NCBI GenBank assembly: GCA_017470425.1
Contig: JAFUYT010000004.1
Span: 50,496-114,495, forward strand
DNA length: 64,000 nt
From: Bacteroidaceae bacterium
GTDB taxonomy: Bacteria > Bacteroidota > Bacteroidia > Bacteroidales > Bacteroidaceae
Direction of reading: 5' to 3'
The position numbers and the translations under genes are program-made. Each line of letters opens with the position of its first letter. Within the stretch, counting starts at the first letter, position 1. The notes under the pieces were generated by a model. That model saw nothing but the letters and a program-made list of their open reading frames with translations. It was not told the origin of the DNA and searched no databases. Positions 1 through 64,000 of the stretch are shown in pieces.

Positions 1-2709
1 CGTGAGGATGTTCTCGGTGCCATAGATGCTGTTCGTCTTGCCGTTCACGGCTTCGCCACCTACGATGACGGGATTCTGGTAGGTCGGCAGCTTGGTGATC
101 TCGTTCTTGTAGTGTCCCATGCTGAAGCCGAGTTCCCACTTCCAGTCCTTTTGGTTGATGAGTGCGGCATTGGCGTGCACCTCGAAGCCCTTGTTCTTCA
201 TCTGGCCGTCGTTGGTCCAGTAAGTGCCGAGGCCGGAGATGTAGTCAATCTCGCCCGTCGTCAGCAGGTTGTCAGTGGCGTTCATGAAGAATTCCACGCC
301 TGCGTTCAAGCGGTTCTGGATGAAGGAGCCTTCCAGTGCCACGTTGAGGCGTGTGGTCGTCTCCCACTGGATGCTGGTGTTCTCGATGTTCTTCAGGACC
401 AGACCCACGGTGTTCTCCGTCATGCGCTGGCTCTCCCAGTAGGTGCGTGCGGCGTAGTAGTCGATGCCGTCGTTACCGCTCTGGTCAAAGCCTGCGGTGA
501 GCTTCAGGTAGTTGATGCCCTTGCCCGGCTTGAACCATTTCTCGTTGGAGATGAGCCATCCCAGCTGTACGCTCGGGAAGATACCCCAGCTGACACCGGC
601 GAGGTGTAGGCCGCCCTTTGTCTCCTTACCGAAGCGGCTGCTGGCCTGTGAGGAGACGGTGACTTCGGCGAAGTACTTGTTCTGGTAGTTGTAGTCGGCA
701 TTCAGGTAGTAAGCCATGTCAATCCAGTTGTCCTTCGTACCGCCGTAGTTGACGTATGCCATGCTCTTGGAGATGTTGGGCAGCTTATCGTTCTCATTGT
801 TGTAGCCGCGGATGAAGGAGTAGCTGTAGCTGTAGTTGTTGTAGCGCCAGCCGCCGAAGACGTCGATGTGGTGGGCACCATAGGTGTTGGCCCATTCCAG
901 ACGCAGGTCGTTGTTGATGGTGGTCTCCTTGGTGAACTGTGACTTCAGCACAGAGGAGATGCGTCCCATGTCCTTCAGCATGTACATTGTCGTACCATTG
1001 ATGGGCAGGAAGTATTTCTCGTTGTTGCGGTTCAGGGTGTAGTTGAAGCGGTCGCTGATGGCGAACGTCTTGGTGATCTGGTACTTCGGGGAGAAATTGA
1101 TGCTGATCTGCGTCATCTCGGCGTAGTTCTTGTTCTTTCCCTTGCCGTTCTCAAGAATCCAGTAGGGGTTGCGCAGGCTCTCGTTAATGTCCGGGTCGAG
1201 CTGGTTGGCGAACTGGAACGGGTTCTGGATCCATTGTCCCAAGGAAGCCGTCGAGGCATACTTGCCGGCATACGAGTCGGAGAGCTCCAGCTTACCGGTG
1301 TTCTCGTCGTGGTAGTAGGCGTAGGGGGAGAGGAACGGAGCCTGAATGAGACCCAGCACGTTGGTGGAGCCGATGTTCTGCATCTCGTAGTTCTCGCTCC
1401 ATCCGTTGTCCAGCACGTTGTAGGTGGTCTGGTTGTAGGCGATGTCCAGTCCGGTACGTAGCTTCTCGAAGATCTGGATGTCGGTGTTGAAGCGCAGGTT
1501 CAGACGGCTGAAGTCATTGCCCTTGAGGGTAGAGGTGCCGTTGGTGTAGCCGAGCGAGAGGTCGTACATACCAATCTCGTCGCCACCTTCCACGCTCACC
1601 TTGTAGTTCTGTGTGAACGTGTTGCGGTACATATCCTTCTGCCAGTCGGTGTTATTGTGGAACACGCTGTAGTAGTAGTTGCTGCTCTCGGGCGCGTTGT
1701 TCAGGAAGGTGTATTTATTGAGTGCGGCCGTGTTGGACTCGCGCACCTCCTTGACCGTTCCGGCCAGCTCACTGACATAGTTGCGGTAGGCATCACCGTC
1801 CATCACCTGCAGGCGGTCGGGCATCAGCTCCATGCCGCCGTAGATACGCACGTTGATTTTGGTGGCCATGCTGTGGCCGCGCTTGGTGTTGATGATGACC
1901 ACGCCGTTGGCACCCTTGGCACCGTAGAGTGCAGTACCGTTTTTGAGCACCTGGATGCTCTCCACGTTCTCGGGGTCGAGTCCGGCGAGCAGGTTGTTGT
2001 AATAGCCTTCGTGGAGGCTGGTGCGGTCCTCTTCGAGATCGACCATGTTACCGTCGATGATGAAGAGGGGCTGCGCGTTGGCGTTGAGGGAGTTGATGCC
2101 TCGGATGGTGAAGTAGGCACCTTGTCCGATCAGACCACTGCGGTTGGTGGAGTGGATGTCTCCCGCCAGCAGGTTCTGCATATCTGTCTCGATGCTGGCA
2201 GAGCTCGTCTCATTGACCATGATCTTCTTCTGTGACAGGATTTCCGTGTCGCCGGTGTAGTAGCTGCGGAACTGGCTGCTGATGAGGCGTGCATCCTGGT
2301 CGGTCTCGCCCTTGATGGGCATCTGCAGGAGATTATAGTCCGGTGCGTCCATGACGAGGGCATGGCAGAACTCCGGCACCTGTAGGCTGTAGGAGCCGTC
2401 CTCCTCGGTCAGTGCAGAATACTTCGGCAGTTGGAGGGCCTGCACGCGCACGCCGCTCATGGGCAGTCCTGTGGCATCGTCAATGACCTTACCTGCCACG
2501 GACTTCATGGGATACTGCTTCTCAGCTTTCTTGGCCAGACGTCGCTTCGCCAGTGCGATGCTGTCCGCCTCGGCCTGATCTTCTTGTACGGACACTTCTT
2601 CGAACATGCCCTGGGCCATCAGCGGCGTGGTGCTTGTGAAGGCAGCCACGGCGAGGCACAGCCAGAAGCGAATGGCCCTATTCTTGTTGTGAATGATATG
2701 GAATCTCAT
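1..2709 (-). CDS. SusC/RagA-type TonB-dependent outer-membrane receptor, 3' end cut by window edge
   Basis: The 903 residues present are the N-terminal part of a SusC-like receptor; the frame stays open to base 1, so no stop is seen. A signal peptide (about 1-28, ending near LMAQG) and a charged stretch are followed by a carboxypeptidase-regulatory-like beta sandwich opening with VAGKVIDDATG (about 48-110). The plug (about 150-260) contains FTIRGINSLNANAQ and the family signature ALYGAKGANGVVIINTKRG; barrel sequence rich in Tyr/Asn follows. SusC proteins import oligosaccharides across the outer membrane with a SusD lid; the matching susD would lie off the left edge. It is the last visible gene of the minus-strand FAS1/SusCD operon, starting 34 bp after the preceding stop. 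Confidence 0.93.
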   Translation of the reverse strand, partial: MRFHIIHNKNRAIRFWLCLAVAAFTSTTPLMAQGMFEEVSVQEDQAEADSIALAKRRLAKKAEKQYPMKSVAGKVIDDATGLPMSGVRVQALQLPKYSALTEEDGSYSLQVPEFCHALVMDAPDYNLLQMPIKGETDQDARLISSQFRSYYTGDTEILSQKKIMVNETSSASIETDMQNLLAGDIHSTNRSGLIGQGAYFTIRGINSLNANAQPLFIIDGNMVDLEEDRTSLHEGYYNNLLAGLDPENVESIQVLKNGTALYGAKGANGVVIINTKRGHSMATKINVRIYGGMELMPDRLQVMDGDAYRNYVSELAGTVKEVRESNTAALNKYTFLNNAPESSNYYYSVFHNNTDWQKDMYRNTFTQNYKVSVEGGDEIGMYDLSLGYTNGTSTLKGNDFSRLNLRFNTDIQIFEKLRTGLDIAYNQTTYNVLDNGWSENYEMQNIGSTNVLGLIQAPFLSPYAYYHDENTGKLELSDSYAGKYASTASLGQWIQNPFQFANQLDPDINESLRNPYWILENGKGKNKNYAEMTQISINFSPKYQITKTFAISDRFNYTLNRNNEKYFLPINGTTMYMLKDMGRISSVLKSQFTKETTINNDLRLEWANTYGAHHIDVFGGWRYNNYSYSYSFIRGYNNENDKLPNISKSMAYVNYGGTKDNWIDMAYYLNADYNYQNKYFAEVTVSSQASSRFGKETKGGLHLAGVSWGIFPSVQLGWLISNEKWFKPGKGINYLKLTAGFDQSGNDGIDYYAARTYWESQRMTENTVGLVLKNIENTSIQWETTTRLNVALEGSFIQNRLNAGVEFFMNATDNLLTTGEIDYISGLGTYWTNDGQMKNKGFEVHANAALINQKDWKWELGFSMGHYKNEITKLPTYQNPVIVGGEAVNGKTNSIYGTENILT

Positions 2710-2743
2710 ACTATAGTATATTCATAAGGTGAAAGATTCATGG

Positions 2744-4684
2744 TTATTCATCGCTCGCTGCCGCTTGTTTCGGGCGCAGGAAAATCTGGTCGATGTAGAA
2801 CCGATTCTGGAAGCCTTGTCTGATCAAGGCGTTCGTGATGTTGGCAGAGGTTACCTGCAGCACCGGATAAGCCTTGTTCAGATTGCGGTAGGAGTAGGGG
2901 AAGGTGAGGGTCTCGTTAATCCAGACGGTATCAACCTTCTCACCCGCGTAGTCGAAGTACTTGGCCGTCATCGTCTTCTCTTTCTTGTTGTCACTCAGGT
3001 AGGTGATGCTGACGATGATCCTGTTCTTCTTGATGGCTTCGGGATTCTCCTCGGGATCCATGAGCGTGCGGTAGAAGTCAGGCACCATGACGAGGCCGAT
3101 TTCGTATTCGATGCCGCTCATCACCTGCTGGTCGGCTTCGTTGCCTCTCAGCTTGAAGGTGGCCTTGGGTACACCTGTAGCGATGGAGAAGTCGAGGAAA
3201 GTGCCCTTATAGACCTTGCCGTACTTCTCGGTCAGCTCGCTGCTGTTGTCGATGGTCCATTGAATCCAGTCTCCATTATAGGTGTAGTGCTCCTTGTCTT
3301 TCTGTTCAGCTTCCGTCAGGTTGTAGCGCACGCGCTGGTAGATGGTTGCAGGCGTTGCTTCGATTTCCACCCACGAAGCCTTATCGGTCTTGCGGAAGTT
3401 CCAGTGATCGACGGGATAGGCCAGACCGTTGCTCACCCGGACGGGCTCCTTGCCTTCGCAGAGGAAGTTGCGCACATCCTCTTCAGGATTATGCATATAG
3501 AAGGTGTCCAGGCGGGTGTTGAAGAGCCGGTTGAAATTGTGCTCGAGGAACGACTCTACCGTCAGGAACTCTGTCTGTGTGCGGTCGTAGCGCTGCTGGC
3601 GGGCGTTGAACACGAGAGATGACACGATATCCATGCTGATGGCGGAGTCGCGCATGACCTCTATGATACCCGCGTAGTCGGGATTCTTGACCTGAAGCGT
3701 CTTGCGGTTTGCCACGGTGTTGTTGATGAGTGCATTGTCCTCCTGGCTCATGTCGAAATAGGTCTCGGCATATTCATACCAGGGGCGCATCGTCTCCACC
3801 GCCTCTTCCCAGGCAGCATCCGTCGGGACAATCATGGCCCAGATACTGTCTTCCTGCTCGATGTTGGCTGCAATACCCTTATGGGGCATCGACCACTCCA
3901 CGGAGTTGGGCTGGTAAGAGTAGTAGTAGAGGGAGTTGAAACGGGTATAGACGCTATCCACGTAGATGGGCTCGCCCGTCTCGTTGTCGGTGCCGGCGAT
4001 GGCGCTCAGGTTGGAGTTGAAGTAGAGCGTGTCGTGCTGGCTGATCCACTCGTTGAGGTGCTTGAATTCCTTGGTCGCGCGGATATACTCGTAGAGGTTG
4101 TAGTTGAAGGGCACCTGCTGGCTGATGATGTGCAGCACGCCGTTGGTGGCGTGGAGGTTGGCGGTCTTCAAGTGGATCTCCTTGATGGTCTTCTTCTCGC
4201 GGTCGAAGTATCCTTTCTTGTTGTTGAGGAAGATGATGCGTTCGGCTTCGCCTTTGGGATTCAGGCCGGAGGCCACATAACGGCTGGTGGTGATGTGGTT
4301 GCCTGCGAGGCGCAGGAAAACATCATAGGGACTCTCCTGTAGGAGTCGCTCCATCTCCTGTACGTCGGCCGCCGTAAAGGCCTCGTTGTCGGGTGCAAAG
4401 ACGGTCAGCACTTGGTTGTCGCTGAGGACATCCTTGAAGGTATAGCCCTCGATGGGGTGCTTCTCGTCCTTGAAGGCGGGCGTCTGTGCCGCGATGCGTG
4501 CGAAGTTCGAGAGACTTTCATTGCTCTCGATGAGTTCCCAAAGGGTCTCGGTGGCCACGCTGCCGGTGCCCTCCCCGCCCTCGGGAATATCGAAATGATC
4601 ATCCTTGCAGGCGGTGAAGGCAGTCGCTATAGCGACGGCCCCCACTGCGAGGAGAATGATTCTATTAAGATGAATACGTTTCAT
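2744..4684 (-). CDS. FAS1 (fasciclin) domain surface lipoprotein, 646 aa
   Basis: A lipoprotein signal (MKRIHLNRII..., lipobox FTAC, Cys about 26) indicates export and lipidation. A FAS1-like unit spans about 48-190 (TLWELIESNESLSNF, then VLTVFAPDNEAF and a closing LHIISQQVPF). A second, more degenerate unit follows to about 350 (YEYIRATKEFKHLNEWI ... MIVPTDAAWEE). The remaining 300 residues are beta-rich and unassigned. FAS1 domains mediate adhesion or ligand binding; here, between SusD and a SusC, the protein probably takes the SusE/F role of a glycan-binding surface lipoprotein (inference). It starts 22 bp after the 773-residue FAS1 gene. Confidence 0.85.
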   Translation of the reverse strand: MKRIHLNRIILLAVGAVAIATAFTACKDDHFDIPEGGEGTGSVATETLWELIESNESLSNFARIAAQTPAFKDEKHPIEGYTFKDVLSDNQVLTVFAPDNEAFTAADVQEMERLLQESPYDVFLRLAGNHITTSRYVASGLNPKGEAERIIFLNNKKGYFDREKKTIKEIHLKTANLHATNGVLHIISQQVPFNYNLYEYIRATKEFKHLNEWISQHDTLYFNSNLSAIAGTDNETGEPIYVDSVYTRFNSLYYYSYQPNSVEWSMPHKGIAANIEQEDSIWAMIVPTDAAWEEAVETMRPWYEYAETYFDMSQEDNALINNTVANRKTLQVKNPDYAGIIEVMRDSAISMDIVSSLVFNARQQRYDRTQTEFLTVESFLEHNFNRLFNTRLDTFYMHNPEEDVRNFLCEGKEPVRVSNGLAYPVDHWNFRKTDKASWVEIEATPATIYQRVRYNLTEAEQKDKEHYTYNGDWIQWTIDNSSELTEKYGKVYKGTFLDFSIATGVPKATFKLRGNEADQQVMSGIEYEIGLVMVPDFYRTLMDPEENPEAIKKNRIIVSITYLSDNKKEKTMTAKYFDYAGEKVDTVWINETLTFPYSYRNLNKAYPVLQVTSANITNALIRQGFQNRFYIDQIFLRPKQAAASDE

Positions 4685-4706
4685 AATCTATTCGGTTTTA
4701 GGTTGG

Positions 4707-7004
4707 TTACCAAATGTCTTCAGGTTCTACGGGGTTGTCATAGACATCCTTGGAGACGAATTCGAAGTAGTCCATGAAGAACTGCAACTGCTCGTCGTTC
4801 AGCACATTCTTGAATCGGATGTAATAGGTCTTGTCCGGATCCATGTCCTCGCTGACCATGATGCGACGGGTGACCCATTCACCCTGAATACCGAGGTCAG
4901 CAGTGGTTCCGTTTCCGATGTGGAAGTACTTCGGGCCTTTCATGAAGCCTCGTGCACGGAGGGACTTCGTGACCTCGTCCTGCTCCTCCATCGTTAAGTT
5001 GCTTTCAGCCTTGTATTCCGCAGCCGTGGCATAGCCGAAGTTAGAGGTCTGTGTGCCGTTACGGAAGCGGTGATTGACGAAACCGATGCGCAGATCCATA
5101 GGAATGTCCTTGGCCGGGAGGTAGTTAATGTTGTCGCCGAAGTACACCTGACACATGCTTCGCCATGAAGAACCGGAGCTGACGCCGAAGCGGATTTCGT
5201 AGTGTCCTTTCTTGGGCACGGGCGGCAGTTTCATGGTAAACTCATACTTACCGATGATGTTGAACTCGTCCATCTGATAGTTGCTCCATCCGCGGTCGTG
5301 ACCCGTGAAGTAGTAGAACAGTGTGCCATCGCGCATCTGCACGTTCTCCAGATAAGGATATTCCACGGGGAATCCCTTCGTCTGGGTAGAGCCGTCGGGA
5401 TAGTTGGCCAAAGGACGTCGGATGTCGTTGTTGATCATCTCGGGGAACATGGCTGCCATGTCGATGCGGATACGTTCGCCTGCCATGCGGTTCTGTACGT
5501 TCTCCGTATAGACCAGCACTTCCTGTAGGGGATAGATGCAGCTGTACTCGAGGTTCTGGTGCTTGGCCTCATCCTCGGCTTCCATCCTGACCTTGACGCC
5601 CACGTTCTCGTTCGCCCGGGTGTCCGTCTTCATCCTGAAGCCGGCGGCTGTTCCGATCTCACGGAACTTCCCGGACTCGTGGTAGTCGTTGTAGTTGGGA
5701 TCATTCGGGTTGTTGTCTTCGCCGCGTCCGTTGCGTAGGATGGGGAAGCGGTTGAGATAGATGCCGTCCATGTTGTCGCCGCGTCGTTCGGGATCTTCAT
5801 CGGCACTTTCCTTGCTCTGGTAGATCTTCAGCAGGCGGCGCTTGCCCATCGTGGTGTAGTACTCATAGACAGGAATCGTATAATCCAAATCAGAGGTCTT
5901 CCAGTAGTAGCCCATCTCGTTGTAGTGGATGACCAATCGCCCGGGCGTGAGCTTCTCGGGCAGCATGTGGTAGGTCACGAACTGGTTGATGATGTTGTCT
6001 TCGTTCGTGTAGTCGTTGTCCTGTTTGGCGTTGGGGTAGGCGCCTCTGTCGATGAGGTAGGTCTTGATATCCTCTACGGTGATCTGGTCGTAGGTCTTGC
6101 CAATCTCTCTCTCCCACAATGCGTCGGGCTCCGCGAAGATGGTGAAGCCGTACTTGCGGTAGAGGGGAATGGAACCAATCTGCTCGGTGGGATGCAGAGG
6201 CAGGTCTTTCACCTCTCCGGAGAGCACCATATCCTCCCAGACATAGTCCCTCGTTGCGGTGAGGGTGTCGTCGAGTCCGCAGGCCAGGATGAGCTTGGCC
6301 ATCACCGAGAATCCTTTTTGGCTCTCGGCAATCATCTCGCGGAAGATATCGGACATCGTGTCGTTGGTGGGCGCGATGACGCCGTGCACCTCATGGATGC
6401 GTCCGTTGAGGCACTTGATGTCGCGGTTGTTGAGGTCGATGAGCGCGATGCCATTCATGTAGATGTAGTCGGGGTTCTCGGCGTCTTTCTTCTTCTTGAG
6501 CTTGCGGTCGTTCAGGTTGGGAAGCAGGAATTCTTGATCATCGTCCTGTGAAATGATATCACCCATCTCCAGCACAGTCTCGTTATTCGTGCCGTCGAGG
6601 ACGCTGTTCAGCACGATGACTCTGCGGATGGAGTCCAGCTTCTCCTCGGTGTCGAAGCCGTTCCAGGAGGGCTCACTGATGATGCCCTTCTGGTGGAGCT
6701 CACTGAGATAGTCGTAGATGGCTTGGTTGTTGGGCGCGAAGCAGGTGTAGTGCCCGCGTGCGGAGAGCAGCTGCGCCACCGTCGATGTGGACTTTCGGCT
6801 GATGGGTACGACGTGCAGGAGCTGTACGTACTCCGTATAGTTCTCTGCATGTTCGCCTTCCTCCAGGTATTCCAGGATGGTCGGATCCTTGGCTGTGAAG
6901 GTCCATTCGGTGTCGATTTCTTCCTTACACGACGTCAGGCTGCCAGTGATGGCCGCTACTGCGAGAATCGCTTGGATTCTGAAGATACGTGCAATATATT
7001 TCAT
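4707..7004 (-). CDS. FAS1 domain surface lipoprotein, 765 aa
   Basis: The chosen start gives MKYIARIFRIQAILAVA with lipobox SLTSC; an in-frame ATG eight codons upstream (7028) would add MEPKNNTT and lies 2 bp after the susD stop, so it cannot be excluded. Two FAS1-like units are visible: about 25-220 (TILEYLEEGEHAENYTEY, HYTCFAPNNQAIYDYL, INDLNN-like closing near IHEVHGVIAPTN) and about 230-400 (SVMAKLILACGLDDTL ... GFTIFAEPDALWE). The C-terminal 300 residues are beta-rich with many aromatics and may bind ligand. It is probably cotranscribed with susC/susD and likely lies on the cell surface. Function is inferred from context. Confidence 0.84.
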   Translation of the reverse strand: MKYIARIFRIQAILAVAAITGSLTSCKEEIDTEWTFTAKDPTILEYLEEGEHAENYTEYVQLLHVVPISRKSTSTVAQLLSARGHYTCFAPNNQAIYDYLSELHQKGIISEPSWNGFDTEEKLDSIRRVIVLNSVLDGTNNETVLEMGDIISQDDDQEFLLPNLNDRKLKKKKDAENPDYIYMNGIALIDLNNRDIKCLNGRIHEVHGVIAPTNDTMSDIFREMIAESQKGFSVMAKLILACGLDDTLTATRDYVWEDMVLSGEVKDLPLHPTEQIGSIPLYRKYGFTIFAEPDALWEREIGKTYDQITVEDIKTYLIDRGAYPNAKQDNDYTNEDNIINQFVTYHMLPEKLTPGRLVIHYNEMGYYWKTSDLDYTIPVYEYYTTMGKRRLLKIYQSKESADEDPERRGDNMDGIYLNRFPILRNGRGEDNNPNDPNYNDYHESGKFREIGTAAGFRMKTDTRANENVGVKVRMEAEDEAKHQNLEYSCIYPLQEVLVYTENVQNRMAGERIRIDMAAMFPEMINNDIRRPLANYPDGSTQTKGFPVEYPYLENVQMRDGTLFYYFTGHDRGWSNYQMDEFNIIGKYEFTMKLPPVPKKGHYEIRFGVSSGSSWRSMCQVYFGDNINYLPAKDIPMDLRIGFVNHRFRNGTQTSNFGYATAAEYKAESNLTMEEQDEVTKSLRARGFMKGPKYFHIGNGTTADLGIQGEWVTRRIMVSEDMDPDKTYYIRFKNVLNDEQLQFFMDYFEFVSKDVYDNPVEPEDIW

Positions 7005-7030
7005 AGTGGTATTGTTTTTCGGTTCCATGA

Positions 7031-8875
7031 TTATTCAGCAGACTGATTGTTGTTGTCGCCTTTCTCGCGGTTCCACACGGGATTCTGCGGGATGAGGTAG
7101 TCATTTGCACTACGCTCACGATAGTAGATGGGGCAGTAGAGTCCGTAGCGGTTGTTCATGCGGCTGATGAGGTTGGCGGCGAGCTTGGAGTAGTAACCTT
7201 TGGCCATGTAGTCGTTGACCATAGCCTTCACGCCGTCAGAGCCGTCCATATATTCAGGTTCGCGGGGGTCGGCTTTGGTTCCGCCGCCGATGCGCTCGGC
7301 ATAGCGCACGAGGTCGAACCAGCGCTTGCCTTCACCCAGGAATTCCACGAGTCGCTCGCGCATGACGAGGTCGATGCAGGCCTTCTGGGTCTTCTCGCGG
7401 GCGCTGCCGCTCTTGGAGAGTCCGGTGGTCTGGTCGAGCTGTGAGCGCTTCTGGATGGCATCAACGATGTCGTCGCATTTCGTGTATTCGCCCGTGATGG
7501 CGTATGCCTCGGCCATCATCAGCATCACGTCGGTCATGCGGTAGATGATCCAGTTGTGGTAACTCTTGGTACCATATCCCTGCGTGATATTTGTGGTGAG
7601 GTTTCCGGTCGTCATGTCGAACTGGGAGCTCATCCATTTGGTAAGATAGTAGTAGGAAGAGGAACCCGATCCGGATGCCTGTGACTGGCCGTAATCGAGA
7701 TACTTCGCCTCGACACAGCTGTACCATGTCCGGCAGTCATTGGCATAGAGCGTGGTGTTTCCGTTGAGGGCGGCTTTGACGGCGTCGTTGCTGACGGTCA
7801 GGATAAAGTGCTTGTCGGCCGAGTAGCCGAAGAGGCTGCGCAGGAAGGCGCTCTCGCGGTAGTCGCTGCTGGCGAACTGCAGCTCAAAGATGCTTTCCTC
7901 GCTGTTGCCCCTCTCGAAGGTGGCCTGATAGCTGTTGACTTCGATACTGCGGGAACGCGAATTGTAGTCGCTCTGCATATCGTCGTTCTTGATGAGGAGT
8001 GCATTGGTCAGCCCGCTGCCGAAGTCGTCCTTGTCATTGGCGTTTCGGTCAAAGGAGCTGTTGGTGATCTGCTGGTTCTGGAGTGCCAGCGCATCGAGTG
8101 ACTTCTGTCCGAATTCAATGACTTTCTGAGCATCTTCCTGCACCTGATCCTCGGGGAATCCACGACCCTCGCGGAGCGCGCCGCGCCAGAGGTGCATCTC
8201 GGCCAGCAGGGCGTAGATGGCCGTGTTGGTGATCAGTCCCTTGGTGTCCTTGTCGCTGGGGAATCGGCTCTTGGCCAAACCCGCCACGGCGGTGACATCA
8301 TCGATGAGCGTGTTGAGGATGTCCATCTGTGGGGTGATGGTGAAGGTATGCGCGTCCTCGTCGGAGTTGATGACCTCGAAGGTGAAGGGCACGTCCTTGA
8401 AGGAGCGGATGAGGTAGAAGTAGTTGAGGGCGCGCAGGGCGACCATCTCCGCCTTCATCTGCTGCCATTCAGTAGCCGTGAACTGCGGGTCCTTGGCCAG
8501 CACTTCCTCGCCGTGGGCGAGCACCTTGTTGCAGAAGTTGATGGTGGTATAGACACCTCCCCAGTCAAAGATGCCCATGGTGGAGTCCGGGTCAGCCTCC
8601 AAGATGTCCGTGTAGTCTGAGGAATAGGTGTTCTCGAAATTGTATTTGTAGGCATCGGATCGGGCATCACCCCATGCGATGAACTTCTCGATGGTGCCTC
8701 CCATCTGTGAATAGGCTCCGTAGCGTACGCCTTCCAGGTCGTTCTTGTCTTCCCAGAAGTTCTCTTCCACGACCTTGTCCAGCGGGTAGAGGGTGAGGAA
8801 ATCGTTGCAGGACATCATCGTGAGGCTGGCGAGCCCCAGGATGGCAACGGTTGTTTTATATGTGATTCGTTTCAT
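7031..8875 (-). CDS. SusD/RagB-type nutrient-binding outer-membrane lipoprotein
   Basis: About 614 residues: lipoprotein signal MKRITYKTTVAILG with lipobox MMSC, then the SusD N-terminal pattern CNDFLTLYPLDKVVEENFW. Helical TPR-like segments follow, including ALRALNYFYLIRSFKDVPF (residues about 155-175), typical of the family, and the C-terminal RERLVEFLGEGKRWFDLVRY motif of RagB/SusD proteins. SusD caps the SusC channel and delivers glycan. An ATG four codons upstream (8887) touches the susC stop; the internal ATG gives a cleaner signal peptide. It pairs with the 1190-residue SusC directly upstream. Identification of the family is secure; the substrate is unknown. Confidence 0.95.
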   Translation of the reverse strand: MKRITYKTTVAILGLASLTMMSCNDFLTLYPLDKVVEENFWEDKNDLEGVRYGAYSQMGGTIEKFIAWGDARSDAYKYNFENTYSSDYTDILEADPDSTMGIFDWGGVYTTINFCNKVLAHGEEVLAKDPQFTATEWQQMKAEMVALRALNYFYLIRSFKDVPFTFEVINSDEDAHTFTITPQMDILNTLIDDVTAVAGLAKSRFPSDKDTKGLITNTAIYALLAEMHLWRGALREGRGFPEDQVQEDAQKVIEFGQKSLDALALQNQQITNSSFDRNANDKDDFGSGLTNALLIKNDDMQSDYNSRSRSIEVNSYQATFERGNSEESIFELQFASSDYRESAFLRSLFGYSADKHFILTVSNDAVKAALNGNTTLYANDCRTWYSCVEAKYLDYGQSQASGSGSSSYYYLTKWMSSQFDMTTGNLTTNITQGYGTKSYHNWIIYRMTDVMLMMAEAYAITGEYTKCDDIVDAIQKRSQLDQTTGLSKSGSAREKTQKACIDLVMRERLVEFLGEGKRWFDLVRYAERIGGGTKADPREPEYMDGSDGVKAMVNDYMAKGYYSKLAANLISRMNNRYGLYCPIYYRERSANDYLIPQNPVWNREKGDNNNQSAE

Positions 8876-8887
8876 ATCGCTGTACAT

Positions 8888-11800
8888 TTAGAATCCCAAG
8901 TTGATACTGGCGGTGAAATAGCGTGCACGGGGTGTCTTCGAGGCGTCGATGGCAATCTTGGACCATCCCTGCGGTGCGACCTCCGGATCGGTTCCCGTGT
9001 ATTTGCTCCACACGAAGATGTTGTTGGCGGAGGCGAAGAGCTTCAGGCTGCGGATGCCCCATTTCTTGAGGAGTTTGGGGTTGAAGTCGTAGCTGAGCTG
9101 GATGTACTGCAGTCGCAGGAAGTCGCCTTTCTCGACATAGCGGTCGCTGGGCAGTGCGTTCCAGCTGGCCGTGATGAAGGAGTTGAGGGCGCGCGGGATG
9201 TCAGTGATGTCGCCATTCTTACGCCAGCGCCATGTGGTGGCGTAGCTCTGGTTGTCGTTGGATCTCATGCTCTCTGCTCTCATGCGTGCCAGATTGACGA
9301 TGTCGCTGCCCATACGGAAGCTGAAGCCGGTGTTGAGCTGGAAGCGGTCATACTTCAGCGTGAAGCCGAAACCACCGTTGCAGCTGGGGTTGGAGTTGCC
9401 GAGATAGACGACATCGAGGCGGTTGATCTGTCCGTCGTGGTTGACGTCCTCATAGATGGCATCGCCGCCCTGGAAGGCTTTCTTGTCACCCGTGGTGTAG
9501 CAGTAGTAGATGTGCAGGGGGTTACCGCGCTGGTCGGTGAGCATGTTGCCGTTGGCGTCGTAGGCGATAGGACAGGTGACGTTCTCCTCGCCGCGGCGCT
9601 GTGCAGCAGCTGCGGTGTTGATGGGCCGACCGTTCTTGTCATAACCTGTGCCGGTGCCCCATTGGATGTGGTTCCTTTGGGCTTCATCCCAGCTGACATT
9701 GTTCTCGTCCACCTCGGCATAGCCGTACTTCCTGATGGATTCCAGCGTGTAGCCGCTGTGCTCGTAATCGTAGCGATAGACGCCTTTGTACTTCAGACCG
9801 TAGATGGAGCCGAAGGCGTTGTGTACCTGAATGCGTCGCAGGCCGTCGTAGTCGAGGTTGGTGGGCTCGTAGGTCTCAGCGGGGTTGAGGCCCTCGATGA
9901 TGAGGGGATCCATCTCTTCAATCTCATTGAAGTTCTGGGAGATGTTACCGCGGAGCTTCATGGAGAACTTGCCGACCTTGGCAAACCAACCTGTGGAGAC
10001 GTTGAGCTCCCATCCCTTGTTGCGCATCACGCCCGCATTGACCTTGGCCAGAGTGGAGAAACCGTTGGCCGCAGCGATGCGTTGGTCTTTCATGATCAGG
10101 TCGGTGACCTTGTTGTCATAGAGTTCCACCTCCACGTTGATGAGGTCGTCGAAGAGTCCGAGGTTGAAACCGAGGTTCAGCTTGCGCGTCTTCTCCCAGT
10201 TGATGGAGCTCAGCGAGAGGTTCTCGGGGATGATGATGGTGTGGCCGTTGTAGAGGGTGCCGGCGGTGTAGTACCTGTTGTACTGGCTGAAGCTGCCGCC
10301 GCCGGGGTTACCGGTGATACCCCATGTGGGGCGTACGGAGAGCATACTCAACCACTTACGGGACCATTTCATCCAGGGCTCATCAATGATGTTCCAGCGT
10401 GCACCTATGAAGGGGAAGCTGCTAAACTTCTTGCTCGTGCCCATAGCGGTGGTGCCGTCCCAGCGTACGCTGACGTCGAGGTTGTACTTACTCTTATAGG
10501 ACGCGTGCGCCTGCACGAAGAAGCTGGTCTCGCGCCATTCGCCGTTGTAGGCGTCGGCGCTCTGTAGGAGTGCTACGACGGTCGGGTCGGTGATGCCATT
10601 GGGGACGTTCCAGAGGCCGGAACTCTGGTTGCTGGACGTGCCCGACTTCATCTCCCATCGTGCGAGGGCGCTGGCGCTCCAGTCCTCGTTCTTGAAGTGG
10701 GGGTAGAAGGCGATGTCGTGGCGGGTGAAGAACTCCAGGCTCTTGTACTCGGAGTTGCCTACGGTGTTGCGTTCGTTGTTAATCTTGTAGTTGCTGTGGT
10801 GCTCCCAGGGGTTTTCGCCGCCATAGATCCAGTTCATGGTGCGGAGCTCGGCGGGGAGGTACTTGTCGTTGGAGTTGTTGATGATGTTCAGCTGTACGTC
10901 GCCCTTATAGTTCAGCTGGGTGTGGTCGTTGTCTTTGCCCAGGAGCTTGTACTCGATGTTGAACTGCGGGTGCAGCTCGTAGCTCCTCTCCATGTTCCAG
11001 CCACCGTTGCCGTAGGCTACGGGGTTGCCGTTGACGAACATATCGTAGAGGTAGTAGCTGGTGTAGTTGTAGTTCTCCAAGTCGATGGCTGTCGGGTTGA
11101 GGGGCAGCATGTTGAAGTAGTTGCCGGTGGGCACGTAGGTGAGCCGTCCGTCAACCTTCTCTGCCTTCATCTCGTCGATGCTCATGTTCGGCATGGCCTT
11201 GTAGGCTCGCGCGAGGATGTCGTTGGGGTTGTTCTTGTGGTTGTTGGAGAAGGCGAGGCTGATGTTGGACTGGAATTTGATGCGGTCGCTGACGTCGTAG
11301 TCGAGGGCCGTCTGCGTGGTGAAGCGGTTGAAGGTCTGTCCGATGATGGAGCCAGAGGACTTGTCGTAGCCGGCGGACACGCGGAAGGTGGCCTTCTCGC
11401 CGCCACCCGACAGGGTGACGTACCACTTGTGCTCCTTACCGAACTGGCGCACGGCATCCACCCAGTCCGTGTTCTTGCTGTAGTGGGGGTAGATGTTGGT
11501 GCGGGTCTGGTCATAGTTCAGCTCCGGCATGGCATCGGTGATGGATGTTCTCTGTTGGGGGTTGAAGTAGGCTTCCTTCATCATCATGGTGTAGCCGTCG
11601 CCGTTGAGCATGTTGTAGCCGTCGGGCTGCCAGGTGCCGTTGAACTTGTAGGAGAAGGTGACGTTGGTCTTTCCCCTGTGGCCGCGGCGCAGCTTGATCT
11701 CGATGACACCGTTGGCACCCTTGGCACCCCACTTGGCGGTGGAACCGTCCTTGAGGACCTCGATGCTCTGGATGTCTTCGGGGTTGACGTTCAGGAGGGT

Positions 11801-12460
11801 GGAGAACTGCTCCTCGTTGTCGAGGTCGCCGAAGTCGATGTCCTTGACGGCGTCTTCCGGAAGCTCCTGGATGTGGTCGTTGACGACGATGAGGGGCTGC
11901 GCGTTACCGTTGATGGTGGTGGTACCGCGGAGGCGCATGGTGGTACCGGAGCCGAGGTTACCGGAGTTCTGCACGATGTCGAGACCGGCAATCTGTCCTT
12001 GCAGGGCCTGATCAACGGATTCGAAGGCCATACCCTCCATCTCGTCCATGTTGAAGGTCTGTGTGGCGCCGGCCAACTCACGCACGGGGATGCTGAGTCC
12101 ACCGGACTGCTGGCGTTTCTTGGCGGTGACCTTCACCTCGGTCATCGTCTTGGTGTTGTCGGCCAGCTTGATGTTCCAGTTGTTCTGGCTGCCGATCACC
12201 TTGCTGAAGGGCTTGAGTCCCATGAAGGTGACGTTGAGCGTGTTCTTGGGGTCTTTGATGGCGAGGGTGAAGTGACCGTTCATATCGGTGACGGTGGCAC
12301 TGATGATACGGTTGTTCTTGTCGCGCTCGACCACGTTGGCACCCGGCACGACGTCGAAGTCATCCGACACGGTACCCGAGATGCGTCGTTGCTGTGCACT
12401 GGCAGTGGTGGCCGTGAGGCACACTGCGCAAAGCAGGATCAGTTTGAGGAATTTATTCAT
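8888..12460 (-). CDS. SusC/RagA-type TonB-dependent receptor, 1190 aa
   Basis: Complete SusC: signal peptide (about 1-22, ending TASAQ), carboxypeptidase-regulatory-like domain beginning RRISGTVSDD (about 25-105), and plug with MEGMAFESVDQALQGQIAG and STAKWGAKGANGVIEI (about 150-260). The C-terminal barrel ends with the aromatic ARYFTASINLGF expected for BamA insertion. It overlaps the upstream FAS1 gene by 8 bp and abuts susD, so the three are almost certainly cotranscribed. It should import an oligosaccharide bound by SusD using TonB energy. The regulatory-like domain is shorter and more divergent (VVPGANVVERDKNNR) than in the other SusC. No regulator (HTCS, ECF sigma/anti-sigma) is visible nearby. 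Confidence 0.95.
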   Translation of the reverse strand: MNKFLKLILLCAVCLTATTASAQQRRISGTVSDDFDVVPGANVVERDKNNRIISATVTDMNGHFTLAIKDPKNTLNVTFMGLKPFSKVIGSQNNWNIKLADNTKTMTEVKVTAKKRQQSGGLSIPVRELAGATQTFNMDEMEGMAFESVDQALQGQIAGLDIVQNSGNLGSGTTMRLRGTTTINGNAQPLIVVNDHIQELPEDAVKDIDFGDLDNEEQFSTLLNVNPEDIQSIEVLKDGSTAKWGAKGANGVIEIKLRRGHRGKTNVTFSYKFNGTWQPDGYNMLNGDGYTMMMKEAYFNPQQRTSITDAMPELNYDQTRTNIYPHYSKNTDWVDAVRQFGKEHKWYVTLSGGGEKATFRVSAGYDKSSGSIIGQTFNRFTTQTALDYDVSDRIKFQSNISLAFSNNHKNNPNDILARAYKAMPNMSIDEMKAEKVDGRLTYVPTGNYFNMLPLNPTAIDLENYNYTSYYLYDMFVNGNPVAYGNGGWNMERSYELHPQFNIEYKLLGKDNDHTQLNYKGDVQLNIINNSNDKYLPAELRTMNWIYGGENPWEHHSNYKINNERNTVGNSEYKSLEFFTRHDIAFYPHFKNEDWSASALARWEMKSGTSSNQSSGLWNVPNGITDPTVVALLQSADAYNGEWRETSFFVQAHASYKSKYNLDVSVRWDGTTAMGTSKKFSSFPFIGARWNIIDEPWMKWSRKWLSMLSVRPTWGITGNPGGGSFSQYNRYYTAGTLYNGHTIIIPENLSLSSINWEKTRKLNLGFNLGLFDDLINVEVELYDNKVTDLIMKDQRIAAANGFSTLAKVNAGVMRNKGWELNVSTGWFAKVGKFSMKLRGNISQNFNEIEEMDPLIIEGLNPAETYEPTNLDYDGLRRIQVHNAFGSIYGLKYKGVYRYDYEHSGYTLESIRKYGYAEVDENNVSWDEAQRNHIQWGTGTGYDKNGRPINTAAAAQRRGEENVTCPIAYDANGNMLTDQRGNPLHIYYCYTTGDKKAFQGGDAIYEDVNHDGQINRLDVVYLGNSNPSCNGGFGFTLKYDRFQLNTGFSFRMGSDIVNLARMRAESMRSNDNQSYATTWRWRKNGDITDIPRALNSFITASWNALPSDRYVEKGDFLRLQYIQLSYDFNPKLLKKWGIRSLKLFASANNIFVWSKYTGTDPEVAPQGWSKIAIDASKTPRARYFTASINLGF

Positions 12461-15400
12461 GGCGCTTCATTTTTTTGATACTGGAGGTAGCAGGGATGGA
12501 GAATCGCTTGAGGTAGTTCTTGGCGGCCTTGGCGTCAGCCCACTGGCTGTCGTGGCGCCCATTCTGCAGCTTCGTGTGGCAGAGTACGCCGTCGATCTGA
12601 TGGATGACGGCAGCGCTGGAGCTCTTCAAGACGATATTGTTCATGGTAGGCTGGCCTGTGGGGCTCGAAGCACTACCGGACATATTACCCTCGGTGTCTT
12701 TGATGCAGTACATATCATTGGTCATGATATTGCGGAGGTTACCGGTCGTGGAGAGGCGTGTGCCGTTGACGGCATCGCGGACGTAGAGCTGCGACGGGTT
12801 GCGCCCCATATATACCTTCACGAAGACGCCGTTGACGTTGTCATAGCTGGAGGTGGTGTATTCTTCCTCGGCGCGTGCCGTCTTGTCCTCGAAGAAGCTG
12901 TTGTCGAGGAAGTGGCAGCGGATGAAGTTGTTGAGGTAGGTGATCATGGCGGTCACCTGGGTGCTGTCCGTGCTCTCCACTTCGGGCTCGCCTGTCTCAC
13001 TGTCAATCCGATGTTTCCACATTACGGGGCCGTTCGCGGAGCCTCCCCAGTGCTGCACCTCGAGTTCGCCTTCCTCATTCTCGGCATAGACGAGTCCGTT
13101 CTCGTAGGCCTCGCGGATGTCGTCCCAGTAGGGGAGACCTGCGGCGTGAGCCGCTTCGAGGGCATCGGGGGTGGGCACGAGGACGGTGTAGTTGTAGTTG
13201 CTCAGGAAGGAGACGTTGCGGTCGATGGCGCCCTTGGTGTTCCAGATGGCGAGGTTGCTGGCGTCGAGGCCGCAGTCCTTGATGATGTCGGCGTTACCTT
13301 CCATGTCGGTGAGCGAATAGAAGAGCATTCCCTCTTCGGGGAACTCCTTATCTAATATATAATAGATGCTTCGGCTGGCGGGGATGATGGGGGAATCGTC
13401 GAGGATGAAGGTGTGTCCGTTGAGCTTCTCCTGTGCGTTCTTGGGCTCGATGTCGATGTGCACGGTACCGCGTGCACCGGTGCCGCCGTCCTCGGCTTCC
13501 ACCATGCCGGCGCGCTCGTTCTCAATCTGGAAACCGCCCTGCACCTTCACGACGTTGTACTTGCCTGTGGCGGGGTCAAATTCCTTGGTGACCTTCAGAC
13601 CCATGCCGTTCTTGGCGAGGTAGTACTCGTCCTCGTTGTCGATGGGGTTGAGGTCGTTGTGCACGATGGTGTGGCTCTCCAGGATGTTGCGCAGACGGCT
13701 CACGAGCGGGTTCATGCTGAGCTGGTCGAGGTTGAAGGCAGTCTCCTTGATGGTGCCTTCGGTGACGTCGTACTCGTGGAGGATACGTCCATCCTTGAGG
13801 GGCGGGTTGCCTGTGGGCTTGCCGTTGCGGTCATACTTCAGCTCAATCTGGATGACGCGGGGGTGCTGGCTGGTGAAGCTGATGGGGTCGTAGTAGCGCA
13901 AGAGGGCCTCGTCGCTGGGAAGGAAGAAGGAGAAGCGGGAACGCATGGCCATCAGGTAGGCGTAGTAGTTCATGTGCATCTTGTCCTGATTGGGGTCGCT
14001 ACCGTTGTTGACGGCCCACTGCATGATGAGGTTGGTCTCGCTGATGTTGGCGGGGCCTACGACGGACTCGTAGGAGGCGGGGCCATAGACCTTGTTCATC
14101 ACATAGACGGCGCCGTTGCTGGCGAGGAAGCAGGTGTCGATCTCGGCGATGTCGTCGGGCGTGAACATCTCTTCCTGCGACTCGTAGTCGCGCAGCGTCT
14201 GGATCTTGCTGGGAACCGCGCCTACGAAGGAGGGGAACATGATGACGTTGATCAACTTGTTGAGGGTCTGCAGGGGGATGTAGTCGATCTGCTGGTAGAG
14301 AGCCTCCAGGTCGTTGATGTCGAAGGTCTGTGCCTGATGGTTCGGGGAGTAGGTCTCGACGAGCTGGGAGCCGGAGCCGCCGATGGAGAAATAGCGGATC
14401 ATGGTCTCGTCGTTGGGGACGAACATGGTGGCCATGTCGGTGCGTGCCTCAGAGCTCAGGCTGAACTCATTCCATCCCGGGTCGAACTGCAGGAGCATAC
14501 CGTCGGCGACGGTGGTGCCGTTGGGATCCACGCGTTGCGCGCCGTTGGGACCCAGCTGTGCGAAGTACTTCTTCGTGTAGGCGGTGTTACCGATGAATTC
14601 GTTGTGCAGACGTCCGTAGTTCTCGGTGAGCTCGGTGTTGGGCGAGGGATAGGAGAAGCGGTCGAGGAGGTGGTTGAAGATATAGGTGCGGCCGCTGGTG
14701 CGGATGACCTCTGCCATGCTGGGCAGGGGCACGAGCACTTTCTCCGTGAGGTTGACGTAACCGTTCTCGGCGACGCTGTCCTTCTCGACGAGACGTGAGT
14801 TGTAGATGTGCACGTCATAGGGCTCACGTGTCTGTCCTGCGAAGATCTCGAAGTCCTCGTCGGTAATCTGGATGTCGCCGCGACCCATGTGCTCACGGGT
14901 GAAGTGGAGCATCATGTTGCGGGTGGCATCGGTGACGAGGTAGATGCCGTTTCCGGGTTTATCCTCGGTGCCGCGGAAGTCCTTCCAGTAGTCTTCATCG
15001 ACGGGGCTGTAGGAGTGGGGCACCTGATCGGCGGGGAGGTAGGTGATGGTGTCGAGGACGGAGACGTCGGTGTAGCGGCGCATATACTGTCCGGGCTCCG
15101 GAGCCGAGGTGCCGTTGCCGTCGGCCGCGGAGAGGTTCTCCATGACGATGGCGTTGTTGAGCATGCTCGTGTGGATGAGCAGGTTCTTCTGTGCCGGCGA
15201 CAGGTTCTGGTAGCTGGTGGCATTGTGCCAGGGGTTGGTGACGGGCAGTGTGGCGTTGTGGCGGAAGAACTGGTTCCACGCCTCGTCATCGGCGACGAAG
15301 ACGGTCTTGGAGCCGGTCTGGCTGAGCACCTCTTTCAGGTCGCGGGCACCCTCGGTGTTGATGTCCTTGTCTCCGAGCAGTGTGAGGTAGTTTGTGAAAG

Positions 15401-15563
15401 TGCCTTTTCGCTCTAAGTAGGAGTAGATGTTCTCGTAAAGCCAGTCGGGTTTCTCGTCGTCGAGAGTGTACTCGTCTTTACAAGACCAAGCTGTTCCGCA
15501 TAGAGCCATCATGCACAGCGCGCGCAAAACATGCGAGCCGAACGTGCTAAAACGGTTTTTCAT
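12453..15563 (-). CDS. Large multi-FAS1 surface lipoprotein, 1036 aa, first gene of the operon
   Basis: The signal peptide carries lipobox TAWSC (Cys about 28). Four FAS1-like repeats can be traced: about 40-200 (IYSYLERKGTFTNYLTLL, TVFVADDEAWNQFF, a closing HTSMLNNAIVMENL); about 310-480 (MATMFVPNDETMIRYF ... LASNGAVYVMNKV); about 485-660 (FSFFLPSDEALLRYY ... LESHTIVHNDLNP); and about 760-920 (YTVLVPTPDALEAAH ... NNFIRCHFLDNSFF). The repeats alternate between TVFxPxDEA-type strands and the closing H/V-rich strand expected of FAS1. It precedes susC with an 8-bp overlap, an unusual position for a SusE-like protein. Probably a surface adhesin or glycan-binding lipoprotein; ligand unknown. Confidence 0.85.
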   Translation of the reverse strand: MKNRFSTFGSHVLRALCMMALCGTAWSCKDEYTLDDEKPDWLYENIYSYLERKGTFTNYLTLLGDKDINTEGARDLKEVLSQTGSKTVFVADDEAWNQFFRHNATLPVTNPWHNATSYQNLSPAQKNLLIHTSMLNNAIVMENLSAADGNGTSAPEPGQYMRRYTDVSVLDTITYLPADQVPHSYSPVDEDYWKDFRGTEDKPGNGIYLVTDATRNMMLHFTREHMGRGDIQITDEDFEIFAGQTREPYDVHIYNSRLVEKDSVAENGYVNLTEKVLVPLPSMAEVIRTSGRTYIFNHLLDRFSYPSPNTELTENYGRLHNEFIGNTAYTKKYFAQLGPNGAQRVDPNGTTVADGMLLQFDPGWNEFSLSSEARTDMATMFVPNDETMIRYFSIGGSGSQLVETYSPNHQAQTFDINDLEALYQQIDYIPLQTLNKLINVIMFPSFVGAVPSKIQTLRDYESQEEMFTPDDIAEIDTCFLASNGAVYVMNKVYGPASYESVVGPANISETNLIMQWAVNNGSDPNQDKMHMNYYAYLMAMRSRFSFFLPSDEALLRYYDPISFTSQHPRVIQIELKYDRNGKPTGNPPLKDGRILHEYDVTEGTIKETAFNLDQLSMNPLVSRLRNILESHTIVHNDLNPIDNEDEYYLAKNGMGLKVTKEFDPATGKYNVVKVQGGFQIENERAGMVEAEDGGTGARGTVHIDIEPKNAQEKLNGHTFILDDSPIIPASRSIYYILDKEFPEEGMLFYSLTDMEGNADIIKDCGLDASNLAIWNTKGAIDRNVSFLSNYNYTVLVPTPDALEAAHAAGLPYWDDIREAYENGLVYAENEEGELEVQHWGGSANGPVMWKHRIDSETGEPEVESTDSTQVTAMITYLNNFIRCHFLDNSFFEDKTARAEEEYTTSSYDNVNGVFVKVYMGRNPSQLYVRDAVNGTRLSTTGNLRNIMTNDMYCIKDTEGNMSGSASSPTGQPTMNNIVLKSSSAAVIHQIDGVLCHTKLQNGRHDSQWADAKAAKNYLKRFSIPATSSIKKMKRHE

Positions 15564-15771
15564 ACACTTGGATTTGAGTTTATTAGTTGATTGATTTATT
15601 TCGATTTAGTTAGTATCTCTGCCCTTGCAGAGCAAGGTGCTTTTCATGCTTTTTTGCACTTCAAGCGCTCAAAATTAAGGCTTTTTTTATTTACTCGTGT
15701 GCTTTCGTGCAAAGAAAAGTGAATGTTTAAGGTTTTTTAAGAGATAATGAGTGTATAATGGTGTACAAACA
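15564..15771. other. AT-rich leader upstream of the FAS1/SusCD operon
   Basis: About 200 bp with T/A runs separate the operon start (15563) from the hairpin after the GH43-like gene. It must hold the operon promoter, but I see no -33/-7 pair with good spacing. A TAATTTTG on the minus strand (15670-15677) is the only candidate -7 box and is weak. Confidence 0.4.
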
Positions 15772-15803
15772 TCAAGGGTGCGCCGAGGTCGGCGCACCCT
15801 TGA
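15772..15803 (-). terminator. Strong hairpin downstream of the GH43-like gene
   Basis: A 14-bp perfect stem (CAAGGGTGCGCCG with loop AGGT) starts about 25 bp after the stop of the gene ending at 15828. It lacks a long T-run, so it may be an intrinsic terminator of modest strength or an mRNA-end stabiliser. It separates this gene from the FAS1/SusCD operon. Confidence 0.6.
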
Positions 15804-15827
15804 GGAAGCGATGCGGGGGAGGGGAGA

Positions 15828-16811
15828 TCAGTGGGTGTTGGGGAAGGCCTTTTGGAGGCGCTTGAGCTCCTTGGCGGTGATGGCGATGACGGTGCCGTGG
15901 CGCGGGGTGAAGGCGCCCTCGGTCTTCGTGTCCTGTACCTGGCGGAAGGTCTTCAGGTCGGTGCTCTTGCAGAACTGGTAGTGGCCGCTGGTGTAGCAGT
16001 CGTACATCAGCACCCACGTGCCGTCATGGAGGCGGAAGACGCCGGAACCCTCGACTTGTTTGTTGGTGTCCTGGCACCATCCGGGCTGGAGCTCCCAGGT
16101 GTGGCCGTCGTAAAAATCTTTCGCAATAAACTGCTTGATGCCTTTCTGCCGGCTGCCCTCGGTCTTGAAGAAGATGTGGAGGAGGCCTTCGTCGTCCTGG
16201 ACGATGTCGGTGTCGATGCTGGCGCTCTTCATGTCGAAGAGGAGCTGCGGCTCACCCTCCAGGTCGCTGAAGTCCTTGTTGGCGTAGGCCCAATAGACGC
16301 GGTCGTAGGGGCAGGAGCCGTCGTCGGTGAGGATGGAGAAATAGACGATGTACTTGCCGGTGCGCTTGTCGTAGATGGTCTGGGGCGCCCACACGCGGGT
16401 GACGTGCTCAAACATGGTGCCCTTGTAGCGGTCGGGGAAGTGGATGGCGTGGTGCTGCCAGTGGACCATGTCCTTGGAGCGCATGAGGACCATGCCGCGG
16501 TTGCTGCTCCAGCCGAGGCTGGACTTCATGTCGGTGACGACCATGTAGAACCAGCCGCCCTTGCCGCGGAGGATGTGGGGGTCGCGGACGCAGCCTGTGC
16601 GGGCGATGTCCTTGGAGGCGATGACGGGCTGGCCGTCGTTGAGGGGCGTGTAGTTCCAGCCGTCCTCGGAGATGGCGTAGCAGATCTGCTCCTGCTCGGG
16701 GGCGTTGCCGGTGAAATAGGTGAAGAGATAGGCGGTGGTTTTGGGCTTGGCGGCCGCGCTGCCGGCGGCAGCGAAAACGAGGAGGGCGCCGAAAAGGGTA
16801 CGTAGTTTCAT
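15828..16811 (-). CDS. Glycoside hydrolase family 43-like enzyme, exported
   Basis: 327 residues with a signal peptide (MKLRTLFGALLVFAAAGSAAA). The three GH43 carboxylates can be placed: an early Asp in GCVRDPHIL (about 75), the pKa-modulating Asp in SIDTDIV (about 200) and the acid Glu in VEGSGVF (about 250), around a five-bladed propeller pattern (WFYMVV, GKYIVYFSI, LLHIFFK, WVLMYD). GH43 enzymes release arabinose or xylose from plant polysaccharides. It is the only hydrolase visible beside the SusCD operon and may supply its substrate, but it has its own -7 box and a hairpin separates them. Subfamily and activity are not certain; a catalytically altered relative is possible. Confidence 0.75.
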   Translation of the reverse strand: MKLRTLFGALLVFAAAGSAAAKPKTTAYLFTYFTGNAPEQEQICYAISEDGWNYTPLNDGQPVIASKDIARTGCVRDPHILRGKGGWFYMVVTDMKSSLGWSSNRGMVLMRSKDMVHWQHHAIHFPDRYKGTMFEHVTRVWAPQTIYDKRTGKYIVYFSILTDDGSCPYDRVYWAYANKDFSDLEGEPQLLFDMKSASIDTDIVQDDEGLLHIFFKTEGSRQKGIKQFIAKDFYDGHTWELQPGWCQDTNKQVEGSGVFRLHDGTWVLMYDCYTSGHYQFCKSTDLKTFRQVQDTKTEGAFTPRHGTVIAITAKELKRLQKAFPNTH

Positions 16812-16834
16812 GATGGAAAATGATTTTGATGCCT

Positions 16835-16842
16835 CAAAGATA
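16835..16842 (-). promoter_or_regulatory. -7 box of the GH43-like gene
   Basis: TATCTTTG on the minus strand, 24 bp before the start codon, matches the Bacteroidetes -7 consensus TAnnTTTG. No well-spaced TTTG -33 element is seen. Confidence 0.5.
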
Positions 16843-16938
16843 GGTATAAGTGTGCAAACGAAAGGCGAAAGGGGGTGAATATTATGTTTTTTTAAGGATG
16901 AAGGGAATCGTCTTGCGTCGGTTGATTGTCGGATATTT

Positions 16939-17865
16939 TCATAGTTTCCTGACGACGTCGAAGAGGGGGGCGGGGTCGTCGGGGTAGAACCATTGGATGT
17001 CGGGATCGCGCTGGAACCAGGTCATCTGTTTCTTGGCATAGACGCGGGTGTTCTTCTTCATGCGCTCGGCGGCGAAGTCGAGGGTCCAGTTGCCGTCGAG
17101 GACCTGGAACATCTCCTTGTAGCCGACGGTGTTGAGGGCGTTCTCGTGGCGGAAGGGGAGGAGGCGGCGGGCTTCGTCGAGGAGGCCGTCGGCGAGCATC
17201 TGATCGACGCGGCGGTTGATGCGGTCGAAGAGGTCGGCGCGGTCGCGGCGCAGGCCGAGCTTCAGGATGCGGAAGGGGCGCTCCTTGCGGGCGGCGGTGC
17301 GCAGCGAGGAGGAGGTGGGGGCGCTGCGGAAGGTGCTGAAGGGGCGGCCGGTCTGGTAGCAGACCTCGAGGGCGTGGAGGATGCGGCGTGTGTTGCGGAG
17401 GTCGGCCTGCGCGTAGTAGGCGGGGTCGAGGAGGCGGAGCTCGGCGAGGAGGGGCTCGAGGCCGTCGGCCTCGTAGCGCTGGCGCAGCAGCTCGCGCGTC
17501 TCGGGGCTGATGGTGGGGATGTCGTCGATGCCGTGGCAGACGGCGTCGATGTACATCATGGAGCCGCCGGTGAGGAGGAGGGTGTCGTGGTCGCGGAAGA
17601 GCTGGGCGGTGAGGGCCATGACGTCGGCCTCGTAGCGGGCGGCGCTGTAGTAGTCGGTGACGTCGAGGGTGCCTACAAAATAATGTTTCGCGCGCGCGAG
17701 CTGCTCGGGGGTGGGGGCGGCGGTGCCGATGGTGAGGCCGCGGTAGAGCTGGCGGCTGTCGGCGCCGAGGATGGGGCTGCGGAGGCGGTCGGCGAGCTCG
17801 AGGGCGAGCGCTGTCTTGCCGACGGCAGTGGGGCCGAGGAGGATGAGGAGGGTTTTCTCCTTCAT
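16939..17865 (-). CDS. miaA: tRNA dimethylallyltransferase
   Basis: Transfers dimethylallyl to A37 of tRNAs reading UNN codons. The P-loop ILLGPTAVGKT (about 6-16), the DSRQLYRGL substrate loop (about 36-44), GGSMMYIDA and the C-terminal KKQMTWFQRD tRNA-binding motif are intact; length 308 is normal. Homologues begin just before the P-loop, as with the ATG at 17865. The frame is open back to an ATG at 17991, 2 bp after the preceding stop; using it would add 42 residues made of a palindromic element and a 30-bp direct repeat (PSPASVHTSP twice). The gene follows lpxD-lpxC-lpxA and the pRiA4b ORF-3-like gene, the order I recall in Bacteroides. Confidence 0.94.
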   Translation of the reverse strand: MKEKTLLILLGPTAVGKTALALELADRLRSPILGADSRQLYRGLTIGTAAPTPEQLARAKHYFVGTLDVTDYYSAARYEADVMALTAQLFRDHDTLLLTGGSMMYIDAVCHGIDDIPTISPETRELLRQRYEADGLEPLLAELRLLDPAYYAQADLRNTRRILHALEVCYQTGRPFSTFRSAPTSSSLRTAARKERPFRILKLGLRRDRADLFDRINRRVDQMLADGLLDEARRLLPFRHENALNTVGYKEMFQVLDGNWTLDFAAERMKKNTRVYAKKQMTWFQRDPDIQWFYPDDPAPLFDVVRKL

Positions 17866-17898
17866 CGCGACACAGTCGCGATGCACCGAACACGCCGC
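17866..17898 (-). repeat. Family C palindromic mini-element, in frame just before miaA
   Basis: A copy of the short element also found in aroE (36469-36504), purC and the RAYT gene; its stem is CGCGACTGTGTCGCG. If read with miaA it encodes CSVHRDCVA, cognate to CPVLGDCVAE in aroE. It ends exactly at the likely miaA ATG. Confidence 0.7.
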
Positions 17899-17906
17899 AA
17901 GGGGGG

Positions 17907-17975
17907 CAGGGGAGGTGTGGACGCTGGCGGGGGAGGGGCCGCTGACAGGGGAGGTGTGGACGCTGGCGGGGGAGG
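17907..17975 (-). repeat. 30-bp direct repeat, two copies, upstream of miaA
   Basis: Two identical 30-bp copies (17907-17936 and 17946-17975), 39 bp apart, read as SPASVHTSP in the miaA frame. They fill the gap between the preceding gene and miaA without introducing stops. Confidence 0.85.
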
Positions 17976-17993
17976 CTGCGGGGGAAGGCATGG

Positions 17994-18593
17994 TTATTCT
18001 TCGGTGAAGTCGAAGCCTTCGAGGTCGAGCTCTTCGATGTCGAAGAGGTCGTCGTCGGTGGGTTCTGGGTCGTCGTCGTCGAGCAGCGCTGCGGCGTTGA
18101 GCTCTGTCAGCAGTTGCTCGCGCGATTTCTCGGGAGGCGCTGCGGCCGCAGGCTCGCTCAGGTCTGATAGCGCGGGGGCGGTGCCGTGGTGGCGGCGGCA
18201 GAGGGGGGCGTCGATGTGCTTGCCGTAGGCGATGCGGCTCACTTCCAAGAGGAAGCCGCGCTGGGCTTCGGGGTCGAAGATGTACTGCAGGCGCTGGCCT
18301 TCGTCGTCGAGGAGGTCGCCGAGCTCCACGTCGTCCATGGTGTCGTCCTCGAAGCTCTTCTCGGGGATCTTCCGTTCGCGGCGCCAGCGGTCGTCGCAGA
18401 CATAGAAGGTGGAGGGGCGGGGCGTGCGGCCTGCGGTGGCGGGCTGCAGAGCAGGGTCTGCGTCATCGCCCTCCCACCCGCAGCTCTCGCGGATGAGGCG
18501 GTGGAGGTCTGCGAAGGTGGCGCTGGACTCAATCTGGAGTTCAAGGTCGAAGTCCTCGACTTCGGGGCTGACGACGGTGATGGTGTAGAGCAT
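17994..18593 (-). CDS. pRiA4b ORF-3-like / IS1096 passenger-type protein
   Basis: 199 residues, acidic. The N-terminal 100 residues (LYTITVVSP..DFDLELQIESSATFADLHRLI, then STFYVCDDRW and a LGDLLDDEGQRLQYIFD segment) match the plasmid pRiA4b ORF-3-like fold, often labelled IS1096 passenger TnpR family. A linker rich in Ala/Pro and a very acidic tail (LLDDDDPEPTDDDLFDIEEL) follow. Despite the label, there are no transposase or resolvase motifs; the same type of gene sits between lpxA and miaA in other Bacteroidales as I recall, arguing for a resident gene. Its stop lies 5 bp after the lpxA operon neighbour boundary. Function unknown. Confidence 0.7.
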   Translation of the reverse strand: MLYTITVVSPEVEDFDLELQIESSATFADLHRLIRESCGWEGDDADPALQPATAGRTPRPSTFYVCDDRWRRERKIPEKSFEDDTMDDVELGDLLDDEGQRLQYIFDPEAQRGFLLEVSRIAYGKHIDAPLCRRHHGTAPALSDLSEPAAAAPPEKSREQLLTELNAAALLDDDDPEPTDDDLFDIEELDLEGFDFTEE

Positions 18594-18598
18594 TTCTT

Positions 18599-19369
18599 TT
18601 AGTGGACGAAGCCGCGTTGTTTGGTGTCCTCGATGAAGTCGAGGATGTATTTGATTTCGGGGGTGAGGGGGAGCTCCTGGCGGATGGTGGCGAGGGCGTC
18701 GGCGAGGGACATGCCGCCCTGGTAGATGATGCGGTAGGCCTCGTGGATGGTGTTGATGACCTCGCGGTCGAAGCCGCGGCGGCGCAGACCCACGATGTTC
18801 AGGCCGCAGTAGGTGGCCGGGTGGCGGGCGCAGATGGTGTAGGGCAGCACGCTCTGGGGGGCGCCGGTGCCGCCGCCGACCATCGTGTAGCCGCCGATGC
18901 GGCAGAACTGGTGCACGAGGACGCAGGCGGAGAGGATGGCGTGGTCATCGACGGTGACTTCGCCGGCGAGCTTGGAGCAGTTGCCGATGATGATGTCGTT
19001 GCCGATGACGTCGTCGTGGGCGATGTGGGCGCCTTCCATGAAGAGGTTGCCGGAGCCCACGACGGTCTTGCCCTTGGAGGCGGTGCCGCGGTTGATGGTG
19101 ACGTTCTCGCGGATCTTGTTGTTGTCGCCGATGATGGCCAGCGACTCCTCGCCGCGGAACTTCAGGTCCTGGGGCACACCGCTGATGACGCAGCCGGGGT
19201 GGAACGTGTTGCCGTTGCCGATGCGGGCGCCGGAGAGGATGGTGACGCTGTTCATGAGGGTGTTGTTGTCGCCAATCTCTACGTTCTTGTCGATGTAGCA
19301 GAAGGGGCCGATCTCTACGTTGTCGCCGATCTTAGCGGCGGGGTCGATGTATGCGAGGGGGGAAATCAT
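18599..19369 (-). CDS. lpxA: Acyl-ACP--UDP-N-acetylglucosamine O-acyltransferase
   Basis: First step of lipid A synthesis: transfers a 3-hydroxyacyl chain from ACP to UDP-GlcNAc in the cytoplasm. 256 residues of left-handed beta-helix hexapeptide repeats (IGDNVEIGPF, IGNGNTFHPG) with the catalytic His in GAHIAHDDVIGN (about 122) and the C-terminal helical domain. It lies in the order lpxD-lpxC-lpxA, with 87 bp of simple repeats separating it from lpxC instead of the fabZ half expected in Bacteroidetes. Confidence 0.97.
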   Translation of the reverse strand: MISPLAYIDPAAKIGDNVEIGPFCYIDKNVEIGDNNTLMNSVTILSGARIGNGNTFHPGCVISGVPQDLKFRGEESLAIIGDNNKIRENVTINRGTASKGKTVVGSGNLFMEGAHIAHDDVIGNDIIIGNCSKLAGEVTVDDHAILSACVLVHQFCRIGGYTMVGGGTGAPQSVLPYTICARHPATYCGLNIVGLRRRGFDREVINTIHEAYRIIYQGGMSLADALATIRQELPLTPEIKYILDFIEDTKQRGFVH

Positions 19370-19373
19370 TTAT

Positions 19374-19456
19374 AATGGAAAATGGACAATGGAAAATGGA
19401 GAATGGAGAATGGACAATGGAGAGTTTTGTGAAAAACTTTACGAACTTTACGAACC
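19374..19456. repeat. 7-bp and 9-bp tandem repeats between lpxC and lpxA
   Basis: Seven copies of a 7-mer AATGGAN (19374-19422) and about three copies of a 9-mer CTTTACGAA/CCTTACGAC (19434-19461) reaching into the end of lpxC. This is exactly where the FabZ domain would be encoded in the usual lpxC-fabZ fusion gene. Confidence 0.9.
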
Positions 19457-20371
19457 TTACGACGCAGAGAGGGTCTGGCGGACGAGGCGGGCGAATTTGT
19501 TGTTGATGGTGTGGCCGGGGCGGTGGGCGATGATGTGGCCTTGCAGGGGACGCCCGATGAGGGCCATGTCGCCGATGATGTCGAGGAGCTTGTGGCGGGC
19601 GGGCTCGTTCTCCCACTGCAGGGGCTTGGTCTGCAGGAAGCCGAGTTCGGTGGCGTCGTGGTGGGGTGCTCCGATGCGGTCGGCGAGCTCGTCGATCTCG
19701 GCCTGTGTCTTCTGGTTCTCGTAGATGACGATGGCGTTGTCGAGGTCGCCGCCCTTGATGAGGCCTGCGGCGAGCATCATCTCCACCTCGCGGACGAAGC
19801 AGAAGGTGCGGGCGGGGGCGATCTCGCGCTCGAAGAGGCCGACGTTGTCGAGGGTGGCGGTCTGGCTGCTCAGGACCTTGGACTGGAAGGCGATGTGGGC
19901 GGTGACGCCGAACTGCGCGGCGGGCTCGATGGTGATGACGGAGCCGGTCTGGTCGTCGCGTATCGTGATGGGATGGCGCACGACGAAGACGTCGCGCGGG
20001 GCGTCCTGTTCCACGATGCCTGCGCGGCGGATGTTCTCCACGTAGATCTCGGCGGAGCCGTCGAGGATGGGCACCTCGGGGCCGTTGACCTGCAGGAGGC
20101 AGTTATCGACGCCGAGGGCGAAGAGGGCGGCGAGGGCGTGCTCCACGGTGCTGCAGCGGGCGTCGCCCTGCTGGAGGACGGTGCCGCGGGTGGTCTCCAC
20201 GACGTTCTCGGCGAGGGCTTCGATGACGGGCAGGCCGGGAAGGTCGGTGCGCTGGATCTTATAGCCGTGGCCGGCGGGGGCGGGGCAGAAGGTCACGACG
20301 AGGCGCAGGCCTGTGTGGAGGCCCTTGCCCTCGAGCGTGAAGCTGTTGCCTAAGGTATGTTGTTTGAGCAC
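19457..20371 (-). CDS. lpxC: UDP-3-O-acyl-N-acetylglucosamine deacetylase, without fused FabZ
   Basis: Committed zinc-dependent step of lipid A synthesis. The zinc and catalytic residues are present: GKGLHTG (His near 19), CSTVEHALAAL (His about 78) and RHKLLDIIGDMALIG (His and Asp about 265-269). Length 304 equals a single-domain LpxC such as E. coli's. In most Bacteroidetes LpxC continues into a FabZ dehydratase (about 460 residues in total); here the frame stops five codons after FARLVRQ and short tandem repeats follow. The enzyme should be active; the dehydratase must be encoded elsewhere. It starts 27 bp after lpxD. Confidence 0.96.
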   Translation of the reverse strand: MLKQHTLGNSFTLEGKGLHTGLRLVVTFCPAPAGHGYKIQRTDLPGLPVIEALAENVVETTRGTVLQQGDARCSTVEHALAALFALGVDNCLLQVNGPEVPILDGSAEIYVENIRRAGIVEQDAPRDVFVVRHPITIRDDQTGSVITIEPAAQFGVTAHIAFQSKVLSSQTATLDNVGLFEREIAPARTFCFVREVEMMLAAGLIKGGDLDNAIVIYENQKTQAEIDELADRIGAPHHDATELGFLQTKPLQWENEPARHKLLDIIGDMALIGRPLQGHIIAHRPGHTINNKFARLVRQTLSAS

Positions 20372-20398
20372 AATATCTGATTTTACGAATTTACGATT

Positions 20399-21382
20399 TT
20401 ACGATTTAGCTTTCAACTCTTCCAGTTCTTTTCTGAGTTGTCGCAGCTCCACGGCCATCTCGGGCAGTGTCTTGAAGACGGCGGAGGCGCGGGACCAGAC
20501 CTTCGGGTCGATGGCGGGGTAGCCCATGAGCGTCTGCCCGGGCTTGCGGACGTTGCCGGGGAGACCGGCCTGCGCGCCGAGGGTGGTGTGGTCGGCGATG
20601 CTGATGTGGCCTGCCACGCCGACCTGTCCGGCGAAGGTGCACCACTCGCCGACCTTCGTGCTGCCGGCGATGCCGACCTGCGCGCAGAGGATGGTGTGGC
20701 TCTGGACCTCCACGTTGTGGCCCACCTGCACGAGGTTGTCGATCTTCACGTCGCTGTGGATGATGGTGGCGCCCATCGTGGCGCGATCCACGCAGGCGTT
20801 GGCGCCGAGCTCCACGTCGTCCTCCAGCACGGCGATGCCGATCTGCGGGATCTTCTCGTAGCCCTCCGGCGTGGGGGCGAAGCCGAAGCCGTCGGCGCCG
20901 ACGACGCTCCCGGCGTGCAGGATGCAGCGGTTGCCGACGCGGCAGTCGTGATAGACGACGGCGTGGGGGTAGAGGACGCAGTCGTCGCCCACCTCGGCGT
21001 TGTCGCCCACGTAGGCGAAGGGTGCGACGTAGGTGTTCTTGCCCACCTTCGCCGTCGGCGCCACGTAGGCCTGCGGGTCGATGCCGGTGCGCTTGGGCTT
21101 CATGCTCTCATAGAGCAGCAGCAGGCGCCCCAGCGCCTCGCGCGGGCTCTCCACGCGGACGAGCGTCGGCCGCACGGGCTGCGCGGGCTGGAAGGTGGCG
21201 GGCACCAGGACGACCGACGAGGCCGTCTGGTAGAGATAGGGTTCGTATTTCGGGTCGGAGAGGAACGACAGCGCGCCCGCCACGCCCTCCTCGATTTTCG
21301 CGAAGGTGTGGACGGCGGCATCGGCCTTGCCCTCCACGGTGCCGTGGAGGTAGTCTGCGATCTGTTGGGCGGTGAATTCCAT
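20399..21382 (-). CDS. lpxD: UDP-3-O-(3-hydroxyacyl)glucosamine N-acyltransferase
   Basis: Third lipid A enzyme; adds the N-linked acyl chain. N-terminal LpxD domain (MEFTAQQIADYLHG ... GALSFLSDPKYEPYLY) then hexapeptide-repeat helix with VGADGFGFAPTPEGY, the CVDRATMGATII segment and catalytic His in QVGHNVEV (about 235). The start at 21382 is preferred to an upstream in-frame ATG (21406) because that ATG lies inside the -7 box and homologues begin MEFTAQQI. It heads the lpxD-lpxC-lpxA-miaA run. Confidence 0.97.
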   Translation of the reverse strand: MEFTAQQIADYLHGTVEGKADAAVHTFAKIEEGVAGALSFLSDPKYEPYLYQTASSVVLVPATFQPAQPVRPTLVRVESPREALGRLLLLYESMKPKRTGIDPQAYVAPTAKVGKNTYVAPFAYVGDNAEVGDDCVLYPHAVVYHDCRVGNRCILHAGSVVGADGFGFAPTPEGYEKIPQIGIAVLEDDVELGANACVDRATMGATIIHSDVKIDNLVQVGHNVEVQSHTILCAQVGIAGSTKVGEWCTFAGQVGVAGHISIADHTTLGAQAGLPGNVRKPGQTLMGYPAIDPKVWSRASAVFKTLPEMAVELRQLRKELEELKAKS

Positions 21383-21403
21383 GTTTTTTGTTCTTTTGCG
21401 GGG

Positions 21404-21411
21404 CAAAGGTA
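21404..21411 (-). promoter_or_regulatory. -7 box of the lpx operon
   Basis: TACCTTTG on the minus strand, 22 bp before the lpxD ATG; matches TAnnTTTG. It supports the shorter lpxD start. Confidence 0.6.
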
Positions 21412-21474
21412 TAAAAAAAGTCGGAGATGACCTACTATTTGTCGAGGTTTTTCATCATTGACGGCCTTTTTGGG

Positions 21475-23625
21475 CTAATTTCTCCTACGAACCGAATAGA
21501 CGGCGATGCCGTGGCTGAGGCGTTTCGAGAGGCGCATGGCGCGCGATTCCGACGTCAGCCAGCGCCCCAGGTAGTTCAGCCCCCGGTTGCTGTACTCGAA
21601 ATGTGTGCGGCGGCGCACCTCACTGGCTAACTCCGTGGTGCTCAGCCATTCGCAGCGGGACGTGTCGGCCGTCGTCTCGAAGACGTCGAGCAGGTGCTCC
21701 ACCTCCGGGCGCAGGTTGGCGAAGTGGGTGTTGTACGCCTCGATCTGCTGCACCTCCTCCGGCGTGAAGTAGGGGCGGCGGCGGTGCTCGTACAGTTCCG
21801 TCAGCGCCTGGGCGTAGAGCTTGGGGTAGGGGATGGGGCCGCTGAAGTCGATCTCGTGGCCCTCCCGGATCTCCGCCATGATGAAGCGGCGGCTGCCGCT
21901 CGGGTCGCTCAGCACGTCGTTCATGTTCGTCGTGGCGATGAACGAGGCGCGCCGCGGCTCCTCCGTGACGGCCGTGCTGTACGGCCGCCGCATCTTCACG
22001 CTGCTCTTCTGGAGGAGGTTCTTGAGGAATCCTTGTTGGATTTTTTCACTGATCTGGTTGAACTCGTCGAGGTTGATGAGCAGGCTCGTCGTGAGCATCC
22101 GCTCCACCTCCTGTTTGCTCGAGAAATCCACGAGCTCGCGGTAGCCGTCGCCGCGCAGCTCCGGCGGCAGGATGAGCTGTCCGAAGGTGCTCTTGCCGCA
22201 GCCCTGCTGCCCGATGAGCAGCGGCACGACGGCGTTGCCGTGGGCGTAGTTCAGGTCCTCCCACTGCGCCACCATGCCCAGGAACCACGTGTGGAACCAC
22301 TCCCGCCAGTGCGGGTTGCGGTTCGGCACGCGGTCGGCGAGGGCGCCGATGTGGTCGGTCGTGCCGTCCCATGATCTGTCAATATCTTTGAGATACGCGC
22401 TCGCCGGGTTGTAGTTCCTCACGCGCGTGGAGCCCAGGAAGCGCCGCATATCGCGGTCGAAGACGTCGATGCCGTTCTCGTGGGCCTCCTGCACCATCGT
22501 GTTCATCATGCGCGTGTCCAACGGCAGGAACACATAGCTCGCGCTGTGGTTCGGGCGCCATTCCACGCTGTTCGTCAGCTCGTTGTAGCGCAGGTCGTAG
22601 CGCTCGTTCATGAACGCCTGCAGCGTCATCGTGAGCGTCTGCATCCCGTGGCTGCGGTCCTTGCCGAAGCGCGCGGCGTGGGCCAGATAGACGCTCTCGA
22701 TGATCGTGCGCCCCTCGTTGCGGCTGTCGCAGTTCAAGAAGATCCAGTGGTACGCCTGCCGCCGCGCCTCCTCCATCGGGATCCCCAGCAGCACGCACTG
22801 CTCCGCGATGGCCGTCAGCCGCTGCTGGGCGTTGAGGCCGCCGTCGCCTTCACCGCGTTCTTTCCTGTCTTCCAGGAACTTCTCTTCCAGCTCCTTCGCC
22901 TTCCTGACCGCCAGCGCGAAGCGCAGCGCGTAGTACCGCCGCATGTCCTCCGACGGCATCACCGTCTCTGTGCCGTACTCCCGACTGCGGTCTGCCGTCG
23001 CGTAGAGGGTCGCCGAGAGCTCTTGCGGCGCCAGGCGCAGCGGCGAGGCGTCGGCGTTGAAGTAAGCGTTCGCGTCGGCCGTCCAGCGCATCAGGTCGCC
23101 CGGCGTCGCGTTCTTGCTGTGGAACGAGCGCCCCACCACGCTCGAATACACCGCCGCGCAGCGCTCGTAGAGCAGCGCGTGGAAGCGGCGCGCCTCGTCG
23201 GCATCCTTCGGCAGGCTCCCGTCGGCGTAGGTCCCCTGCACCATGATCTTCACGCTCTTGCCGCTGACGCCCGTCATCGCCGCCAGCGTCGTGGGCCAGC
23301 TGGCGGCGCGCTGCTTGATGTCGGAGATCTCCGCCTTGTTCTTCAGGTCGTCGATCTCCAGCAGCACGACACCGTTGTAGAGCATCTTCACCTCGCCGTT
23401 GCGACGCTTGCGCACGTCCAGGGCGGGGCAGATCAGCGGCAGCGACTCCAACAGGCTGGAACGTTGCAACGGTGGAAGTGCCGGCATCTCTGCCCGCACG
23501 GCTTCCACCGTTGCCCACTTTCTGGCATCATTTCTGATGCGAGCCATGAGCGGCTCCATACCCAATGAGCTGACGCGCTCTTTCTTACTCCTTATCGTCT
23601 TACTATATATTGCACATTTCAGCAT
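21475..23625 (-). CDS. VapE/BT4734-type P-loop protein (VirE N-terminal domain and DUF3874-like tail)
   Basis: 716 residues. The N-terminal part (about 60-190) resembles the BT4734/VirE_N domain (CPALDVRKRRNG...VVLLEIDDLKN). A VapE-like helicase domain follows with Walker A GQQGCGKST (about 475), INLDEFNQIS and the sensor-like ATTNMNDVLSDPSGSRRF. The end (WLSTTELASEVRRRTHFEY) resembles DUF3874. Such proteins are primase/helicase-like and common in Bacteroides chromosomes and mobile elements; the role is unknown. No integrase or phage gene is adjacent. Met23 (23559) is an alternative start. A -7 box lies 224 bp upstream, suggesting a long leader. Confidence 0.8.
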   Translation of the reverse strand: MLKCAIYSKTIRSKKERVSSLGMEPLMARIRNDARKWATVEAVRAEMPALPPLQRSSLLESLPLICPALDVRKRRNGEVKMLYNGVVLLEIDDLKNKAEISDIKQRAASWPTTLAAMTGVSGKSVKIMVQGTYADGSLPKDADEARRFHALLYERCAAVYSSVVGRSFHSKNATPGDLMRWTADANAYFNADASPLRLAPQELSATLYATADRSREYGTETVMPSEDMRRYYALRFALAVRKAKELEEKFLEDRKERGEGDGGLNAQQRLTAIAEQCVLLGIPMEEARRQAYHWIFLNCDSRNEGRTIIESVYLAHAARFGKDRSHGMQTLTMTLQAFMNERYDLRYNELTNSVEWRPNHSASYVFLPLDTRMMNTMVQEAHENGIDVFDRDMRRFLGSTRVRNYNPASAYLKDIDRSWDGTTDHIGALADRVPNRNPHWREWFHTWFLGMVAQWEDLNYAHGNAVVPLLIGQQGCGKSTFGQLILPPELRGDGYRELVDFSSKQEVERMLTTSLLINLDEFNQISEKIQQGFLKNLLQKSSVKMRRPYSTAVTEEPRRASFIATTNMNDVLSDPSGSRRFIMAEIREGHEIDFSGPIPYPKLYAQALTELYEHRRRPYFTPEEVQQIEAYNTHFANLRPEVEHLLDVFETTADTSRCEWLSTTELASEVRRRTHFEYSNRGLNYLGRWLTSESRAMRLSKRLSHGIAVYSVRRRN

Positions 23626-23689
23626 AGCTTACCCAAAATTGGCCGCAACCTCTCGCAACCTCGCAGAATTCCTTATCTCCTTATCTCCT

Positions 23690-23830
23690 TCTCTCATTTC
23701 TTACTCATTTCTTACTCATTTCTTACTCGATGGTTTTCTACTCTTGTTTCTTACTCTTGTCGCTTTCTCAGTGGTAGTTCCCTATCATGGCTTCTTATTC
23801 CATGTAGTTTCCTACCTTAGTTTCTTACTC
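23690..23830. repeat. Direct repeats TTTCTTACTC in the VapE-like gene leader
   Basis: At least six copies of TTTCTTACTC or one-mismatch variants, several at exact 11-bp spacing, in the untranslated leader of the minus-strand gene (there read as GAGTAAGAAA). Confidence 0.75.
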
Positions 23831-23848
23831 TTTCCTTATTTTCTGCTG

Positions 23849-23856
23849 CAAAGATA
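23849..23856 (-). promoter_or_regulatory. -7 box of the VapE-like gene
   Basis: TATCTTTG on the minus strand matches the Bacteroidetes -7 consensus and implies a leader of about 220 nt full of TTTCTTACTC-type repeats. Confidence 0.5.
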
Positions 23857-24079
23857 GCACAATTCCCCATATCGTGCAAACTTTTTCTTAAAAATGTTCG
23901 CTCCTAATGTCGTTTTTCTGCACATTTACTTCTCTTGCTCCACCTCTTTCATAACTGCTCCACCTAAATAATCATCTATTCTTCAATTTATTATAAATTA
24001 TAGGTGGACTAATTGCCTAATTTCAATTCTCTATGTATTATCTTCTTATTATTCCCTAATAATCGTTGATGCCGCGCCG

Positions 24080-24145
24080 CAGCACCCACCCCTCACCCCT
24101 CCAGCACCCACCCTTCACCCCTCCAGCACCTACCCTTCATCACCC
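24080..24145. repeat. 22-bp tandem array, three copies
   Basis: Units begin at 24080, 24102 and 24124 with core CAGCACCCACCC; the third is diverged at its end. Exact 22-bp period. Confidence 0.85.
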
Positions 24146-24147
24146 CC

Positions 24148-24191
24148 TAATCTTATGGGTTTTATCACGCGTGATAAAACCCATAAGATTA
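24148..24191. repeat. 44-bp perfect palindrome
   Basis: Every base from TAATCTTATGGG to its reverse complement matches, centred on ACGCGT at 24169/24170, with no loop. It sits between the two 22-bp arrays and is exactly two periods long. Such a palindrome could form a cruciform or bind a dimeric protein. Confidence 0.95.
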
Positions 24192-24360
24192 CTATCTTCC
24201 GCCCCTAAGATCGTTATCTTCCACCCGCAACCTTGCGAGCTTATCCGCATCACCTCGCGTGCTTCCGGCTATAACCTCGCGAGCTTATCCGCATCACCTC
24301 GCGAGCTTCTGCCCGTAACCTCGCGTGCTTATCCCCATCACTTTGCGAGCAAAAAGAAAA
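24185..24360. repeat. 22-bp-period array, eight units, CTCGCGAG core
   Basis: Units start at 24185, 24207, 24229, 24251, 24273, 24295, 24317 and 24339. Units 3-7 share CCTCGCGAGCTT or CCTCGCGTGCTT; units 1-2 share AAGATnnnTATCTTCC. Alternate units are more alike, giving a 44-bp superperiod. Each core is palindromic. Confidence 0.88.
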
Positions 24361-24395
24361 AGCCCAATGAACTTCGCGGGGAAGTCCATTGGGCT
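24361..24395 (-). terminator. Intrinsic terminator of the 291-residue lipoprotein gene
   Basis: Stem AGCCCAATG/CATTGGGCT with an inner ACTTC/GAAGT pair, followed on the minus strand by a T-rich run, 31 bp after the stop at 24426. Confidence 0.85.
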
Positions 24396-24425
24396 TTCTA
24401 TCGTTTTTCTCCTTGGACGCGTGGC

Positions 24426-25301
24426 TTATCGGGCCATGCCTTTTACCAGGAAGCTGTACGTGTCGTCCGTTTGGTCATTGGTCTCCGGAACCTTGCTCAC
24501 CTTGATGGCAGCCAGTGCCGTCGCTTTCTTGGTGCTCTCATTGATGGTTCCGATGAGGATGATGTCGCCGGCTTTCAGGTCACCGATGCTGGTGTAGATC
24601 TCGCCCACATTGTAGCGATCCTGGAAGGTGTTGAGGACGCTGTTGTACTTCGCGTTGGAGTAGTCGAAGTAGTTGACGCGCGCCATGCGGATGTTGGAGG
24701 CGTAGGTGCGGATGCCTTTGGAGGCGACGTTATCTGTCTGGTCTTTGTTGTAGGCGATGACCAGGTGCTGCATCGCTGCGTCCGTGATGTCCTCCGTGGA
24801 AATGGCTTCGGGCTTACCGCCGCTGAAGCGGAGCGCGTTGTACTTGCCGGGCGCGGGCTTTTCTACGAGGGTGAACTCCTGTTCGGTGAGTGTGTAGTCG
24901 GCCGCGAAGACTTTCAGCTTCTTCGAGCCATTCCACTCTTCGCCCTCGCTGGTGGTCACGGTAGCGCGCAGCTCCATCTCTACTACGGAGTCCGGGAAGA
25001 TGGGCAGGAGATAGTCGTATTCTGTCTTCTTCTTTGTGCCGCTCAGTTCGATGGTTTCCAGTTCGCGTCGGCCGTTGTAGCCATCTACGGCTGTCATCAC
25101 GAGTTTCTCCAGCGTGCCTTGTGTGGCCTGTATCTCCATCTTGAAGAAGTAGTGGCGGCCGCCGATGACGCTATCCTTCTTATACCAGTCGGCGATGATA
25201 TAGACGGGTGATTCCTTCTCGTCCTCTCCTCCTTCATCGTCGCAAGCCCAGATGATTGCTCCCAGGCAGATAGCAGCAAGAAATGGAAGTAATTTTTTCA
25301 T
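24426..25301 (-). CDS. Uncharacterised lipoprotein, 291 aa
   Basis: Lipoprotein signal MKKLLPFLAAICLGAIIWAC with Cys at about 20 followed by an acidic DDEGGEDEKES spacer, as in Bacteroidetes surface-exported lipoproteins. The first half (VYIIADWYKKDSVIGGRHYFFKMEIQATQG ... VTTSEGEEW) looks like an immunoglobulin-like beta sandwich; the second half contains ALRFSGGKPEAISTEDITD. I do not recognise a family. It is followed by a terminator and preceded by a hairpin, so it may be a separate unit or the attenuated end of the transcript from 26.8 kb. Confidence 0.75.
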   Translation of the reverse strand: MKKLLPFLAAICLGAIIWACDDEGGEDEKESPVYIIADWYKKDSVIGGRHYFFKMEIQATQGTLEKLVMTAVDGYNGRRELETIELSGTKKKTEYDYLLPIFPDSVVEMELRATVTTSEGEEWNGSKKLKVFAADYTLTEQEFTLVEKPAPGKYNALRFSGGKPEAISTEDITDAAMQHLVIAYNKDQTDNVASKGIRTYASNIRMARVNYFDYSNAKYNSVLNTFQDRYNVGEIYTSIGDLKAGDIILIGTINESTKKATALAAIKVSKVPETNDQTDDTYSFLVKGMAR

Positions 25302-25331
25302 TTCGCGAGTGTCTGTTGATGAAATTCTGAA

Positions 25332-25363
25332 ATCCCGCCCTCTCCAGAGGGAAAGGGCGGGAT
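25332..25363 (-). terminator. Hairpin between two lipoprotein genes
   Basis: Stem ATCCCGCCCT/AGGGCGGGAT, 26 bp after the stop of the gene ending at 25389. No strong T-run; it may only partly terminate. Confidence 0.55.
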
Positions 25364-25388
25364 GCGATAAGATGTGTAGAGTGAACTC

Positions 25389-25874
25389 TTACTGCTTGTT
25401 CTGCTTCTCGATGGTGCAGGGGAGGCAGTGGTAGTGACTCTTGCGGATCTTGTAAGCGCGGATGAGAGCCTTCTTGGTGTATTCTCTGCCAAGGAAGAGC
25501 TTCTCCTTCTCAGAGGTCGTACGAACAACCTGGAAGTAGCGAGCCTCGGGGAACTGCTCTACAACCTTGTAGGTAGCCTTGTTGAGCTTGCTGCTCATGA
25601 TGGGAAGGCTGATACCGTTGCTCAGGTTGGTGTTCTTCTTGTTGCTGCTATCGTACTCTACGCCGTTCACGGTGTGGATCTGATAGAAGATACCGAACAA
25701 CCATGTGCTGTAGTTCACGCTGATCTCTGTCTCACCCACGAACTCCAGATCATCGTTCTGGTAAATCAGCTGGGTGATTTGCGGACTGAAGGACCGTGTG
25801 CTGGTCGTTGTTCCGCAGCTGGTGAACAGCAGAGCTGCCACACCAACCATGAATAGATATTTTAAATTCTTCAT
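25389..25874 (-). CDS. Uncharacterised small lipoprotein, 161 aa
   Basis: Signal MKNLKYLFMVGVAALLFTSC with lipobox and a Thr/Ser-rich start (GTTTSTRSF). The body (LEFVGETEISVNYSTWLFGIF ... VVEQFPEARYFQVVRT) is beta-rich; the tail is basic with a CLPC pair. No family is recognised. It lies 45 bp downstream of the BT1926-like gene on the same strand and may be cotranscribed and located in the outer membrane with it. Confidence 0.75.
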   Translation of the reverse strand: MKNLKYLFMVGVAALLFTSCGTTTSTRSFSPQITQLIYQNDDLEFVGETEISVNYSTWLFGIFYQIHTVNGVEYDSSNKKNTNLSNGISLPIMSSKLNKATYKVVEQFPEARYFQVVRTTSEKEKLFLGREYTKKALIRAYKIRKSHYHCLPCTIEKQNKQ

Positions 25875-25919
25875 GTCCTTAGTTGACTTAAGTGTTTAGA
25901 GTGTGTGAGGGAGAACCGA

Positions 25920-26744
25920 TTAACGGTTGAAGTAGTAAGACAGAGTCAGACGAACCTGGTTGCCCCAAGCGCCCTTGCGAGCCTTCATGCTATCCCATGC
26001 AGCAGCACCAGCCTGGTTTGTGGGGATGCCAATGGCAGCGAGGTTGGGGAGCTGAGCAGCGTCAGCGGTGTAGGTGACGATGGCATCGGTGTCATTGTCG
26101 GGCTTGAAGCTGTTGCGGGTCTTCAGAGCGCCATCCCATACGGTGCTGATACCATACTCAAGGCCGAGAGCCAGAGGCAGACGAGCGATGAAAGCCTGGA
26201 GGCCGATGAAAGCGCCGGCACCGAACTGCACGTTGCGGTTACGAGCGTTCTGATAACCTTTCTGACCGTCAACATCCCAATTGGTGGTGACGTTCTGACG
26301 ACGCCAACCTACGATACCCTCGATACCAGCATACACGTCGAGCAGGTTGCTCTTGGTGAAGTGATAAGCGAAACCGGGACGGAACTGGTTGTCAGCGTTC
26401 ACCCACTTTGTCTTCTGAGTCTCTTCGACAACGCCCTTGTCAGCGTTAGCATCCATGCTGCCAGAGAAGCTCTCGCGCTGCTTCCAGAACTTCATGCCCA
26501 GACGGAGCTCGAAGTTGTCGGTAGCCATGTACTTCAAGTTCACAACAGGGATAGCGTGGAAAGCGCCCGTGTTGGGGAGATCCTGGAACAGGTCGGTTTC
26601 AGCACCGATGTAAAGACCATAGGTACCAGCGGTAGGACGGTTACCCGTAGTGTACTTCTTTGCAGAAGGAGCACCCTCAGAGATTTGAGCAGATGCGGTC
26701 AGGGCAAAGCAAGCCATGAGGGCAGAGAAAAGAATCTTCTTCAT
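25920..26744 (-). CDS. BT1926-family outer-membrane beta-barrel protein
   Basis: 274 residues: signal peptide (MKKILFSALMACFALTASAQ), then alternating amphipathic strands (GLYIGAETDLF, FELRLGMKF, RPGFAYHF, VQFGAGAFIGLQAF, LALGLEYGI) ending VRLTLSYYFNR with a terminal aromatic pattern suitable for BamA insertion. Matches the BT1926-type barrel proteins of Bacteroides. Function unknown; probably a small porin-like or structural protein. A -7 box is 68 bp upstream. Even codon use suggests high expression. Confidence 0.8.
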   Translation of the reverse strand: MKKILFSALMACFALTASAQISEGAPSAKKYTTGNRPTAGTYGLYIGAETDLFQDLPNTGAFHAIPVVNLKYMATDNFELRLGMKFWKQRESFSGSMDANADKGVVEETQKTKWVNADNQFRPGFAYHFTKSNLLDVYAGIEGIVGWRRQNVTTNWDVDGQKGYQNARNRNVQFGAGAFIGLQAFIARLPLALGLEYGISTVWDGALKTRNSFKPDNDTDAIVTYTADAAQLPNLAAIGIPTNQAGAAAWDSMKARKGAWGNQVRLTLSYYFNR

Positions 26745-26811
26745 TTTTTGTTTTTCTTTAATGGTTAATAATTAAGAAGAATGAATAAAGTTTATTTTTC
26801 TAAATGCGGTG

Positions 26812-26819
26812 CAAAGATA
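26812..26819 (-). promoter_or_regulatory. -7 box of the BT1926-like gene
   Basis: TATCTTTG on the minus strand, 68 bp before the start codon. The rest of the AT-rich gap to 26973 shows no other feature. Confidence 0.55.
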
Positions 26820-26973
26820 GGGCGTTTTTTGTTAAGAGATACGATACTTTATGTTAATAAATATTAAACATAGAAAGAAATGACGCATTTTCGGGCTTGA
26901 AATCTTAAAATATCGTCGTTCTCTCTTAAATTATGTCCGATTTGTCGGCACACCCCTGATCTATGCAGAAATG

Positions 26974-28026
26974 TTAACAGCCCTTAATGCGCAGGATGGC
27001 GGACATCTGCTGCTGCACTTCACGTGCCTTCTCGCCGGCGACGGCGGCGAAGCGCTCGCTGCTGTCGGCATAGATGATGGCGCGGGAGGAGTTCACGATG
27101 AGGCCGCAGTGGTCGTTCCAGCCGTACTCGCACACCTCTTCCAGGCTGCCGCCCTGGGCGCCGATGCCGGGGACGAGGAGGAAGTGGTCGGGGGCGAGGC
27201 GGCGGATGTCGGCGAAGGCGCTGCCTTGGGTGGCGCCGACGACGTACATGAGGGAACCGGCGCCCCCCTCCAAACCTCCCCGAGGGGAGGCTTTCTTCTC
27301 CCACTCCTGACTTTTCAGAATGACTTGCTCAAAGAGGCGAAGCCCCTCTCCCCGCTCCCCCCGTGGGGGGGAGGGCCGCAAAGCCGTGTGATCCTTTTCC
27401 CCAGAGGATAGGGAGTCCTCCCCCCCACGGGGGGAGTTAGAGAGGGGCTTCTTCTGAAAGTCCTCACTCCCCTTGTTGCTCGTCAGGGCAAGCAGGATGA
27501 CCCATTTGCCGGGGTAGCCGAGGAAGGGGGTGACGCTGTCCTCGCCCATGTAAGGGGCGACGGTGACGGCATCGACGTCCAGCTCCTCGAAGAAGGTGCG
27601 GGCGTAGAGCTTCGAGGTGTTGCCGATGTCGCCGCGCTTGGCGTCGGCGATGATGAACTGGTCGGGGTACTGTTCGCGGATGTACTTCACGGTCTTCTCG
27701 AAGGCCATCCACCCTTTCACGCCGTGGGCTTCATAGAAGGCGAGGTTGGGCTTGTAGGCGATGCAGTAGGACGCGGTGGCGTCGATGATGGCTTTGTTGA
27801 ACTCGAAGATCGGGTCGAAGCCGGGCTCCTTCGCCGCCCGCTCCACCAGGAACTGCGGCACCTTCTGCAGGTCGGTGTCTAAGCCTACGCACAGGAAGCT
27901 CCGCTTGCGGAGGATCTTGTCAAATAAAGACCCACCCCCGACCCCTCCCGTGAGGGAGGGGAGGGGCTGGCGCGATGTATGGTTGTTAGATTCCATGTGA
28001 CTTTGTTCTATCATGTTTGGTTTCAT
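26974..28026 (-). CDS. pyrF: Orotidine 5'-phosphate decarboxylase with repeat-derived insertions
   Basis: Last step of UMP synthesis. Catalytic motifs are intact: FLCVGLDTD (about 44-52), [18 protein letters not shown] with the Lys/Asp pair (about 125-135) and PGIGAQGG near the end. Length is 350 against about 275 in Bacteroides relatives. The excess is an N-terminal extension reading [14 protein letters not shown], an insertion at about 193-229 (111 bp, with [10 protein letters not shown] and [10 protein letters not shown]) and a short one reading [12 protein letters not shown] (about 246-257), all encoded by GC-rich palindromic elements. No Met lies between the N-terminal element and [12 protein letters not shown], so the element must be translated. 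Met5 and Met11 (27996) are alternative starts. The order prfA-pyrF is conserved. Confidence 0.93.
27261..27293 (-). repeat. Palindromic element inside pyrF (small)
   Basis: CCTCCCCGAGGGGAGG core within CCCCCCTCCAAACC...; adds [12 protein letters not shown] between EWEKK and [10 protein letters not shown], where relatives have a few residues. Confidence 0.75.
27340..27450 (-). repeat. REPIN-like inverted doublet inside pyrF, 111 bp in frame
   Basis: Ends are inverted repeats: AAGCCCCTCTCcccgct... at the left and ...GAGAGGGGCTT at the right, each arm with its own CCCCCCGTGGGGGG palindrome. 111 bp is 37 codons, no stop in the pyrF frame. Same element type as in aroE (36685) and truA (49158). 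Confidence 0.85.
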
Positions 28027-28128
28027 CTTAGTTATGCTAATAATTCGTCTATTAAGATTTCTTTAACCCTATTCCGCTACAATCCGGAGGCTCTCCCCTC
28101 CCTCACGGGAGGGGTCGGGGGTGGGTCT
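27928..28128. repeat. REPIN-like inverted doublet spanning the pyrF start
   Basis: Arms 27928-27966 and 28093-28128 are perfect inverted repeats over 36 bp (AGACCCACCCCCGACC..., each with CCTCCCGTGAGGGAGG). The pyrF start codon lies between them; the left arm is translated as its N-terminus. A decayed third arm (GGGGTTGGGTCTGGGG) follows at 28138. Confidence 0.88.
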
Positions 28129-28156
28129 GAGGGATCGGGGTTGGGTCTGGGGGGCT

Positions 28157-29272
28157 TCACAATGCCGATTCCTTCAGGCGTTCCGCATTCTCGGCCACCG
28201 TGAGGCGGTCGATGCACTCCTGGATGTCGCCGTCCATGAAGGCGGCGAGGTTGTAGATGGTGTAGCCGATGCGGTGGTCGGTGATGCGGCCCTGCGGGTA
28301 GTTGTAGGTGCGGATCTTGGCGGAGCGGTCGCCGGTGCTGACCATCGTCTTGCGGCGCGCGGCGATGTCGTCGATGTACTTCTGGTGCTCCTTGTCATAT
28401 ATAAAGGTACGCAGGCGCGCGAGCGCGCGTTCTTTATTTTTTGGTTGGTCACGTGTCTCGGTACACTCGATGAGGATCTCCTCCGTCTCGCCCGTGTTCG
28501 GGTTCGTCCACATGTAGCGGGCGCGCACGCCGGACTCCACCTTGTTCACGTTCTGTCCGCCGGCGCCTTGGCTGCGGAAGGTGTCCCATTTGATGGCGCC
28601 CTCGTTGATCTCCACGTCGAACTCCTCCGCCTCGGGTAGCACGGCGACGGTGGCGGCGGAGGTGTGTACGCGGCCCTGCGTCTCGGTGACCGGCACGCGC
28701 TGCACGCGGTGCACGCCGCTCTCGTATTTCATTGTGCCATAGACCTTCTCTCCCGTCACCGAGAAGATGATCTCCTTGTAGCCGCCCGCGGCACCCTCGG
28801 TGAAGCTCGACACGGCAATCTTCCAGCCCTTCGTCTCGCAGTACTTCGAGTACATGCGGAACAGGTCGCCCGCGAAGAGAGCCGCCTCGTCGCCGCCCGT
28901 GCCGCCGCGGATCTCCATGATGACGTTCTTGTCGTCCTCGGGGTCGGCGGGGATGAGCAACAGCTTGATGTCCTCCTCGAGCTGTGGAATGCGCTCCTGT
29001 GCGGCGTTGAGCTCCTCGCGCGCCATGTCGCGCATCTCGGCGTCGTCCTCGGTGGCGAGCATCTCCTTGGCTTCCTCGATGGTGGTGAGCGTCTGGACGT
29101 ACTCGGCGCGCTTCCTGACGATGGCGCCCAGGTCCTTGTATTCCTTTGTCAGCTTGACGTAGCGTCGCTGGTCGGCGATGACGGCGGGATCCGTGATGAG
29201 CGTCCCCACCTCCTCGTAGCGGCTCACCAATCCCTCAAGCCTCTCTAACAGTTCGTTGTTCTCTATTGCCAT
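28157..29272 (-). CDS. prfA: Peptide chain release factor 1
   Basis: Reads UAA/UAG and triggers peptide release. 371 residues. The stop-codon recognition tripeptide is PVT (in [15 protein letters not shown], about 185-200) and the catalytic GGQ is in [15 protein letters not shown] (about 240-250). Start [14 protein letters not shown] at 29272 matches homologues; the frame is open 46 codons further upstream but that stretch covers the -7 box and the opposite promoter. pyrF follows on the same strand, with a REPIN-like element between. No programmed frameshift is expected or seen. Confidence 0.97.
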
Positions 29273-29296
29273 GTCGTTGATATGCTTTTTGCGGTG

Positions 29297-29304
29297 CAAA
29301 GGTA
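29297..29304 (-). promoter_or_regulatory. -7 box of prfA
   Basis: TACCTTTG on the minus strand, 25 bp before the prfA ATG. Confidence 0.6.
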
Positions 29305-29350
29305 CGCAAAAAAGATAAATTATCAGAGATATCGCACATTTTTTCCTCTT

Positions 29351-29385
29351 TTTGTGTATGGAATAAAAGAATATGCGTATATTTG
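29351..29385 (+). promoter_or_regulatory. Promoter of the DUF4595-like gene
   Basis: TTTG (29351) and TATATTTG (29378-29385) with a 23-bp spacer, slightly longer than consensus; 44 bp before the ATG at 29430. Divergent to prfA. Confidence 0.55.
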
Positions 29386-29429
29386 CAGCGCAAAAGAATA
29401 CACTAATCATTTATAATTTTCAATCACTT

Positions 29430-30287
29430 ATGAAACACATCAAGTTTTTATCTTTAGCGCTCATGGCAGCCGCTTTGCTCGGAACCGCTTATTCTTGCAG
29501 CAAAGACGAACCTACTAAGGAAACGATTAAGGAAGGTTCTGGTGTAGCCATCCATTCCATCTTTGACAAGAATGGAAATGCGGTGCAATTATCGAAGGTG
29601 GAGGGCTCCCAAACGTATGACTATTATTATAACAATGCTGGCAAGCTCTCCAAGATTATCTGGACGCTCAGCAATGGTAGCACGGCCAAGCCTACTTATC
29701 TGGATGCTCCCTTCACGGTGACCTACAGCTCCACGAATAACGGAACGACTGAGAAAGAAACGCTCACAATTAACACCACGGCTTCCGGTCTGGTGAAGTC
29801 ATATACGTCGGTTCAGAGCCAGTATGACAATCAAGGTAGTACCAATGGAACGTTGACTGAAACGGTGGAATGTACGTATAATGCCAGCGATCAACTAACG
29901 TCCATGGTTATTAACCAAAATGCGAACGCTCGTATTGGCGGCAGCGCGAGAGTGGGCACCTACTACTACAAGTTTGATCTGACGTGGGAAGATGGCAACC
30001 TGAAAAAGTGCACGCTGAAGCAATCCGAGAATGGCACGGAGAAGGCGGAACAGACAAAAGATAATTTCTACTATAGCTCGACCGACAACGCTGCGAAGAT
30101 GATGGGTATAGCCTTCTTCAACTCGGTCTTCGGCGGTTATATCGAATCATCTGAGATCTATCCTCTGATTCCCTTCGGCATCTTCGGTAAGGGTCCGGCC
30201 AAGCTGCCTTACGGCTGCAATCTGAAGAATGACGGCACCCTCCGCAGCGATGGCGCCTATACTTACAAATATAGCAATGATGACTAA
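29430..30287 (+). CDS. DUF4595-like lipoprotein
   Basis: 285 residues from MKHIKFLSLALMAAALLGTAYSC (lipobox TAYSC); an ATG 57 bp upstream lies inside the promoter. Repeated YD/YN-rich strands (TYDYYYNNAGKLSKIIW, VECTYNASDQLTSMV, YYYKFDLTWEDGNLKKCTL) form a beta-repeat pattern like DUF4595 (porin-like or RHS-like sheet) proteins, ending YTYKYSNDD. Surface-exposed role likely, function unknown. Its base composition is clearly less GC-rich than the neighbouring genes (many AAT/AAA codons), suggesting recent acquisition. Confidence 0.75.
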   Translation: MKHIKFLSLALMAAALLGTAYSCSKDEPTKETIKEGSGVAIHSIFDKNGNAVQLSKVEGSQTYDYYYNNAGKLSKIIWTLSNGSTAKPTYLDAPFTVTYSSTNNGTTEKETLTINTTASGLVKSYTSVQSQYDNQGSTNGTLTETVECTYNASDQLTSMVINQNANARIGGSARVGTYYYKFDLTWEDGNLKKCTLKQSENGTEKAEQTKDNFYYSSTDNAAKMMGIAFFNSVFGGYIESSEIYPLIPFGIFGKGPAKLPYGCNLKNDGTLRSDGAYTYKYSNDD

Positions 30288-30311
30288 TTCGAAGAACTGA
30301 AATACTCAACA

Positions 30312-30349
30312 AAGCAACGAGGTCGTGCCGCAGCACGACCTCGTTGCTT
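30312..30349. terminator. Bidirectional terminator between convergent genes
   Basis: A 17-bp perfect stem AAGCAACGAGGTCGTGC with loop CGCA, between the stop at 30287 (plus) and the fic stop at 30350 (minus). Confidence 0.88.
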
Positions 30350-31132
30350 CTAGAAGAGAAACAGCCCTAAGTGGGTGTTGTGGTGCTTTTGTGCCATCTC
30401 GCTCTCCATCCGCTTGATAGCCGTCTGGAAGAAGAAGGAGATGAGGAATTCGTCTGTTCCCTCGCTGCGGATTTGGCGCAGGGCGTTGATGTATGCGTCG
30501 CGCTCCTTGACGTCGATGATGACCAGCGGATGGCCTGCACGCAGGAGGATCCAGTTGGAGAGCAGACGGCCGGTGCGGCCGTTGCCGTCGCGGAAGGGGT
30601 GCAGGTATTCGAAGAAACCGTGGAAGCGGGCTGCGATGATCATCGGATGGATGTCCCGGGTGAGGGCCTCGGCGGTGGAGGCCATGAGCGCCGGCACTCG
30701 TGCCACCAATGTCTCGTGGTCGCCGAAGACGGTATCTCCGGCTGCCATGTCCCGGGTCGTATATTCGCCGGGGACGGCGCCGGGGGCACGATAGGAGAGG
30801 GTGTTTGCCGTCACCAGCCGGTTCGTCTCGCGGAGCAGTGTCTCGTCGAAGGGGACATCCAGATGGGTCGTCATGTAGCGGAACGCGCGGAAGTGGTCGG
30901 CCATCTCGGTACACTCGAGCAGCGAATGGCCGACGGGTACCATCGCCAGTCCCTGTTCCTTCAGGATGCGCGTGTCATCGACCGTGAAGGAGTTGCCCTC
31001 GATGGCGCAGGAGTGCGTCGAGAAGAGCACTTCGTGCCATTCCAGATAGTCCTCCGGCGCCATCTTCTTCATGATGCGCTGCTCGTACTCCTGGCGGGTG
31101 TGCTCGTATCGGTCTATTTCTTGCTCAAACAT
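30350..31132 (-). CDS. Fic-domain protein (AMPylase family) with N-terminal inhibitory motif
   Basis: Fic enzymes transfer AMP or related groups to Ser/Thr/Tyr of target proteins. The core motif HPFRDGNGRTGR (about 185-196) is complete with catalytic His. An inhibitory helix motif, S-x-x-x-E-G, occurs as SCAIEGN (about 45), as in class II self-inhibited Fic proteins. Length is 260 residues from MFEQEIDRYEH; an upstream in-frame ATG (31198) would start among 28-bp repeats and is less likely. No antitoxin gene is adjacent, consistent with built-in inhibition. It may modify host or own proteins; target unknown. Confidence 0.88.
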   Translation of the reverse strand: MFEQEIDRYEHTRQEYEQRIMKKMAPEDYLEWHEVLFSTHSCAIEGNSFTVDDTRILKEQGLAMVPVGHSLLECTEMADHFRAFRYMTTHLDVPFDETLLRETNRLVTANTLSYRAPGAVPGEYTTRDMAAGDTVFGDHETLVARVPALMASTAEALTRDIHPMIIAARFHGFFEYLHPFRDGNGRTGRLLSNWILLRAGHPLVIIDVKERDAYINALRQIRSEGTDEFLISFFFQTAIKRMESEMAQKHHNTHLGLFLF

Positions 31133-31155
31133 ATCTTCTATATGGTGAACTCCGT

Positions 31156-31225
31156 GTTCCTGTATCGAAAAGCAAACTCTGTGGGTTCTGTATCGCAAAG
31201 TAATTTCCTTGTTTCTATATCGAAA
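31156..31225 (-). repeat. Three direct repeats upstream of fic
   Basis: GTTCCTGTATCGAAAA, GTTCTGTATCGCAAA and GTTTCTATATCGAAA at 31156, 31185 and 31211; the TATCG cores are 28 and 27 bp apart. Their position 24-95 bp before the fic ATG suggests operator sites. Confidence 0.7.
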
Positions 31226-31266
31226 GAGGCGGACTTCCTTGTGGAAGCCCGCCTCGCTGTGGGTAG

Positions 31267-31341
31267 TAGGAACGATCGGGCTCGAACCGATGACCTCTTC
31301 AATGTGACTGAAGCGCTCTGAACCAACTGAGCTACGCTCCT
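31267..31341 (-). tRNA. tRNA-Val, anticodon CAC
   Basis: 75-nt cloverleaf: acceptor AGGAGCG/CGTTCCT, D arm GCTCAGTTGGTTCAGAGC, anticodon stem CTTCA/TGAAG with loop GTCACAT (U33, anticodon CAC) and T arm ATCGG-TTCGAGC-CCGAT. CCA is not encoded. The G at position 32 is unusual. It reads GUG codons. A -7 box lies 20 bp upstream; fic follows on the same strand. Confidence 0.88.
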
Positions 31342-31360
31342 ATCCTTGGGTTTGCGGCTG

Positions 31361-31368
31361 CAAAGGTA
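31361..31368 (-). promoter_or_regulatory. -7 box of tRNA-Val
   Basis: TACCTTTG on the minus strand, 20 bp before the tRNA 5' end. Confidence 0.5.
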
Positions 31369-31468
31369 CAACATTCTTTTGAAACAGCCATCGTTTTCTG
31401 CAATTTTTTTTGTTGTTTCTGCGGATTCGGTGTTTTTTTGAGGGCTTCCTGTCCAGAACGGCGATGCA

Positions 31469-32968
31469 TCAACCCTTCCACCAGCTGTCCTTCGTGTGGC
31501 AGAGGGCTTGCGCGATGCAGTTCATCGCTTTGCAGAATGGCACGTGGATGGGATCGTCTTTCCGGCGGAACAGAAAGCGCCAGGGTGTCACGAGGAGGAG
31601 GCGGCCGGCGGCGCAGGCGGCCAGCTTGTCAGCGGAGGGATGGTAGCGGTTGGTGAAGCCGTTGTCCTCGATGCGTACCACGGGGTAGCCCATGCCCAGG
31701 GCGGCATCGAGGATCTCTTGTTCGCCGCGGGCGATGCGGGGCGAGACGAGGATGGCACCGGCGGCTGCGGCCGCTAAGCAGCGCGCCTTCTGGGTGGGGA
31801 AGAGGGCGGCGTCCTTGCGGTGGCAGACGACGGGTAGCAGGCGGGCTGACAGCAGGTCGCGGTCGCCAAAGCTGTCACAGCTGATGCGCCCGTCGGTGAC
31901 AAGGAAGCGCTTCTGCAGATCCTCCCAGATGGCAGGGGTGAACTGGGTGGGGGCACAGACGCGGCGCAGATAGCCGCACATGGCGGGCAGGCTGACGGCT
32001 GTGTCGATGCCGCCGCGGCGTGGCATGAGGCTGGCGCGGTTCATGGTGCGCATGAGGCGGCTGCGCGGGTTGTTGCGGATATAGGCGCGCTGGGTCTCCA
32101 GCTGCGCCTCATCAACGGGGATGACATCGCAGTAGCCCGGCTCGAAGAGGGGCGGAAGGGAGGGGCGAGAGGGGGAGGGAAGGGGCTCGGCGATAGAAAC
32201 GCCGAGCGCTATCGGGGGGATGCTGGGCGGGGCGGCGGTGGTTGATTGCTGGGCGGTGGTTGATTGCTGGGCAGCGGTTGATTGCGGGGCGGTTGTTGAT
32301 AGCGGAGTGGCGGCTGTTGTTGGTTGTGGGGCAGCTGTTGTTGATTGTGGGGCAGCGGGTGTTGATTGTGGGGCAGCGGCTGTTGTTGGTTGTGGGGCAG
32401 CTGTTGTTGGTTGCGGGCCGGGTGTTGCTGGTTGCGGGGTGGCGGTGGTTTGTTGCGGGGCGGGTGTTCCGATAGCGGCAGGCGTTTTTATCGCCTGCGT
32501 TTCGGAGGCGGGGATGAGGCCGGTCATTTCCCAGTAGTGGCGGTTGCAGCCTTGCTTGAAGCCGGCGATGACGCGGCCCAGGTGGGTGCGCTGGCCGGCT
32601 TTGTTGAAGATGTCGCGGGTGGCGTGGAAGAGGATGTGGAGGTGCTCGGGCATGATGACATACTCATCGACTTCCAGCATCGGGTAGTGCTGCGGGATGC
32701 TGTGTAGCAGCTCCTGTTCCACCATCTGGCCGATGGGGGACAGGGCTACATGCGGGGCTTCGGCATCGCCGTCAGGCCTGCCAAGGTCGCCGCATACTCT
32801 CCCTAACGGCTGTCGCGGGTTTGCTGTGGATCTGTTGCCATCACCTCCCGTTTCCTGCCGAAAGGGCAGGTCGCGGGAGATGCTGATGGTGACATGAAAG
32901 TAACCGCGATAGCTGTACTCATGCGTGAAGCTGCGGCGCTTCATGCTGTGCTCCGTCGGGCTCTTCAT
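31469..32968 (-). CDS. REP-associated tyrosine transposase (RAYT), expanded, with a Rossmann-like C-terminal domain
   Basis: The N-terminal half is an IS200-like Y1/HUH nuclease: RGYFHVTISIS (about 20-30), the HUH motif in VIMPEHLHILF (about 105) and the nucleophile Tyr in QRAYIRNNPRSRL (about 290), the YIxxNP pattern of RAYTs. RAYTs are the known partners of REP/REPIN palindromes. Between the two motifs lies about 110 residues of Pro/Gln/Thr/Ala repeats absent from typical 165-residue RAYTs, ending in a family C palindrome (IALGVSIAEP). The C-terminal 200 residues (GAILVSPRIARGEQEIL, CAAGRLLLVTPW) look like a DprA/LOG-type nucleotide-binding fold found on Bacteroidetes RAYTs. Starts at 32968 or 32944, 19 bp after purM. 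Catalytic residues seem intact. Confidence 0.87.
   Translation of the reverse strand: MKSPTEHSMKRRSFTHEYSYRGYFHVTISISRDLPFRQETGGDGNRSTANPRQPLGRVCGDLGRPDGDAEAPHVALSPIGQMVEQELLHSIPQHYPMLEVDEYVIMPEHLHILFHATRDIFNKAGQRTHLGRVIAGFKQGCNRHYWEMTGLIPASETQAIKTPAAIGTPAPQQTTATPQPATPGPQPTTAAPQPTTAAAPQSTPAAPQSTTAAPQPTTAATPLSTTAPQSTAAQQSTTAQQSTTAAPPSIPPIALGVSIAEPLPSPSRPSLPPLFEPGYCDVIPVDEAQLETQRAYIRNNPRSRLMRTMNRASLMPRRGGIDTAVSLPAMCGYLRRVCAPTQFTPAIWEDLQKRFLVTDGRISCDSFGDRDLLSARLLPVVCHRKDAALFPTQKARCLAAAAAGAILVSPRIARGEQEILDAALGMGYPVVRIEDNGFTNRYHPSADKLAACAAGRLLLVTPWRFLFRRKDDPIHVPFCKAMNCIAQALCHTKDSWWKG
32186..32219 (-). repeat. Family C palindromic mini-element inside the RAYT gene
   Basis: CTCGGCG/CGCCGAG stem plus CGCTATCGGGGG tail; translated IALGVSIAEP. 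Same frame and orientation as the copies in purC and aroE. Confidence 0.8.
32224..32470 (-). repeat. Degenerate coding repeats in the RAYT gene
   Basis: About twelve 15-24-bp units based on TTGTTGATTGTGGGGCAGC, encoding variants of STTAAPQP. All keep the reading frame, indicating growth by in-frame slippage. Confidence 0.88.
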
Positions 32969-32987
32969 CGGTGGCTCACGGGAACGC

Positions 32988-34337
32988 TCAGTAGTGGAAC
33001 TCGCCGAACTCGCTGCGGATGGTGAGGCTGCGGGGGCCTTCTTCGATGTGGCCGACAACCTGGGCGTCGATGTGGAAGCTCTTGGAGATGGCGATGACGC
33101 GGTCGGCATCCTCGGGGCTGACATAGACCTCGAGGCGGTGGCCGCAGTTGAAGACCTTGTACATCTCGCTCCAGTCGGCGCCGCTCTCCTCGGCGATGAT
33201 GCGGAAGAGGGGCGGCACGGGGAACATGTTGTCTTTCACGACGCGGCAGTTGTCGCCCACGAAATGCAGCACCTTCGTCTGGGCGCCGCCAGTGCAGTGC
33301 ACCATGCCGTGGATGCGGGGGCGGAGCTCATCGAGGAGGCGCCGGACGACGGGGGCGTAGGTGCGGGTGGGGGATAATACAAGTTTCCCGAGGGTAGCCC
33401 CCCGTGGCCCCCCGGTGGGGGGCGACTGTAAACTGCCTGTATTAACATCCCCCGCCGGGGGATTATAGGGGGCTCCATCCCCCGCCGGGGGATTATAGGG
33501 GGCTCCATCCCCCACGGGGGGAGTTAGAGAGGGGCTATCTGTCAGCTTGTATTTACCGCTATACACCAGCTCCTCGGGGACGGCGTGGTCGTAGGTTTCG
33601 GGGTAGCGCTCGGCGAGGTACTTGCTGAAGACGTCGTGGCGGGCGGAGGTGAGGCCGTTGGAGCCCATGCCGCCGTTGTACTCGTGCTCGTAGGTGGCCT
33701 GTCCGAAGCTGGCGAGGCCCACGATGACGTCGCCCAGGCGGATGTTGGCGTTGTTGATGACGTCGGCGCGGCGCATACGGCAGGTGACGGTGCTGTCCAC
33801 GATGATGGTGCGGACGAGGTCGCCCACGTCGGCCGTCTCGCCGCCCGTGCCGTAGATGCCGATGCCCATGTCGCGGAGCTCGGCCATGAGCTCGTCGGTG
33901 CCGTTGATGATGGCGGAGATGACTTCGCCGGGGATGAGCATCTTGTTGCGGCCTATGGTGCTGCTGACGAGGATGTTATCCACGGCGCCGACGCAGAGGA
34001 GGTCGTCGGTGTTCATGATGAGGGCGTCCTGCGCGATGCCTTTCCACACGCTGAGGTCACCCGTCTCGCGCCAGTAGGCGTAGGCGAGGCTCGACTTGGT
34101 GCCGGCGCCGTCGGCGTGCATGATGTTGCAGTATTCGGGGTCGCCGCCGAGGATGTCGGGGATGATCTTGCAGAAGGCCTGCGGGAAGATGCCCTTGTCG
34201 ATGTTCTTGATGGCTGCGTGGACGTCCTCTTTGGCGGCGGAGACGCCACGGGAGAGGTAGCGGGCAGAGGCAGACTCTCCCCCCGCCCTCCCTATCAGGG
34301 AGGGAGCAGTATCTGTTGTAATGTGGTTTTCTTTCAT
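32988..34337 (-). CDS. purM: Phosphoribosylformylglycinamidine cyclo-ligase-type protein with repeat-derived insertions
   Basis: AIR synthase of the purine pathway, Bacteroidetes type. Motifs: RGVSAAKEDVHAAI (about 29-42), HADGAGTKSSLAY (about 74-86), MNTDDLLCVGA, YGTGGETADVGD (about 166-177) and HCTGGAQTKVLH. 449 residues against about 390 in relatives. The surplus is the N-terminal [12 protein letters not shown] (element arm, translated because no Met follows before SRGVSA) and an insertion at about 267-315 ([17 protein letters not shown], with a 30-bp unit repeated). lemA precedes it, the RAYT gene follows 19 bp downstream. Confidence 0.93.
   Translation of the reverse strand: MKENHITTDTAPSLIGRAGGESASARYLSRGVSAAKEDVHAAIKNIDKGIFPQAFCKIIPDILGGDPEYCNIMHADGAGTKSSLAYAYWRETGDLSVWKGIAQDALIMNTDDLLCVGAVDNILVSSTIGRNKMLIPGEVISAIINGTDELMAELRDMGIGIYGTGGETADVGDLVRTIIVDSTVTCRMRRADVINNANIRLGDVIVGLASFGQATYEHEYNGGMGSNGLTSARHDVFSKYLAERYPETYDHAVPEELVYSGKYKLTDSPSLTPPVGDGAPYNPPAGDGAPYNPPAGDVNTGSLQSPPTGGPRGATLGKLVLSPTRTYAPVVRRLLDELRPRIHGMVHCTGGAQTKVLHFVGDNCRVVKDNMFPVPPLFRIIAEESGADWSEMYKVFNCGHRLEVYVSPEDADRVIAISKSFHIDAQVVGHIEEGPRSLTIRSEFGEFHY
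33391..33536 (-). repeat. GC-rich palindromic element inside purM, partly duplicated
   Basis: Contains two exact 30-bp units (33449-33478, 33479-33508; CCCCCGCCGGGGG core), a CCCCCGTGGGGG arm ending GTTAGAGAGGGGCT identical to the pyrF, aroE and truA element ends, and a diverged opposite arm. No stop in the purM frame. Confidence 0.82.
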
Positions 34338-34413
34338 GTATGATGTATGTAAATCTTCACTCTTCTTGAAAAGTAATTGCTCCCTCCCTCATAGGGAGGG
34401 CGGGGGGAGAGTC
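34273..34413. repeat. REPIN-like inverted doublet spanning the purM start
   Basis: Arms 34273-34310 and 34377-34413 are inverted copies of GACTCTCCCCCCGCCC plus an inner CCCTCCC/GGGAGGG palindrome. The purM ATG (34337) lies between; the outer end touches the lemA stop codon (TAA directly followed by GACTC). Confidence 0.9.
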
Positions 34414-34992
34414 TTAGAACTGCACTTCCGGTGCCTTCTCAGCTCCCGCCTCCGCTGCAAACGGGGTTTTCTTGTCGAAGCCGAAGATCATAGCCCAGAT
34501 GTTGTTGGGGAAGCGGCGGACGCTGACGTTGTAGGTCTGCACGGCTTCGTTGTACTGGCGACGTGCCTCGGCGATGCGGTTCTCGGTGCCTTCGAGCTGT
34601 GCCTGGAGTTCGCTGAACTGCTCGTTGGCTTTCAGGTCGGGGTAGGCTTCGGTGATGGCGAGGAGGCGTCCGAGGGCCTGGCTGACTTCGCCCTGTGCGG
34701 CCTGGTACTCAGCCAGCTTCTCGGGTGTGAGGTCGTCGGCGTTAACGGTGATCTGTGTTGCCTTGGTGCGGGCGGCCACGACGGCTTCGAGCGTCTCGCT
34801 CTCGTGGGCGGCATAGCCCTTGACGGTGTTCACAAGGTTGGGGATGAGGTCGGCGCGACGCTGGTACTGCGTCTGCACGTCGGCCCACTTCTGGGCTACT
34901 ACTTCCTCTTGTTCGACAAGTTTGTTGTAGGTGCAGCTGGTGAAAGCCATCGTTGCCAATATGGCAACTAACAATGATTTTAAAGTTTTCAT
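34414..34992 (-). CDS. lemA: LemA family lipoprotein
   Basis: 192 residues: lipoprotein-type signal (MKTLKSLLVAILATMAFTSC), then the LemA helical bundle with YNKLVEQEEVVAQKWADVQTQ, RRADLIPNLVNTVKGYA and the C-terminal YNVSVRRFPNNIWAMIFGF motif. LemA proteins are membrane-anchored with coiled-coil helices, function unclear. The TPM-domain gene directly upstream is its usual neighbour. The stop codon adjoins a REPIN-like element. Confidence 0.95.
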   Translation of the reverse strand: MKTLKSLLVAILATMAFTSCTYNKLVEQEEVVAQKWADVQTQYQRRADLIPNLVNTVKGYAAHESETLEAVVAARTKATQITVNADDLTPEKLAEYQAAQGEVSQALGRLLAITEAYPDLKANEQFSELQAQLEGTENRIAEARRQYNEAVQTYNVSVRRFPNNIWAMIFGFDKKTPFAAEAGAEKAPEVQF

Positions 34993-35001
34993 AATCTACT
35001 A

Positions 35002-35053
35002 ATTTCTAATTTCTTATTTTTCTAATTTTCTAATTTTCTAATTTTCTAATTTC
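35002..35053. repeat. AT-rich minisatellite between the TPM gene and lemA
   Basis: Tandem copies of an 8-9-bp TAATTTTC unit fill the junction; the same sequence in reverse complement appears at 48897-48932. Confidence 0.85.
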
Positions 35054-35054
35054 C

Positions 35055-36029
35055 CTAAAACCTTCCGCTGGCGCCGCCTCCCCCGAAGGAGCCGCCACCG
35101 AAGTGGCCACCGCTGAAGGAGCTGCCGCTGCCGCCGAAGAAGCTGCCGCCGAGGGCGCCGCCGGCGGCTGCTGCGCCGCCTCCGCTGTGGAGGTCTTCAT
35201 CCCAGTGGAGCTCCTTGGTGAAGTAGCAGTGGGCGCAGCGGTAGGTGTCGTGGTGCGTGCGTATGCCGAGGCGTTTGTTCTTGGTGGTGTAGCTGCTGAT
35301 TTTCTTCATCTTATGCTGATGGCAGCTGGGGCAGTAGCTTTTCTTGCGTTCGTCCAGCCAGATGCCGAGGGCGATGAGGCCGATGGCGAGCACCATCATA
35401 CCGAGGAAGACGATGAGGGCGGCGGTGTCGTCGTCGTCGTCGAAGTCCGAGGAGCCCACGAGCGACGGGTCGCCATCGACGTAGCGCGTGATGGCGCGTA
35501 CGGTGGCGAGCATCGCCTCGTCCCAGTCGCCCTCGCGGAGGGCGGGCAGCATCTGGCGGTTCTCGATGCGCTTGCAGATGGCGTCGGGCAGCGTGCCTTC
35601 GAGGCCGCGGCCGGTGAGGATGGTGTAGGCGCGGTCGCCGGTGGAGAGGAGGATGATGAGCCCCGTGTTCTGCTCCTTGGAGCCGATGCCGTACTTGCGG
35701 CCGAGGGCCATGCAGAAGTCATACGTCTCGCCGCCCTCCACGCGTTCTACGACGGCGAGGACGGTCTGCACGCCGTGTGCCGCCTCCATCTCTCCGAGCC
35801 ACAGGTTCAGGGAATCGACGGCCGTCTGGGAGAGGAGACCGTCGGGGTTGGAGACGTACTTCGTCTTGTCCTGGAGGTAGGGGATGGGCAGGTTGTCGGG
35901 GGTGTAGGTGGCGGCGCGGCAGATTGTTGGAAATAATAAATATGAAATAATAAATAAGAAATAATAAATGGTAGAGGAAAGGAATGTGCTTCCCTTTCCG
36001 CTGGCTTTGTGAGATAGCTTTGTTTTCAT
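35055..36029 (-). CDS. TPM-domain (YgcG-like) membrane protein with zinc-ribbon and Gly/Ser-rich tail
   Basis: 324 residues from MKTKLSHKASG. Signal peptide (h-region FLFIISYLLF), TPM domain about 45-190 (YVSNPDGLLSQTAVDSLN, YGIGSKEQNTGLIILLS, TILTGRGLEGTLPD), one transmembrane helix (TAALIVFLGMMVLAIGLIALG, about 205-225), a CPSC...CAHC zinc-ribbon-like pair and a GGGSFGGGGASGRF tail. TPM proteins pair with LemA, encoded next, and are linked to membrane protein turnover or stress. The h-region is encoded by three copies of a 14-bp repeat whose reverse complement forms the nine-copy array in the leader. An ATG at 36044 lies inside that array. Confidence 0.9.
   Translation of the reverse strand: MKTKLSHKASGKGSTFLSSTIYYFLFIISYLLFPTICRAATYTPDNLPIPYLQDKTKYVSNPDGLLSQTAVDSLNLWLGEMEAAHGVQTVLAVVERVEGGETYDFCMALGRKYGIGSKEQNTGLIILLSTGDRAYTILTGRGLEGTLPDAICKRIENRQMLPALREGDWDEAMLATVRAITRYVDGDPSLVGSSDFDDDDDTAALIVFLGMMVLAIGLIALGIWLDERKKSYCPSCHQHKMKKISSYTTKNKRLGIRTHHDTYRCAHCYFTKELHWDEDLHSGGGAAAAGGALGGSFFGGSGSSFSGGHFGGGSFGGGGASGRF
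35931..35972 (-). repeat. 14-bp repeats encoding the TPM protein signal peptide
   Basis: On the coding strand, three copies of TTTATTATTTCTTA or close variants, giving YYFLFIISYLLF. They are inverted relative to the 36037-36162 array. Confidence 0.88.
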
Positions 36030-36036
36030 GTTATTA

Positions 36037-36162
36037 TTTATCATTTCTTATTTATCATTTCTTATTTATCATTTCTTATTTATCATTTCTTATTTATCAT
36101 TTCTTATTTATCATTTCTTATTTATCATTTCTTATTTATCATTTCTTATTTATCATTTCTTA
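36037..36162. repeat. 14-bp minisatellite, nine identical copies
   Basis: TTTATCATTTCTTA repeated nine times without a mismatch, just upstream of the TPM gene start. The transcript copies can pair, with one G-U, with the signal-peptide repeats. Identity of the units suggests recent expansion. Confidence 0.97.
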
Positions 36163-36180
36163 TTTATTATTTATCATTTG

Positions 36181-37116
36181 TCATTCTGATTCCTCCGTCC
36201 AGAAGTTCCAGCTGGCGAGGGCTTGGAGGTGCAGCATCTCGAGGCCGTTCTTGACGGTGGCGCCGTGCTCGCGGCCGCGCTTCATGAAGAGGGTCTCCTC
36301 GGGGTTATAGACGAGGTCGTAGAGGAGGTGGCGGGGGGTGAGGGCCTCATAGGGGATGGCGGGGCAGGTATCGACCTTCGGGTACATGCCGAGCGGCGAG
36401 CAGTTGACGATGACGGTGTAGTCGGCGAGGAGGGCGGGAGTGAGGGCGGAGTAGGAGAGGGGGGGGAACTCGGCGACACAGTCGCCGAGCACCGGACACG
36501 CCGCGGGGGAGCCTGTTCTGCTGACGTAGCGCCACTGGAGGCCGAGCTTCTCGAGGCCGCGGCAGATGGCTTTGGAGGCGCCGCCGGTGCCGAGGACGAG
36601 GGCGCGGCGGTGGTGGGGCTGCAGGAGGGGGCGGATGCTGTCCATGAAGCCGATGATGTCGGAGTTGTAGCCTTTGAGGTAAGGCCCCTCTCCCCGCTCC
36701 CCCCGTGTGGGGGAGAGCCTCGTTTCCGCTTGTAAATATTTAGCCTCAGAAGTCCTCCCCCCCACGGGGGGAGTTAGAGAGGGGTTAGGGCAAACCTTCA
36801 CCACATTCACGGCGCCGATGGCGCGGGCTTCGTCGGAGAGGGCGTCGAGGTAGGGGATGACAGCCTGCTTGTAGGGGATGGTGACGTTGAAGCCGCGCAG
36901 GGCGGGGTGGTCGGCGAGGACTTGGGGCAGCTGCTCGATGCTGGGCAGCTCGAAGTTGAGGTACTCGGCATCGATGCCTTCCTCGGCGAACTTATTATTA
37001 AAGAACGCGCGCGAGAAGCTGTGGCCGAGGGGGTAGCCGAGGAGACCGAAGACTCTCCCCCCGCCCTCCTTATGAGGGAGGGAGTGGTTACTATTGCTGT
37101 GCGCTGGCTTTGTCAT
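36181..37116 (-). CDS. aroE: Shikimate dehydrogenase with three repeat-derived insertions
   Basis: Reduces dehydroshikimate with NADPH. Motifs: GLLGYPLGHSFS (about 23-35), NVTIPYK with catalytic Lys (about 77-83), GAVNVVK, GYNSDIIGF with Asp, LGTGGASKA (NADP loop), VNCSPLGMYP and NGLEMLHLQA. 311 residues against about 248 in Bacteroides. Additions: N-terminal HSLPHKEGGGR (element arm; no Met before the core), about 34 residues ([11 protein letters not shown] ... SPTRGERGEG) between VNVVKV and YLKGYNSD, and SPAACPVLGDCVAEFPP after the VSRTG strand. The second site is a surface loop joining substrate domain strands. Follows ubiE/menG in the cluster. Confidence 0.94.
   Translation of the reverse strand: MTKPAHSNSNHSLPHKEGGGRVFGLLGYPLGHSFSRAFFNNKFAEEGIDAEYLNFELPSIEQLPQVLADHPALRGFNVTIPYKQAVIPYLDALSDEARAIGAVNVVKVCPNPSLTPPVGGRTSEAKYLQAETRLSPTRGERGEGPYLKGYNSDIIGFMDSIRPLLQPHHRRALVLGTGGASKAICRGLEKLGLQWRYVSRTGSPAACPVLGDCVAEFPPLSYSALTPALLADYTVIVNCSPLGMYPKVDTCPAIPYEALTPRHLLYDLVYNPEETLFMKRGREHGATVKNGLEMLHLQALASWNFWTEESE
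36469..36504 (-). repeat. Family C palindromic mini-element inside aroE
   Basis: Hairpin GGCGACTGTGTCGCC within GCGGCGTGTCCGGTGC...; translated CPVLGDCVAE. Closest to the miaA copy (about 30 of 36 bases). Confidence 0.8.
36685..36784 (-). repeat. REPIN-like inverted doublet inside aroE
   Basis: CCCCTCTCCCCGCTCCCC... left arm and ...GGGGAGTTAGAGAGGGG right arm, as in pyrF and truA; middle part TTTCCGCTTGTAAATATT is unique. Read through as [11 protein letters not shown] to SPTRGERGEG. Confidence 0.87.
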
Positions 37117-37244
37117 GGGGTCCTATTTTGGAATGGCTATTTATTTTGCAATGTTTTCAATTCTTGATTGGTATTCACTCCCTCCCTACCGCTCGGCCCG
37201 AAGGGACGCTTGACACTTCAAGAAGGGAGGGCGGGGGGAGGGTC
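37051..37244. repeat. REPIN-like inverted doublet spanning the aroE start
   Basis: Arms 37051-37090 and 37176-37244 are inverted; the right arm has an extra 32-bp hairpin (GCTCGGCCCGAAGGGACG) in its loop, also seen at 58741. The aroE ATG (37116) is inside; the ubiE/menG stop is 3 bp from the other end. Confidence 0.87.
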
Positions 37245-37246
37245 TG

Positions 37247-37957
37247 CTATTTGGTGGCCAGATACATGGTTGATAGCCCGAAGGTGAAGCGCTTGAAACG
37301 GACGTCGCTGAAGCCGCAGTGGCGGAGGAGGGGGACGAGGCGCTCGGCTTGGGGGAAGGCTTCCATCGAGCGGGGGAGGTAGGTGTAGGCGCTGTCGTCG
37401 TGGCTGACGAGGCGTCCGATGACGGACATGATGACCTTGGAGTAGATCCAGAAGAGCTGCTTCATGGGGAAGCGGGGTGGGGTGGTGAGCTCCACGAGCA
37501 TCAGGTGGCCGCCGGGCTTGAGGACGCGGCACATCTCGGAGAGGCCTGCTTCGAGGTCGGCGAAGTTGCGGGCGCCGTAGGCGACGGTGACGGCGTCGAA
37601 GGTGCCGCGGTCGAAGGAGAGGGCTGTGCTGTCGTCCTTCATGAAGTAGATGACGTGGTCGAGGCCTGCGGCCTTGACCTTCTCGCGGCCTACGTCCATC
37701 ATCCCCTCGCTGATATCGACGCCGATGATGCGGTCGGGGTCGAGGCGCTGCGCGGCGAGGATGGCGAAGTCGCCGGTGCCCGTGGCGATGTCGAGGATCG
37801 TCTGCGGGGCGAAGGGCTTCAGGGCGTCAATGGCCTCACGGCGCCAGCGGCGGTCGATGCCGAGGGAGAGGGTGTGGTTGAGGCGGTCGTAGGTGGGGGC
37901 GATGTGGTTGAACATCGTCTCCACCTGTTCGCGCTTGGGGGTTATCGGCTTAGCCAT
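37247..37957 (-). CDS. ubiE: Demethylmenaquinone methyltransferase
   Basis: SAM-dependent C-methylation of demethylmenaquinone, the last step of menaquinone synthesis. 236 residues with the UbiE/MenG signatures: [18 protein letters not shown] (about 23-40), the SAM loop [35 protein letters not shown] and [21 protein letters not shown]. The start overlaps the purC end by 16 bp, so translation is probably coupled. No inserted element is present in this gene, though one begins 3 bp after its stop. Confidence 0.95.
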
Positions 37958-39138
37958 GCCTTGACATTATTCTCGATGCGGGCGGCGAGGTCGGCGGACG
38001 AACCGCCGACAACGGGGCTCTCGGGGGAGGAGGGGGACTCGGCGATAGAATCGCCGAGCGCTGTCGGGGAGGTGGAAGGGCTCTCGGGGGCGGAAGGGCT
38101 CTCGGGGGAGGCGGAAGGGCTCTCGGGGGCGGAAGGGCTCTCGGGGGAGGCGGAAGGGCTCTCAGGGGCTGAAGCGGAGGGGCTTCCGGAGGGGATGGCG
38201 GGGCGCTGGAAGGGGTGGCCGGTGATGTGCTCGTAGAGCTCGATGTAGCGGTCGCTGATGCTGCGGACGAAGTCGTCGGTGAGCTCGGGCATCACGTCGC
38301 CGGGGCGGTTCATGAAGTTGTGGTCGATGAGCCACTGGCGCACGAACTCCTTGGAGAGCTGGCGCTGGGGCTGTCCGGCGGCGAAGCGCTCCTCGTAGCC
38401 GTCGGCGTAGAAGTAGCGGCTGGAGTCGGGGGTGTGGATCTCGTCGATGAGGATGACCTTGCCGTCGCGCTTGCCGAACTCATACTTGGTATCCACGAGG
38501 ATGAGACCCTTCTGGGCGGCGATCTCGGTGCCGCGCTGGAAGAGGGCGCGGGTGTAGCGCTCCATCACCTCGTAGTCCTCGGCGCTGACGATGCCCTGGC
38601 GGATGATCTCCTCGCGGGAGATGTTCTCGTCGTGGCCTTCGTCGGCTTTGGTGGTGGGGGTGATGATGGGCTCCGGGAAGCGCTCGTTCTCGCGCATCCC
38701 GTCGGGGAGGCGGACGCCGCAGAGCTCACGGCAGCCGGCTTTGTACTCGCGCCAGGCGGAACCTGTGAGGTAGCCGCGGATGATCATCTCCACGCGGAAG
38801 CCTTCGGCCTTGAGGCCTACGGTGACCATCGGGTCGGGGGTGGCGAGCTTCCAGTTGGGAACGATGTCGGCGGTGGCGTCGAGGAAGGAGGCGGCGATCT
38901 GGTTCAGCACCTGTCCCTTGAAGGGGATGCCCTTGGGGAGGACGACGTCGAAGGCGGAGATGCGGTCGGTGGCGACCATCACGAGGAGGTCGCCGAGGTC
39001 ATAGACGTCGCGCACTTTGCCGTGATAGACGCTTTTCTGTCCCTTGAAATGGAAATCTGTCTGGGTGAGAGCGGACTCTCCCCCCGCCCTCCCTATAAGG
39101 GAGGGAGCGGTTACTCCTGAGGATTGCTTTTCACTCAT
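37942..39138 (-). CDS. purC: SAICAR synthetase with repeat-derived N-terminus and low-complexity C-terminal region
   Basis: Joins aspartate to CAIR in purine synthesis. Core (about 28-315): [84 protein letters not shown]. The N-terminus reads [12 protein letters not shown] from a REPIN arm, again with no Met before the core. Near the C-terminus about 65 residues of [13 protein letters not shown] repeats and a family C element ([10 protein letters not shown]) separate the core from the conserved-looking end [16 protein letters not shown]. Total 398 versus about 315 in relatives. Follows phoH, overlaps ubiE. Confidence 0.94.
38038..38175 (-). repeat. Family C element and 18/21-bp coding repeats near the purC 3' end
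   Basis: A CTCGGCGAT/ATCGCCGAG hairpin (38038-38058) with CGCTGTCGGGG tail, then about six copies of GGAAGGGCTCTCGGGGG-type units of 18 or 21 bp. All preserve frame. Confidence 0.87.
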
Positions 39139-39240
39139 AGTAGTTCGGTCTTTATTTGTTGGTTATATGTTTCAATGAATCACTTACACTTCTTGATGGG
39201 TGACTGCTCCCTCCCTTTTGGGGAGGGTGGGGGGAGAGTC
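39074..39240. repeat. REPIN-like inverted doublet spanning the purC start and phoH end
   Basis: 167 bp; arms 39074-39112 and 39200-39240 are inverted repeats of GACTCTCCCCCC(G/A)CCC with inner palindrome. The right arm is translated as the phoH C-terminus (SPPTLPKREGAV), the left as the purC N-terminus; the purC ATG is inside. Confidence 0.9.
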
Positions 39241-40176
39241 TTGGGCCTTTATTTTCTCGTAGGCCTCCACAATGCGCGTCACCAGCTTATGCCGCACGAT
39301 GTCCTTCTGGGTCATCTCGATGCGGGCGATGCCTTCGACGTCGCGGAGGATGTCGAGGGCGTCGCGGAGGCCGCTGCGCTGCGAGGGGGGCAGGTCGATC
39401 TGCGTGAGGTCGCCGGTGATGATCATCTTGGTGTTCATGCCCATGCGGGTGAGGAACATCTTGATTTGTGCGGGCGTGGTGTTCTGCGCCTCATCGAGGA
39501 TGACGACGGCATCGTTCAGGGTGCGGCCGCGCATGAAGGCGAGGGGCGCAATCTGGATGATGTTCTGCTCCATCATCTCGTTCAGCTTCTGCCGCGGTAT
39601 CATGTCCTCGAGGGCGTCGTAGAGTGGCTGGAGGTAGGGGTCGATTTTCTCCTTCATGTCGCCGGGCAGGAATCCCAGCTTCTCGCCCGCTTCCACGGCG
39701 GGTCTGCTGAGGATGATGCGGCGCACCTCCTTGTTCTTCATGGCGCGCACGGCGAGGGCGATGCTCGTGTAGGTCTTGCCGGAGCCTGCGGGGCCGATGG
39801 CGAAGACCATGTCGTGGTGCTCGAAGGCATCGACGAGGCGCTGCTGGTTCACGCTGCGGGCGGTGATGGGCTTTCCGGTGACGCTGAAGACGATGGCGCC
39901 GCTGATGCCGTCGCGCTGTGTGCGCTCGCCGCGCACGATATGGATAATGTCCTCTTCGCCGAGGCTGTTGTACTTGGCGCAGTGCGCCTGGAGCTTCTCG
40001 ATGTTCTCTTCGAAGGCGCACAGCTCTTCCTCGTCGCCCATCACCTTGATGACGTTGCCGCGGGCTACGATGCGCAGTTTGGGGTGTAGCGCCTTGATCA
40101 TCTGCATGTTGGTGTTGTTGACACCGTAGAAGATGACGGGGTCTGCTTCCTCCAGGATGAAGTGTTTCTCGGTCAT
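39184..40176 (-). CDS. phoH: PhoH-family ATPase
   Basis: 330 residues from MTEKHFILEEADPVIFYG; an ATG 54 bp upstream falls before the -7 box. N-terminal KH-like domain (VIKVMGDEEELCAFEENI), then the PhoH ATPase with Walker A GPAGSGKTYTS (about 132-142), SRPAVEAGEKLGFLPGD and Walker B VVILDEAQNTTP (about 230). PhoH-like proteins are RNA-binding ATPases linked to rRNA maturation or stress. The last 15-20 residues come from a REPIN arm. First gene of phoH-purC-ubiE-aroE. Confidence 0.94.
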   Translation of the reverse strand: MTEKHFILEEADPVIFYGVNNTNMQMIKALHPKLRIVARGNVIKVMGDEEELCAFEENIEKLQAHCAKYNSLGEEDIIHIVRGERTQRDGISGAIVFSVTGKPITARSVNQQRLVDAFEHHDMVFAIGPAGSGKTYTSIALAVRAMKNKEVRRIILSRPAVEAGEKLGFLPGDMKEKIDPYLQPLYDALEDMIPRQKLNEMMEQNIIQIAPLAFMRGRTLNDAVVILDEAQNTTPAQIKMFLTRMGMNTKMIITGDLTQIDLPPSQRSGLRDALDILRDVEGIARIEMTQKDIVRHKLVTRIVEAYEKIKAQDSPPTLPKREGAVTHQEV

Positions 40177-40195
40177 TCGATCTGTTTTTCGGGTG

Positions 40196-40203
40196 CAAAA
40201 ATA
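40196..40203 (-). promoter_or_regulatory. -7 box of phoH
   Basis: TATTTTTG on the minus strand, 20 bp before the phoH ATG. Confidence 0.5.
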
Positions 40204-40246
40204 ATGAAAACCTACGAAAGATAGGTGCAATTCGCGAAATTTGTTT

Positions 40247-40254
40247 TATCTTTG
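40247..40254 (+). promoter_or_regulatory. -7 box of the DUF5715 gene
   Basis: TATCTTTG, 22 bp before the ATG at 40276; no clear TTTG at -33. Divergent to phoH. Confidence 0.5.
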
Positions 40255-40275
40255 CAACGCTTTTTACGAGATTAC

Positions 40276-41151
40276 ATGTTGAAACTGCCGAAAAAGGACC
40301 TTTTTGTGAAGGCTGTCGTCGCTGTGGTGGCGTTGCTCTTCATCATCCGCCTCTGCTTCCCGGTCATGGGAGACGGGGCTACTGCTCGCGGCGAGGCCGC
40401 GGCACAGGATAGCGTGGCAGCGCCCTTGCGGGAAGCTGCCGTTCAAGAACCCGTAGCAGAGGAGGCCGCCGCAGAGGAGGCCGCTGCTCAAGATAGTGTA
40501 TATAGCGCTGCCGGCAGTGCCCGGCAGAGCGTGCTGCCGCATCTGGCGTTCAGTGCTCCGAGCTTCGACTTCAGCCGTCGCCACCGCATCCGCGGCGTTG
40601 TCTCTTACCGCGCCGCCTTCCCGGACGTGCAGGATGTCCAGTTCCCCGCCGCCGTGGCGAACGGCGTGCCGCCCGTGGCGAACCGCGCGGAGGCCGAGGG
40701 CCGCAAGAGGGATCTCCTCTTCGTGGGGGTGAACCCCTACTACGAGATGGACCCCGGCATGAACCGCAGCATCCCGTACCTGGTGCCGAAGGCCAGCCTG
40801 CTGCTACAGCACATCGGCCGCCGCTTCCTCGATTCGCTGGCGGTGAAGGGTGTGCCACTGCACAAAATCATCGTCACCAGCGTCCTGCGCACCGAGGACG
40901 ACGTGCGGCGCCTGAAGCGCGTGAACGGCAACGTCTCCGAGCAGAGCTGTCATCGCTTCGGCACGACGTTCGACATCTCCTACAACCGCTACCACACCGT
41001 CTGCCCGCCCGACGACCCGCAGCGGCGCGCTGTGCGCAGTGATTCGCTGAAGTACATCCTCTGTGAGGTACTGCGCGATGCGCGTCAGGAAGGGCGCTGC
41101 TACGTGAAGTACGAGGTGAAGCAGGGGTGCTTCCATGTGACGGTGAGGTGA
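40276..41151 (+). CDS. DUF5715-family protein, membrane-anchored, peptidase M15-like pattern
   Basis: 291 residues. One N-terminal transmembrane segment (VKAVVAVVALLFIIRLCFPV, about 10-29), an Ala/Glu-rich linker (EPVAEEAAAEEAAAQDS) and a periplasmic domain. The pattern SVLRTEDDVRRL...SEQSCHRFGTTFDISY (about 205-245) resembles the SxHxxGxAxD zinc site of M15 D-Ala-D-Ala peptidases, with GTTFD in place of GxAxD. Ends CFHVTVR, where relatives keep a His ligand. A peptidoglycan role is plausible, not proven. The 7-bp repeat array begins at its stop codon. Confidence 0.82.
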   Translation: MLKLPKKDLFVKAVVAVVALLFIIRLCFPVMGDGATARGEAAAQDSVAAPLREAAVQEPVAEEAAAEEAAAQDSVYSAAGSARQSVLPHLAFSAPSFDFSRRHRIRGVVSYRAAFPDVQDVQFPAAVANGVPPVANRAEAEGRKRDLLFVGVNPYYEMDPGMNRSIPYLVPKASLLLQHIGRRFLDSLAVKGVPLHKIIVTSVLRTEDDVRRLKRVNGNVSEQSCHRFGTTFDISYNRYHTVCPPDDPQRRAVRSDSLKYILCEVLRDARQEGRCYVKYEVKQGCFHVTVR

Positions 41152-41221
41152 GAGTTGAGAGTTGACAGTTGAGAGTTGACAGTTGAGAGTTGACAGTTGA
41201 CAGTTGACAGTTGAGAGTTGA
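41152..41221. repeat. 7-bp minisatellite, ten copies
   Basis: GAGTTGA/CAGTTGA repeated ten times directly after the DUF5715 stop. The same unit in reverse complement occurs at 48935-48958 and a start of it at 63989-64000. Confidence 0.95.
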
Positions 41222-41247
41222 CAGGTGATTTGTTAATGAAGTTAAAA

Positions 41248-41281
41248 AAACCGCGGAGGGGCGTAAACCCTTTCGCGGTTT
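41248..41281 (+). terminator. Terminator-like hairpin after the DUF5715 gene
   Basis: AAACCGCG/CGCGGTTT with inner AGGG/CCCT, preceded by an A-run. It may end the DUF5715 transcript or sit in the leader of the next gene. Confidence 0.6.
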
Positions 41282-41364
41282 CTCTGTCGTAGAACCAGAG
41301 CAACAGAGAAAAAGCAACAGAGAAAAGAATCTAAATCATTCACACATTAAACAATCCCAACACG

Positions 41365-41952
41365 ATGAAAAAGTCAATTTTCACACTCGCGCTTGCCGCC
41401 ATGCTGATCGGCAGCGTCAACAACACAAACGCACAAGATAATAACGGTCGTGAAGGCCGCCGTGCAGACATGCAAGCCCGCCAGACGGAGCGTCTGGTCA
41501 AGTCGCTGAAGCTCACCGACGAGCAGAAGGCGAAGTTCGAACCCCTCTATCTGGACTACCAGAAGGAGCTCGGCGCCCTGCGCCCGCAGCGCCAGAAAGT
41601 CGATGGACAGACTGGCGCCAGCGCCCAGGAACAGTCTGGCAAGAAGGCGAAGGAAGAGCTGACCGACGCCGTTGCCACGGCTCGTCTGCAGGAGCAGTTC
41701 GACCGTCAGGCCAAGGAGATTGAGCTGTCGCAGCAGCGTCTGGACATCCAGAAGAAGTACTGCGCCGAGTTTTCCGCTTTCCTCACGCCCCAGCAGCTCC
41801 TCAAGGTGTTCCAGCCGCAGGAACAGCAGAACCGTCAGCGTATGCAGCAGGGCGGTCGTGGCGGCCAGGGTGGTCCTCGCGGCGGCATGGGCGGTGGCCG
41901 TGGCGGCTTCGGCGGTGGCCCGCAGGGCGGCTTCGGCGGCTCCGATTTCTGA
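41365..41952 (+). CDS. Spy/CpxP-like periplasmic protein with Gly-rich tail
   Basis: 195 residues: signal peptide (MKKSIFTLALAAMLIGSVNNTNAQ), a helical LTxEQ-type domain (VKSLKLTDEQKAKFEPLYLDY, about 45-65; FLTPQQLLKVFQP, about 142-154) typical of Spy/CpxP chaperones or metal-resistance relatives, and a C-terminal 35 residues of Gly/Arg/Gln repeats (GGRGGQGGPRGGMGGG). It may bind unfolded envelope proteins. Possible leader starts at the hairpin 84 bp upstream. Followed by an unusual 22-bp palindromic array. Confidence 0.8.
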   Translation: MKKSIFTLALAAMLIGSVNNTNAQDNNGREGRRADMQARQTERLVKSLKLTDEQKAKFEPLYLDYQKELGALRPQRQKVDGQTGASAQEQSGKKAKEELTDAVATARLQEQFDRQAKEIELSQQRLDIQKKYCAEFSAFLTPQQLLKVFQPQEQQNRQRMQQGGRGGQGGPRGGMGGGRGGFGGGPQGGFGGSDF

Positions 41953-42081
41953 TGCAGCGCGCTGCATGATGCAAGGATGCGTCCTTTCTCGTGGAAGGAT
42001 GCATCCTTGTTGCGTGAAGGATGCGTCCTTGTTGCGTGAAGGATGCGTCCTTGTTGCGTGAAGGATGCATCCTTTTTCGGT
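41952..42081. repeat. 22-bp tandem array, five copies, each with a 14-bp palindrome
   Basis: Starts with palindrome ATGCAGCGCGCTGCAT (41952-41967), then units at 41972, 41994, 42016, 42038 and 42060 with AAGGATGCATCCTT or AAGGATGCGTCCTT plus an 8-bp spacer. Lies directly after the Spy-like gene stop. Confidence 0.95.
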
Positions 42082-42325
42082 GTCATGCAGTGTGTGTACC
42101 AATGGGGATGTATCCACTAAAGGGATACAGGGGGGTGTGTCTTAACTTCCGGGAGCTTACAGCTGCACAGTTGTCCTTATCCTGCGCCTTGGTTGTAGGC
42201 GCAAGGGTAGAACAGGACAGGTGTGCAGTGTCGCGATCTCCCCGGCATCTGGGAGGACGGAGTCGTATGCAGGGAATCAGATAGAAGTGAAAAAAGGCGA
42301 AATGCAAAAAGAGTGACGTTTTTAT
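42082..42325. other. Non-coding gap before the OB-fold protein gene
   Basis: Apart from a decayed extension of the 22-bp array (GGATGTATCC near 42106) and a small TGCGCC/GGCGCA hairpin near 42182 I see nothing definite. An open frame runs through it from 42223 but continues into the real gene start at 42388. Confidence 0.5.
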
Positions 42326-42356
42326 TTTGCAGTTCGGAAAAGTCGCCGTATCTTTG
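42326..42356 (+). promoter_or_regulatory. Promoter of the OB-fold/T9SS-tail protein gene
   Basis: TTTG (42326-42329), 19-bp spacer, TATCTTTG (42349-42356): full Bacteroidetes consensus, 31 bp before the ATG. Confidence 0.85.
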
Positions 42357-42387
42357 CGCCGTATTCACTTTAAAACATCAAATATTT

Positions 42388-44823
42388 ATGAGAAAATTCT
42401 ACTCTTTACTCGTTGCCTTGCTCGCCTTAGTCGGTGTGGCACAGGCACAAACAATTACTTTTGACGCTACTGTTGACAAGGGTAATAACACGACTGCCAG
42501 CGGTGCCGATCAAGTTTCCAAGAGTGGCGTCACGATTGCCACCACCGCTGGTGGCCTCGGTACGGGCTCTCAGTACCGTTTTGCCAAGAATAGCACCACG
42601 ACAATCTCCACAACTTCCGGTACAATTGCGAGCATCACCTTCACCTGCACTGCCAGTGGCACAGCTCAGTATGGTCCTGGCTGTTTCGCAGAGCAGACGG
42701 GTTATTCCTACGAAGGCAACACGGGCGTATGGACGGGCAATGCAGCTTCCGTTCAGTTTGTAGCTTCCGGGGCACAGGTTCGTGCGACCAAGATTGAAAT
42801 TGTCTTGAAGAACGATGATCCCAACTACGTTGCCGCTCCGAAGATCACTCCCGCCACCGGCACTTACTACTCCGCTCAGGAGGTGACGATTACCAGCACG
42901 GATGCTGATGCTGTCATCTACTACACCGTGGATGGTGCTGATCCCCGCGAGAGCGGTATGAAGTACGCAGCACCTTTCACGCTCGCAGAGGATTCCGAGA
43001 CAACGACCGTGAAGGCTGCCGCTCAGAAGAACGACCACTGGAGTGACGTGGCCGAGAGCGTGATCACCATCGAGAAGCTCCAGACGCAGAACATCGCCAG
43101 CGTGCTGACCGCCGGTGTCGGTGCTGCCAGCGTCAGCGCTACCGTCGTGGCCGTGGGCCAGAGCGGTTTCCTGCTCGGTGACAATAGCGGTTATATCTAT
43201 GCTTATACGGGCGCCGCTCCCGAGGTGGCTGTCGGTGATGTGGTAGCTGTTTCCGGCAATACGACCGAGTACGGCGGCCGTCTGCAGTTCGCTTCTCCCT
43301 CTGTCCAGAAGACCGGCACGACCAGCGTGACCTATCCCGAACCCACTGTGCTCGACGGCGCTGCCTTTGCAGCCCTGGCTACCCCCACGGTTTCCTATGT
43401 GCAGTTCGATGCTACCGTGAAGAAATCTGGTAACTATTACAACCTGACGGTTGCCGGTTCCAGCAAGACTGGTTCTCTGCTGGCTCCTACCGATGTGCTG
43501 GCCCAGATTGAGGACGGTTCCTCCATCAAGGTTACTGGCTTCTTTGTCTATATCGCCAGCAACTACGTCTATGTGATTGCCACGAAGGTCGATCTGCCCG
43601 AAGTAGCTTACAGCGAGTTCAACAACTTCGCAGCTGTGAAGGAGGCTGCTCCTGAATCTGATGCCCAGGGTTCCAGCGCTATTCCTGCTCAGCTGAATCT
43701 CACGAACGCCCTCGTGACCTATGTGAACGGTGAGAGCGTCTATCTCTATGATGGTCAGGACGGTATCCTCGTCTTTGGCACCAATAGCAAGAACCTGAAG
43801 ACTGGTGACAAGATCAGTGGTACGATCAAGGGTAAGCTCTATCGCCGCTATGGCAACGCACAGCTGGCCAGCCCCGCCTACGATGTTACCGTGAACAGCT
43901 CTGACAATGCCGTGGAGCCCCAGAAGGTGGCCGCTACAGACCTGCTCGCCAATGGCGCTGCCTACGAGAACGAGCTGATCGTTCTGGAGAACCTGGTGGC
44001 ACAGGCTACCGCCTTTGAGTCCAAGAACCTCAACTTCGAGGCTTACACCGATGACAGCTTCGAGACATCTGCCGGTATCGTCGCCGTGCGCGACAACTGG
44101 AGCGTGGCCACCTCGATGGTCTTCACCGATGAGCTCGCATACACCGTCACCGGTCTGGTTGCCCTCTATACCTCCGAGGCGGGCACCATCGTACAGATCT
44201 ATCCCCGCAGCGCTGCCGACCTCGACAACGGCGAGGAGCAGCCCACTTACGAGTTCGAGGGCGACGGCACCTTGGAGAAGCCCTACACCGTTGCTGACAT
44301 CCAGCACAAGGAAGCCAACGACACGAAGACGAATCTCGAAGAGAACGTGTGGGTGAAGGCATACATCGTTGGTTACATCAACGGCAGCTCTCTCTCCGCT
44401 ACATCCGCTATGTTCAGCACTGATGCTCCCGAGGGTACCGACAAGGACGGCAATCCGCTGAAGGTGACCGCTTCCAACATCCTCGTTGGCGACGCTGCCA
44501 GTGCAGCAACTGCTGCTGATGTGATTCCCGTGCAGCTGCCTACCGGCGCTGTCCGTGATGGTCTGAATCTCGCTGACAATGCAGGTAATCTGGGTAAGCA
44601 GGTTTGGATGTGCGGTCACATCACCAAGTACATGGGTGTTCCCGCGCTCAAGACAGTCCACACCTACAGCTTCGACGGCGTGACCTTCACCGGCGTCAAC
44701 AGCATCGCCGCTGAGGCTGCTCCCGCAGCGCAGGCTATCTACACCGTTGCCGGTCAGCGTGTGCAGAACATGAACAAGGCTGGTCTCTACGTCGTCGGCG
44801 GCAAGAAGGTCGTGATTAAGTGA
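42388..44823 (+). CDS. Secreted multidomain protein with chitobiase-C-like, OB-fold and type IX tail segments
   Basis: 811 residues with signal peptide (ending VGVAQAQ). A beta domain (25-150) is followed by a chitobiase/hexosaminidase C-terminal-like unit (YYSAQEVTITSTDADAVIYY, about 168-230). Two or three OB-fold-like units come next, including GQSGFLLGDNSGYIYAYTG and LYDGQDGILVFGTNS, and a DUF6359-like unit (YTVADIQHKE...VWVKAYIVGYING, about 680-780). The end, IYTVAGQRVQNMNKAGLYVV, is typical of type IX secretion sorting tails. OB folds of this kind accompany secreted nucleases, and two follow; a nucleic-acid-binding role is inferred. A 19-bp copy of its 3' end recurs 71 bp later. Confidence 0.78.
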   Translation: MRKFYSLLVALLALVGVAQAQTITFDATVDKGNNTTASGADQVSKSGVTIATTAGGLGTGSQYRFAKNSTTTISTTSGTIASITFTCTASGTAQYGPGCFAEQTGYSYEGNTGVWTGNAASVQFVASGAQVRATKIEIVLKNDDPNYVAAPKITPATGTYYSAQEVTITSTDADAVIYYTVDGADPRESGMKYAAPFTLAEDSETTTVKAAAQKNDHWSDVAESVITIEKLQTQNIASVLTAGVGAASVSATVVAVGQSGFLLGDNSGYIYAYTGAAPEVAVGDVVAVSGNTTEYGGRLQFASPSVQKTGTTSVTYPEPTVLDGAAFAALATPTVSYVQFDATVKKSGNYYNLTVAGSSKTGSLLAPTDVLAQIEDGSSIKVTGFFVYIASNYVYVIATKVDLPEVAYSEFNNFAAVKEAAPESDAQGSSAIPAQLNLTNALVTYVNGESVYLYDGQDGILVFGTNSKNLKTGDKISGTIKGKLYRRYGNAQLASPAYDVTVNSSDNAVEPQKVAATDLLANGAAYENELIVLENLVAQATAFESKNLNFEAYTDDSFETSAGIVAVRDNWSVATSMVFTDELAYTVTGLVALYTSEAGTIVQIYPRSAADLDNGEEQPTYEFEGDGTLEKPYTVADIQHKEANDTKTNLEENVWVKAYIVGYINGSSLSATSAMFSTDAPEGTDKDGNPLKVTASNILVGDAASAATAADVIPVQLPTGAVRDGLNLADNAGNLGKQVWMCGHITKYMGVPALKTVHTYSFDGVTFTGVNSIAAEAAPAAQAIYTVAGQRVQNMNKAGLYVVGGKKVVIK

Positions 44824-44895
44824 GCGAAGTAGAACTTGTTCATACTTCCGAACGAGAACGAGCTCGAACGTAGTTCAAGGTCGTGATTAAGTGAG
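44806..44895 (+). repeat. Direct duplication of the gene's last codons
   Basis: AAGGTCGTGATTAAGTGAG occurs at 44806-44824 (end of the coding sequence) and exactly again at 44877-44895, 71 bp apart; the stretch between is not repeated elsewhere in the window. Confidence 0.9.
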
Positions 44896-44929
44896 GGCCC
44901 ACCCCCGCCCCCTCCCAGGGGAGGGGAGT
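44895..44929 (+). repeat. Solitary GC-rich palindromic arm
   Basis: GGGCCCACCCCCGCC followed by CCTCCCAGGGGAGG; same type as the pyrF and nuclease arms, here without a clear partner. Confidence 0.75.
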
Positions 44930-44976
44930 AAAGAGAGCCCATTCAAAGGTTTCCCAGAGGGGATATATCTAAGAAA

Positions 44977-45005
44977 AAGAGCCAAGGTTTCGTGCCTTGG
45001 CTCTT
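44977..45005. terminator. Intrinsic terminator
   Basis: AAGAGCCAAGG/CCTTGGCTCTT stem, 7-nt loop, flanked by A- and T-runs, between the OB-fold gene and the next promoter. Confidence 0.9.
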
Positions 45006-45020
45006 TTCTTGTCTATATTT

Positions 45021-45051
45021 TTTGTCGTTCAAGCTTTTTGAGCTATCTTTG
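45021..45051 (+). promoter_or_regulatory. Promoter of the endonuclease I pair
   Basis: TTTG (45021-45024), 19-bp spacer, TATCTTTG (45044-45051), 22 bp before the ATG at 45074. Confidence 0.85.
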
Positions 45052-45073
45052 CCCCAAATTACCTACAAAGAAG

Positions 45074-46567
45074 ATGAAAAAGCTACTGTTTCGTACCCTA
45101 CTGACGTTGTTCGCCTGTGGCGCTGTCGCCACATCTCAGGCGATCGACCTCGCTACCTACTATGCCAAGGCCAACAACAAGAAGGCCGCCGATCTGAAGA
45201 CCGCCATGCACGGCATCATCGCCAATCACACCAACATCGGCTACGACGGCCTGCTCGATGCCTATAAGACCACCGACCGCCGCGCCGACGGCTACCTGCG
45301 TGACTGGTACTCCAATGCCACCAACTACGTCATCGGCGGATCGGCCCAGAACAAATCCTACAGCAAGGAGGGCGACTCCTACAACCGCGAGCACACCGTG
45401 CCGCAGAGCTGGTTCGGCAGCACATCGCTCATGAAGAGCGACCTCGTGCAGGTCGTGCCCACTGACGGCTACGTCAACAACCGCCGCGGCAACTATCCCT
45501 TCGGCGAGAACAACGGCGGCACCTACACCTCCAAGAACGGCTACAGCAAGCTGGGTGCCTGCACCGTCAGCGGCTACAGCGGCCAGTGCTTCGAGCCCAA
45601 CGACGAGATCAAGGGCGACATCGCCCGCATCTATTTCTACGTCCTCGCCTGCTACGAGAACGCCCACCCCAACTGGAACGGCGGCCAGGCCTCGCAGGTC
45701 TTCGACGGCAAGAAGTACCCCGGCTTGAAGGATTGGGCACTGAAGATGTTGTTGCGCTGGGCGAAACAGGATCCCGTGGATGACGTGGAGCGCGCCCGCA
45801 ACGAGGGCGTCTATGCCATCCAGAAGAACCGCAACCCCTTCGTGGACTACCCCTCGCTGTGCGAGTATGTGTGGGGCGACAGCGTGAGCTACGCCTTCGA
45901 TGTCACGTTGCCTCACGGGCAGAGCGATGTGGAGATTCCCGACAACCCCGACAATCCCGATGACCCCGACAATCCGGATGACCCTGATGATCCCGACGAT
46001 CCCGATGACCCCGACGTCAACCCCGATGCAACATCCGGCACGATAGACTTCAGCCAGCTGAATTGGACCAGCACCACGCATCCCACCTACGGCGCAGGCT
46101 TCACCGCGACCACCAACGGCCTCACGCTGAGCTACTACAAGGCCGAGTCCGCTACCAATCCCGTGAATGTCAGCCAGTACAGCCAGCTCCGCTTCTACGA
46201 CCAGTCCGTCTTCTTGATCGAAGGCGCCCAGGTCACGAAGGTCGTCTTCCACGATGCCGGCGGCTCCAAGAGCGACTGCTCCATCAACATTGACGGCAAC
46301 GGCTACACCTTCACCGACGGCGTCGCCACCTGGGAAGGTTCCATGAACCCCTTTATCTGCAAGGCCTACAAGCAGTCGCGCCTCTCCGGCATCGACGTGA
46401 CCATCGCCCCCGCCGACCCTACCGGCATTGATGCTGCCCCCGCCGCACCTTCCTTTCGTCTCGTCTTCGACGGGCAGGGTCGTCGTGTGGGCAGTCGTGT
46501 GCCTGCTCGTCGCGGCACTTATCTGGTACGTGAGGGCGAGAACATCAAGAAAATCCTCGTGAAATGA
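45074..46567 (+). CDS. Secreted endonuclease I family nuclease with type IX tail
   Basis: 497 residues: signal peptide (MKKLLFRTLLTLFACGAVATSQA), endonuclease I domain about 25-290 with the active-site segment YNREHTVPQSWF (His/Gln/Ser-Trp-Phe pattern), DLVQVVPTDGYVNNRRGNYPFGE and DIARIYFYVLACYE. An Asp/Pro linker (PDNPDDPDDPDDP) leads to a beta domain and a C-terminal sorting tail (GTYLVREGENIKKILVK). The enzyme should cut DNA or RNA outside the cell. It overlaps the next nuclease by 4 bp (ATGA), so the two are translationally coupled. Confidence 0.92.
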   Translation: MKKLLFRTLLTLFACGAVATSQAIDLATYYAKANNKKAADLKTAMHGIIANHTNIGYDGLLDAYKTTDRRADGYLRDWYSNATNYVIGGSAQNKSYSKEGDSYNREHTVPQSWFGSTSLMKSDLVQVVPTDGYVNNRRGNYPFGENNGGTYTSKNGYSKLGACTVSGYSGQCFEPNDEIKGDIARIYFYVLACYENAHPNWNGGQASQVFDGKKYPGLKDWALKMLLRWAKQDPVDDVERARNEGVYAIQKNRNPFVDYPSLCEYVWGDSVSYAFDVTLPHGQSDVEIPDNPDNPDDPDNPDDPDDPDDPDDPDVNPDATSGTIDFSQLNWTSTTHPTYGAGFTATTNGLTLSYYKAESATNPVNVSQYSQLRFYDQSVFLIEGAQVTKVVFHDAGGSKSDCSINIDGNGYTFTDGVATWEGSMNPFICKAYKQSRLSGIDVTIAPADPTGIDAAPAAPSFRLVFDGQGRRVGSRVPARRGTYLVREGENIKKILVK

Positions 46568-48900
46568 AAAAGACCGCCCTCTTCTCGCTCTTCATCCTGT
46601 TCGCAGGATGCCTGTGGGCACAGCCCCTGTCGCCCGCTTACTACCGTCAGGTGCAAGGCCTCAACCAGGCAGCGCTGAAGACCGCCCTCCACGACCTTAT
46701 CCAACCGCGCCAAGTGCCGTCGTACGGCGGCAAGGGCGAGGGCTATACGTGGGCCGGTTTCGCGGTGGCCGATGTGATGCCTGACGGCTCCGTCCGCGAC
46801 CGCTACAGCAGCGAACATCGCTCCTTCGACGGTCTGAACGCCGTCGCAGGGATGAACATCGAGCATATCTGGGCGAACTCCTGGTGGGGACACACCGTGA
46901 ACAACGCCTACTGCGACCTCTTCAACCTCTATCCCTCCGACGGCCCCGCCAACCAGCGCAAGAGCAACAACCCCATCGGCATCGTCGATGGCGCCACCTC
47001 CTTCGACAACGGCGTCATCAAGGTGGGCAAGAGCAGCAGCTACAGCGCCACGCAGCCCATCACTGCCTGGGAACCCGCCGACGAGTGGAAGGGCGACTTC
47101 GCGCGTACCTATTTCTATATGGCCACCACCTACCAGCACATGACCGACGAGTGGCAGACCACCGAAGGGCTGCTGACCGTGGATCCCGAGGCGTGGACGA
47201 CGATGCGCCCGTGGGTCTATGAGCTGATGCTCCAGTGGGCGGCCGACGACCCTGTCGATGACATCGAGCGCGACCGCAACGAAGTCATCTACTCGATTCA
47301 AGGCAACCGCAACCCCTACGTGGATGTCCCCGAGCTGGCCGACTACGTCTGGGGTGCCAGCCGCGAACAGGTGTTCTACGTGGATCCTGCCTCGACGGCG
47401 CCCGAGGTGTTCGTGCCGGTGCAGGATGCGCCGGTGGATTTCGGCCTGCAGGCGCTCAGCCTCGGCATGACGCGCCACCTCGTCGTCCGCGGTCGTAACC
47501 TCCCCGCGGGCTTGCACGCCTCCATCGAAGGCACCGGCTTCGCCATGAACGCGGCCGACCTCAGTGCCGACGAGGTGACTGCGGGTGGCCGTCTGCCCAT
47601 CACGATGAGTGCCACCGAGGGCGGCGACTACGCGGCCACCCTCATCCTGCGCAGCGACGATGCCTTCGAGCAGCGCGTGCCGCTGCACATGACCGTCATC
47701 GACGGCATCCCCGCCTATCCCGCTCAGAACGTCGTGTGCTCCGTCAACAGCCGCTCGTTCACGGCCTCGTGGATGGATATGCATCTCGCCGAGGGCACCC
47801 GCTACACCCTCAATGTCTATACCAAGGATGCCGGGGGCGCTCGTCGCTCTTTCAGCGAATACCCCGTGGAGCTGACCGACACGTTCTGCGTCGTCAAGAA
47901 CCCCGTCGCCTCCACCACCTACTACTATGAGGTGACCGCCGCCGGTATGACCAGCAATGAGGTGGAGGTCGTGATGCCCGCCATCACGCCCGTCTTCTCC
48001 GCCTCGGCTTCTAACCTGCTGTTCGCGACGGTGCCCGATGCCGCCTCGCAGGCGCAGACGGTGAAGCTGACCGTCCTCGGCATCAGTGGCTACAGCGTCG
48101 CCGTCAGCTGTCCGGCTCCCTTCGAGGTGAGCACCGACGGCGAGACGTGGACGCATGAGCTCACGCTGAACGCCTCGCAGCTGGAGTTCCAGGTGCGCTT
48201 CGGCGGTGCCGCCTATGAGGGAACCTACGAGGAGGAGATGACCCTCTCGCTCGCAGATGTCAAGGATCTCGTCGTGGCGATGTCCGCCAGCGTCGATGCC
48301 ACCAAGGCTTTCTTCGAGAGCTTCGAGCTGGGCAGCAAGGGCGGCTACGCCGAGAGCGTCGTCACCTGCAATGCCGCCACGTGGTCCATGGTGAACGCCC
48401 TCCTCGCTGCCGACGAGAACCGCAACGACGGTCGCAGCGTGCGCATGAAGATTGGTGGCTCCATTACCATGCAGGGCGACAAGGTCGGCGGTTGCGACTC
48501 CCTCTGGTTCTACGCCGGACTCTACAACAAGGACACGGGCGTGATGCTCACCGTCAGCTACAGCCTCGACGGCGGCATGACATGGACGCCCGTCGTCAGC
48601 GACCTCACCTTCACCAGCGGGGAGTGGAAGCGCTATGCCTATGAGATCAACCGCGACGGCCTGATCCGCCTGAAGTTCAACACCCAGGACGGCAACCAGA
48701 ACAAGCGCATCAACATCGACGACATCCAGATGAGCAACTACGGCACCTCCACCGCCCTCCGCGACATCGAATGGGTCTTCGACGACAGCGCCACCGCCGT
48801 CTATACCCTCGACGGCCGCTATGTCGGCACGACGGTGCCCTCGCGCAGTGGCATCTACATCGTCCGCCAAGGTGAAAAGATTAGGAAAATAAGAAAATAG
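46564..48900 (+). CDS. Second secreted endonuclease I family nuclease, 778 aa
   Basis: Signal peptide (MKKTALFSLFILFAGCLWAQ) and endonuclease I domain about 20-280: GMNIEHIWANSWWG corresponds to the His motif of its neighbour (EHTVPQSWF), with CDLFNLYPSDGPANQRKSNNP and DDPVDDIERDRNEVIY. Then Ig-like and fibronectin-like beta modules (about 300-590), a jelly-roll-like module (AFFESFELGSKGGYAES ... IDDIQMSNYG, about 595-745) and the tail GIYIVRQGEKIRKIRK. The two nucleases share domain order but little sequence outside the motifs, suggesting an old duplication. Probably surface-attached or secreted by the type IX system. Confidence 0.9.
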   Translation: MKKTALFSLFILFAGCLWAQPLSPAYYRQVQGLNQAALKTALHDLIQPRQVPSYGGKGEGYTWAGFAVADVMPDGSVRDRYSSEHRSFDGLNAVAGMNIEHIWANSWWGHTVNNAYCDLFNLYPSDGPANQRKSNNPIGIVDGATSFDNGVIKVGKSSSYSATQPITAWEPADEWKGDFARTYFYMATTYQHMTDEWQTTEGLLTVDPEAWTTMRPWVYELMLQWAADDPVDDIERDRNEVIYSIQGNRNPYVDVPELADYVWGASREQVFYVDPASTAPEVFVPVQDAPVDFGLQALSLGMTRHLVVRGRNLPAGLHASIEGTGFAMNAADLSADEVTAGGRLPITMSATEGGDYAATLILRSDDAFEQRVPLHMTVIDGIPAYPAQNVVCSVNSRSFTASWMDMHLAEGTRYTLNVYTKDAGGARRSFSEYPVELTDTFCVVKNPVASTTYYYEVTAAGMTSNEVEVVMPAITPVFSASASNLLFATVPDAASQAQTVKLTVLGISGYSVAVSCPAPFEVSTDGETWTHELTLNASQLEFQVRFGGAAYEGTYEEEMTLSLADVKDLVVAMSASVDATKAFFESFELGSKGGYAESVVTCNAATWSMVNALLAADENRNDGRSVRMKIGGSITMQGDKVGGCDSLWFYAGLYNKDTGVMLTVSYSLDGGMTWTPVVSDLTFTSGEWKRYAYEINRDGLIRLKFNTQDGNQNKRINIDDIQMSNYGTSTALRDIEWVFDDSATAVYTLDGRYVGTTVPSRSGIYIVRQGEKIRKIRK

Positions 48901-48958
48901 GAAAATAAGAAAATAGGAAAATTAGAAAATAATCTCTCAACTGTCAACTCTCAACTCT
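48897..48958. repeat. AT-rich and 7-bp repeats before truA
   Basis: GGAAAATAAGAAAATA-type units to 48932, then TCAACTG/TCAACTC 7-mers (48935-48958) ending at the truA start codon. Confidence 0.85.
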
Positions 48959-48960
48959 CC

Positions 48961-49932
48961 TTGCGTTACTTCATCGAACTCAGCTACGACGGCACAGCCT
49001 ACCACGGCTGGCAGATACAGCCCAACGGCAGCAGTGTCCAGGAGACCCTGCAGCGGGCGCTGTCCCTGCTGTTGCGTGAGGAGGTCACCGTCACCGGTGC
49101 CGGGCGCACCGACGCCGGCGTTCATGCCGCGATGATGGTGGCGCATGTGGATATAGAGGCCCCTCTCCCCGCTCCCCCCGTGGGGGGGAGGGCCGCACAG
49201 CCTATGTCATCCTCTTCCTCTCAAGAGTACAAGGAAGTCCTCCCCCCCGTGGGGGGGAGAGCCGCACAGCCTATGTCATCCTCTTCCTCTCAAGAGTACA
49301 AGGAAGTCCTCCCCCCCGTGGGGGGGAGAGCCGCAGAGCCTATGTCATCCTCATCCTCTCAAGAGTACAAGGAAGTCCTCCCCCCCACGGGGGGAGTTAG
49401 AGAGGGGCCTCCTGAGAGGAACCTGGTATATCGCCTCAACGGCATCCTCCCCCACGACATCGCCATCCACCGGATCTATCCCGTGGCCGATGATATGCAC
49501 GCCCGCTTCTCCGCCCTCGCGCGTACCTATTATTATTATGTACACACGCGTAAGTCGCCCTTCCTGCGTGACCGCTCCTGGCGCCTCGTGAAGACGCCCG
49601 ACTTCGAGGCCATGAACCGCGCTGCCGCCACGCTCCTGGAGTACGAGGACTTCACCAGCTTCTCCAAGGTGAACACCGACACGAAGACCAACATCTGCCA
49701 CGTCCGCAGTGCCCGCTGGGTGCAGCTCTCCGACTACGAATGGCGCTTCGAGATCACCGCCGACCGTTTCCTGCGCAATATGGTGCGTGCCATCGTGGGC
49801 ACCTTGATGGAAGTCGGCCGCGGCCAGCTGTCCCTCGACGGCTTCCGTAAGGTGATAGAAGATAAGAACCGCTCTGCGGCCGGCGACAGTGTCCCGGCGA
49901 GGGGGCTGTTTTTGCAGAATGTAGAGTATTAA
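48961..49932 (+). CDS. truA: tRNA pseudouridine(38-40) synthase with an 84-codon repeat insertion
   Basis: Isomerises U38-U40 in tRNA anticodon arms. Starts with TTG (no ATG precedes RYFIELSYDGTAYHGWQIQ, which homologues show as the N-terminus). Catalytic Asp in AGRTDAGVHA (about 50-59); later motifs ARTYYYYV, YEDFTSFSK and RFLRNMVRAIVGTL are normal. Between DIEA and NLVYRLNGILP about 84 residues are inserted by a REPIN-like element whose interior is triplicated ([19 protein letters not shown] repeated). 323 residues versus about 245-250 usual. The DMT transporter starts 1 bp after the stop. Confidence 0.93.
   Translation: MRYFIELSYDGTAYHGWQIQPNGSSVQETLQRALSLLLREEVTVTGAGRTDAGVHAAMMVAHVDIEAPLPAPPVGGRAAQPMSSSSSQEYKEVLPPVGGRAAQPMSSSSSQEYKEVLPPVGGRAAEPMSSSSSQEYKEVLPPTGGVREGPPERNLVYRLNGILPHDIAIHRIYPVADDMHARFSALARTYYYYVHTRKSPFLRDRSWRLVKTPDFEAMNRAAATLLEYEDFTSFSKVNTDTKTNICHVRSARWVQLSDYEWRFEITADRFLRNMVRAIVGTLMEVGRGQLSLDGFRKVIEDKNRSAAGDSVPARGLFLQNVEY
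49158..49409 (+). repeat. REPIN-like inverted doublet inside truA with 69-bp triplication
   Basis: 252 bp in frame. Outer ends GGCCCCTCTCCCC and GAGAGGGGCC are inverted. The interior unit of 69 bp (23 codons) is present three times with one or two mismatches, each copy including a CCCCCCGTGGGGGGG palindrome. Confidence 0.93.
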
Positions 49933-49933
49933 C

Positions 49934-50905
49934 ATGTGGTTACTATTAGCCTTCACCTCAGCCGCCCTGCTCGGCTTCTATGACGTCTTCAAGAAACAAG
50001 CCTTGAAGAACAATGCCGTCGTGCCAGTGCTGACGCTGAACACCCTGTTCAGCTCGCTCATCTTCCTGCCGCTGGTGGTGCTCTCGGCGGCGGGACGGTT
50101 GCCGGAGGACTCGCTGTTCTACGTCCCCGTTTGCGGATGGGAGGTGCACAGGTACATCGTCCTGAAGGCTGTCATCGTGTTGGCGTCGTGGCTCTGTGGC
50201 TACTACGCTATCAAGCACCTGCCCCTCACGCTCGTGGGTCCCATCAACGCCACGCGCCCCGTGATGGTTCTGCTCGGCGCAGTCTTCGTCTTCGGCGAGC
50301 GCCTGAACCTCTATCAATGGATAGGTGTCCTGCTGGCCATCCTGGGTTTCTTCCTCCTCAGCCGCAGCGGCAAGAAAGAAGGCATCAACTTCCGCCACAA
50401 CCGCTGGGTGGTCCTCGCGGTGCTCGCCTCCGCCTTCGGGGCTGTCAGCGCCCTCTACGACAAATATCTCATGGCATCCCCTGAGGTGGGTGGGGTAGGG
50501 CTGAACCGTATGGCGGTGCAGAGCTACTTCGTGTTCTATCAGTTTCTGATGATGATGGCGGTGTGGATAAAGACCCGCCCCCAAACCCCTCCCGTGAAGG
50601 AGGGGAGTGGCAGCGCGCAGCTCTCGAGCGTAGCGAGGCTCTTCCCCTTACGGGGAAGCGGGGAGAGGGGTTTCTGGGTCTTCCTCATCTCCCTCTTCCT
50701 CTCGGCTGCCGACTTCGTCTATTTCTACGCCCTCACCCTTCCCGGCGCCCTCATCTCCGTGGTCTCCATGATCCGGCGGAGCAGCGTGCTGGTCAGCTTC
50801 ACGGTTGGTGCGTGGGTCTTCCACGAGAAGAACCTCCGTTCGAAAGCCGTTGACCTTGTCCTGGTACTATTAAGTATGGTGTTCCTGTGGATGGGCAGTC
50901 AGTGA
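49934..50905 (+). CDS. EamA/DMT-superfamily transporter with an inserted loop
   Basis: Ten hydrophobic segments in two EamA halves (WLLLAFTSAALLGFYDVF at the start; ATRPVMVLLGAVFVFGERL ending the first half; SVVSMIRRSSVLVSFTVGAWVFHEKNL in the second). Inner-membrane drug/metabolite transporter; substrate unknown. A hydrophilic insertion of about 35 residues (RPQTPPVKEGSGS ... LRGSGERG, about 214-248) lies in a loop between helices and is encoded by a REPIN-like element. Otherwise the length would be about 290, normal for the family. Likely cotranscribed with truA. Confidence 0.88.
   Translation: MWLLLAFTSAALLGFYDVFKKQALKNNAVVPVLTLNTLFSSLIFLPLVVLSAAGRLPEDSLFYVPVCGWEVHRYIVLKAVIVLASWLCGYYAIKHLPLTLVGPINATRPVMVLLGAVFVFGERLNLYQWIGVLLAILGFFLLSRSGKKEGINFRHNRWVVLAVLASAFGAVSALYDKYLMASPEVGGVGLNRMAVQSYFVFYQFLMMMAVWIKTRPQTPPVKEGSGSAQLSSVARLFPLRGSGERGFWVFLISLFLSAADFVYFYALTLPGALISVVSMIRRSSVLVSFTVGAWVFHEKNLRSKAVDLVLVLLSMVFLWMGSQ
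50571..50680 (+). repeat. REPIN-like inverted doublet inside the DMT transporter
   Basis: Left arm AGACCCGCCCCCAAACC with CCTCCCGTGAAGGAGG, right arm CCCCTTACGGGGAAG...AGAGGGGTTTCTGGGTCT; ends are imperfect inverted repeats; centre has a CTCGAGCGTAGCGAG hairpin. In frame. Confidence 0.83.
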
Positions 50906-50915
50906 GGCACCGTCA

Positions 50916-51003
50916 CCCTCTATGGAGGGTACGCGATCCCTCTATAGAGGGTTTGCGCAGTCTCTATAGAGGGTTTGCGCGGACTCTGTAGAGGGGTATG
51001 CCG
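50916..51003. repeat. 22-bp tandem array, four copies, CTCTATAGAG core
   Basis: Units at 50916, 50938, 50960 and 50982 with CCCTCTATAGAGGG (or one change) plus an 8-bp GTTTGCGC-type spacer, 10 bp after the DMT transporter stop. Same architecture as 41972-42081 with unrelated sequence. Confidence 0.93.
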
Positions 51004-51065
51004 AGGCAATCATACAAGAGAATATACAGATAGTAGAGCAATAGATCATACAAACAAAGGAAATC

Positions 51066-51674
51066 ATGCTACGTAACACGTTTTGGAAGATCCTTTTTGC
51101 TGCTTGTTGGGTCACGACGGCTGCGCAAGCGCAGCCCATCGCCATGCGCGACGTCTTCGCCGCGATGCCCGACAGCATCCTGCCGATGGTCACGAAGAAC
51201 AACCGGCTGGATTGCATCGACTTCATCGAGAATCACATGGAGGCAAGGGTGCGTAATAAGGCCGACGAGTATGTGACGCTGGAGGCGTTGACCGCCGACT
51301 ACGCCCGCTTCCGCACCAGTGCGCTGGCCGTCTTGGAGATGAAGCTGCTGCCCGTCAGCGACAGCACTGCGGTGCTCTGCCTCGTCACTACCATCCAAAC
51401 CGGCGAGGAGGGTACGTCGCGCCGTCTCGAAGACTCCCAGATCCGCTTCCTCGCCTCCGACTGGTCGCCGCTGCCCACGCCCGTACCCTTCGAGCGGCTC
51501 GCCGACAACCCCTTCCTGCGGATGGCGCTCTCGGCCGACGATCTCACCCTCACGCTGACACCCCAGACGGCGCTCATGACCATAGAGGAGCGCGAGGAGA
51601 TGAAGGAAGCACCGAAGGCCGTGGTCATGCGGTGGAATGAAGGAAAGTTTGTTGAAGCAACCACTCATGAATAG
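51066..51674 (+). CDS. DUF3256-like exported protein
   Basis: 202 residues: signal peptide (FAACWVTTAAQAQ), then MRDVFAAMPDSILPMVTKNNRLDCIDFIE (about 27-56) and a beta-rich remainder (YVTLEALTADYARFRTSALAVLEMKLLPV ... LVTTIQTGEEG). The start segment, with small-residue DCIDF, matches DUF3256 proteins of Bacteroides as I recall. Probably periplasmic or outer-membrane associated; function unknown. The next small gene overlaps it by 8 bp. Confidence 0.72.
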   Translation: MLRNTFWKILFAACWVTTAAQAQPIAMRDVFAAMPDSILPMVTKNNRLDCIDFIENHMEARVRNKADEYVTLEALTADYARFRTSALAVLEMKLLPVSDSTAVLCLVTTIQTGEEGTSRRLEDSQIRFLASDWSPLPTPVPFERLADNPFLRMALSADDLTLTLTPQTALMTIEEREEMKEAPKAVVMRWNEGKFVEATTHE

Positions 51675-52020
51675 CTTGAGGGCGTACAAGGTGTTCCTTA
51701 GCCTCCTGTTGCTCATGCTTCCCTGCACCCTTGTGCAGGCTTCCATGTTGCGCCCGGACACCCTCGCCGTGCCCTGCGACACGGTTGTCGCTGCGGCCGA
51801 CACGGCCTCGGCGGACTCCTCCTTGCGGCGGAGGGTGAAGGGTAGGGTAGAGCATCTGCGGGAAGAGTACAACATCGACAGCATCCATTCCATCCGCGAC
51901 GTCGATAGCATCCTCGCCGTGAGATACCAGAGGACGGGAACCTACGACACCCTCTACCTCACACGCCCCACGCAGCGCTTCACGGCGCGCCTGCGCATCA
52001 CCTACGGCCTCCGCTTCTGA
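51667..52020 (+). CDS. Small exported protein of unknown function, possibly truncated
   Basis: 117 residues from MNSLRAYKVFLSLLLLMLP (signal peptide ending VQAS); an ATG ten codons upstream is possible. Mature part: Asp/Ala-rich, then REEYNIDSIHSIRDVDSILAV and a terminal YDTLYLTRPTQRFTARLRI. The last segment looks like the start of a beta-barrel (DUF4421-type) and stops after ITYGLRF, so this could be a fragment. It overlaps the upstream gene by 8 bp and is followed by a terminator. Confidence 0.55.
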   Translation: MNSLRAYKVFLSLLLLMLPCTLVQASMLRPDTLAVPCDTVVAAADTASADSSLRRRVKGRVEHLREEYNIDSIHSIRDVDSILAVRYQRTGTYDTLYLTRPTQRFTARLRITYGLRF

Positions 52021-52022
52021 CA

Positions 52023-52062
52023 AAAAAATCAGGACCTCCGTTGCTGGAGGTCCTGATTTTTT
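52023..52062. terminator. Bidirectional terminator
   Basis: 17-bp stem AAAAAATCAGGACCTCC with 6-nt loop, between the plus-strand gene ending at 52020 and rpmE2 on the minus strand. Confidence 0.93.
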
Positions 52063-52081
52063 GGGGGGAGTCGTGAGGCGC

Positions 52082-52333
52082 TTACTTGCGGCTGCGAGCG
52101 TAGCGGCTCATGAACTTATCGACACGACCGGCGGTGTCAACGAGCTTGCTCTTACCAGTGTAGAAGGGGTGGGAGCTGGAGGAGATTTCCAGCTTGACGA
52201 CGGGATAGGTCTCGCCTTCAAATTCCACCGTGTCGTTCGTCTTGGCGGTGGAGCGGCTCAGGAACATATCGCCATTGCTCATGTCCTTGAACACGACGGG
52301 GCGATAGTTGTCGGGATGAATACCTTGTTTCAT
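52082..52333 (-). CDS. rpmE2: 50S ribosomal protein L31 type B
   Basis: 83 residues: [42 protein letters not shown] and [10 protein letters not shown] are typical of L31. It lacks the CxxC zinc pairs of type A and so is the zinc-independent type B. Start at 52333 agrees with homologues; the open frame extends 40 codons into the promoter region. It has a full promoter and a strong terminator and is a single-gene unit. Confidence 0.96.
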
Positions 52334-52418
52334 TGTTTTGTTGAGTAGTTTAGCCGGGCTTGTGTACCGGCGGTGAATAATATCAGGGTTCTCGACCCTG
52401 CTTACTTGAATTGCGGCG

Positions 52419-52450
52419 CAAAAGTAGTGCTTTTCTCCGACGTGGCCAAA
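52419..52450 (-). promoter_or_regulatory. Promoter of rpmE2
   Basis: On the minus strand TTTG (52450-52447), 20-bp spacer, TACTTTTG (52426-52419): good consensus match; leader about 80 nt. Confidence 0.8.
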
Positions 52451-52517
52451 CATTCCGCTCCTTTTTTTGCACTTTTTCTATTACATGCTATTTTATGTCA
52501 ACAAAAAGAGCGGCTTT

Positions 52518-52549
52518 TTTGGCGGCTCTCAACTCTTTTGCTATCTTTG
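52518..52549 (+). promoter_or_regulatory. Promoter of the TonB receptor/nuclease operon
   Basis: TTTG (52518-52521), 20-bp spacer, TATCTTTG (52542-52549), 50 bp before the receptor ATG at 52600. Confidence 0.85.
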
Positions 52550-52599
52550 CACCAATATTTATTCACAACATCACTTTACTAAAACAAAATCATTATCTC

Positions 52600-55311
52600 A
52601 TGACCAACAGGGTAAAGCTCGCGACTATGGCTTGGTGCTTGGCATCGGCTATGTTCGCACAGCAACCGCAAGGCACTGCTACCCCTAAGACCCCGGTTGA
52701 CGATGATAACGCGGACTTCACCTTCACCGAGTCGCAGCTCGACGAGGGCGACGAGGCGACGACCGTGTCATCGCTGGTGGCCACCAAGACCGATCCCTAT
52801 CTCTCGCGGGTCGGCTTCCTGTTCAGTCCCATGCGCTTCCGCGTCCGCGGTCTGGACAACCAGTACAACCAGACGTATCTGAACGGTATCATGTACAACG
52901 ACGCCGAGCGCGGGCGCTTCAGCTACAGCATGATAGGCGGCTTGAACCAGATTGTCAACCCCAACCGCGAGGGTGCCTCGGCCTTCGAGAACACCGTCTT
53001 CGGTCTCCCCGGCATCGGCGGTGCCACCAGTATCAACCTGCGTCCCGGCTCGCAGCGACAGGGCAACCAGCTCACGCTCTCCGGCTGCAACCGTAACTAC
53101 GTGGCTCGTGCCGCCTACAGCTTTGCCTCCGGCTTCAACGCCAAGGGCTGGGCATTCTCGGGTGCCGTCGGTTACCGCTGGTCGAAGGAAGGCAACATCG
53201 AGGGTACGTTCTACAACTCGCTGAGCTACTACCTCGGCGTGGAGAAGAAGCTGGGCGACCGCCACTCCTTCTCGCTCATCACCTTCGGCGCGCCCACGGA
53301 GCGCGGCCAGCAGGGCGCCAGCACCGAGGAAGCCTACTGGCTCGCCAACTCCCATTACTACAACCCCAATTGGGGCTATCAGGATGGGAAAAAGCGCAAC
53401 AGCCGCGTCGTGCGCGACTACGAGCCCACGGCCATCCTGACATGGGATTTCGACATCGACCAATATACCAAGCTCACGACCGCTGCAGGCTTCCGCTACT
53501 CCATGTACAGCGGCACGGCACTCGGCTGGAACGGCAACGCCGCCGACCCGCGTCCCGACTACTACAAGAACTTCCCCTCCAGCATCTTCAACGTCTATGA
53601 CGATGAGCTGAACAACGAGGGCTATCTGGGACAGAACAAGTATTTCCTCGACCAGTGGCAGACGCTCTACGACTACTGGACTGCTGACAAGGCCAACCGC
53701 CAGGTGCAGTGGGACCGTATGTATGCCGTCAACCGCGCGGAGGCAGCCCGTAATGGTGAGACCCTCTACTACCAGGAGCGCCGCCACAACGACCAGCTGA
53801 TGCTTAACCTCAGCTCCACGCTGAACCGCACCATCGACCAGAGCAACAAGTACAGCCTCGGCCTCCAGTTCAACTCCACCAAGGGTATGCACTACAAGAC
53901 GATGGCCGACCTGCTGGGCGGTGTCACCTACTATGACTACGACAAGTTCGCCGCCAACGAGTACGGCAAGAGCAGCATCGAGGCCGAGAACGACCTCCGC
54001 AACCCGCACCGCCTCATCGGCGTAGGCGATAAGTTCGGCTACGACTACAACATCCACGTCCACAAGGCACGCCTCTGGGGACAGTACCTCTTCCACCGCG
54101 GCATGTGGGACTTCTCGATGGCCGCCCACGTGGATGGTACCGTCTTCGAGCGCGACGGCCTGATGCAGAACGGCCGTGCTCCCGAGAACTCCTACGGCAG
54201 CAGCGGATGGGCCAAGTTCCTGCATGGCGGCGGCCGCGCACGCCTGGCCTTCGACCCGACGCCGAACCACCGTATCTCCCTCTCCGGCAGCTGGGATAGC
54301 GAGGCGCCGATGCCCGCCAACAGCTTTGTGGCACCCCGTATCCAGAACAACTACATCAACAACCTCGACCTGGAGGACATCTTCAACGCCGAGCTCGCCT
54401 ACGACTTCCGCTTCGGCATCTTCTCGGGTCGCATCGCCGGTTACTACACCTATTTTAATAATGGCGTAGAGCAGACCGCCTTCTACAACGACGACCAGTC
54501 GCGCTTCACCTACCTGACCATGAACGGCATCCAGCGCGTGCACTACGGTCTCGAAGCCGCCTTCAACCTGCAGATCACCAACAGCCTCAGCGTCCATGTC
54601 CTCGGTACCATCTCCGAGGCCAAGTACGACAACAATCCGTTGGCGCAGCTCGCCTACGAAGGCTCCGACGCTACCACCATTGCCAAGGTGAACCGCTGGG
54701 TGAACCCCGTCACGAAGCGCACTTCCAAGGATCCGCTCTGCGTGTATGCCGAAGGGATGCACATGAACGGCACGCCCCTCACCGCCCTCAATATCGGCGT
54801 GAACTACAACATCAAGGGATGGTACCTCGGTCTGGACCTCAACTACTACGACCGCGTCTATCTCGGCTTCTCGCAGTACCGCCGTCTGTCCAATGTCATG
54901 GCGCAGTACGTCGCCTCCGGCGTCGATGAGAAAGGGCGCCACCTCTTCCCCGACGTGGATGCCGAGACGCTCAAGAACGAAGGTGGCATCCTCTACGACC
55001 AGCAGGGGAACATCATCCATGCCTATTCCGCCAAACAGGAGAAGTTCGACGGCGGCTTCATGCTCGACGCCTCCATCGGCCACTCCTTCTACCTCCGCCA
55101 CGGTCGCAGCTTGAACGTCAACCTGAGCCTCAGCAACCTACTGAATAATACGAACATGCGCACAAGTGGCTACGAGCAGAACCGCGACGATAACTACTAC
55201 AACCTCGACGGTTCCGTCGGTGAGTCCAAGGCGTACAAGTTCTCCAAGAACCCCAAGTACTACTATGCGCAGGGCTTCAATTTCTTCCTGAATATCGGTT
55301 TCCGCTTCTAA
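52600..55311 (+). CDS. TonB-dependent outer-membrane receptor, 903 aa, head of a nuclease operon
   Basis: Signal peptide (MTNRVKLATMAWCLASAMFAQQ), no carboxypeptidase-like domain, then a plug (about 50-160: SPMRFRVRGLDNQYNQTYL, GLNQIVNPNREGASAFENT, GGATSINLRPGS) and a long barrel ending FNFFLNIGFRF. It differs from SusC by its short N-terminus and no SusD follows. The next four genes on the strand are two surface lipoproteins and two nucleases, so the imported ligand may be oligonucleotides or a nucleotide product (inference). Good promoter upstream. Confidence 0.92.
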   Translation: MTNRVKLATMAWCLASAMFAQQPQGTATPKTPVDDDNADFTFTESQLDEGDEATTVSSLVATKTDPYLSRVGFLFSPMRFRVRGLDNQYNQTYLNGIMYNDAERGRFSYSMIGGLNQIVNPNREGASAFENTVFGLPGIGGATSINLRPGSQRQGNQLTLSGCNRNYVARAAYSFASGFNAKGWAFSGAVGYRWSKEGNIEGTFYNSLSYYLGVEKKLGDRHSFSLITFGAPTERGQQGASTEEAYWLANSHYYNPNWGYQDGKKRNSRVVRDYEPTAILTWDFDIDQYTKLTTAAGFRYSMYSGTALGWNGNAADPRPDYYKNFPSSIFNVYDDELNNEGYLGQNKYFLDQWQTLYDYWTADKANRQVQWDRMYAVNRAEAARNGETLYYQERRHNDQLMLNLSSTLNRTIDQSNKYSLGLQFNSTKGMHYKTMADLLGGVTYYDYDKFAANEYGKSSIEAENDLRNPHRLIGVGDKFGYDYNIHVHKARLWGQYLFHRGMWDFSMAAHVDGTVFERDGLMQNGRAPENSYGSSGWAKFLHGGGRARLAFDPTPNHRISLSGSWDSEAPMPANSFVAPRIQNNYINNLDLEDIFNAELAYDFRFGIFSGRIAGYYTYFNNGVEQTAFYNDDQSRFTYLTMNGIQRVHYGLEAAFNLQITNSLSVHVLGTISEAKYDNNPLAQLAYEGSDATTIAKVNRWVNPVTKRTSKDPLCVYAEGMHMNGTPLTALNIGVNYNIKGWYLGLDLNYYDRVYLGFSQYRRLSNVMAQYVASGVDEKGRHLFPDVDAETLKNEGGILYDQQGNIIHAYSAKQEKFDGGFMLDASIGHSFYLRHGRSLNVNLSLSNLLNNTNMRTSGYEQNRDDNYYNLDGSVGESKAYKFSKNPKYYYAQGFNFFLNIGFRF

Positions 55312-55327
55312 TTAAATGTACACGCGT

Positions 55328-56254
55328 ATGAATAAGTATATGATCCTGGCGGCAACCGTTCTCGCCGCACTCTCTTTCACCGCCTGCATGGACGAAACCG
55401 ATGAGCCGCCCGTGGATGCAGATCCCGGCATCTACAGCCTCACGTCGGTGGGCGAGGTCAACACGACCATCGCCGACCTGAAAGTGAAATACCGCACCAA
55501 GATGACTGCCAACAACACCTACCAGAAGGTGCTCGATGATCAGGTCTTCGAGGGCACCGTCGTGGGTAACGACATCACCGGTAACCTCTACCAAAAGCTC
55601 TGCCTGAGCGAGCTGACACCCGATGGAAAGGTGCAGAGCATCTATCTGAATATCAAGTGCACGAACCTCTTCTCCTACTTCCCCCTCGGCACGACGGTGC
55701 GCGTGAACCTGAAGGGGTTGTGGATTGGCAACTACGGTTATGTGCCCACCATCGGCACACCCTATAAGACCAGCCAGGGCAATATGCGCCTGGGTGTCAT
55801 CCTCCTGCAAGACTGCCGCACCCATGTGCAGATCGTGGAGGGTCCCGACGACGCCACGAAGGAGCAGCTCCTGACACCCACGAAGGTCGATGCCACATGG
55901 CTGGGCAGTGCTGCTAACAAAAATGTGAACAACACGCCCATGCTGGCGACCGTGGAGGGAGTCTTCACCGAGGCCGACGGCGAGCGCATCTTCACGCCCA
56001 ACGTCTCGGAGGCCGAAGACCCGCTGAACGGCTACGATGCCGGCTACGCCCGCAACAGAACCCTCAAGGTGGGTAGCCAGAAGATCCTCGTCCGCACTTC
56101 CACGCGCAACGAGATCTCCACGACCATCATCCCCTCCGGGAAGGTGCGCCTGACGGGCATCCTCACCTATTACGGCTCCGACTGGCAGTTCCAGATGCGC
56201 GACCTGGGAGACCTCGTCGTCTTAGAGGAGCAGCCCAACGCCACCCAACAATAA
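55328..56254 (+). CDS. DUF5689-type OB-fold lipoprotein
   Basis: 308 residues from MNKYMILAATVLAALSFTAC (lipobox); ATG at 55316 four codons upstream is possible. The body has FEGTVVGNDITGNLYQKLCL and SIYLNIKCTNLFSYFPLGTTVRVNLKGLWIGNYGYVP (each quoted in part), characteristic of DUF5689, which has an OB fold. C-terminal LTGILTYYGSDWQFQMRDLGDL is a second OB-like strand set. Likely a surface lipoprotein that binds the receptor's substrate; nucleic-acid binding is inferred from fold and neighbours. 16 bp after the receptor stop. Confidence 0.82.
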   Translation: MNKYMILAATVLAALSFTACMDETDEPPVDADPGIYSLTSVGEVNTTIADLKVKYRTKMTANNTYQKVLDDQVFEGTVVGNDITGNLYQKLCLSELTPDGKVQSIYLNIKCTNLFSYFPLGTTVRVNLKGLWIGNYGYVPTIGTPYKTSQGNMRLGVILLQDCRTHVQIVEGPDDATKEQLLTPTKVDATWLGSAANKNVNNTPMLATVEGVFTEADGERIFTPNVSEAEDPLNGYDAGYARNRTLKVGSQKILVRTSTRNEISTTIIPSGKVRLTGILTYYGSDWQFQMRDLGDLVVLEEQPNATQQ

Positions 56255-56298
56255 CTCATTCATCTTTCGTTCAATCGTAAATATACAAGATACATATT

Positions 56299-57792
56299 AT
56301 GAAAAAGTATTTTTCTATCCTGATGGCGCTGGCAGTGTTTGCCTTTACCGCTTGTGTGGATGTGCCCGAGCCCTACGGCATCAATGCGGGTAATATCGCT
56401 GATGAAGAGGAGGTTATCATCCTGCCTGCCGGTAGCGGAACAGTTGCTGATCCCTACAACGTGGCGGGTCTGATACAGGCCGTGGCTAACCTGCCCGCGG
56501 GACAGAACTGGCCCACGGAGGTGGTCGTGAAAGGCATCGTCTCGCAACTCAAGAACGACCTCAACCCCGATTATGGCAACCTGTCCTACTATATCTCCGA
56601 CAACGGCAAAACCACTGAGCAGTTTTATGTCTATCGCAGCTTGGGACTGAACAAGGAGAAGTTCACTGCCGACGAGCAGGTGCAGCTGGGCGATGTCGTC
56701 GTTGTGCAGGGTACCGTGACCAACTACAACGGTACGCTGGAGTTTGTCCAGAACCAGAGTTGGCTGCTCTCCACCACCAACACCTATTCGGGTGGCGGCG
56801 AGACCGTGGATATCCTCGGCGATGTCACCTTCTACGAGAACGCTTTCGACGGCGCACTGGGTGACTTTACCACGAACAATGTCAAGCTGCCCGGCACTTC
56901 TTCGTATGTCTGGACGGGCGACAAGACCTACCACTGCGCGAAGGCCTCCGGCTACGTGGGCGGTTCTACGCAGGAGTCTGAGGGATGGCTCATCTCCCCG
57001 AGCATCAACCTGAAGAAGGCCACAGAGGCATACCTCACCTTCGATCACGATTGCAGCAAGTTCAATGTCGATGCCTCCCAGCAGGTCTTCGTGAAGGCCA
57101 AGAGCGAGAACGACCGCGAGTGGACCGTGCTGCCCGTCGAGGAATATCCCAGCGGCAAGTTCGTCACTATCGCCAACATCAACCTCTCCGACTTCGTGGG
57201 CACGAAGGTGCAGATTGCCTTCCAATATACCAGCAGCACCGCTTCCGCCGGCACGTGGGAGGTGAAGAACTTCAAGGTCACCGGTTATGGCGAGAAGGGC
57301 ATCAATGGCATCACCTGGGAGGACTTCTCGAACGGACAGTTCGACTACTGGGAGGCTGATGACGCGACGCCTACGGGATGGCAGGAAGATGCCACTAAGG
57401 GCAATGCCAAGCTCTCCAAGTCCGAAGACTGCTACAGCCGCAGCTATAGTGTGTGCATCGAGGGTGTGGCGCTCGGCGAGCGTCGTCTGGCTTACAAGGA
57501 ACTCTACTTCGAGCCCGGCACCTACACTTGCTCCTTCTATGCCAAGGCCGCTCTCTATGAAGGTCGTGTGCAGGCCGGCTACTGGCCGCAGGGCGCTGCC
57601 GCTGCCATCTATGACAAGGATGCCACGGGGGCTAATATCCGTACCGACGTGACTGGCCGTGACTGGACGAAGATCACCTACTCCTTCACCATCGAGGAGA
57701 CGGTGCCTGTGGCCCTCATCGTGGCAGTGCCCACAGGCAGCAAGGACAAGAACGTCCTCGTCGATGACTTCACTATCACCAAGAACCAATAA
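56299..57792 (+). CDS. OB-fold plus jelly-roll surface lipoprotein
   Basis: 497 residues; lipobox FTAC (Cys about 19). About 45-165 is a DUF6359/OB-like domain (GTVADPYNVAGLIQAV, TEVVVKGIVSQLKND, QLGDVVVVQGTVTNYNGTLEF). About 175-330 is a jelly-roll of the choice-of-anchor type (WLISPSINLKKATEAYLTFDH ... STASAGTWEVKNFKV) and about 340-495 a second jelly-roll (WEADDATPTGWQ ... VLVDDFTI). Surface ligand-binding protein in the receptor/nuclease operon; stop 4 bp before the next gene. Confidence 0.82.
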   Translation: MKKYFSILMALAVFAFTACVDVPEPYGINAGNIADEEEVIILPAGSGTVADPYNVAGLIQAVANLPAGQNWPTEVVVKGIVSQLKNDLNPDYGNLSYYISDNGKTTEQFYVYRSLGLNKEKFTADEQVQLGDVVVVQGTVTNYNGTLEFVQNQSWLLSTTNTYSGGGETVDILGDVTFYENAFDGALGDFTTNNVKLPGTSSYVWTGDKTYHCAKASGYVGGSTQESEGWLISPSINLKKATEAYLTFDHDCSKFNVDASQQVFVKAKSENDREWTVLPVEEYPSGKFVTIANINLSDFVGTKVQIAFQYTSSTASAGTWEVKNFKVTGYGEKGINGITWEDFSNGQFDYWEADDATPTGWQEDATKGNAKLSKSEDCYSRSYSVCIEGVALGERRLAYKELYFEPGTYTCSFYAKAALYEGRVQAGYWPQGAAAAIYDKDATGANIRTDVTGRDWTKITYSFTIEETVPVALIVAVPTGSKDKNVLVDDFTITKNQ

Positions 57793-57796
57793 GACT

Positions 57797-58732
57797 ATGA
57801 ACAGGAATCGCACATATTGGGGCTTTGCCGCCTTGGCCGTGGTTGCCGTGTCGATGGCGTTTGTCGCCTGCGACAACGACGATGACCGCTATGACATGCC
57901 CTCCGACGTGGTGTGGCGCAGCTCCGGCAAGGCTGCAGGGGCCATCATCACGACCCCCTATGAAGAACGCATCGAGGTGCCGGCGCGCAAGGCCGGGAAC
58001 ACCTTCGTGGCGCATACCGTGCAGTTCGGCGGTCACGAGGTGATGAACTTCTGCGTGGAGTACGACCCCAACCAGATGCACTCCCGCTGGGTCGCCTTCC
58101 GCTTCGACGGCGACACGCGGCAGCGCAACGTCTCGCGCAGCAACGAACCCTTTGCCGACGACCCCAAGCTGCCCTCCAGCATGAGGATCGGCTCCGGCAC
58201 CTTCGGCTGGCCCTACAGCCGCGGCCACCTCGTCGCCTCCGCTGACCGCCTCTTCTCGCAGGAGGCCAATGAGCAGACGTTCTATATGTCGAACATGAGT
58301 CCGCAGATCAGCAATTTCAATGCTCCGTACTGGTCGCGCCTGGAGAACATCGTGCAGAACCACGGCCACAACAGCTCCTTCGCCGACACCCTCTATGTCG
58401 TCAAGGGCGGTTACATCGACGATGACATGGATCTCCTCGGCTGGCAATCGCGCGGCAATGGCAAGAGCGTGGCTGTGCCCGGACATTATTTCATGGCGCT
58501 CCTGCGCGTGAAGGGGGCCTCCTACAACAGCATCGCCTTCTGGATTGAGCACAAGGACTATGGCTACGATGACGACGTCGCCGTGCCCAAGACCGTCTTC
58601 CAGGACAACCACCAGATCGTCTCGGTGGATGAGCTGGAGCAGCTCACCGGCATCGACTTCTTCCACAACCTGCCCGATGACATCGAGACCAAGGTGGAGG
58701 CCGAGTATTCCGTAGGACTGTGGATGAACTAA
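57797..58732 (+). CDS. DNA/RNA non-specific endonuclease, lipoprotein (NUC1 family)
   Basis: 311 residues; signal with lipobox AFVAC. The betabetaalpha-Me nuclease domain spans about 75-300: FGWPYSRGHLVASADR contains the catalytic His of the DRGH motif (here SRGH), followed by TFYMSNMSPQISNFN and W..LENIV, where the metal-binding Asn is expected. The Asp-to-Ser change in DRGH is common in Bacteroidetes members. It should degrade DNA and RNA at the cell surface. Preceded by OB-fold lipoproteins, followed by an EEP phosphodiesterase. Confidence 0.9.
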   Translation: MNRNRTYWGFAALAVVAVSMAFVACDNDDDRYDMPSDVVWRSSGKAAGAIITTPYEERIEVPARKAGNTFVAHTVQFGGHEVMNFCVEYDPNQMHSRWVAFRFDGDTRQRNVSRSNEPFADDPKLPSSMRIGSGTFGWPYSRGHLVASADRLFSQEANEQTFYMSNMSPQISNFNAPYWSRLENIVQNHGHNSSFADTLYVVKGGYIDDDMDLLGWQSRGNGKSVAVPGHYFMALLRVKGASYNSIAFWIEHKDYGYDDDVAVPKTVFQDNHQIVSVDELEQLTGIDFFHNLPDDIETKVEAEYSVGLWMN

Positions 58733-58910
58733 AGCCCCCCGCTCGGCCCAAAGGGACGCTCGACCCTTCGAGAACCCCTCCCCTAAGGGAGGGGAGTAGG
58801 AGCAGGGAAAAATATTAAAGGAATCGCAAACTTGAATCTTATGAAGTATAATAAAGTTACCTCGCGCCAGCTTCTCCCCTCCCTCACGGGAGGGGTACGG
58901 GGGTGGGTCT
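58733..58910 (+). repeat. REPIN-like inverted doublet spanning the EEP nuclease start
   Basis: Left part has a GCTCGGCCCAAAGGGACG hairpin (as at 37191) plus CCCCTCCCCTAAGGGAGG; right arm 58873-58910 is CTCCCCTCCCTCACGG...GGTGGGTCT. The ATG at 58841 is between; the right arm encodes part of the signal peptide n-region. Confidence 0.85.
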
Positions 58911-59926
58911 TTTTCCTCCTCTCCCTCCTCTGTCTCCCGCTGGCTGCACAGGAAGGTCGGATCGGCATGTACGCCATCGGTTTCTACAATCTGGAGAACC
59001 TCTTTGACACCCAGCACGACGAAGGCAAGAACGACTACGAGTACCTGCCCGATGGCGCCAACAAGTGGAGCGAGCTGAAATACACGCATAAGCTGAAGAA
59101 CATGTCGCAGGTGCTCTCCGAGATGGGCACCGACCGCCTGCGCACCGGCTGCGCCATTATCGGCGTCAGCGAGGTGGAGAACGCCCACTGCCTCACCGAC
59201 CTCTGCGCACAGGAACCCCTCGCCAAGCGCGGAATCCAGTTCGTGCACATCGAAGGTCCGGACAACCGCGGTGTCGATTGCGGCCTACTGTACAATCCCC
59301 GTTTCTTCACGCCGGCGAAGGTGTGGCTGCAACCCTACGTGCTGAAGGAGGAAATCAATTCACGGCCCACCCGCGGCTTCCTCACCGTGCAGGGCACACT
59401 GGCGGGCGACAGCATCACCGTCATCGTCTGCCACTGGCCCAGCCGCTTCGGCGGCTCACCGCTGCGTGAGTGGGCGGGTGAGCAGGTGAAGGTCGAGAAG
59501 GACAGCATCCTCCGCGCCAACCCGGAGATGAAAGTCCTCGTCATGGGCGACATGAACGATGACCCCTTCAGCCCCTCGATGGCCAAGTCGCTGAGCGCGC
59601 GCCGCAAGATGGCCGACGTCAAGGCCGGCGATATGTTCAATCCCTGGTGGCAGATCCTCCTCGACGGCCGTGGCACGCTGAAGTACAACGGCAACTGGAA
59701 CCTCTTCGATCAGATCGTGATGTCGCCCGGATGCATCAAGGGTGTGCCCGATAAGGACTACACATCGCTGACCTTCTACAAGGCTGAGATCTTCACCCGC
59801 GACTACCTCTTCCAGGATGGCGGCAAGTACAAGGGCAACCCGAAGCGCACCCACGCTGGCGGTGTCTGGCTCGACGGCTACTCCGACCACCTCCCTGTCG
59901 TGACTTACTTTGTCAAGAGGCAATAG
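58841..59926 (+). CDS. Exported endonuclease/exonuclease/phosphatase (EEP) family protein
   Basis: 361 residues from MKYNKVTSRQLLPSLTGG, an n-region built from a REPIN arm, then h-region WVFFLLSLLCLPLAAQ. EEP motifs are complete: FYNLENLFD, IIGVSEVENAHCL (metal-binding Glu), VIVCHWPSRFGG (His), MGDMNDDPFSPS (Asp/Asn) and YSDHLPVVTYF. Such exported EEP proteins cleave nucleic acids or phosphodiesters. Fifth gene of the receptor/lipoprotein/nuclease set. A TTG nine bases upstream is an unlikely start. Confidence 0.9.
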   Translation: MKYNKVTSRQLLPSLTGGVRGWVFFLLSLLCLPLAAQEGRIGMYAIGFYNLENLFDTQHDEGKNDYEYLPDGANKWSELKYTHKLKNMSQVLSEMGTDRLRTGCAIIGVSEVENAHCLTDLCAQEPLAKRGIQFVHIEGPDNRGVDCGLLYNPRFFTPAKVWLQPYVLKEEINSRPTRGFLTVQGTLAGDSITVIVCHWPSRFGGSPLREWAGEQVKVEKDSILRANPEMKVLVMGDMNDDPFSPSMAKSLSARRKMADVKAGDMFNPWWQILLDGRGTLKYNGNWNLFDQIVMSPGCIKGVPDKDYTSLTFYKAEIFTRDYLFQDGGKYKGNPKRTHAGGVWLDGYSDHLPVVTYFVKRQ

Positions 59927-59936
59927 AGGCTATGAG

Positions 59937-60000
59937 GCTATAGAAGCTATAGATATCCGAGGTAACCCTAGATATCCGAGATACCCTAGAGAGGCTAAGA
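59937..60000. repeat. Short direct repeats after the EEP gene
   Basis: AGATATCCGAG twice 19 bp apart, flanked by GGCTAT repeats; no terminator-like hairpin stands out. Confidence 0.7.
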
Positions 60001-60053
60001 TTAAAAAAAGCTAAACTTTTTTCCTTAATCCCTTCCTTCTAAGCTTTTTTAGC

Positions 60054-60061
60054 TACCTTTG
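60054..60061 (+). promoter_or_regulatory. -7 box of fbaA
   Basis: TACCTTTG, 69 bp before the ATG; no clear TTTG at -33. Confidence 0.5.
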
Positions 60062-60129
60062 CACACCCTAAGAGGAAATCTTTGTTAGAAATAAATAGTT
60101 AACTGTAAATCATTAAATTGTAATTCAAA

Positions 60130-61128
60130 ATGACAAGCTACAAAGAACTGGGTTTGGTGAACACCCGTGAAATGTTCAAGAAAGCTGTGGCTGGTGGCTA
60201 TGCCATCCCCGCCTTCAACTTCAACACGATGGAGCAGATGCAGGCTATCGTGCAGGCTGCCGTAGAGACCAAGTCTCCCGTCATCATGCAGGTCAGCAAG
60301 GGCGCCCGCAACTATGCCAATGGCACCATCCTTCGCTACATGGCTCAGGGTGCTGTGGAGTATGCCAAGGAGCTCGGTTGCCCCAATCCTCAGATCGCTC
60401 TGCACCTCGACCACGGTGACAGCTTCGAGATCTGCAAGGAGTGCATCGACAATGGTTTCTCCAGCGTGATGTTCGACGGCAGCGCTCTCCCCTACGAGGA
60501 GAACATCGCCATCACCAAGAAGGTTGTGGAGTATGCCCACCAGTACGACGTCACCGTTGAGGCTGAGCTCGGCGTGCTCGCCGGTGTCGAGGACGACGTC
60601 GTGGCAGAGAAGAGCCACTACACCCGTCCTGAGGAGGTCGTGGACTTCAGCACCCGCAGCGGTTGCGACAGCCTCGCCATCTCCATCGGTACCAGCCACG
60701 GTGCTTACAAGTTCACTCCCGAGCAGTGCACCCGCGACCCGAAGACCGGCAAGCTCGTGCCTCCTCCCCTCGCTTTCGACATCCTGCATGAGATCGAGAA
60801 GCGCATCCCCGGCTTCCCCATCGTGCTCCACGGCTCCAGCTCCGTGCCCCAGGACGAGGTCGATACCATCAACGCTTTCGGCGGCAAGCTGCCCGATGCA
60901 GTAGGTATCCCCGAGGAGCAGCTGCGTGAGGCTTCCAAGAGCGCTGTCTGCAAGATCAACATCGACTCCGACAGCCGTCTGGCCATGACCGCTGCCATCC
61001 GCAAGTACCTCGCTGAGAACCCCGGTCACTTCGATCCCCGTCAGTATCTGAAGCCCGCCCGCGAGAGCATGAAGAAGATGTACATCCACAAGATCGTGAA
61101 TGTCCTCGGCTCCAACGACAAGCTCTAA
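60130..61128 (+). CDS. fbaA: Class II fructose-bisphosphate aldolase
   Basis: Splits fructose 1,6-bisphosphate in glycolysis; zinc-dependent. 332 residues: IPAFNFNTMEQMQAI (about 25-39), zinc ligands in ALHLDHGD (about 95-102), FDGSALPYEEN, VEAELGVLAG (about 140), GTSHGAYKF and VLHGSSSVP (about 237-245). Codon use is strongly biased, as expected for a highly expressed enzyme. Single-gene unit ending in a shared terminator. Confidence 0.97.
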   Translation: MTSYKELGLVNTREMFKKAVAGGYAIPAFNFNTMEQMQAIVQAAVETKSPVIMQVSKGARNYANGTILRYMAQGAVEYAKELGCPNPQIALHLDHGDSFEICKECIDNGFSSVMFDGSALPYEENIAITKKVVEYAHQYDVTVEAELGVLAGVEDDVVAEKSHYTRPEEVVDFSTRSGCDSLAISIGTSHGAYKFTPEQCTRDPKTGKLVPPPLAFDILHEIEKRIPGFPIVLHGSSSVPQDEVDTINAFGGKLPDAVGIPEEQLREASKSAVCKINIDSDSRLAMTAAIRKYLAENPGHFDPRQYLKPARESMKKMYIHKIVNVLGSNDKL

Positions 61129-61145
61129 GCCATCCATCACGGCAT

Positions 61146-61190
61146 AAAAAAGGAACCCCGCAGATCAATGGTCTGCGGGGTTCCTTTTTT
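61146..61190. terminator. Bidirectional terminator after fbaA
   Basis: GGAACCCCGCAGA/TCTGCGGGGTTCC stem with A6 and T6 flanks, serving fbaA (plus) and the small lipoprotein gene (minus). Confidence 0.95.
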
Positions 61191-61201
61191 ATGAGGGCTT
61201 T

Positions 61202-61564
61202 TTATTCGCCTTCAGCGGGAGCTTCTTCAGCAGCGGGCTCTTCAGCAGCCTCTTCAGCCTCGGGGAGAGCGACGTTGTTGTAAGCGTTCCAGTAGCGCTC
61301 GTTGAGCTCGTCGAGAGCAGCCTGCTGCTCCTCGGTCAGTGTGCCTTCGAAAGCAACGAGCTTCTCGCCCAGAGCCTCGAACTCAGCGTTCAGAGCGTCC
61401 TTAGCTTCCTGTGTGCCAGCAGCCTCAGCCTTCTCGGCCAGCTCGGTCATTTCGCCCAGGAGAGCGTCGAAATCAACAGCCTCAGCAGCTTCCTTCTTGC
61501 CACCGCAGCTTGCCATGGTGAAAGCCAGAGCAGCTACTGCGAAGAAAGTAAATACCTTTTTCAT
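61202..61564 (-). CDS. Small acidic, Ala/Glu-rich lipoprotein, 120 aa
   Basis: Signal MKKVFTFFAVAALAFTMASC with lipobox. The mature part is helical (FDALLGEMTELAEKAEAAG ... LTEEQQAALDELNERYWNAY) with an acidic EEPAAEEAPAEGE tail. No family recognised; similar short helical lipoproteins are abundant in Bacteroidetes. Highly biased codons suggest strong expression. A -7 box lies 99 bp upstream and a shared terminator downstream. Confidence 0.78.
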   Translation of the reverse strand: MKKVFTFFAVAALAFTMASCGGKKEAAEAVDFDALLGEMTELAEKAEAAGTQEAKDALNAEFEALGEKLVAFEGTLTEEQQAALDELNERYWNAYNNVALPEAEEAAEEPAAEEAPAEGE

Positions 61565-61662
61565 AGCGTGTAAAAAATGAATTTTAATGGCGCCTACTCT
61601 TTTATGGATTTTCGGCTATTTCCTTTTTGCTTTTTCTAACGTTTGTTTTCGTAGTGCGGGTG

Positions 61663-61670
61663 CAAAAGTA
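61663..61670 (-). promoter_or_regulatory. -7 box of the small lipoprotein gene
   Basis: TACTTTTG on the minus strand, about 100 bp before the ATG. Confidence 0.45.
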
Positions 61671-61819
61671 GAGAAAAAGGTTGATATGACAGCAAGAGAA
61701 TGTCATCTTTTTTTGAAAATATCTTCTTTTTATGCCTTCGATGGCTGAAAATGTCTGAAAAAGGCTGTCCGCAATCAAAGTTTTGCAGGAAACCGTGGTG
61801 GCATCTCATGGAAAAGTTG

Positions 61820-61827
61820 TACCTTTG
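61820..61827 (+). promoter_or_regulatory. -7 box of the AICAR formyltransferase gene
   Basis: TACCTTTG, about 104 bp before the ATG; leader contains short repeats. Confidence 0.45.
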
Positions 61828-61839
61828 CCATCGCAAATT

Positions 61840-61918
61840 CAGTGAGGCTAATGAGCTCAATAATCCCTATGAGCCCAATAAGCCCAATGAGTCCAATGAG
61901 TCCCATCAGCCCCATTAA
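61840..61918. repeat. 9-bp imperfect tandem repeats in the leader
   Basis: CCAATGAGT/CCCAATAAG/CCCATCAGC-type 9-mers run through the leader to the start region of the next gene. Confidence 0.75.
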
Positions 61919-61930
61919 CCCAAGACAATC

Positions 61931-63115
61931 ATGAACTCTTTAGAATTAAAGTACGGTTGCAACCCGAACCAGAAGCCGTCGCGCATCTTCATGTCCGATG
62001 GCAGTGAACTCCCCATCGAAGTCCTCAGCGGCCGCCCCGGCTACATCAACTTCCTCGACGCCTTCAATGCCTGGCAGCTGGTGCGCGAGCTGAAGGCTGC
62101 CACGGGCCTTCCCGCTGCGGCCTCCTTCAAGCACGTCTCCCCCGCCGGTGCCGCCGTGGGACTGCCCCTTAGCGACACGCTCCGCAAGATCTACTGGGTG
62201 GATGACGTCCCGTTTGAGCTGACGCCCATTGCCACGGCCTACGCCCGTGCCCGCGGTGCCGACCGCATGAGTTCCTACGGCGACTTCATCGCTCTCTCCG
62301 ACACCTGCGACACCGCCACCGCCCTCCTCATCAAGCGCGAGGTCAGCGACGGCGTCATCGCTCCAGACTACACGCCCGAGGCGCTGCAGATCCTGCAGGA
62401 GAAGCGCAAGGGGACCTACAACGTCATCAAGATAGACCCCGCCTACCGCCCCGAGCCCATCGAGCGCAAGCAGGTCTTCGGCATCACCTTCGAGCAGGGC
62501 CGAAATGAGGTGCGCCTCGATGACCCCGCCCTCTTCGCCAACATCCCCACCGCCAACAAGGACTTCCCCGAGGAGGCGCGCCGTGACCTCATCATCGCCC
62601 TCATCACCCTGAAATATACCCAGTCGAACAGCGTCTGCTACGTGAAGGATGGCCAGGCCATCGGCATCGGCGCCGGACAGCAGAGCCGCATCCACTGCAC
62701 GCGTCTGGCCGGTCAGAAGGCCGACATCTGGTGGCTCCGCCAGCACCCGAAGGTGATGGCGCTGCCCTTCGTGCCCGGCATCCGGCGTGCCGACCGCGAC
62801 AACACCATCGACATCTATATCTCTGAGGACCACGACGACGTGCTGGCCGACGGCGCCTGGCAGCAGTTCTTCACCGAGCGCCCCGAGGTGCTCACGCGTG
62901 AGGAGAAGGCAGCGTGGATCGCACAGAACACCGGCGTCTGCCTCGGCAGCGACGCCTTCTTCCCCTTTGGCGACAACATCGAGCGCGCACATAAGAGCGG
63001 TGTCCAGTATGTTGCCCAGGCTGGCGGCAGCGTCCGCGACGACCATGTCATCCAGACCTGCGACAAGTACGGCATCGTGATGGCCTTCACGGGCGTGAGA
63101 CTGTTCCACCATTAA
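61931..63115 (+). CDS. purH: AICAR formyltransferase, stand-alone (PurH C-terminal domain type)
   Basis: Formylates AICAR in the penultimate step of IMP synthesis. 394 residues: ELKYGCNPNQKPSRIFM at the start, AASFKHVSPAGAAVG (Lys-His catalytic pair, about 64-78), YTQSNSVCYVKDGQAIGIGAGQQSR (quoted in part: QAIGIGAGQQSR) and GSDAFFPFGDNIERA. It lacks the IMP cyclohydrolase domain of bifunctional PurH, as in Bacteroides, where formyltransferase stands alone. A palindromic arm begins at its stop codon. Confidence 0.93.
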   Translation: MNSLELKYGCNPNQKPSRIFMSDGSELPIEVLSGRPGYINFLDAFNAWQLVRELKAATGLPAAASFKHVSPAGAAVGLPLSDTLRKIYWVDDVPFELTPIATAYARARGADRMSSYGDFIALSDTCDTATALLIKREVSDGVIAPDYTPEALQILQEKRKGTYNVIKIDPAYRPEPIERKQVFGITFEQGRNEVRLDDPALFANIPTANKDFPEEARRDLIIALITLKYTQSNSVCYVKDGQAIGIGAGQQSRIHCTRLAGQKADIWWLRQHPKVMALPFVPGIRRADRDNTIDIYISEDHDDVLADGAWQQFFTERPEVLTREEKAAWIAQNTGVCLGSDAFFPFGDNIERAHKSGVQYVAQAGGSVRDDHVIQTCDKYGIVMAFTGVRLFHH

Positions 63116-63155
63116 GACTCTCCCCGTCCCCTCCCTAAACAGGGAGGGGCGTCTA
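63116..63155 (+). repeat. Solitary GC-rich palindromic arm
   Basis: GACTCTCCCCGTCCC with CCCTCCCTAAACAGGGAGGG, starting immediately after the stop codon (TAA-GACTC), as at lemA. Confidence 0.8.
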
Positions 63156-63184
63156 TACCTGTCAGTTGAATATCTTAATAATCT

Positions 63185-63424
63185 ATGGTAGAGAAACAGA
63201 ACAAGGAAACTTCGCGTGGGTCTTTTGGCGGCGATGATATCGACAGCGTCATCCTGCATGGCGTGACGTTCAAGGGTGCGGGCAAAGGCCCCAAGCGTGA
63301 TGACACTGGCAAGGTGAAAACCAAGGCCAAGAAGAAAAGCTACATCACCGGTGCCCACGGCTCGGCGTCGGCCAAGAAGAAGGCCGACATCCGGCGTGCC
63401 CGTGCCAACCGGCACAAGAAATAA
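63185..63424 (+). CDS. Small basic protein, 79 aa, unknown function
   Basis: Lys/Arg-rich with a short acidic GGDDIDSVILHGVTFKG segment, then VKTKAKKKSYITGAHGSASAKKK (quoted as TKAKKKSYITGAHG) and RRARANRHKK. No signal peptide. The composition suggests a nucleic-acid-binding or ribosome-associated protein, but I do not recognise a family. Its own strong terminator follows at once, supporting a real gene. Confidence 0.65.
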   Translation: MVEKQNKETSRGSFGGDDIDSVILHGVTFKGAGKGPKRDDTGKVKTKAKKKSYITGAHGSASAKKKADIRRARANRHKK

Positions 63425-63465
63425 AGAAGCGGCTGTGTCTATCATCTTGACACAGCCGCTTCTTT
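63423..63465 (+). terminator. Intrinsic terminator
   Basis: AAGAAGCGGCTGTGTC/GACACAGCCGCTTCTT stem with T-run, overlapping the stop of the small basic protein gene. Confidence 0.93.
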
Positions 63466-63473
63466 TACTTCTT

Positions 63474-63488
63474 GTGGAGCTGGCGGGA
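63474..63488. repeat. Partial copy of the ssrA 3' end
   Basis: GTGGAGCTGGCGGGA is identical to 63549-63563, the 3' end of ssrA, in direct orientation 75 bp away. Confidence 0.8.
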
Positions 63489-63506
63489 CCTTCGGCCGTG
63501 CCGAAA

Positions 63507-63539
63507 TAAAAAAACTCGGCAGGTTCAGTTCCCGCCGAG
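63507..63539 (-). terminator. ssrA terminator
   Basis: On the minus strand CTCGGCGGG...CCTGCCGAG followed by seven T's, 11 bp after the tmRNA 3' end. Confidence 0.88.
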
Positions 63540-63549
63540 CGAAAAGTAG

Positions 63550-63945
63550 TGGAGCTGGCGGGAATTGAACCCGCGTCCAAACAGGGAAATCCTGCGCTTT
63601 CTACACGCTTATTCCGGACTGGATTGTCGGGCATGGGCAAGACCCGGACCACCGACCCATACCTTATCCTCTGAAGAGCTTCATCGTCGCCGCGAGGCCG
63701 GCGCCGACTATCCCCAAGTTTGCTGCACCACTGAACCAGAGCACTTTGGGGCAGAGTCTCTGAGTGATGTCCCGTCGCAGCACCTTGTGCCGCGAGAAGC
63801 TGATCTACTGTACTTCAATCAAGCAGCGAGAGCGTAACGAGTTTCGCCAGATAATTGTTGGAGACCAGAGATTCAAGAGAGCGATCAGCGACTCTCTGCG
63901 TGCTTACGCAACATTCCGTCCTGCTGTCAAATCCATGTCAGCCCC
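63550..63945 (-). ncRNA. ssrA: tmRNA
   Basis: 396 nt. Ends pair as a tRNA acceptor (GGGGCTG/CAGCTCC) with GACATGGATTTGAC near the 5' end and T arm CGGGTTCAATTCCCG. CCA is not encoded. The tag frame lies at 63819-63848 on the minus strand and reads GETRYALAA then stop; Bacteroides tags read GETNYALAA as I recall. It rescues stalled ribosomes with SmpB. Confidence 0.95.
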
Positions 63946-63972
63946 AAGACGTCTTGTTTTGCTTTTGCGCGG

Positions 63973-63980
63973 CAAAGGTA
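63973..63980 (-). promoter_or_regulatory. -7 box of ssrA
   Basis: TACCTTTG on the minus strand, 28 bp before the tmRNA 5' end. Confidence 0.55.
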
Positions 63981-64000
63981 CGGAAAAAGTTGATAGTTGA

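Follow-up and report, generated by a model that had tools for sequence, protein, structure and literature searches.

In-frame palindromic repeats within core enzyme genes of a Bacteroidales genome

How do conserved enzymes come to carry long palindromes inside their reading frames? Palindromes that lie in frame in coding sequence are known above all from Rickettsiales, from which Ogata et al. reportedly described the Rickettsia palindromic elements (RPE), whose mode of movement is, to our knowledge, not known. The same question is raised by the window studied here, a stretch of 64,000 nucleotides from a MAG that is 72% complete, has a GC content of 58% and is kin of rumen Bacteroidales. The case is GC-rich and apparently unrelated to RPE; nearly identical copies, dozens of them, sit in essential genes, their presence varies from species to species, and there are HUH transposases as candidates, so that both the movement of the element and the amount of extra loop that a core enzyme can bear become testable. 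The features discussed below are the following.

26974..28026, minus strand: pyrF, the host gene for orotidine-5'-phosphate decarboxylase, carrying inserts; TIGR02127 matches residues 34-328 across the insert, and orthologues lack it
27266..27293, minus strand: shorter GC hairpin, the second insert of pyrF, ahead of MYVVGATQG
27343..27447, minus strand: in-frame insert of pyrF made of L arm, interior and R arm, a complete inverted doublet at residues 194-228
31469..32944, minus strand: candidate transposase of the Y1/RAYT type, showing MPEHLH ... YIRNNP and a long C-terminal part
32988..34337, minus strand: purM, host gene; AIRS (68-187) and AIRS_C (328-436) flank the insert, and TIGR00878 matches in two stretches, below its cut-off
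33388..33534, minus strand: GC hairpin cluster, in frame in purM, with one exact R arm (33518-33534) at its end
36181..37116, minus strand: aroE, host gene, by family matches
36685..36784, minus strand: complete doublet, in frame in aroE, peptide including SPTRGERGEG
48961..49932, plus strand: truA, host gene, GRTDAGV motif intact
49160..49407, plus strand: doublet, in frame in truA, interior grown to three 69-bp tandem units (repeat family D8)
about 50578..50670, plus strand: insert that keeps the frame of an EamA (DMT) transporter, a related but degenerate doublet with one arm mismatch

Palindromes in five genes of the window

We looked for both arms in the window, allowing up to three mismatches. 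The arm CCCCTCTCCCCGCTCCCC gave five matches (three exact) against 0.16 expected, and GGGGAGTTAGAGAGGGG five (four exact) against 0.18 expected. Exact arms were found in pyrF, purM, aroE and truA, every one within an uninterrupted ORF, and in all four genes matches to the protein family or to orthologues flank the insert on either side. The initial annotation had described shared-arm doublets in these genes. This was correct for pyrF, aroE and truA, the last expanded to a 69-bp array, but not for purM, which has a single exact R arm with shorter hairpin repeats and no clean doublet. The related doublet announced in the DMT transporter is indeed there, in degenerate form.

Measured between conserved anchors, the loop that bears the insert counts 43 residues at site 1 of pyrF against 13-33 in six relatives, 57 in purM against 10, 21, 30 and 45 in four relatives, 41 in aroE against 11, 11, 13, 40 and 50 in relatives, and 101 in truA against 30-33 in the six relatives measured (a seventh, G015, failed to match the anchor). 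Genome-wide, the family adds about 30-70 residues to conserved enzymes, where 30-85 had been proposed. The proposal that each gene exceeds its relatives by about the element length agrees roughly with truA, and with aroE and purM when these are compared with their shortest relatives; other long inserts occupy the same pyrF and aroE loops in some relatives. Among named records at greater distance, most have a matched pyrF region of about 258-284 aa, and a few reach 296. At the site of the second pyrF hairpin, the named records L142-L144 have ASPRGGLEG. The first 33 or so codons of pyrF, which include an arm of a second family, may be untranslated.

In the PyrF model 191 of 350 residues have a pLDDT of at least 90, and insert residues 197-225 fall below 50; low confidence extends to conserved residues 184-187 too. 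At the RNA level the pyrF doublet folds at -82.6 kcal/mol (z -6.8), and all four elements that were folded gave z values of -3.8 to -6.8.

Placement across the genome and constraint on host genes

Searching the whole host genome with one arm gave 64 sites (38 exact), compared with a single site for the backward control. Chance GC-rich repeats are ruled out by this control together with arm counts far over expectation. A phage origin was also considered, and an exact 30-mer had no match in viral contigs. Merging the arms and removing two duplicate loci left 55 units. Five L-only units were seen inside the fetched loci, as well as further L-arm sites at two mismatches.

As many as 52 of the 55 units lie in a stop-free frame within an ORF of at least 200 aa, with 30 codons on either side, stop-free holding by construction because the counted ORFs contain no internal stop. 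Since spurious long ORFs do inflate such counts at 58% GC, we applied the same criterion to random 105-bp windows, which passed in 77% of cases (p = 4e-4 against 52/55). Strand and frame tallies used the longest ORF, and family matches reassign at least three units (L096, L102, L123) to the opposite strand. These family matches provide independent support: 43 of the 49 element-bearing ORFs scanned (L102 counted on both strands) match a protein family with E no higher than 1e-10 (1e-5 in one scan), some of them under the curated cut-off. IleS, ValS, MetG, ArgS, HisS, PheT, PurL, ClpB, TsaD and IspD are among the matched families, and a single family match spans the insert in IleS, MetG, ValS, HisS, CysS, ProA, FeoB and others. 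The presence of in-frame palindromes in core enzymes is confirmed and extends far past the window. The profile matches to purM, truA and aroE are each broken into two stretches by the inserts, an effect that could depress the marker-based completeness of such MAGs.

Six host genes gave dN/dS values of 0.03-0.29 over 12 comparisons, with dS near saturation in some, and these six are under purifying selection. For the two genes checked, pyrF and truA, no paralogue was found in the 72%-complete assembly, so that the proposed reading stands in this respect; a second truA on contig C22 proved to be a 14.8-kb contig overlap, 99.97% identical, and not a paralogue. Both the strong constraint in the six genes and the lack of a pyrF or truA paralogue oppose the view that the carriers are pseudogenes. 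In IleS the loop comprises 40 residues in the host genome and 10 in all eight relatives.

We consider it probable that these sequences are REP/RPE-like mobile palindromes that have spread in the genome and are translated and tolerated in loops. Doublets of about 100-115 bp would have spread through the genome; they lie mostly within protein-coding genes, where copies that keep the frame in exposed variable loops would survive. The surviving copies would be translated into a flexible segment of about 35 residues rich in Pro, Ser, Gly and Arg, with the proteins still working, and older copies would erode into the long variable loops of relatives. The weakest step, in which a single-strand transposase of the Y1 (RAYT) type would mobilise the element, is taken up below.

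Two other explanations bear on the translated state and on the spread. Inserts removed by RNA excision or skipped by ribosomal bypass, and hence never present in protein, would agree with strong hairpins in coding mRNA; excision would not require an open frame, yet 52 of the 55 units lie in frame and contain no stop, and we hold this explanation to be very improbable. Equally hard to credit are non-mobile, local low-complexity expansions in hypervariable loops: the 69-bp array of truA and a proline-rich tail of purC are of this kind, but near-identical sequence in dozens of unrelated genes forms an interspersed family, which contradicts local origin.

Architecture of the element and a candidate transposase

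The element is an inverted doublet of about 100-115 bp in which two short inverted palindromes together make one long hairpin. Its arms read ARG-CCCCTCTC-TAA or CCCG-CTCCCCCC-GT-GGGGGG, the foot of the arm being ARG-CCCCTCTC; no GTAG or CGTC tag is present at this foot in the arm sequences of the host genome. All 62 R arms have a purine at base -2, and 92% have G at base -1; among the remaining C4 runs, 16.6% are preceded by RG. Judged from the sequence, each orientation of the R arm has a stop codon in only one of three frames, and the L arm has no stop in any frame, which leaves most readings open.

These properties would suit an element adapted to the protein interior, with arms open in most frames of both strands, inserted beside RG by a single-strand HUH transposase, using coding sequence as its main niche and repeatedly giving the core enzymes of the genus new loops, the same loops being taken over by one family after another. 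We regard this extended reading as rather doubtful. Its odds are slightly lowered by the spans of the 31 intragenic doublets, which are not of one class modulo 3 (14 at 0, 2 at 1 and 15 at 2; some spans lose 7 bases to the search pattern, and exact ends are ambiguous by a few bases). For the same reason the idea of an element built to a length of 3n was dropped.

The strong palindrome, the length and the terminal inverted repeats of about 10 bp also recall MITEs of some DDE insertion sequence with the terminal repeat ARGCCCCTCTC. This origin is unlikely: an unsystematic look through the fetched loci revealed no parental IS with these ends, and inspection by eye of the flanks of the genome-wide units revealed no consistent target-site duplication. 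No exact empty site was seen at the compared orthologous loci.

The gene of the candidate transposase in the window includes, at 32157-32174, a single degenerate arm-like match with 3 mismatches, and its presumed start is some 0.57 kb away from the purM arm. Across 21 aligned rows the HUH and Tyr motifs (M98 P99 H101 H103; Y288 N292 P293) are invariant. Pfam Y1_Tnp matches 13 of these rows, the window member not being among them, and the family profile compared with the PDB matched transposase 2xm3 (E 0.0015) and TnpArep 4er8 (E 0.049). A single-sequence model of the window protein was poor (mean pLDDT 39.8) and was not used.

A possible though not a probable explanation is that the elements are true REPINs which a RAYT, of the window type or of another clade, has moved, and whose intragenic copies are simply tolerated, as in the intragenic REPs already published. 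As in REPIN/RAYT systems, short palindromes with hairpin arms form inverted pairs present in dozens of copies, and the host genome has several RAYT paralogues. Window-type RAYTs group in a single clade (100/100), and every one of the six genomes with at least ten strict 27-mers has a member of it. Among genomes chosen by hand, four of the 22 27-mer-positive ones being left out, and with statistics that ignore relatedness and a call (best E <1e-40) whose cut was chosen after the values were seen, such a gene is present in 6/6 genomes with at least ten strict 27-mers and 10/18 with any, against 6/33 with none (p = 2.8e-4 and 0.011, respectively). This association, strong at first, weakens once the arm pattern is broadened: the gene is present in 10 of 15 genomes with at least four arms, compared with 6 of 20 with at most one (p 0.044), and the figure is 7 of 11 against the same 6 of 20 (p 0.13) when at least ten arms are required and four genomes with 4-9 arms are excluded. 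Indeed, G113, G016, G062 and G085 have 10-25 arms without a window-type RAYT, and G007, G082, G096, G102 and G126 have the gene and zero arms.

Within the fetched flanks (1.3-1.6 kb per side), five of six window-type RAYTs have no arm nearby. In G015 an R arm lies within about 1.03 kb of three of five RAYT-type genes, all of other clades, one of these three showing no Tyr motif. Copies in the host genome are mostly not extragenic, unlike those of REPINs, and a REP-RAYT-REP arrangement is not clear. On the whole the initial interpretation is partly supported and its REPIN label only partly earned, given 52 of 55 intragenic units, arms free of GTAG/CGTC tags and the mostly armless flanks of window-type RAYTs. 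For the mobile palindromes that we favour, a Y1 (RAYT) transposase as the mover is plausible but unproven.

Known systems and related genomes

Intragenic REPs and RPEs have already been published, and the present family is a further variant of such elements. RPEs resemble it in being palindromes of about 100-150 bp, in frame within unrelated genes and translated as a conserved peptide (PMC10969869), and the present palindrome likewise keeps the frame in conserved genes that are unrelated to one another. Its host probably belongs to another phylum, its arms are of the C4/G4 type and it has no CGTC end. The same source places in ORFs close to half of the RPEs of R. conorii and 11 of the 12 homologues from other Rickettsia; here the figure is 52 of 55 units.

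Also similar are the intragenic GTAG/CGTC REP dimers, which encode 20-30 aa within ORFs, tRNA synthetases, pseudouridine synthases and uvrA likewise being among their hosts (PMC3733652). Those GTAG- or CGTC-tagged families are mostly intergenic; the present family lies chiefly within genes in its main host and carries the ARG-CCCCTCTC foot. In tnpAREP subclass 2.4, REPs occur in frame inside the transposase gene itself, between HuH and Y, a placement that the window gene shares along with the YIxNNP motif; such in-frame REPs, reported also from Bacteroidetes, speak for the REPIN explanation (PMC6006769). The motif NH[IFV]H and the GT[AG]G REPs of that subclass differ from the EHLH and long C-terminal part of the window gene, and RAYT subclasses with a large C-terminal domain are described there as not REP-associated, which speaks against it (PMC6006769). 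Apart from these in-frame REPs in tnpAREP genes, listings of open-licence full texts showed no report of a comparable family in Bacteroidota.

The assertion that the whole lineage carries the family was too broad: a strict 27-mer detects it in 22 of 121 same-genus genomes, with at least 50 copies in two only. Nor is the intragenic excess general. It is absent in G015, where 19 of 33 fetched arms lie inside ORFs (74% at random); the values are 14 of 16 in G104 (75% at random) and 3 of 4 in G059 (81% at random). In the ClpB tree, which bears on whether same-site copies arose by descent or by independent insertion, G015 was not placed beside G000, though with weak support.

Equally long loops in orthologues had been named as evidence against an inserted element. 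Such counter-evidence was mostly not found, as with the pyrF lengths of the more distant records, yet some same-genus relatives do have equally long loops at the same sites. By sequence these look like other palindrome-derived inserts, judging from peptides such as PSLLPLKGESG and PLEGERGGG. The same loops are re-used across species: with genes named from their flanks, related elements occupy them in ClpB and PheT of G015, in Lpd, FeoB and truA of G104, and in aroE of G015 and G018, where the loop bears members of the same family. The G019 orthologue of the DMT transporter has a similar insert at the same site, so that this degenerate copy is older.

Arms and elements in the window and the host genome

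Both arms named in the initial annotation are genuine and occur far above chance, with 5 matches each against 0.16 and 0.18 expected. As claimed, they lie inside pyrF, purM, aroE and truA, whose ORFs are uninterrupted, and the related doublet placed in a DMT transporter corresponds to a degenerate relative inside an EamA transporter. The description as doublets held for three of the four enzymes but not for purM.

Elements inside host genes of the window
pyrF: complete doublet, 105 bp; ORF open
aroE: complete doublet, 100 bp; ORF open
truA: doublet, interior grown to three 69-bp units; ORF open
purM: GC-hairpin cluster with a single exact R arm; ORF open
EamA transporter: degenerate relative of the doublet; ORF open

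Each arm is composed of ARG-CCCCTCTC, 3 or 4 variable bases (TAA in the R arm, CCCG in the L arm) and CTCCCCCC-GT-GGGGGG, and the whole element forms a single hairpin (−66 to −83 kcal/mol, z −3.8 to −6.8; 4 elements folded). Ahead of the R arms, position −2 is a purine in 62/62 cases and position −1 is G in 92%; the values for 38 L arms are 97% and 87%, compared with a background of 16.6% for RG ahead of other C4 runs. Either this RG marks the true end of the element, or it reflects a preference for the target.

Of the genome-wide arm search called for in the initial annotation, a search with one arm (up to 2 mismatches) on the host genome G000 (2.42 Mb, 36 contigs, 72% complete) gave 64 sites (38 exact), compared with a single one for the backward control. 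We took the stretches around the arm sites outside the window, merged arms and dropped two loci repeating others, which left 55 units. Fifty-two of these sit in an ORF of 200 aa or longer, in a frame free of stops and with 30 codons or more to either side. Since these loci are 58% GC and full of long spurious ORFs, random 105-bp windows served as control; 77% of them passed (p = 4e-4), meaning that the intragenic excess is real but moderate. One of the other three units is between ORFs, and the remaining two closely precede what is probably a gene start. Three loci with an L arm but no R arm are also inside ORFs, two of which look, by sequence, like peptidyl-tRNA hydrolase and UvrA.

Judged by the longest ORF, 34/52 units are R-first in phase 0, 5 are R-first in phase 2 and 13 have the other orientation, a tally in which family matches put at least 3 units on the other strand. 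The TAA-containing frame is unused, which partly follows from how the count was defined, and element spans modulo 3 fall into no single class.

The family identity of the host ORFs is stronger evidence than the ORF count. NCBIfam models matched 43/49 element-bearing ORFs (locus L102 scanned on both strands), some below the curated cut-off, and the SpoIID-domain, arabinopyranosidase-like, galactosidase-like and PreA ORFs on one side only. The hosts include IleS (two elements), ValS, MetG, ArgS, CysS, HisS, PheT, PurL, ClpB and TsaD, as well as TruB, RlmN, PrmC, ProA, Lpd, HemW, FeoB, MazG, CobQ, WecB and IspD. No NCBIfam match was obtained for L097, L098:2357-3622, L110:5145-7394, L113, L120 and the second strand of L102.

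The window has further repeats and one protein with an extra tail.

Other features of the window
49174-49394; L141:1-280: truA 69-bp array, at the point where contigs C31 and C22 diverge
36031-36170, 41145-41242, 41973-42082: near-perfect 14-bp and 22-bp tandem repeats (families D1, D7, D12)
34272-34414, 39074-39240, 27928-28128, 37049-37095: second palindrome family (AGACTCTCCCCCCGCCCTCCCTAT...)
37942-39138 (-): PurC, with a proline/serine-rich tail absent from the five aligned orthologues

C31 and C22 are 99.97% identical over 14.8 kb, and C22 starts inside the array, with 4 units compared with 3; the copy number may vary, or the array may have broken the assembly. Arms of the second family lie at one gene's start and the next gene's end (purM, purC/phoH, pyrF/prfA) and would give the host proteins N-terminal extensions.

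Host gene function and permissive loops

For six host genes compared with two relatives each, dN/dS was 0.03-0.29 (12 comparisons; dS near saturation in some), and the motifs KMSKR of IleS, GRTDAGV of TruA and DAKRGD of PyrF are intact. The intact paralogues expected if pyrF and truA were pseudogenes were not found: a contig overlap aside, the 72% complete assembly holds no second copy of either. In an AlphaFold2 model of PyrF (44 orthologues), 191/350 residues have pLDDT >= 90 and the insert is below 50, as are residues 184-187 within the conserved stretch ahead of it.

Proteins from syntenic regions of same-genus genomes were aligned, and the loops were measured between conserved anchors. 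The truA loop has 101 residues in G000 compared with 30-33 in six relatives measured, the purM loop 57 compared with 10, 21, 30 and 45, the aroE loop 41 compared with 11, 11, 13, 40 and 50, and the pyrF site 1 loop 43 compared with 13-33 in six relatives. The rival view, that orthologues simply have equally long unrelated loops, is borne out in part, as some same-genus loops are long and also Pro/Gly/Arg-rich with mostly different sequence; but aroE of G018 and G015 carries members of the G000 family. At the two pyrF sites that G000 also uses, several named records have inserts of the LPLKGESG, PLEGERGGG or SLGEGLGVG type, and among the more distant records most match over ~258-284 aa (a few reach 296). 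With such varied inserts, these sites are permissive loops that are used recurrently, and we read the other inserts as probably being palindromic elements themselves. Another relative, G003, has N- and C-terminal pieces of a second pyrF (L130:4765-5010; G003:C42:50764-51006) near a full-length copy; they resemble duplication remains.

RPEs of Rickettsia and intragenic REPs have been published, so this kind of phenomenon is already known. As far as literature searches show, what is new is a Bacteroidales palindrome family without GTAG/CGTC tags, concentrated in conserved genes of one genome, and the use of the same loops in several species of one genus. One paper (PMC3733652) describes REP dimers within ORFs, where they encode 20-30 aa; like the G000 elements they occur in tRNA synthetases and pseudouridine synthases, but there most REPs are intergenic. 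Another paper (PMC6006769) describes in-frame REPs inside the tnpAREP genes of a subclass that occurs in Bacteroidetes, and already proposes that elements inserted into flexible loops could do no harm.

Distribution in the genus and RAYT-type genes

A strict 27-mer was present in 22/121 same-genus genomes, with 57 copies in G000, 50 in G015 and at most 17 in the others; relatives G003 and G010 had none. With the broader arm pattern 19/35 chosen genomes were positive (G113 25, G016 15, G062 13). Fetched arms lay in ORFs in 19/33 cases in G015 (74% random), 14/16 in G104 (75%) and 3/4 in G059 (81%). The near-exclusive intragenic niche thus belongs to G000, not to the element family everywhere, and perhaps to one expansion.

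The window encodes a candidate mover.

31469-32944 (-): RAYT-type gene, repeat-rich between the HUH and Tyr motifs

These motifs are invariant in 21 aligned rows, 13 of which match Y1_Tnp, and the closest solved structure to the family is transposase 2xm3 (E 0.0015), which we take to be ISDra2 TnpA. Homologues share with the window protein a conserved C-terminal part past the Y1 motifs; the window protein gave no Pfam or NCBIfam match at the cut-offs used. The window-type clade (support 100/100) occurs in 6/6 genomes with at least 10 strict copies vs 6/33 with none (p = 2.8e-4). The contrast was smaller with the broader pattern (10/15 vs 6/20 genomes, p 0.044; with at least 10 arms, 7/11 vs 6/20, p 0.13), fetched flanks of 5/6 window-type genes contained no arms, and in G015 an R arm lies within ~1.03 kb of 3/5 RAYT-type genes, all three from other clades. 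Taken together, these results make a RAYT, of whatever clade, a possible mover of the elements, but less likely than not.

Directly upstream of a RAYT from another clade, G015 has a gene whose sequence resembles RsmA/KsgA (L252:2241-3230); two R arms stand in tandem close to the 3' end of this gene. The ORF of a second RAYT-type gene of G000 (C35; L331:1687-3060) contains two loose matches to the L arm (2 mismatches).
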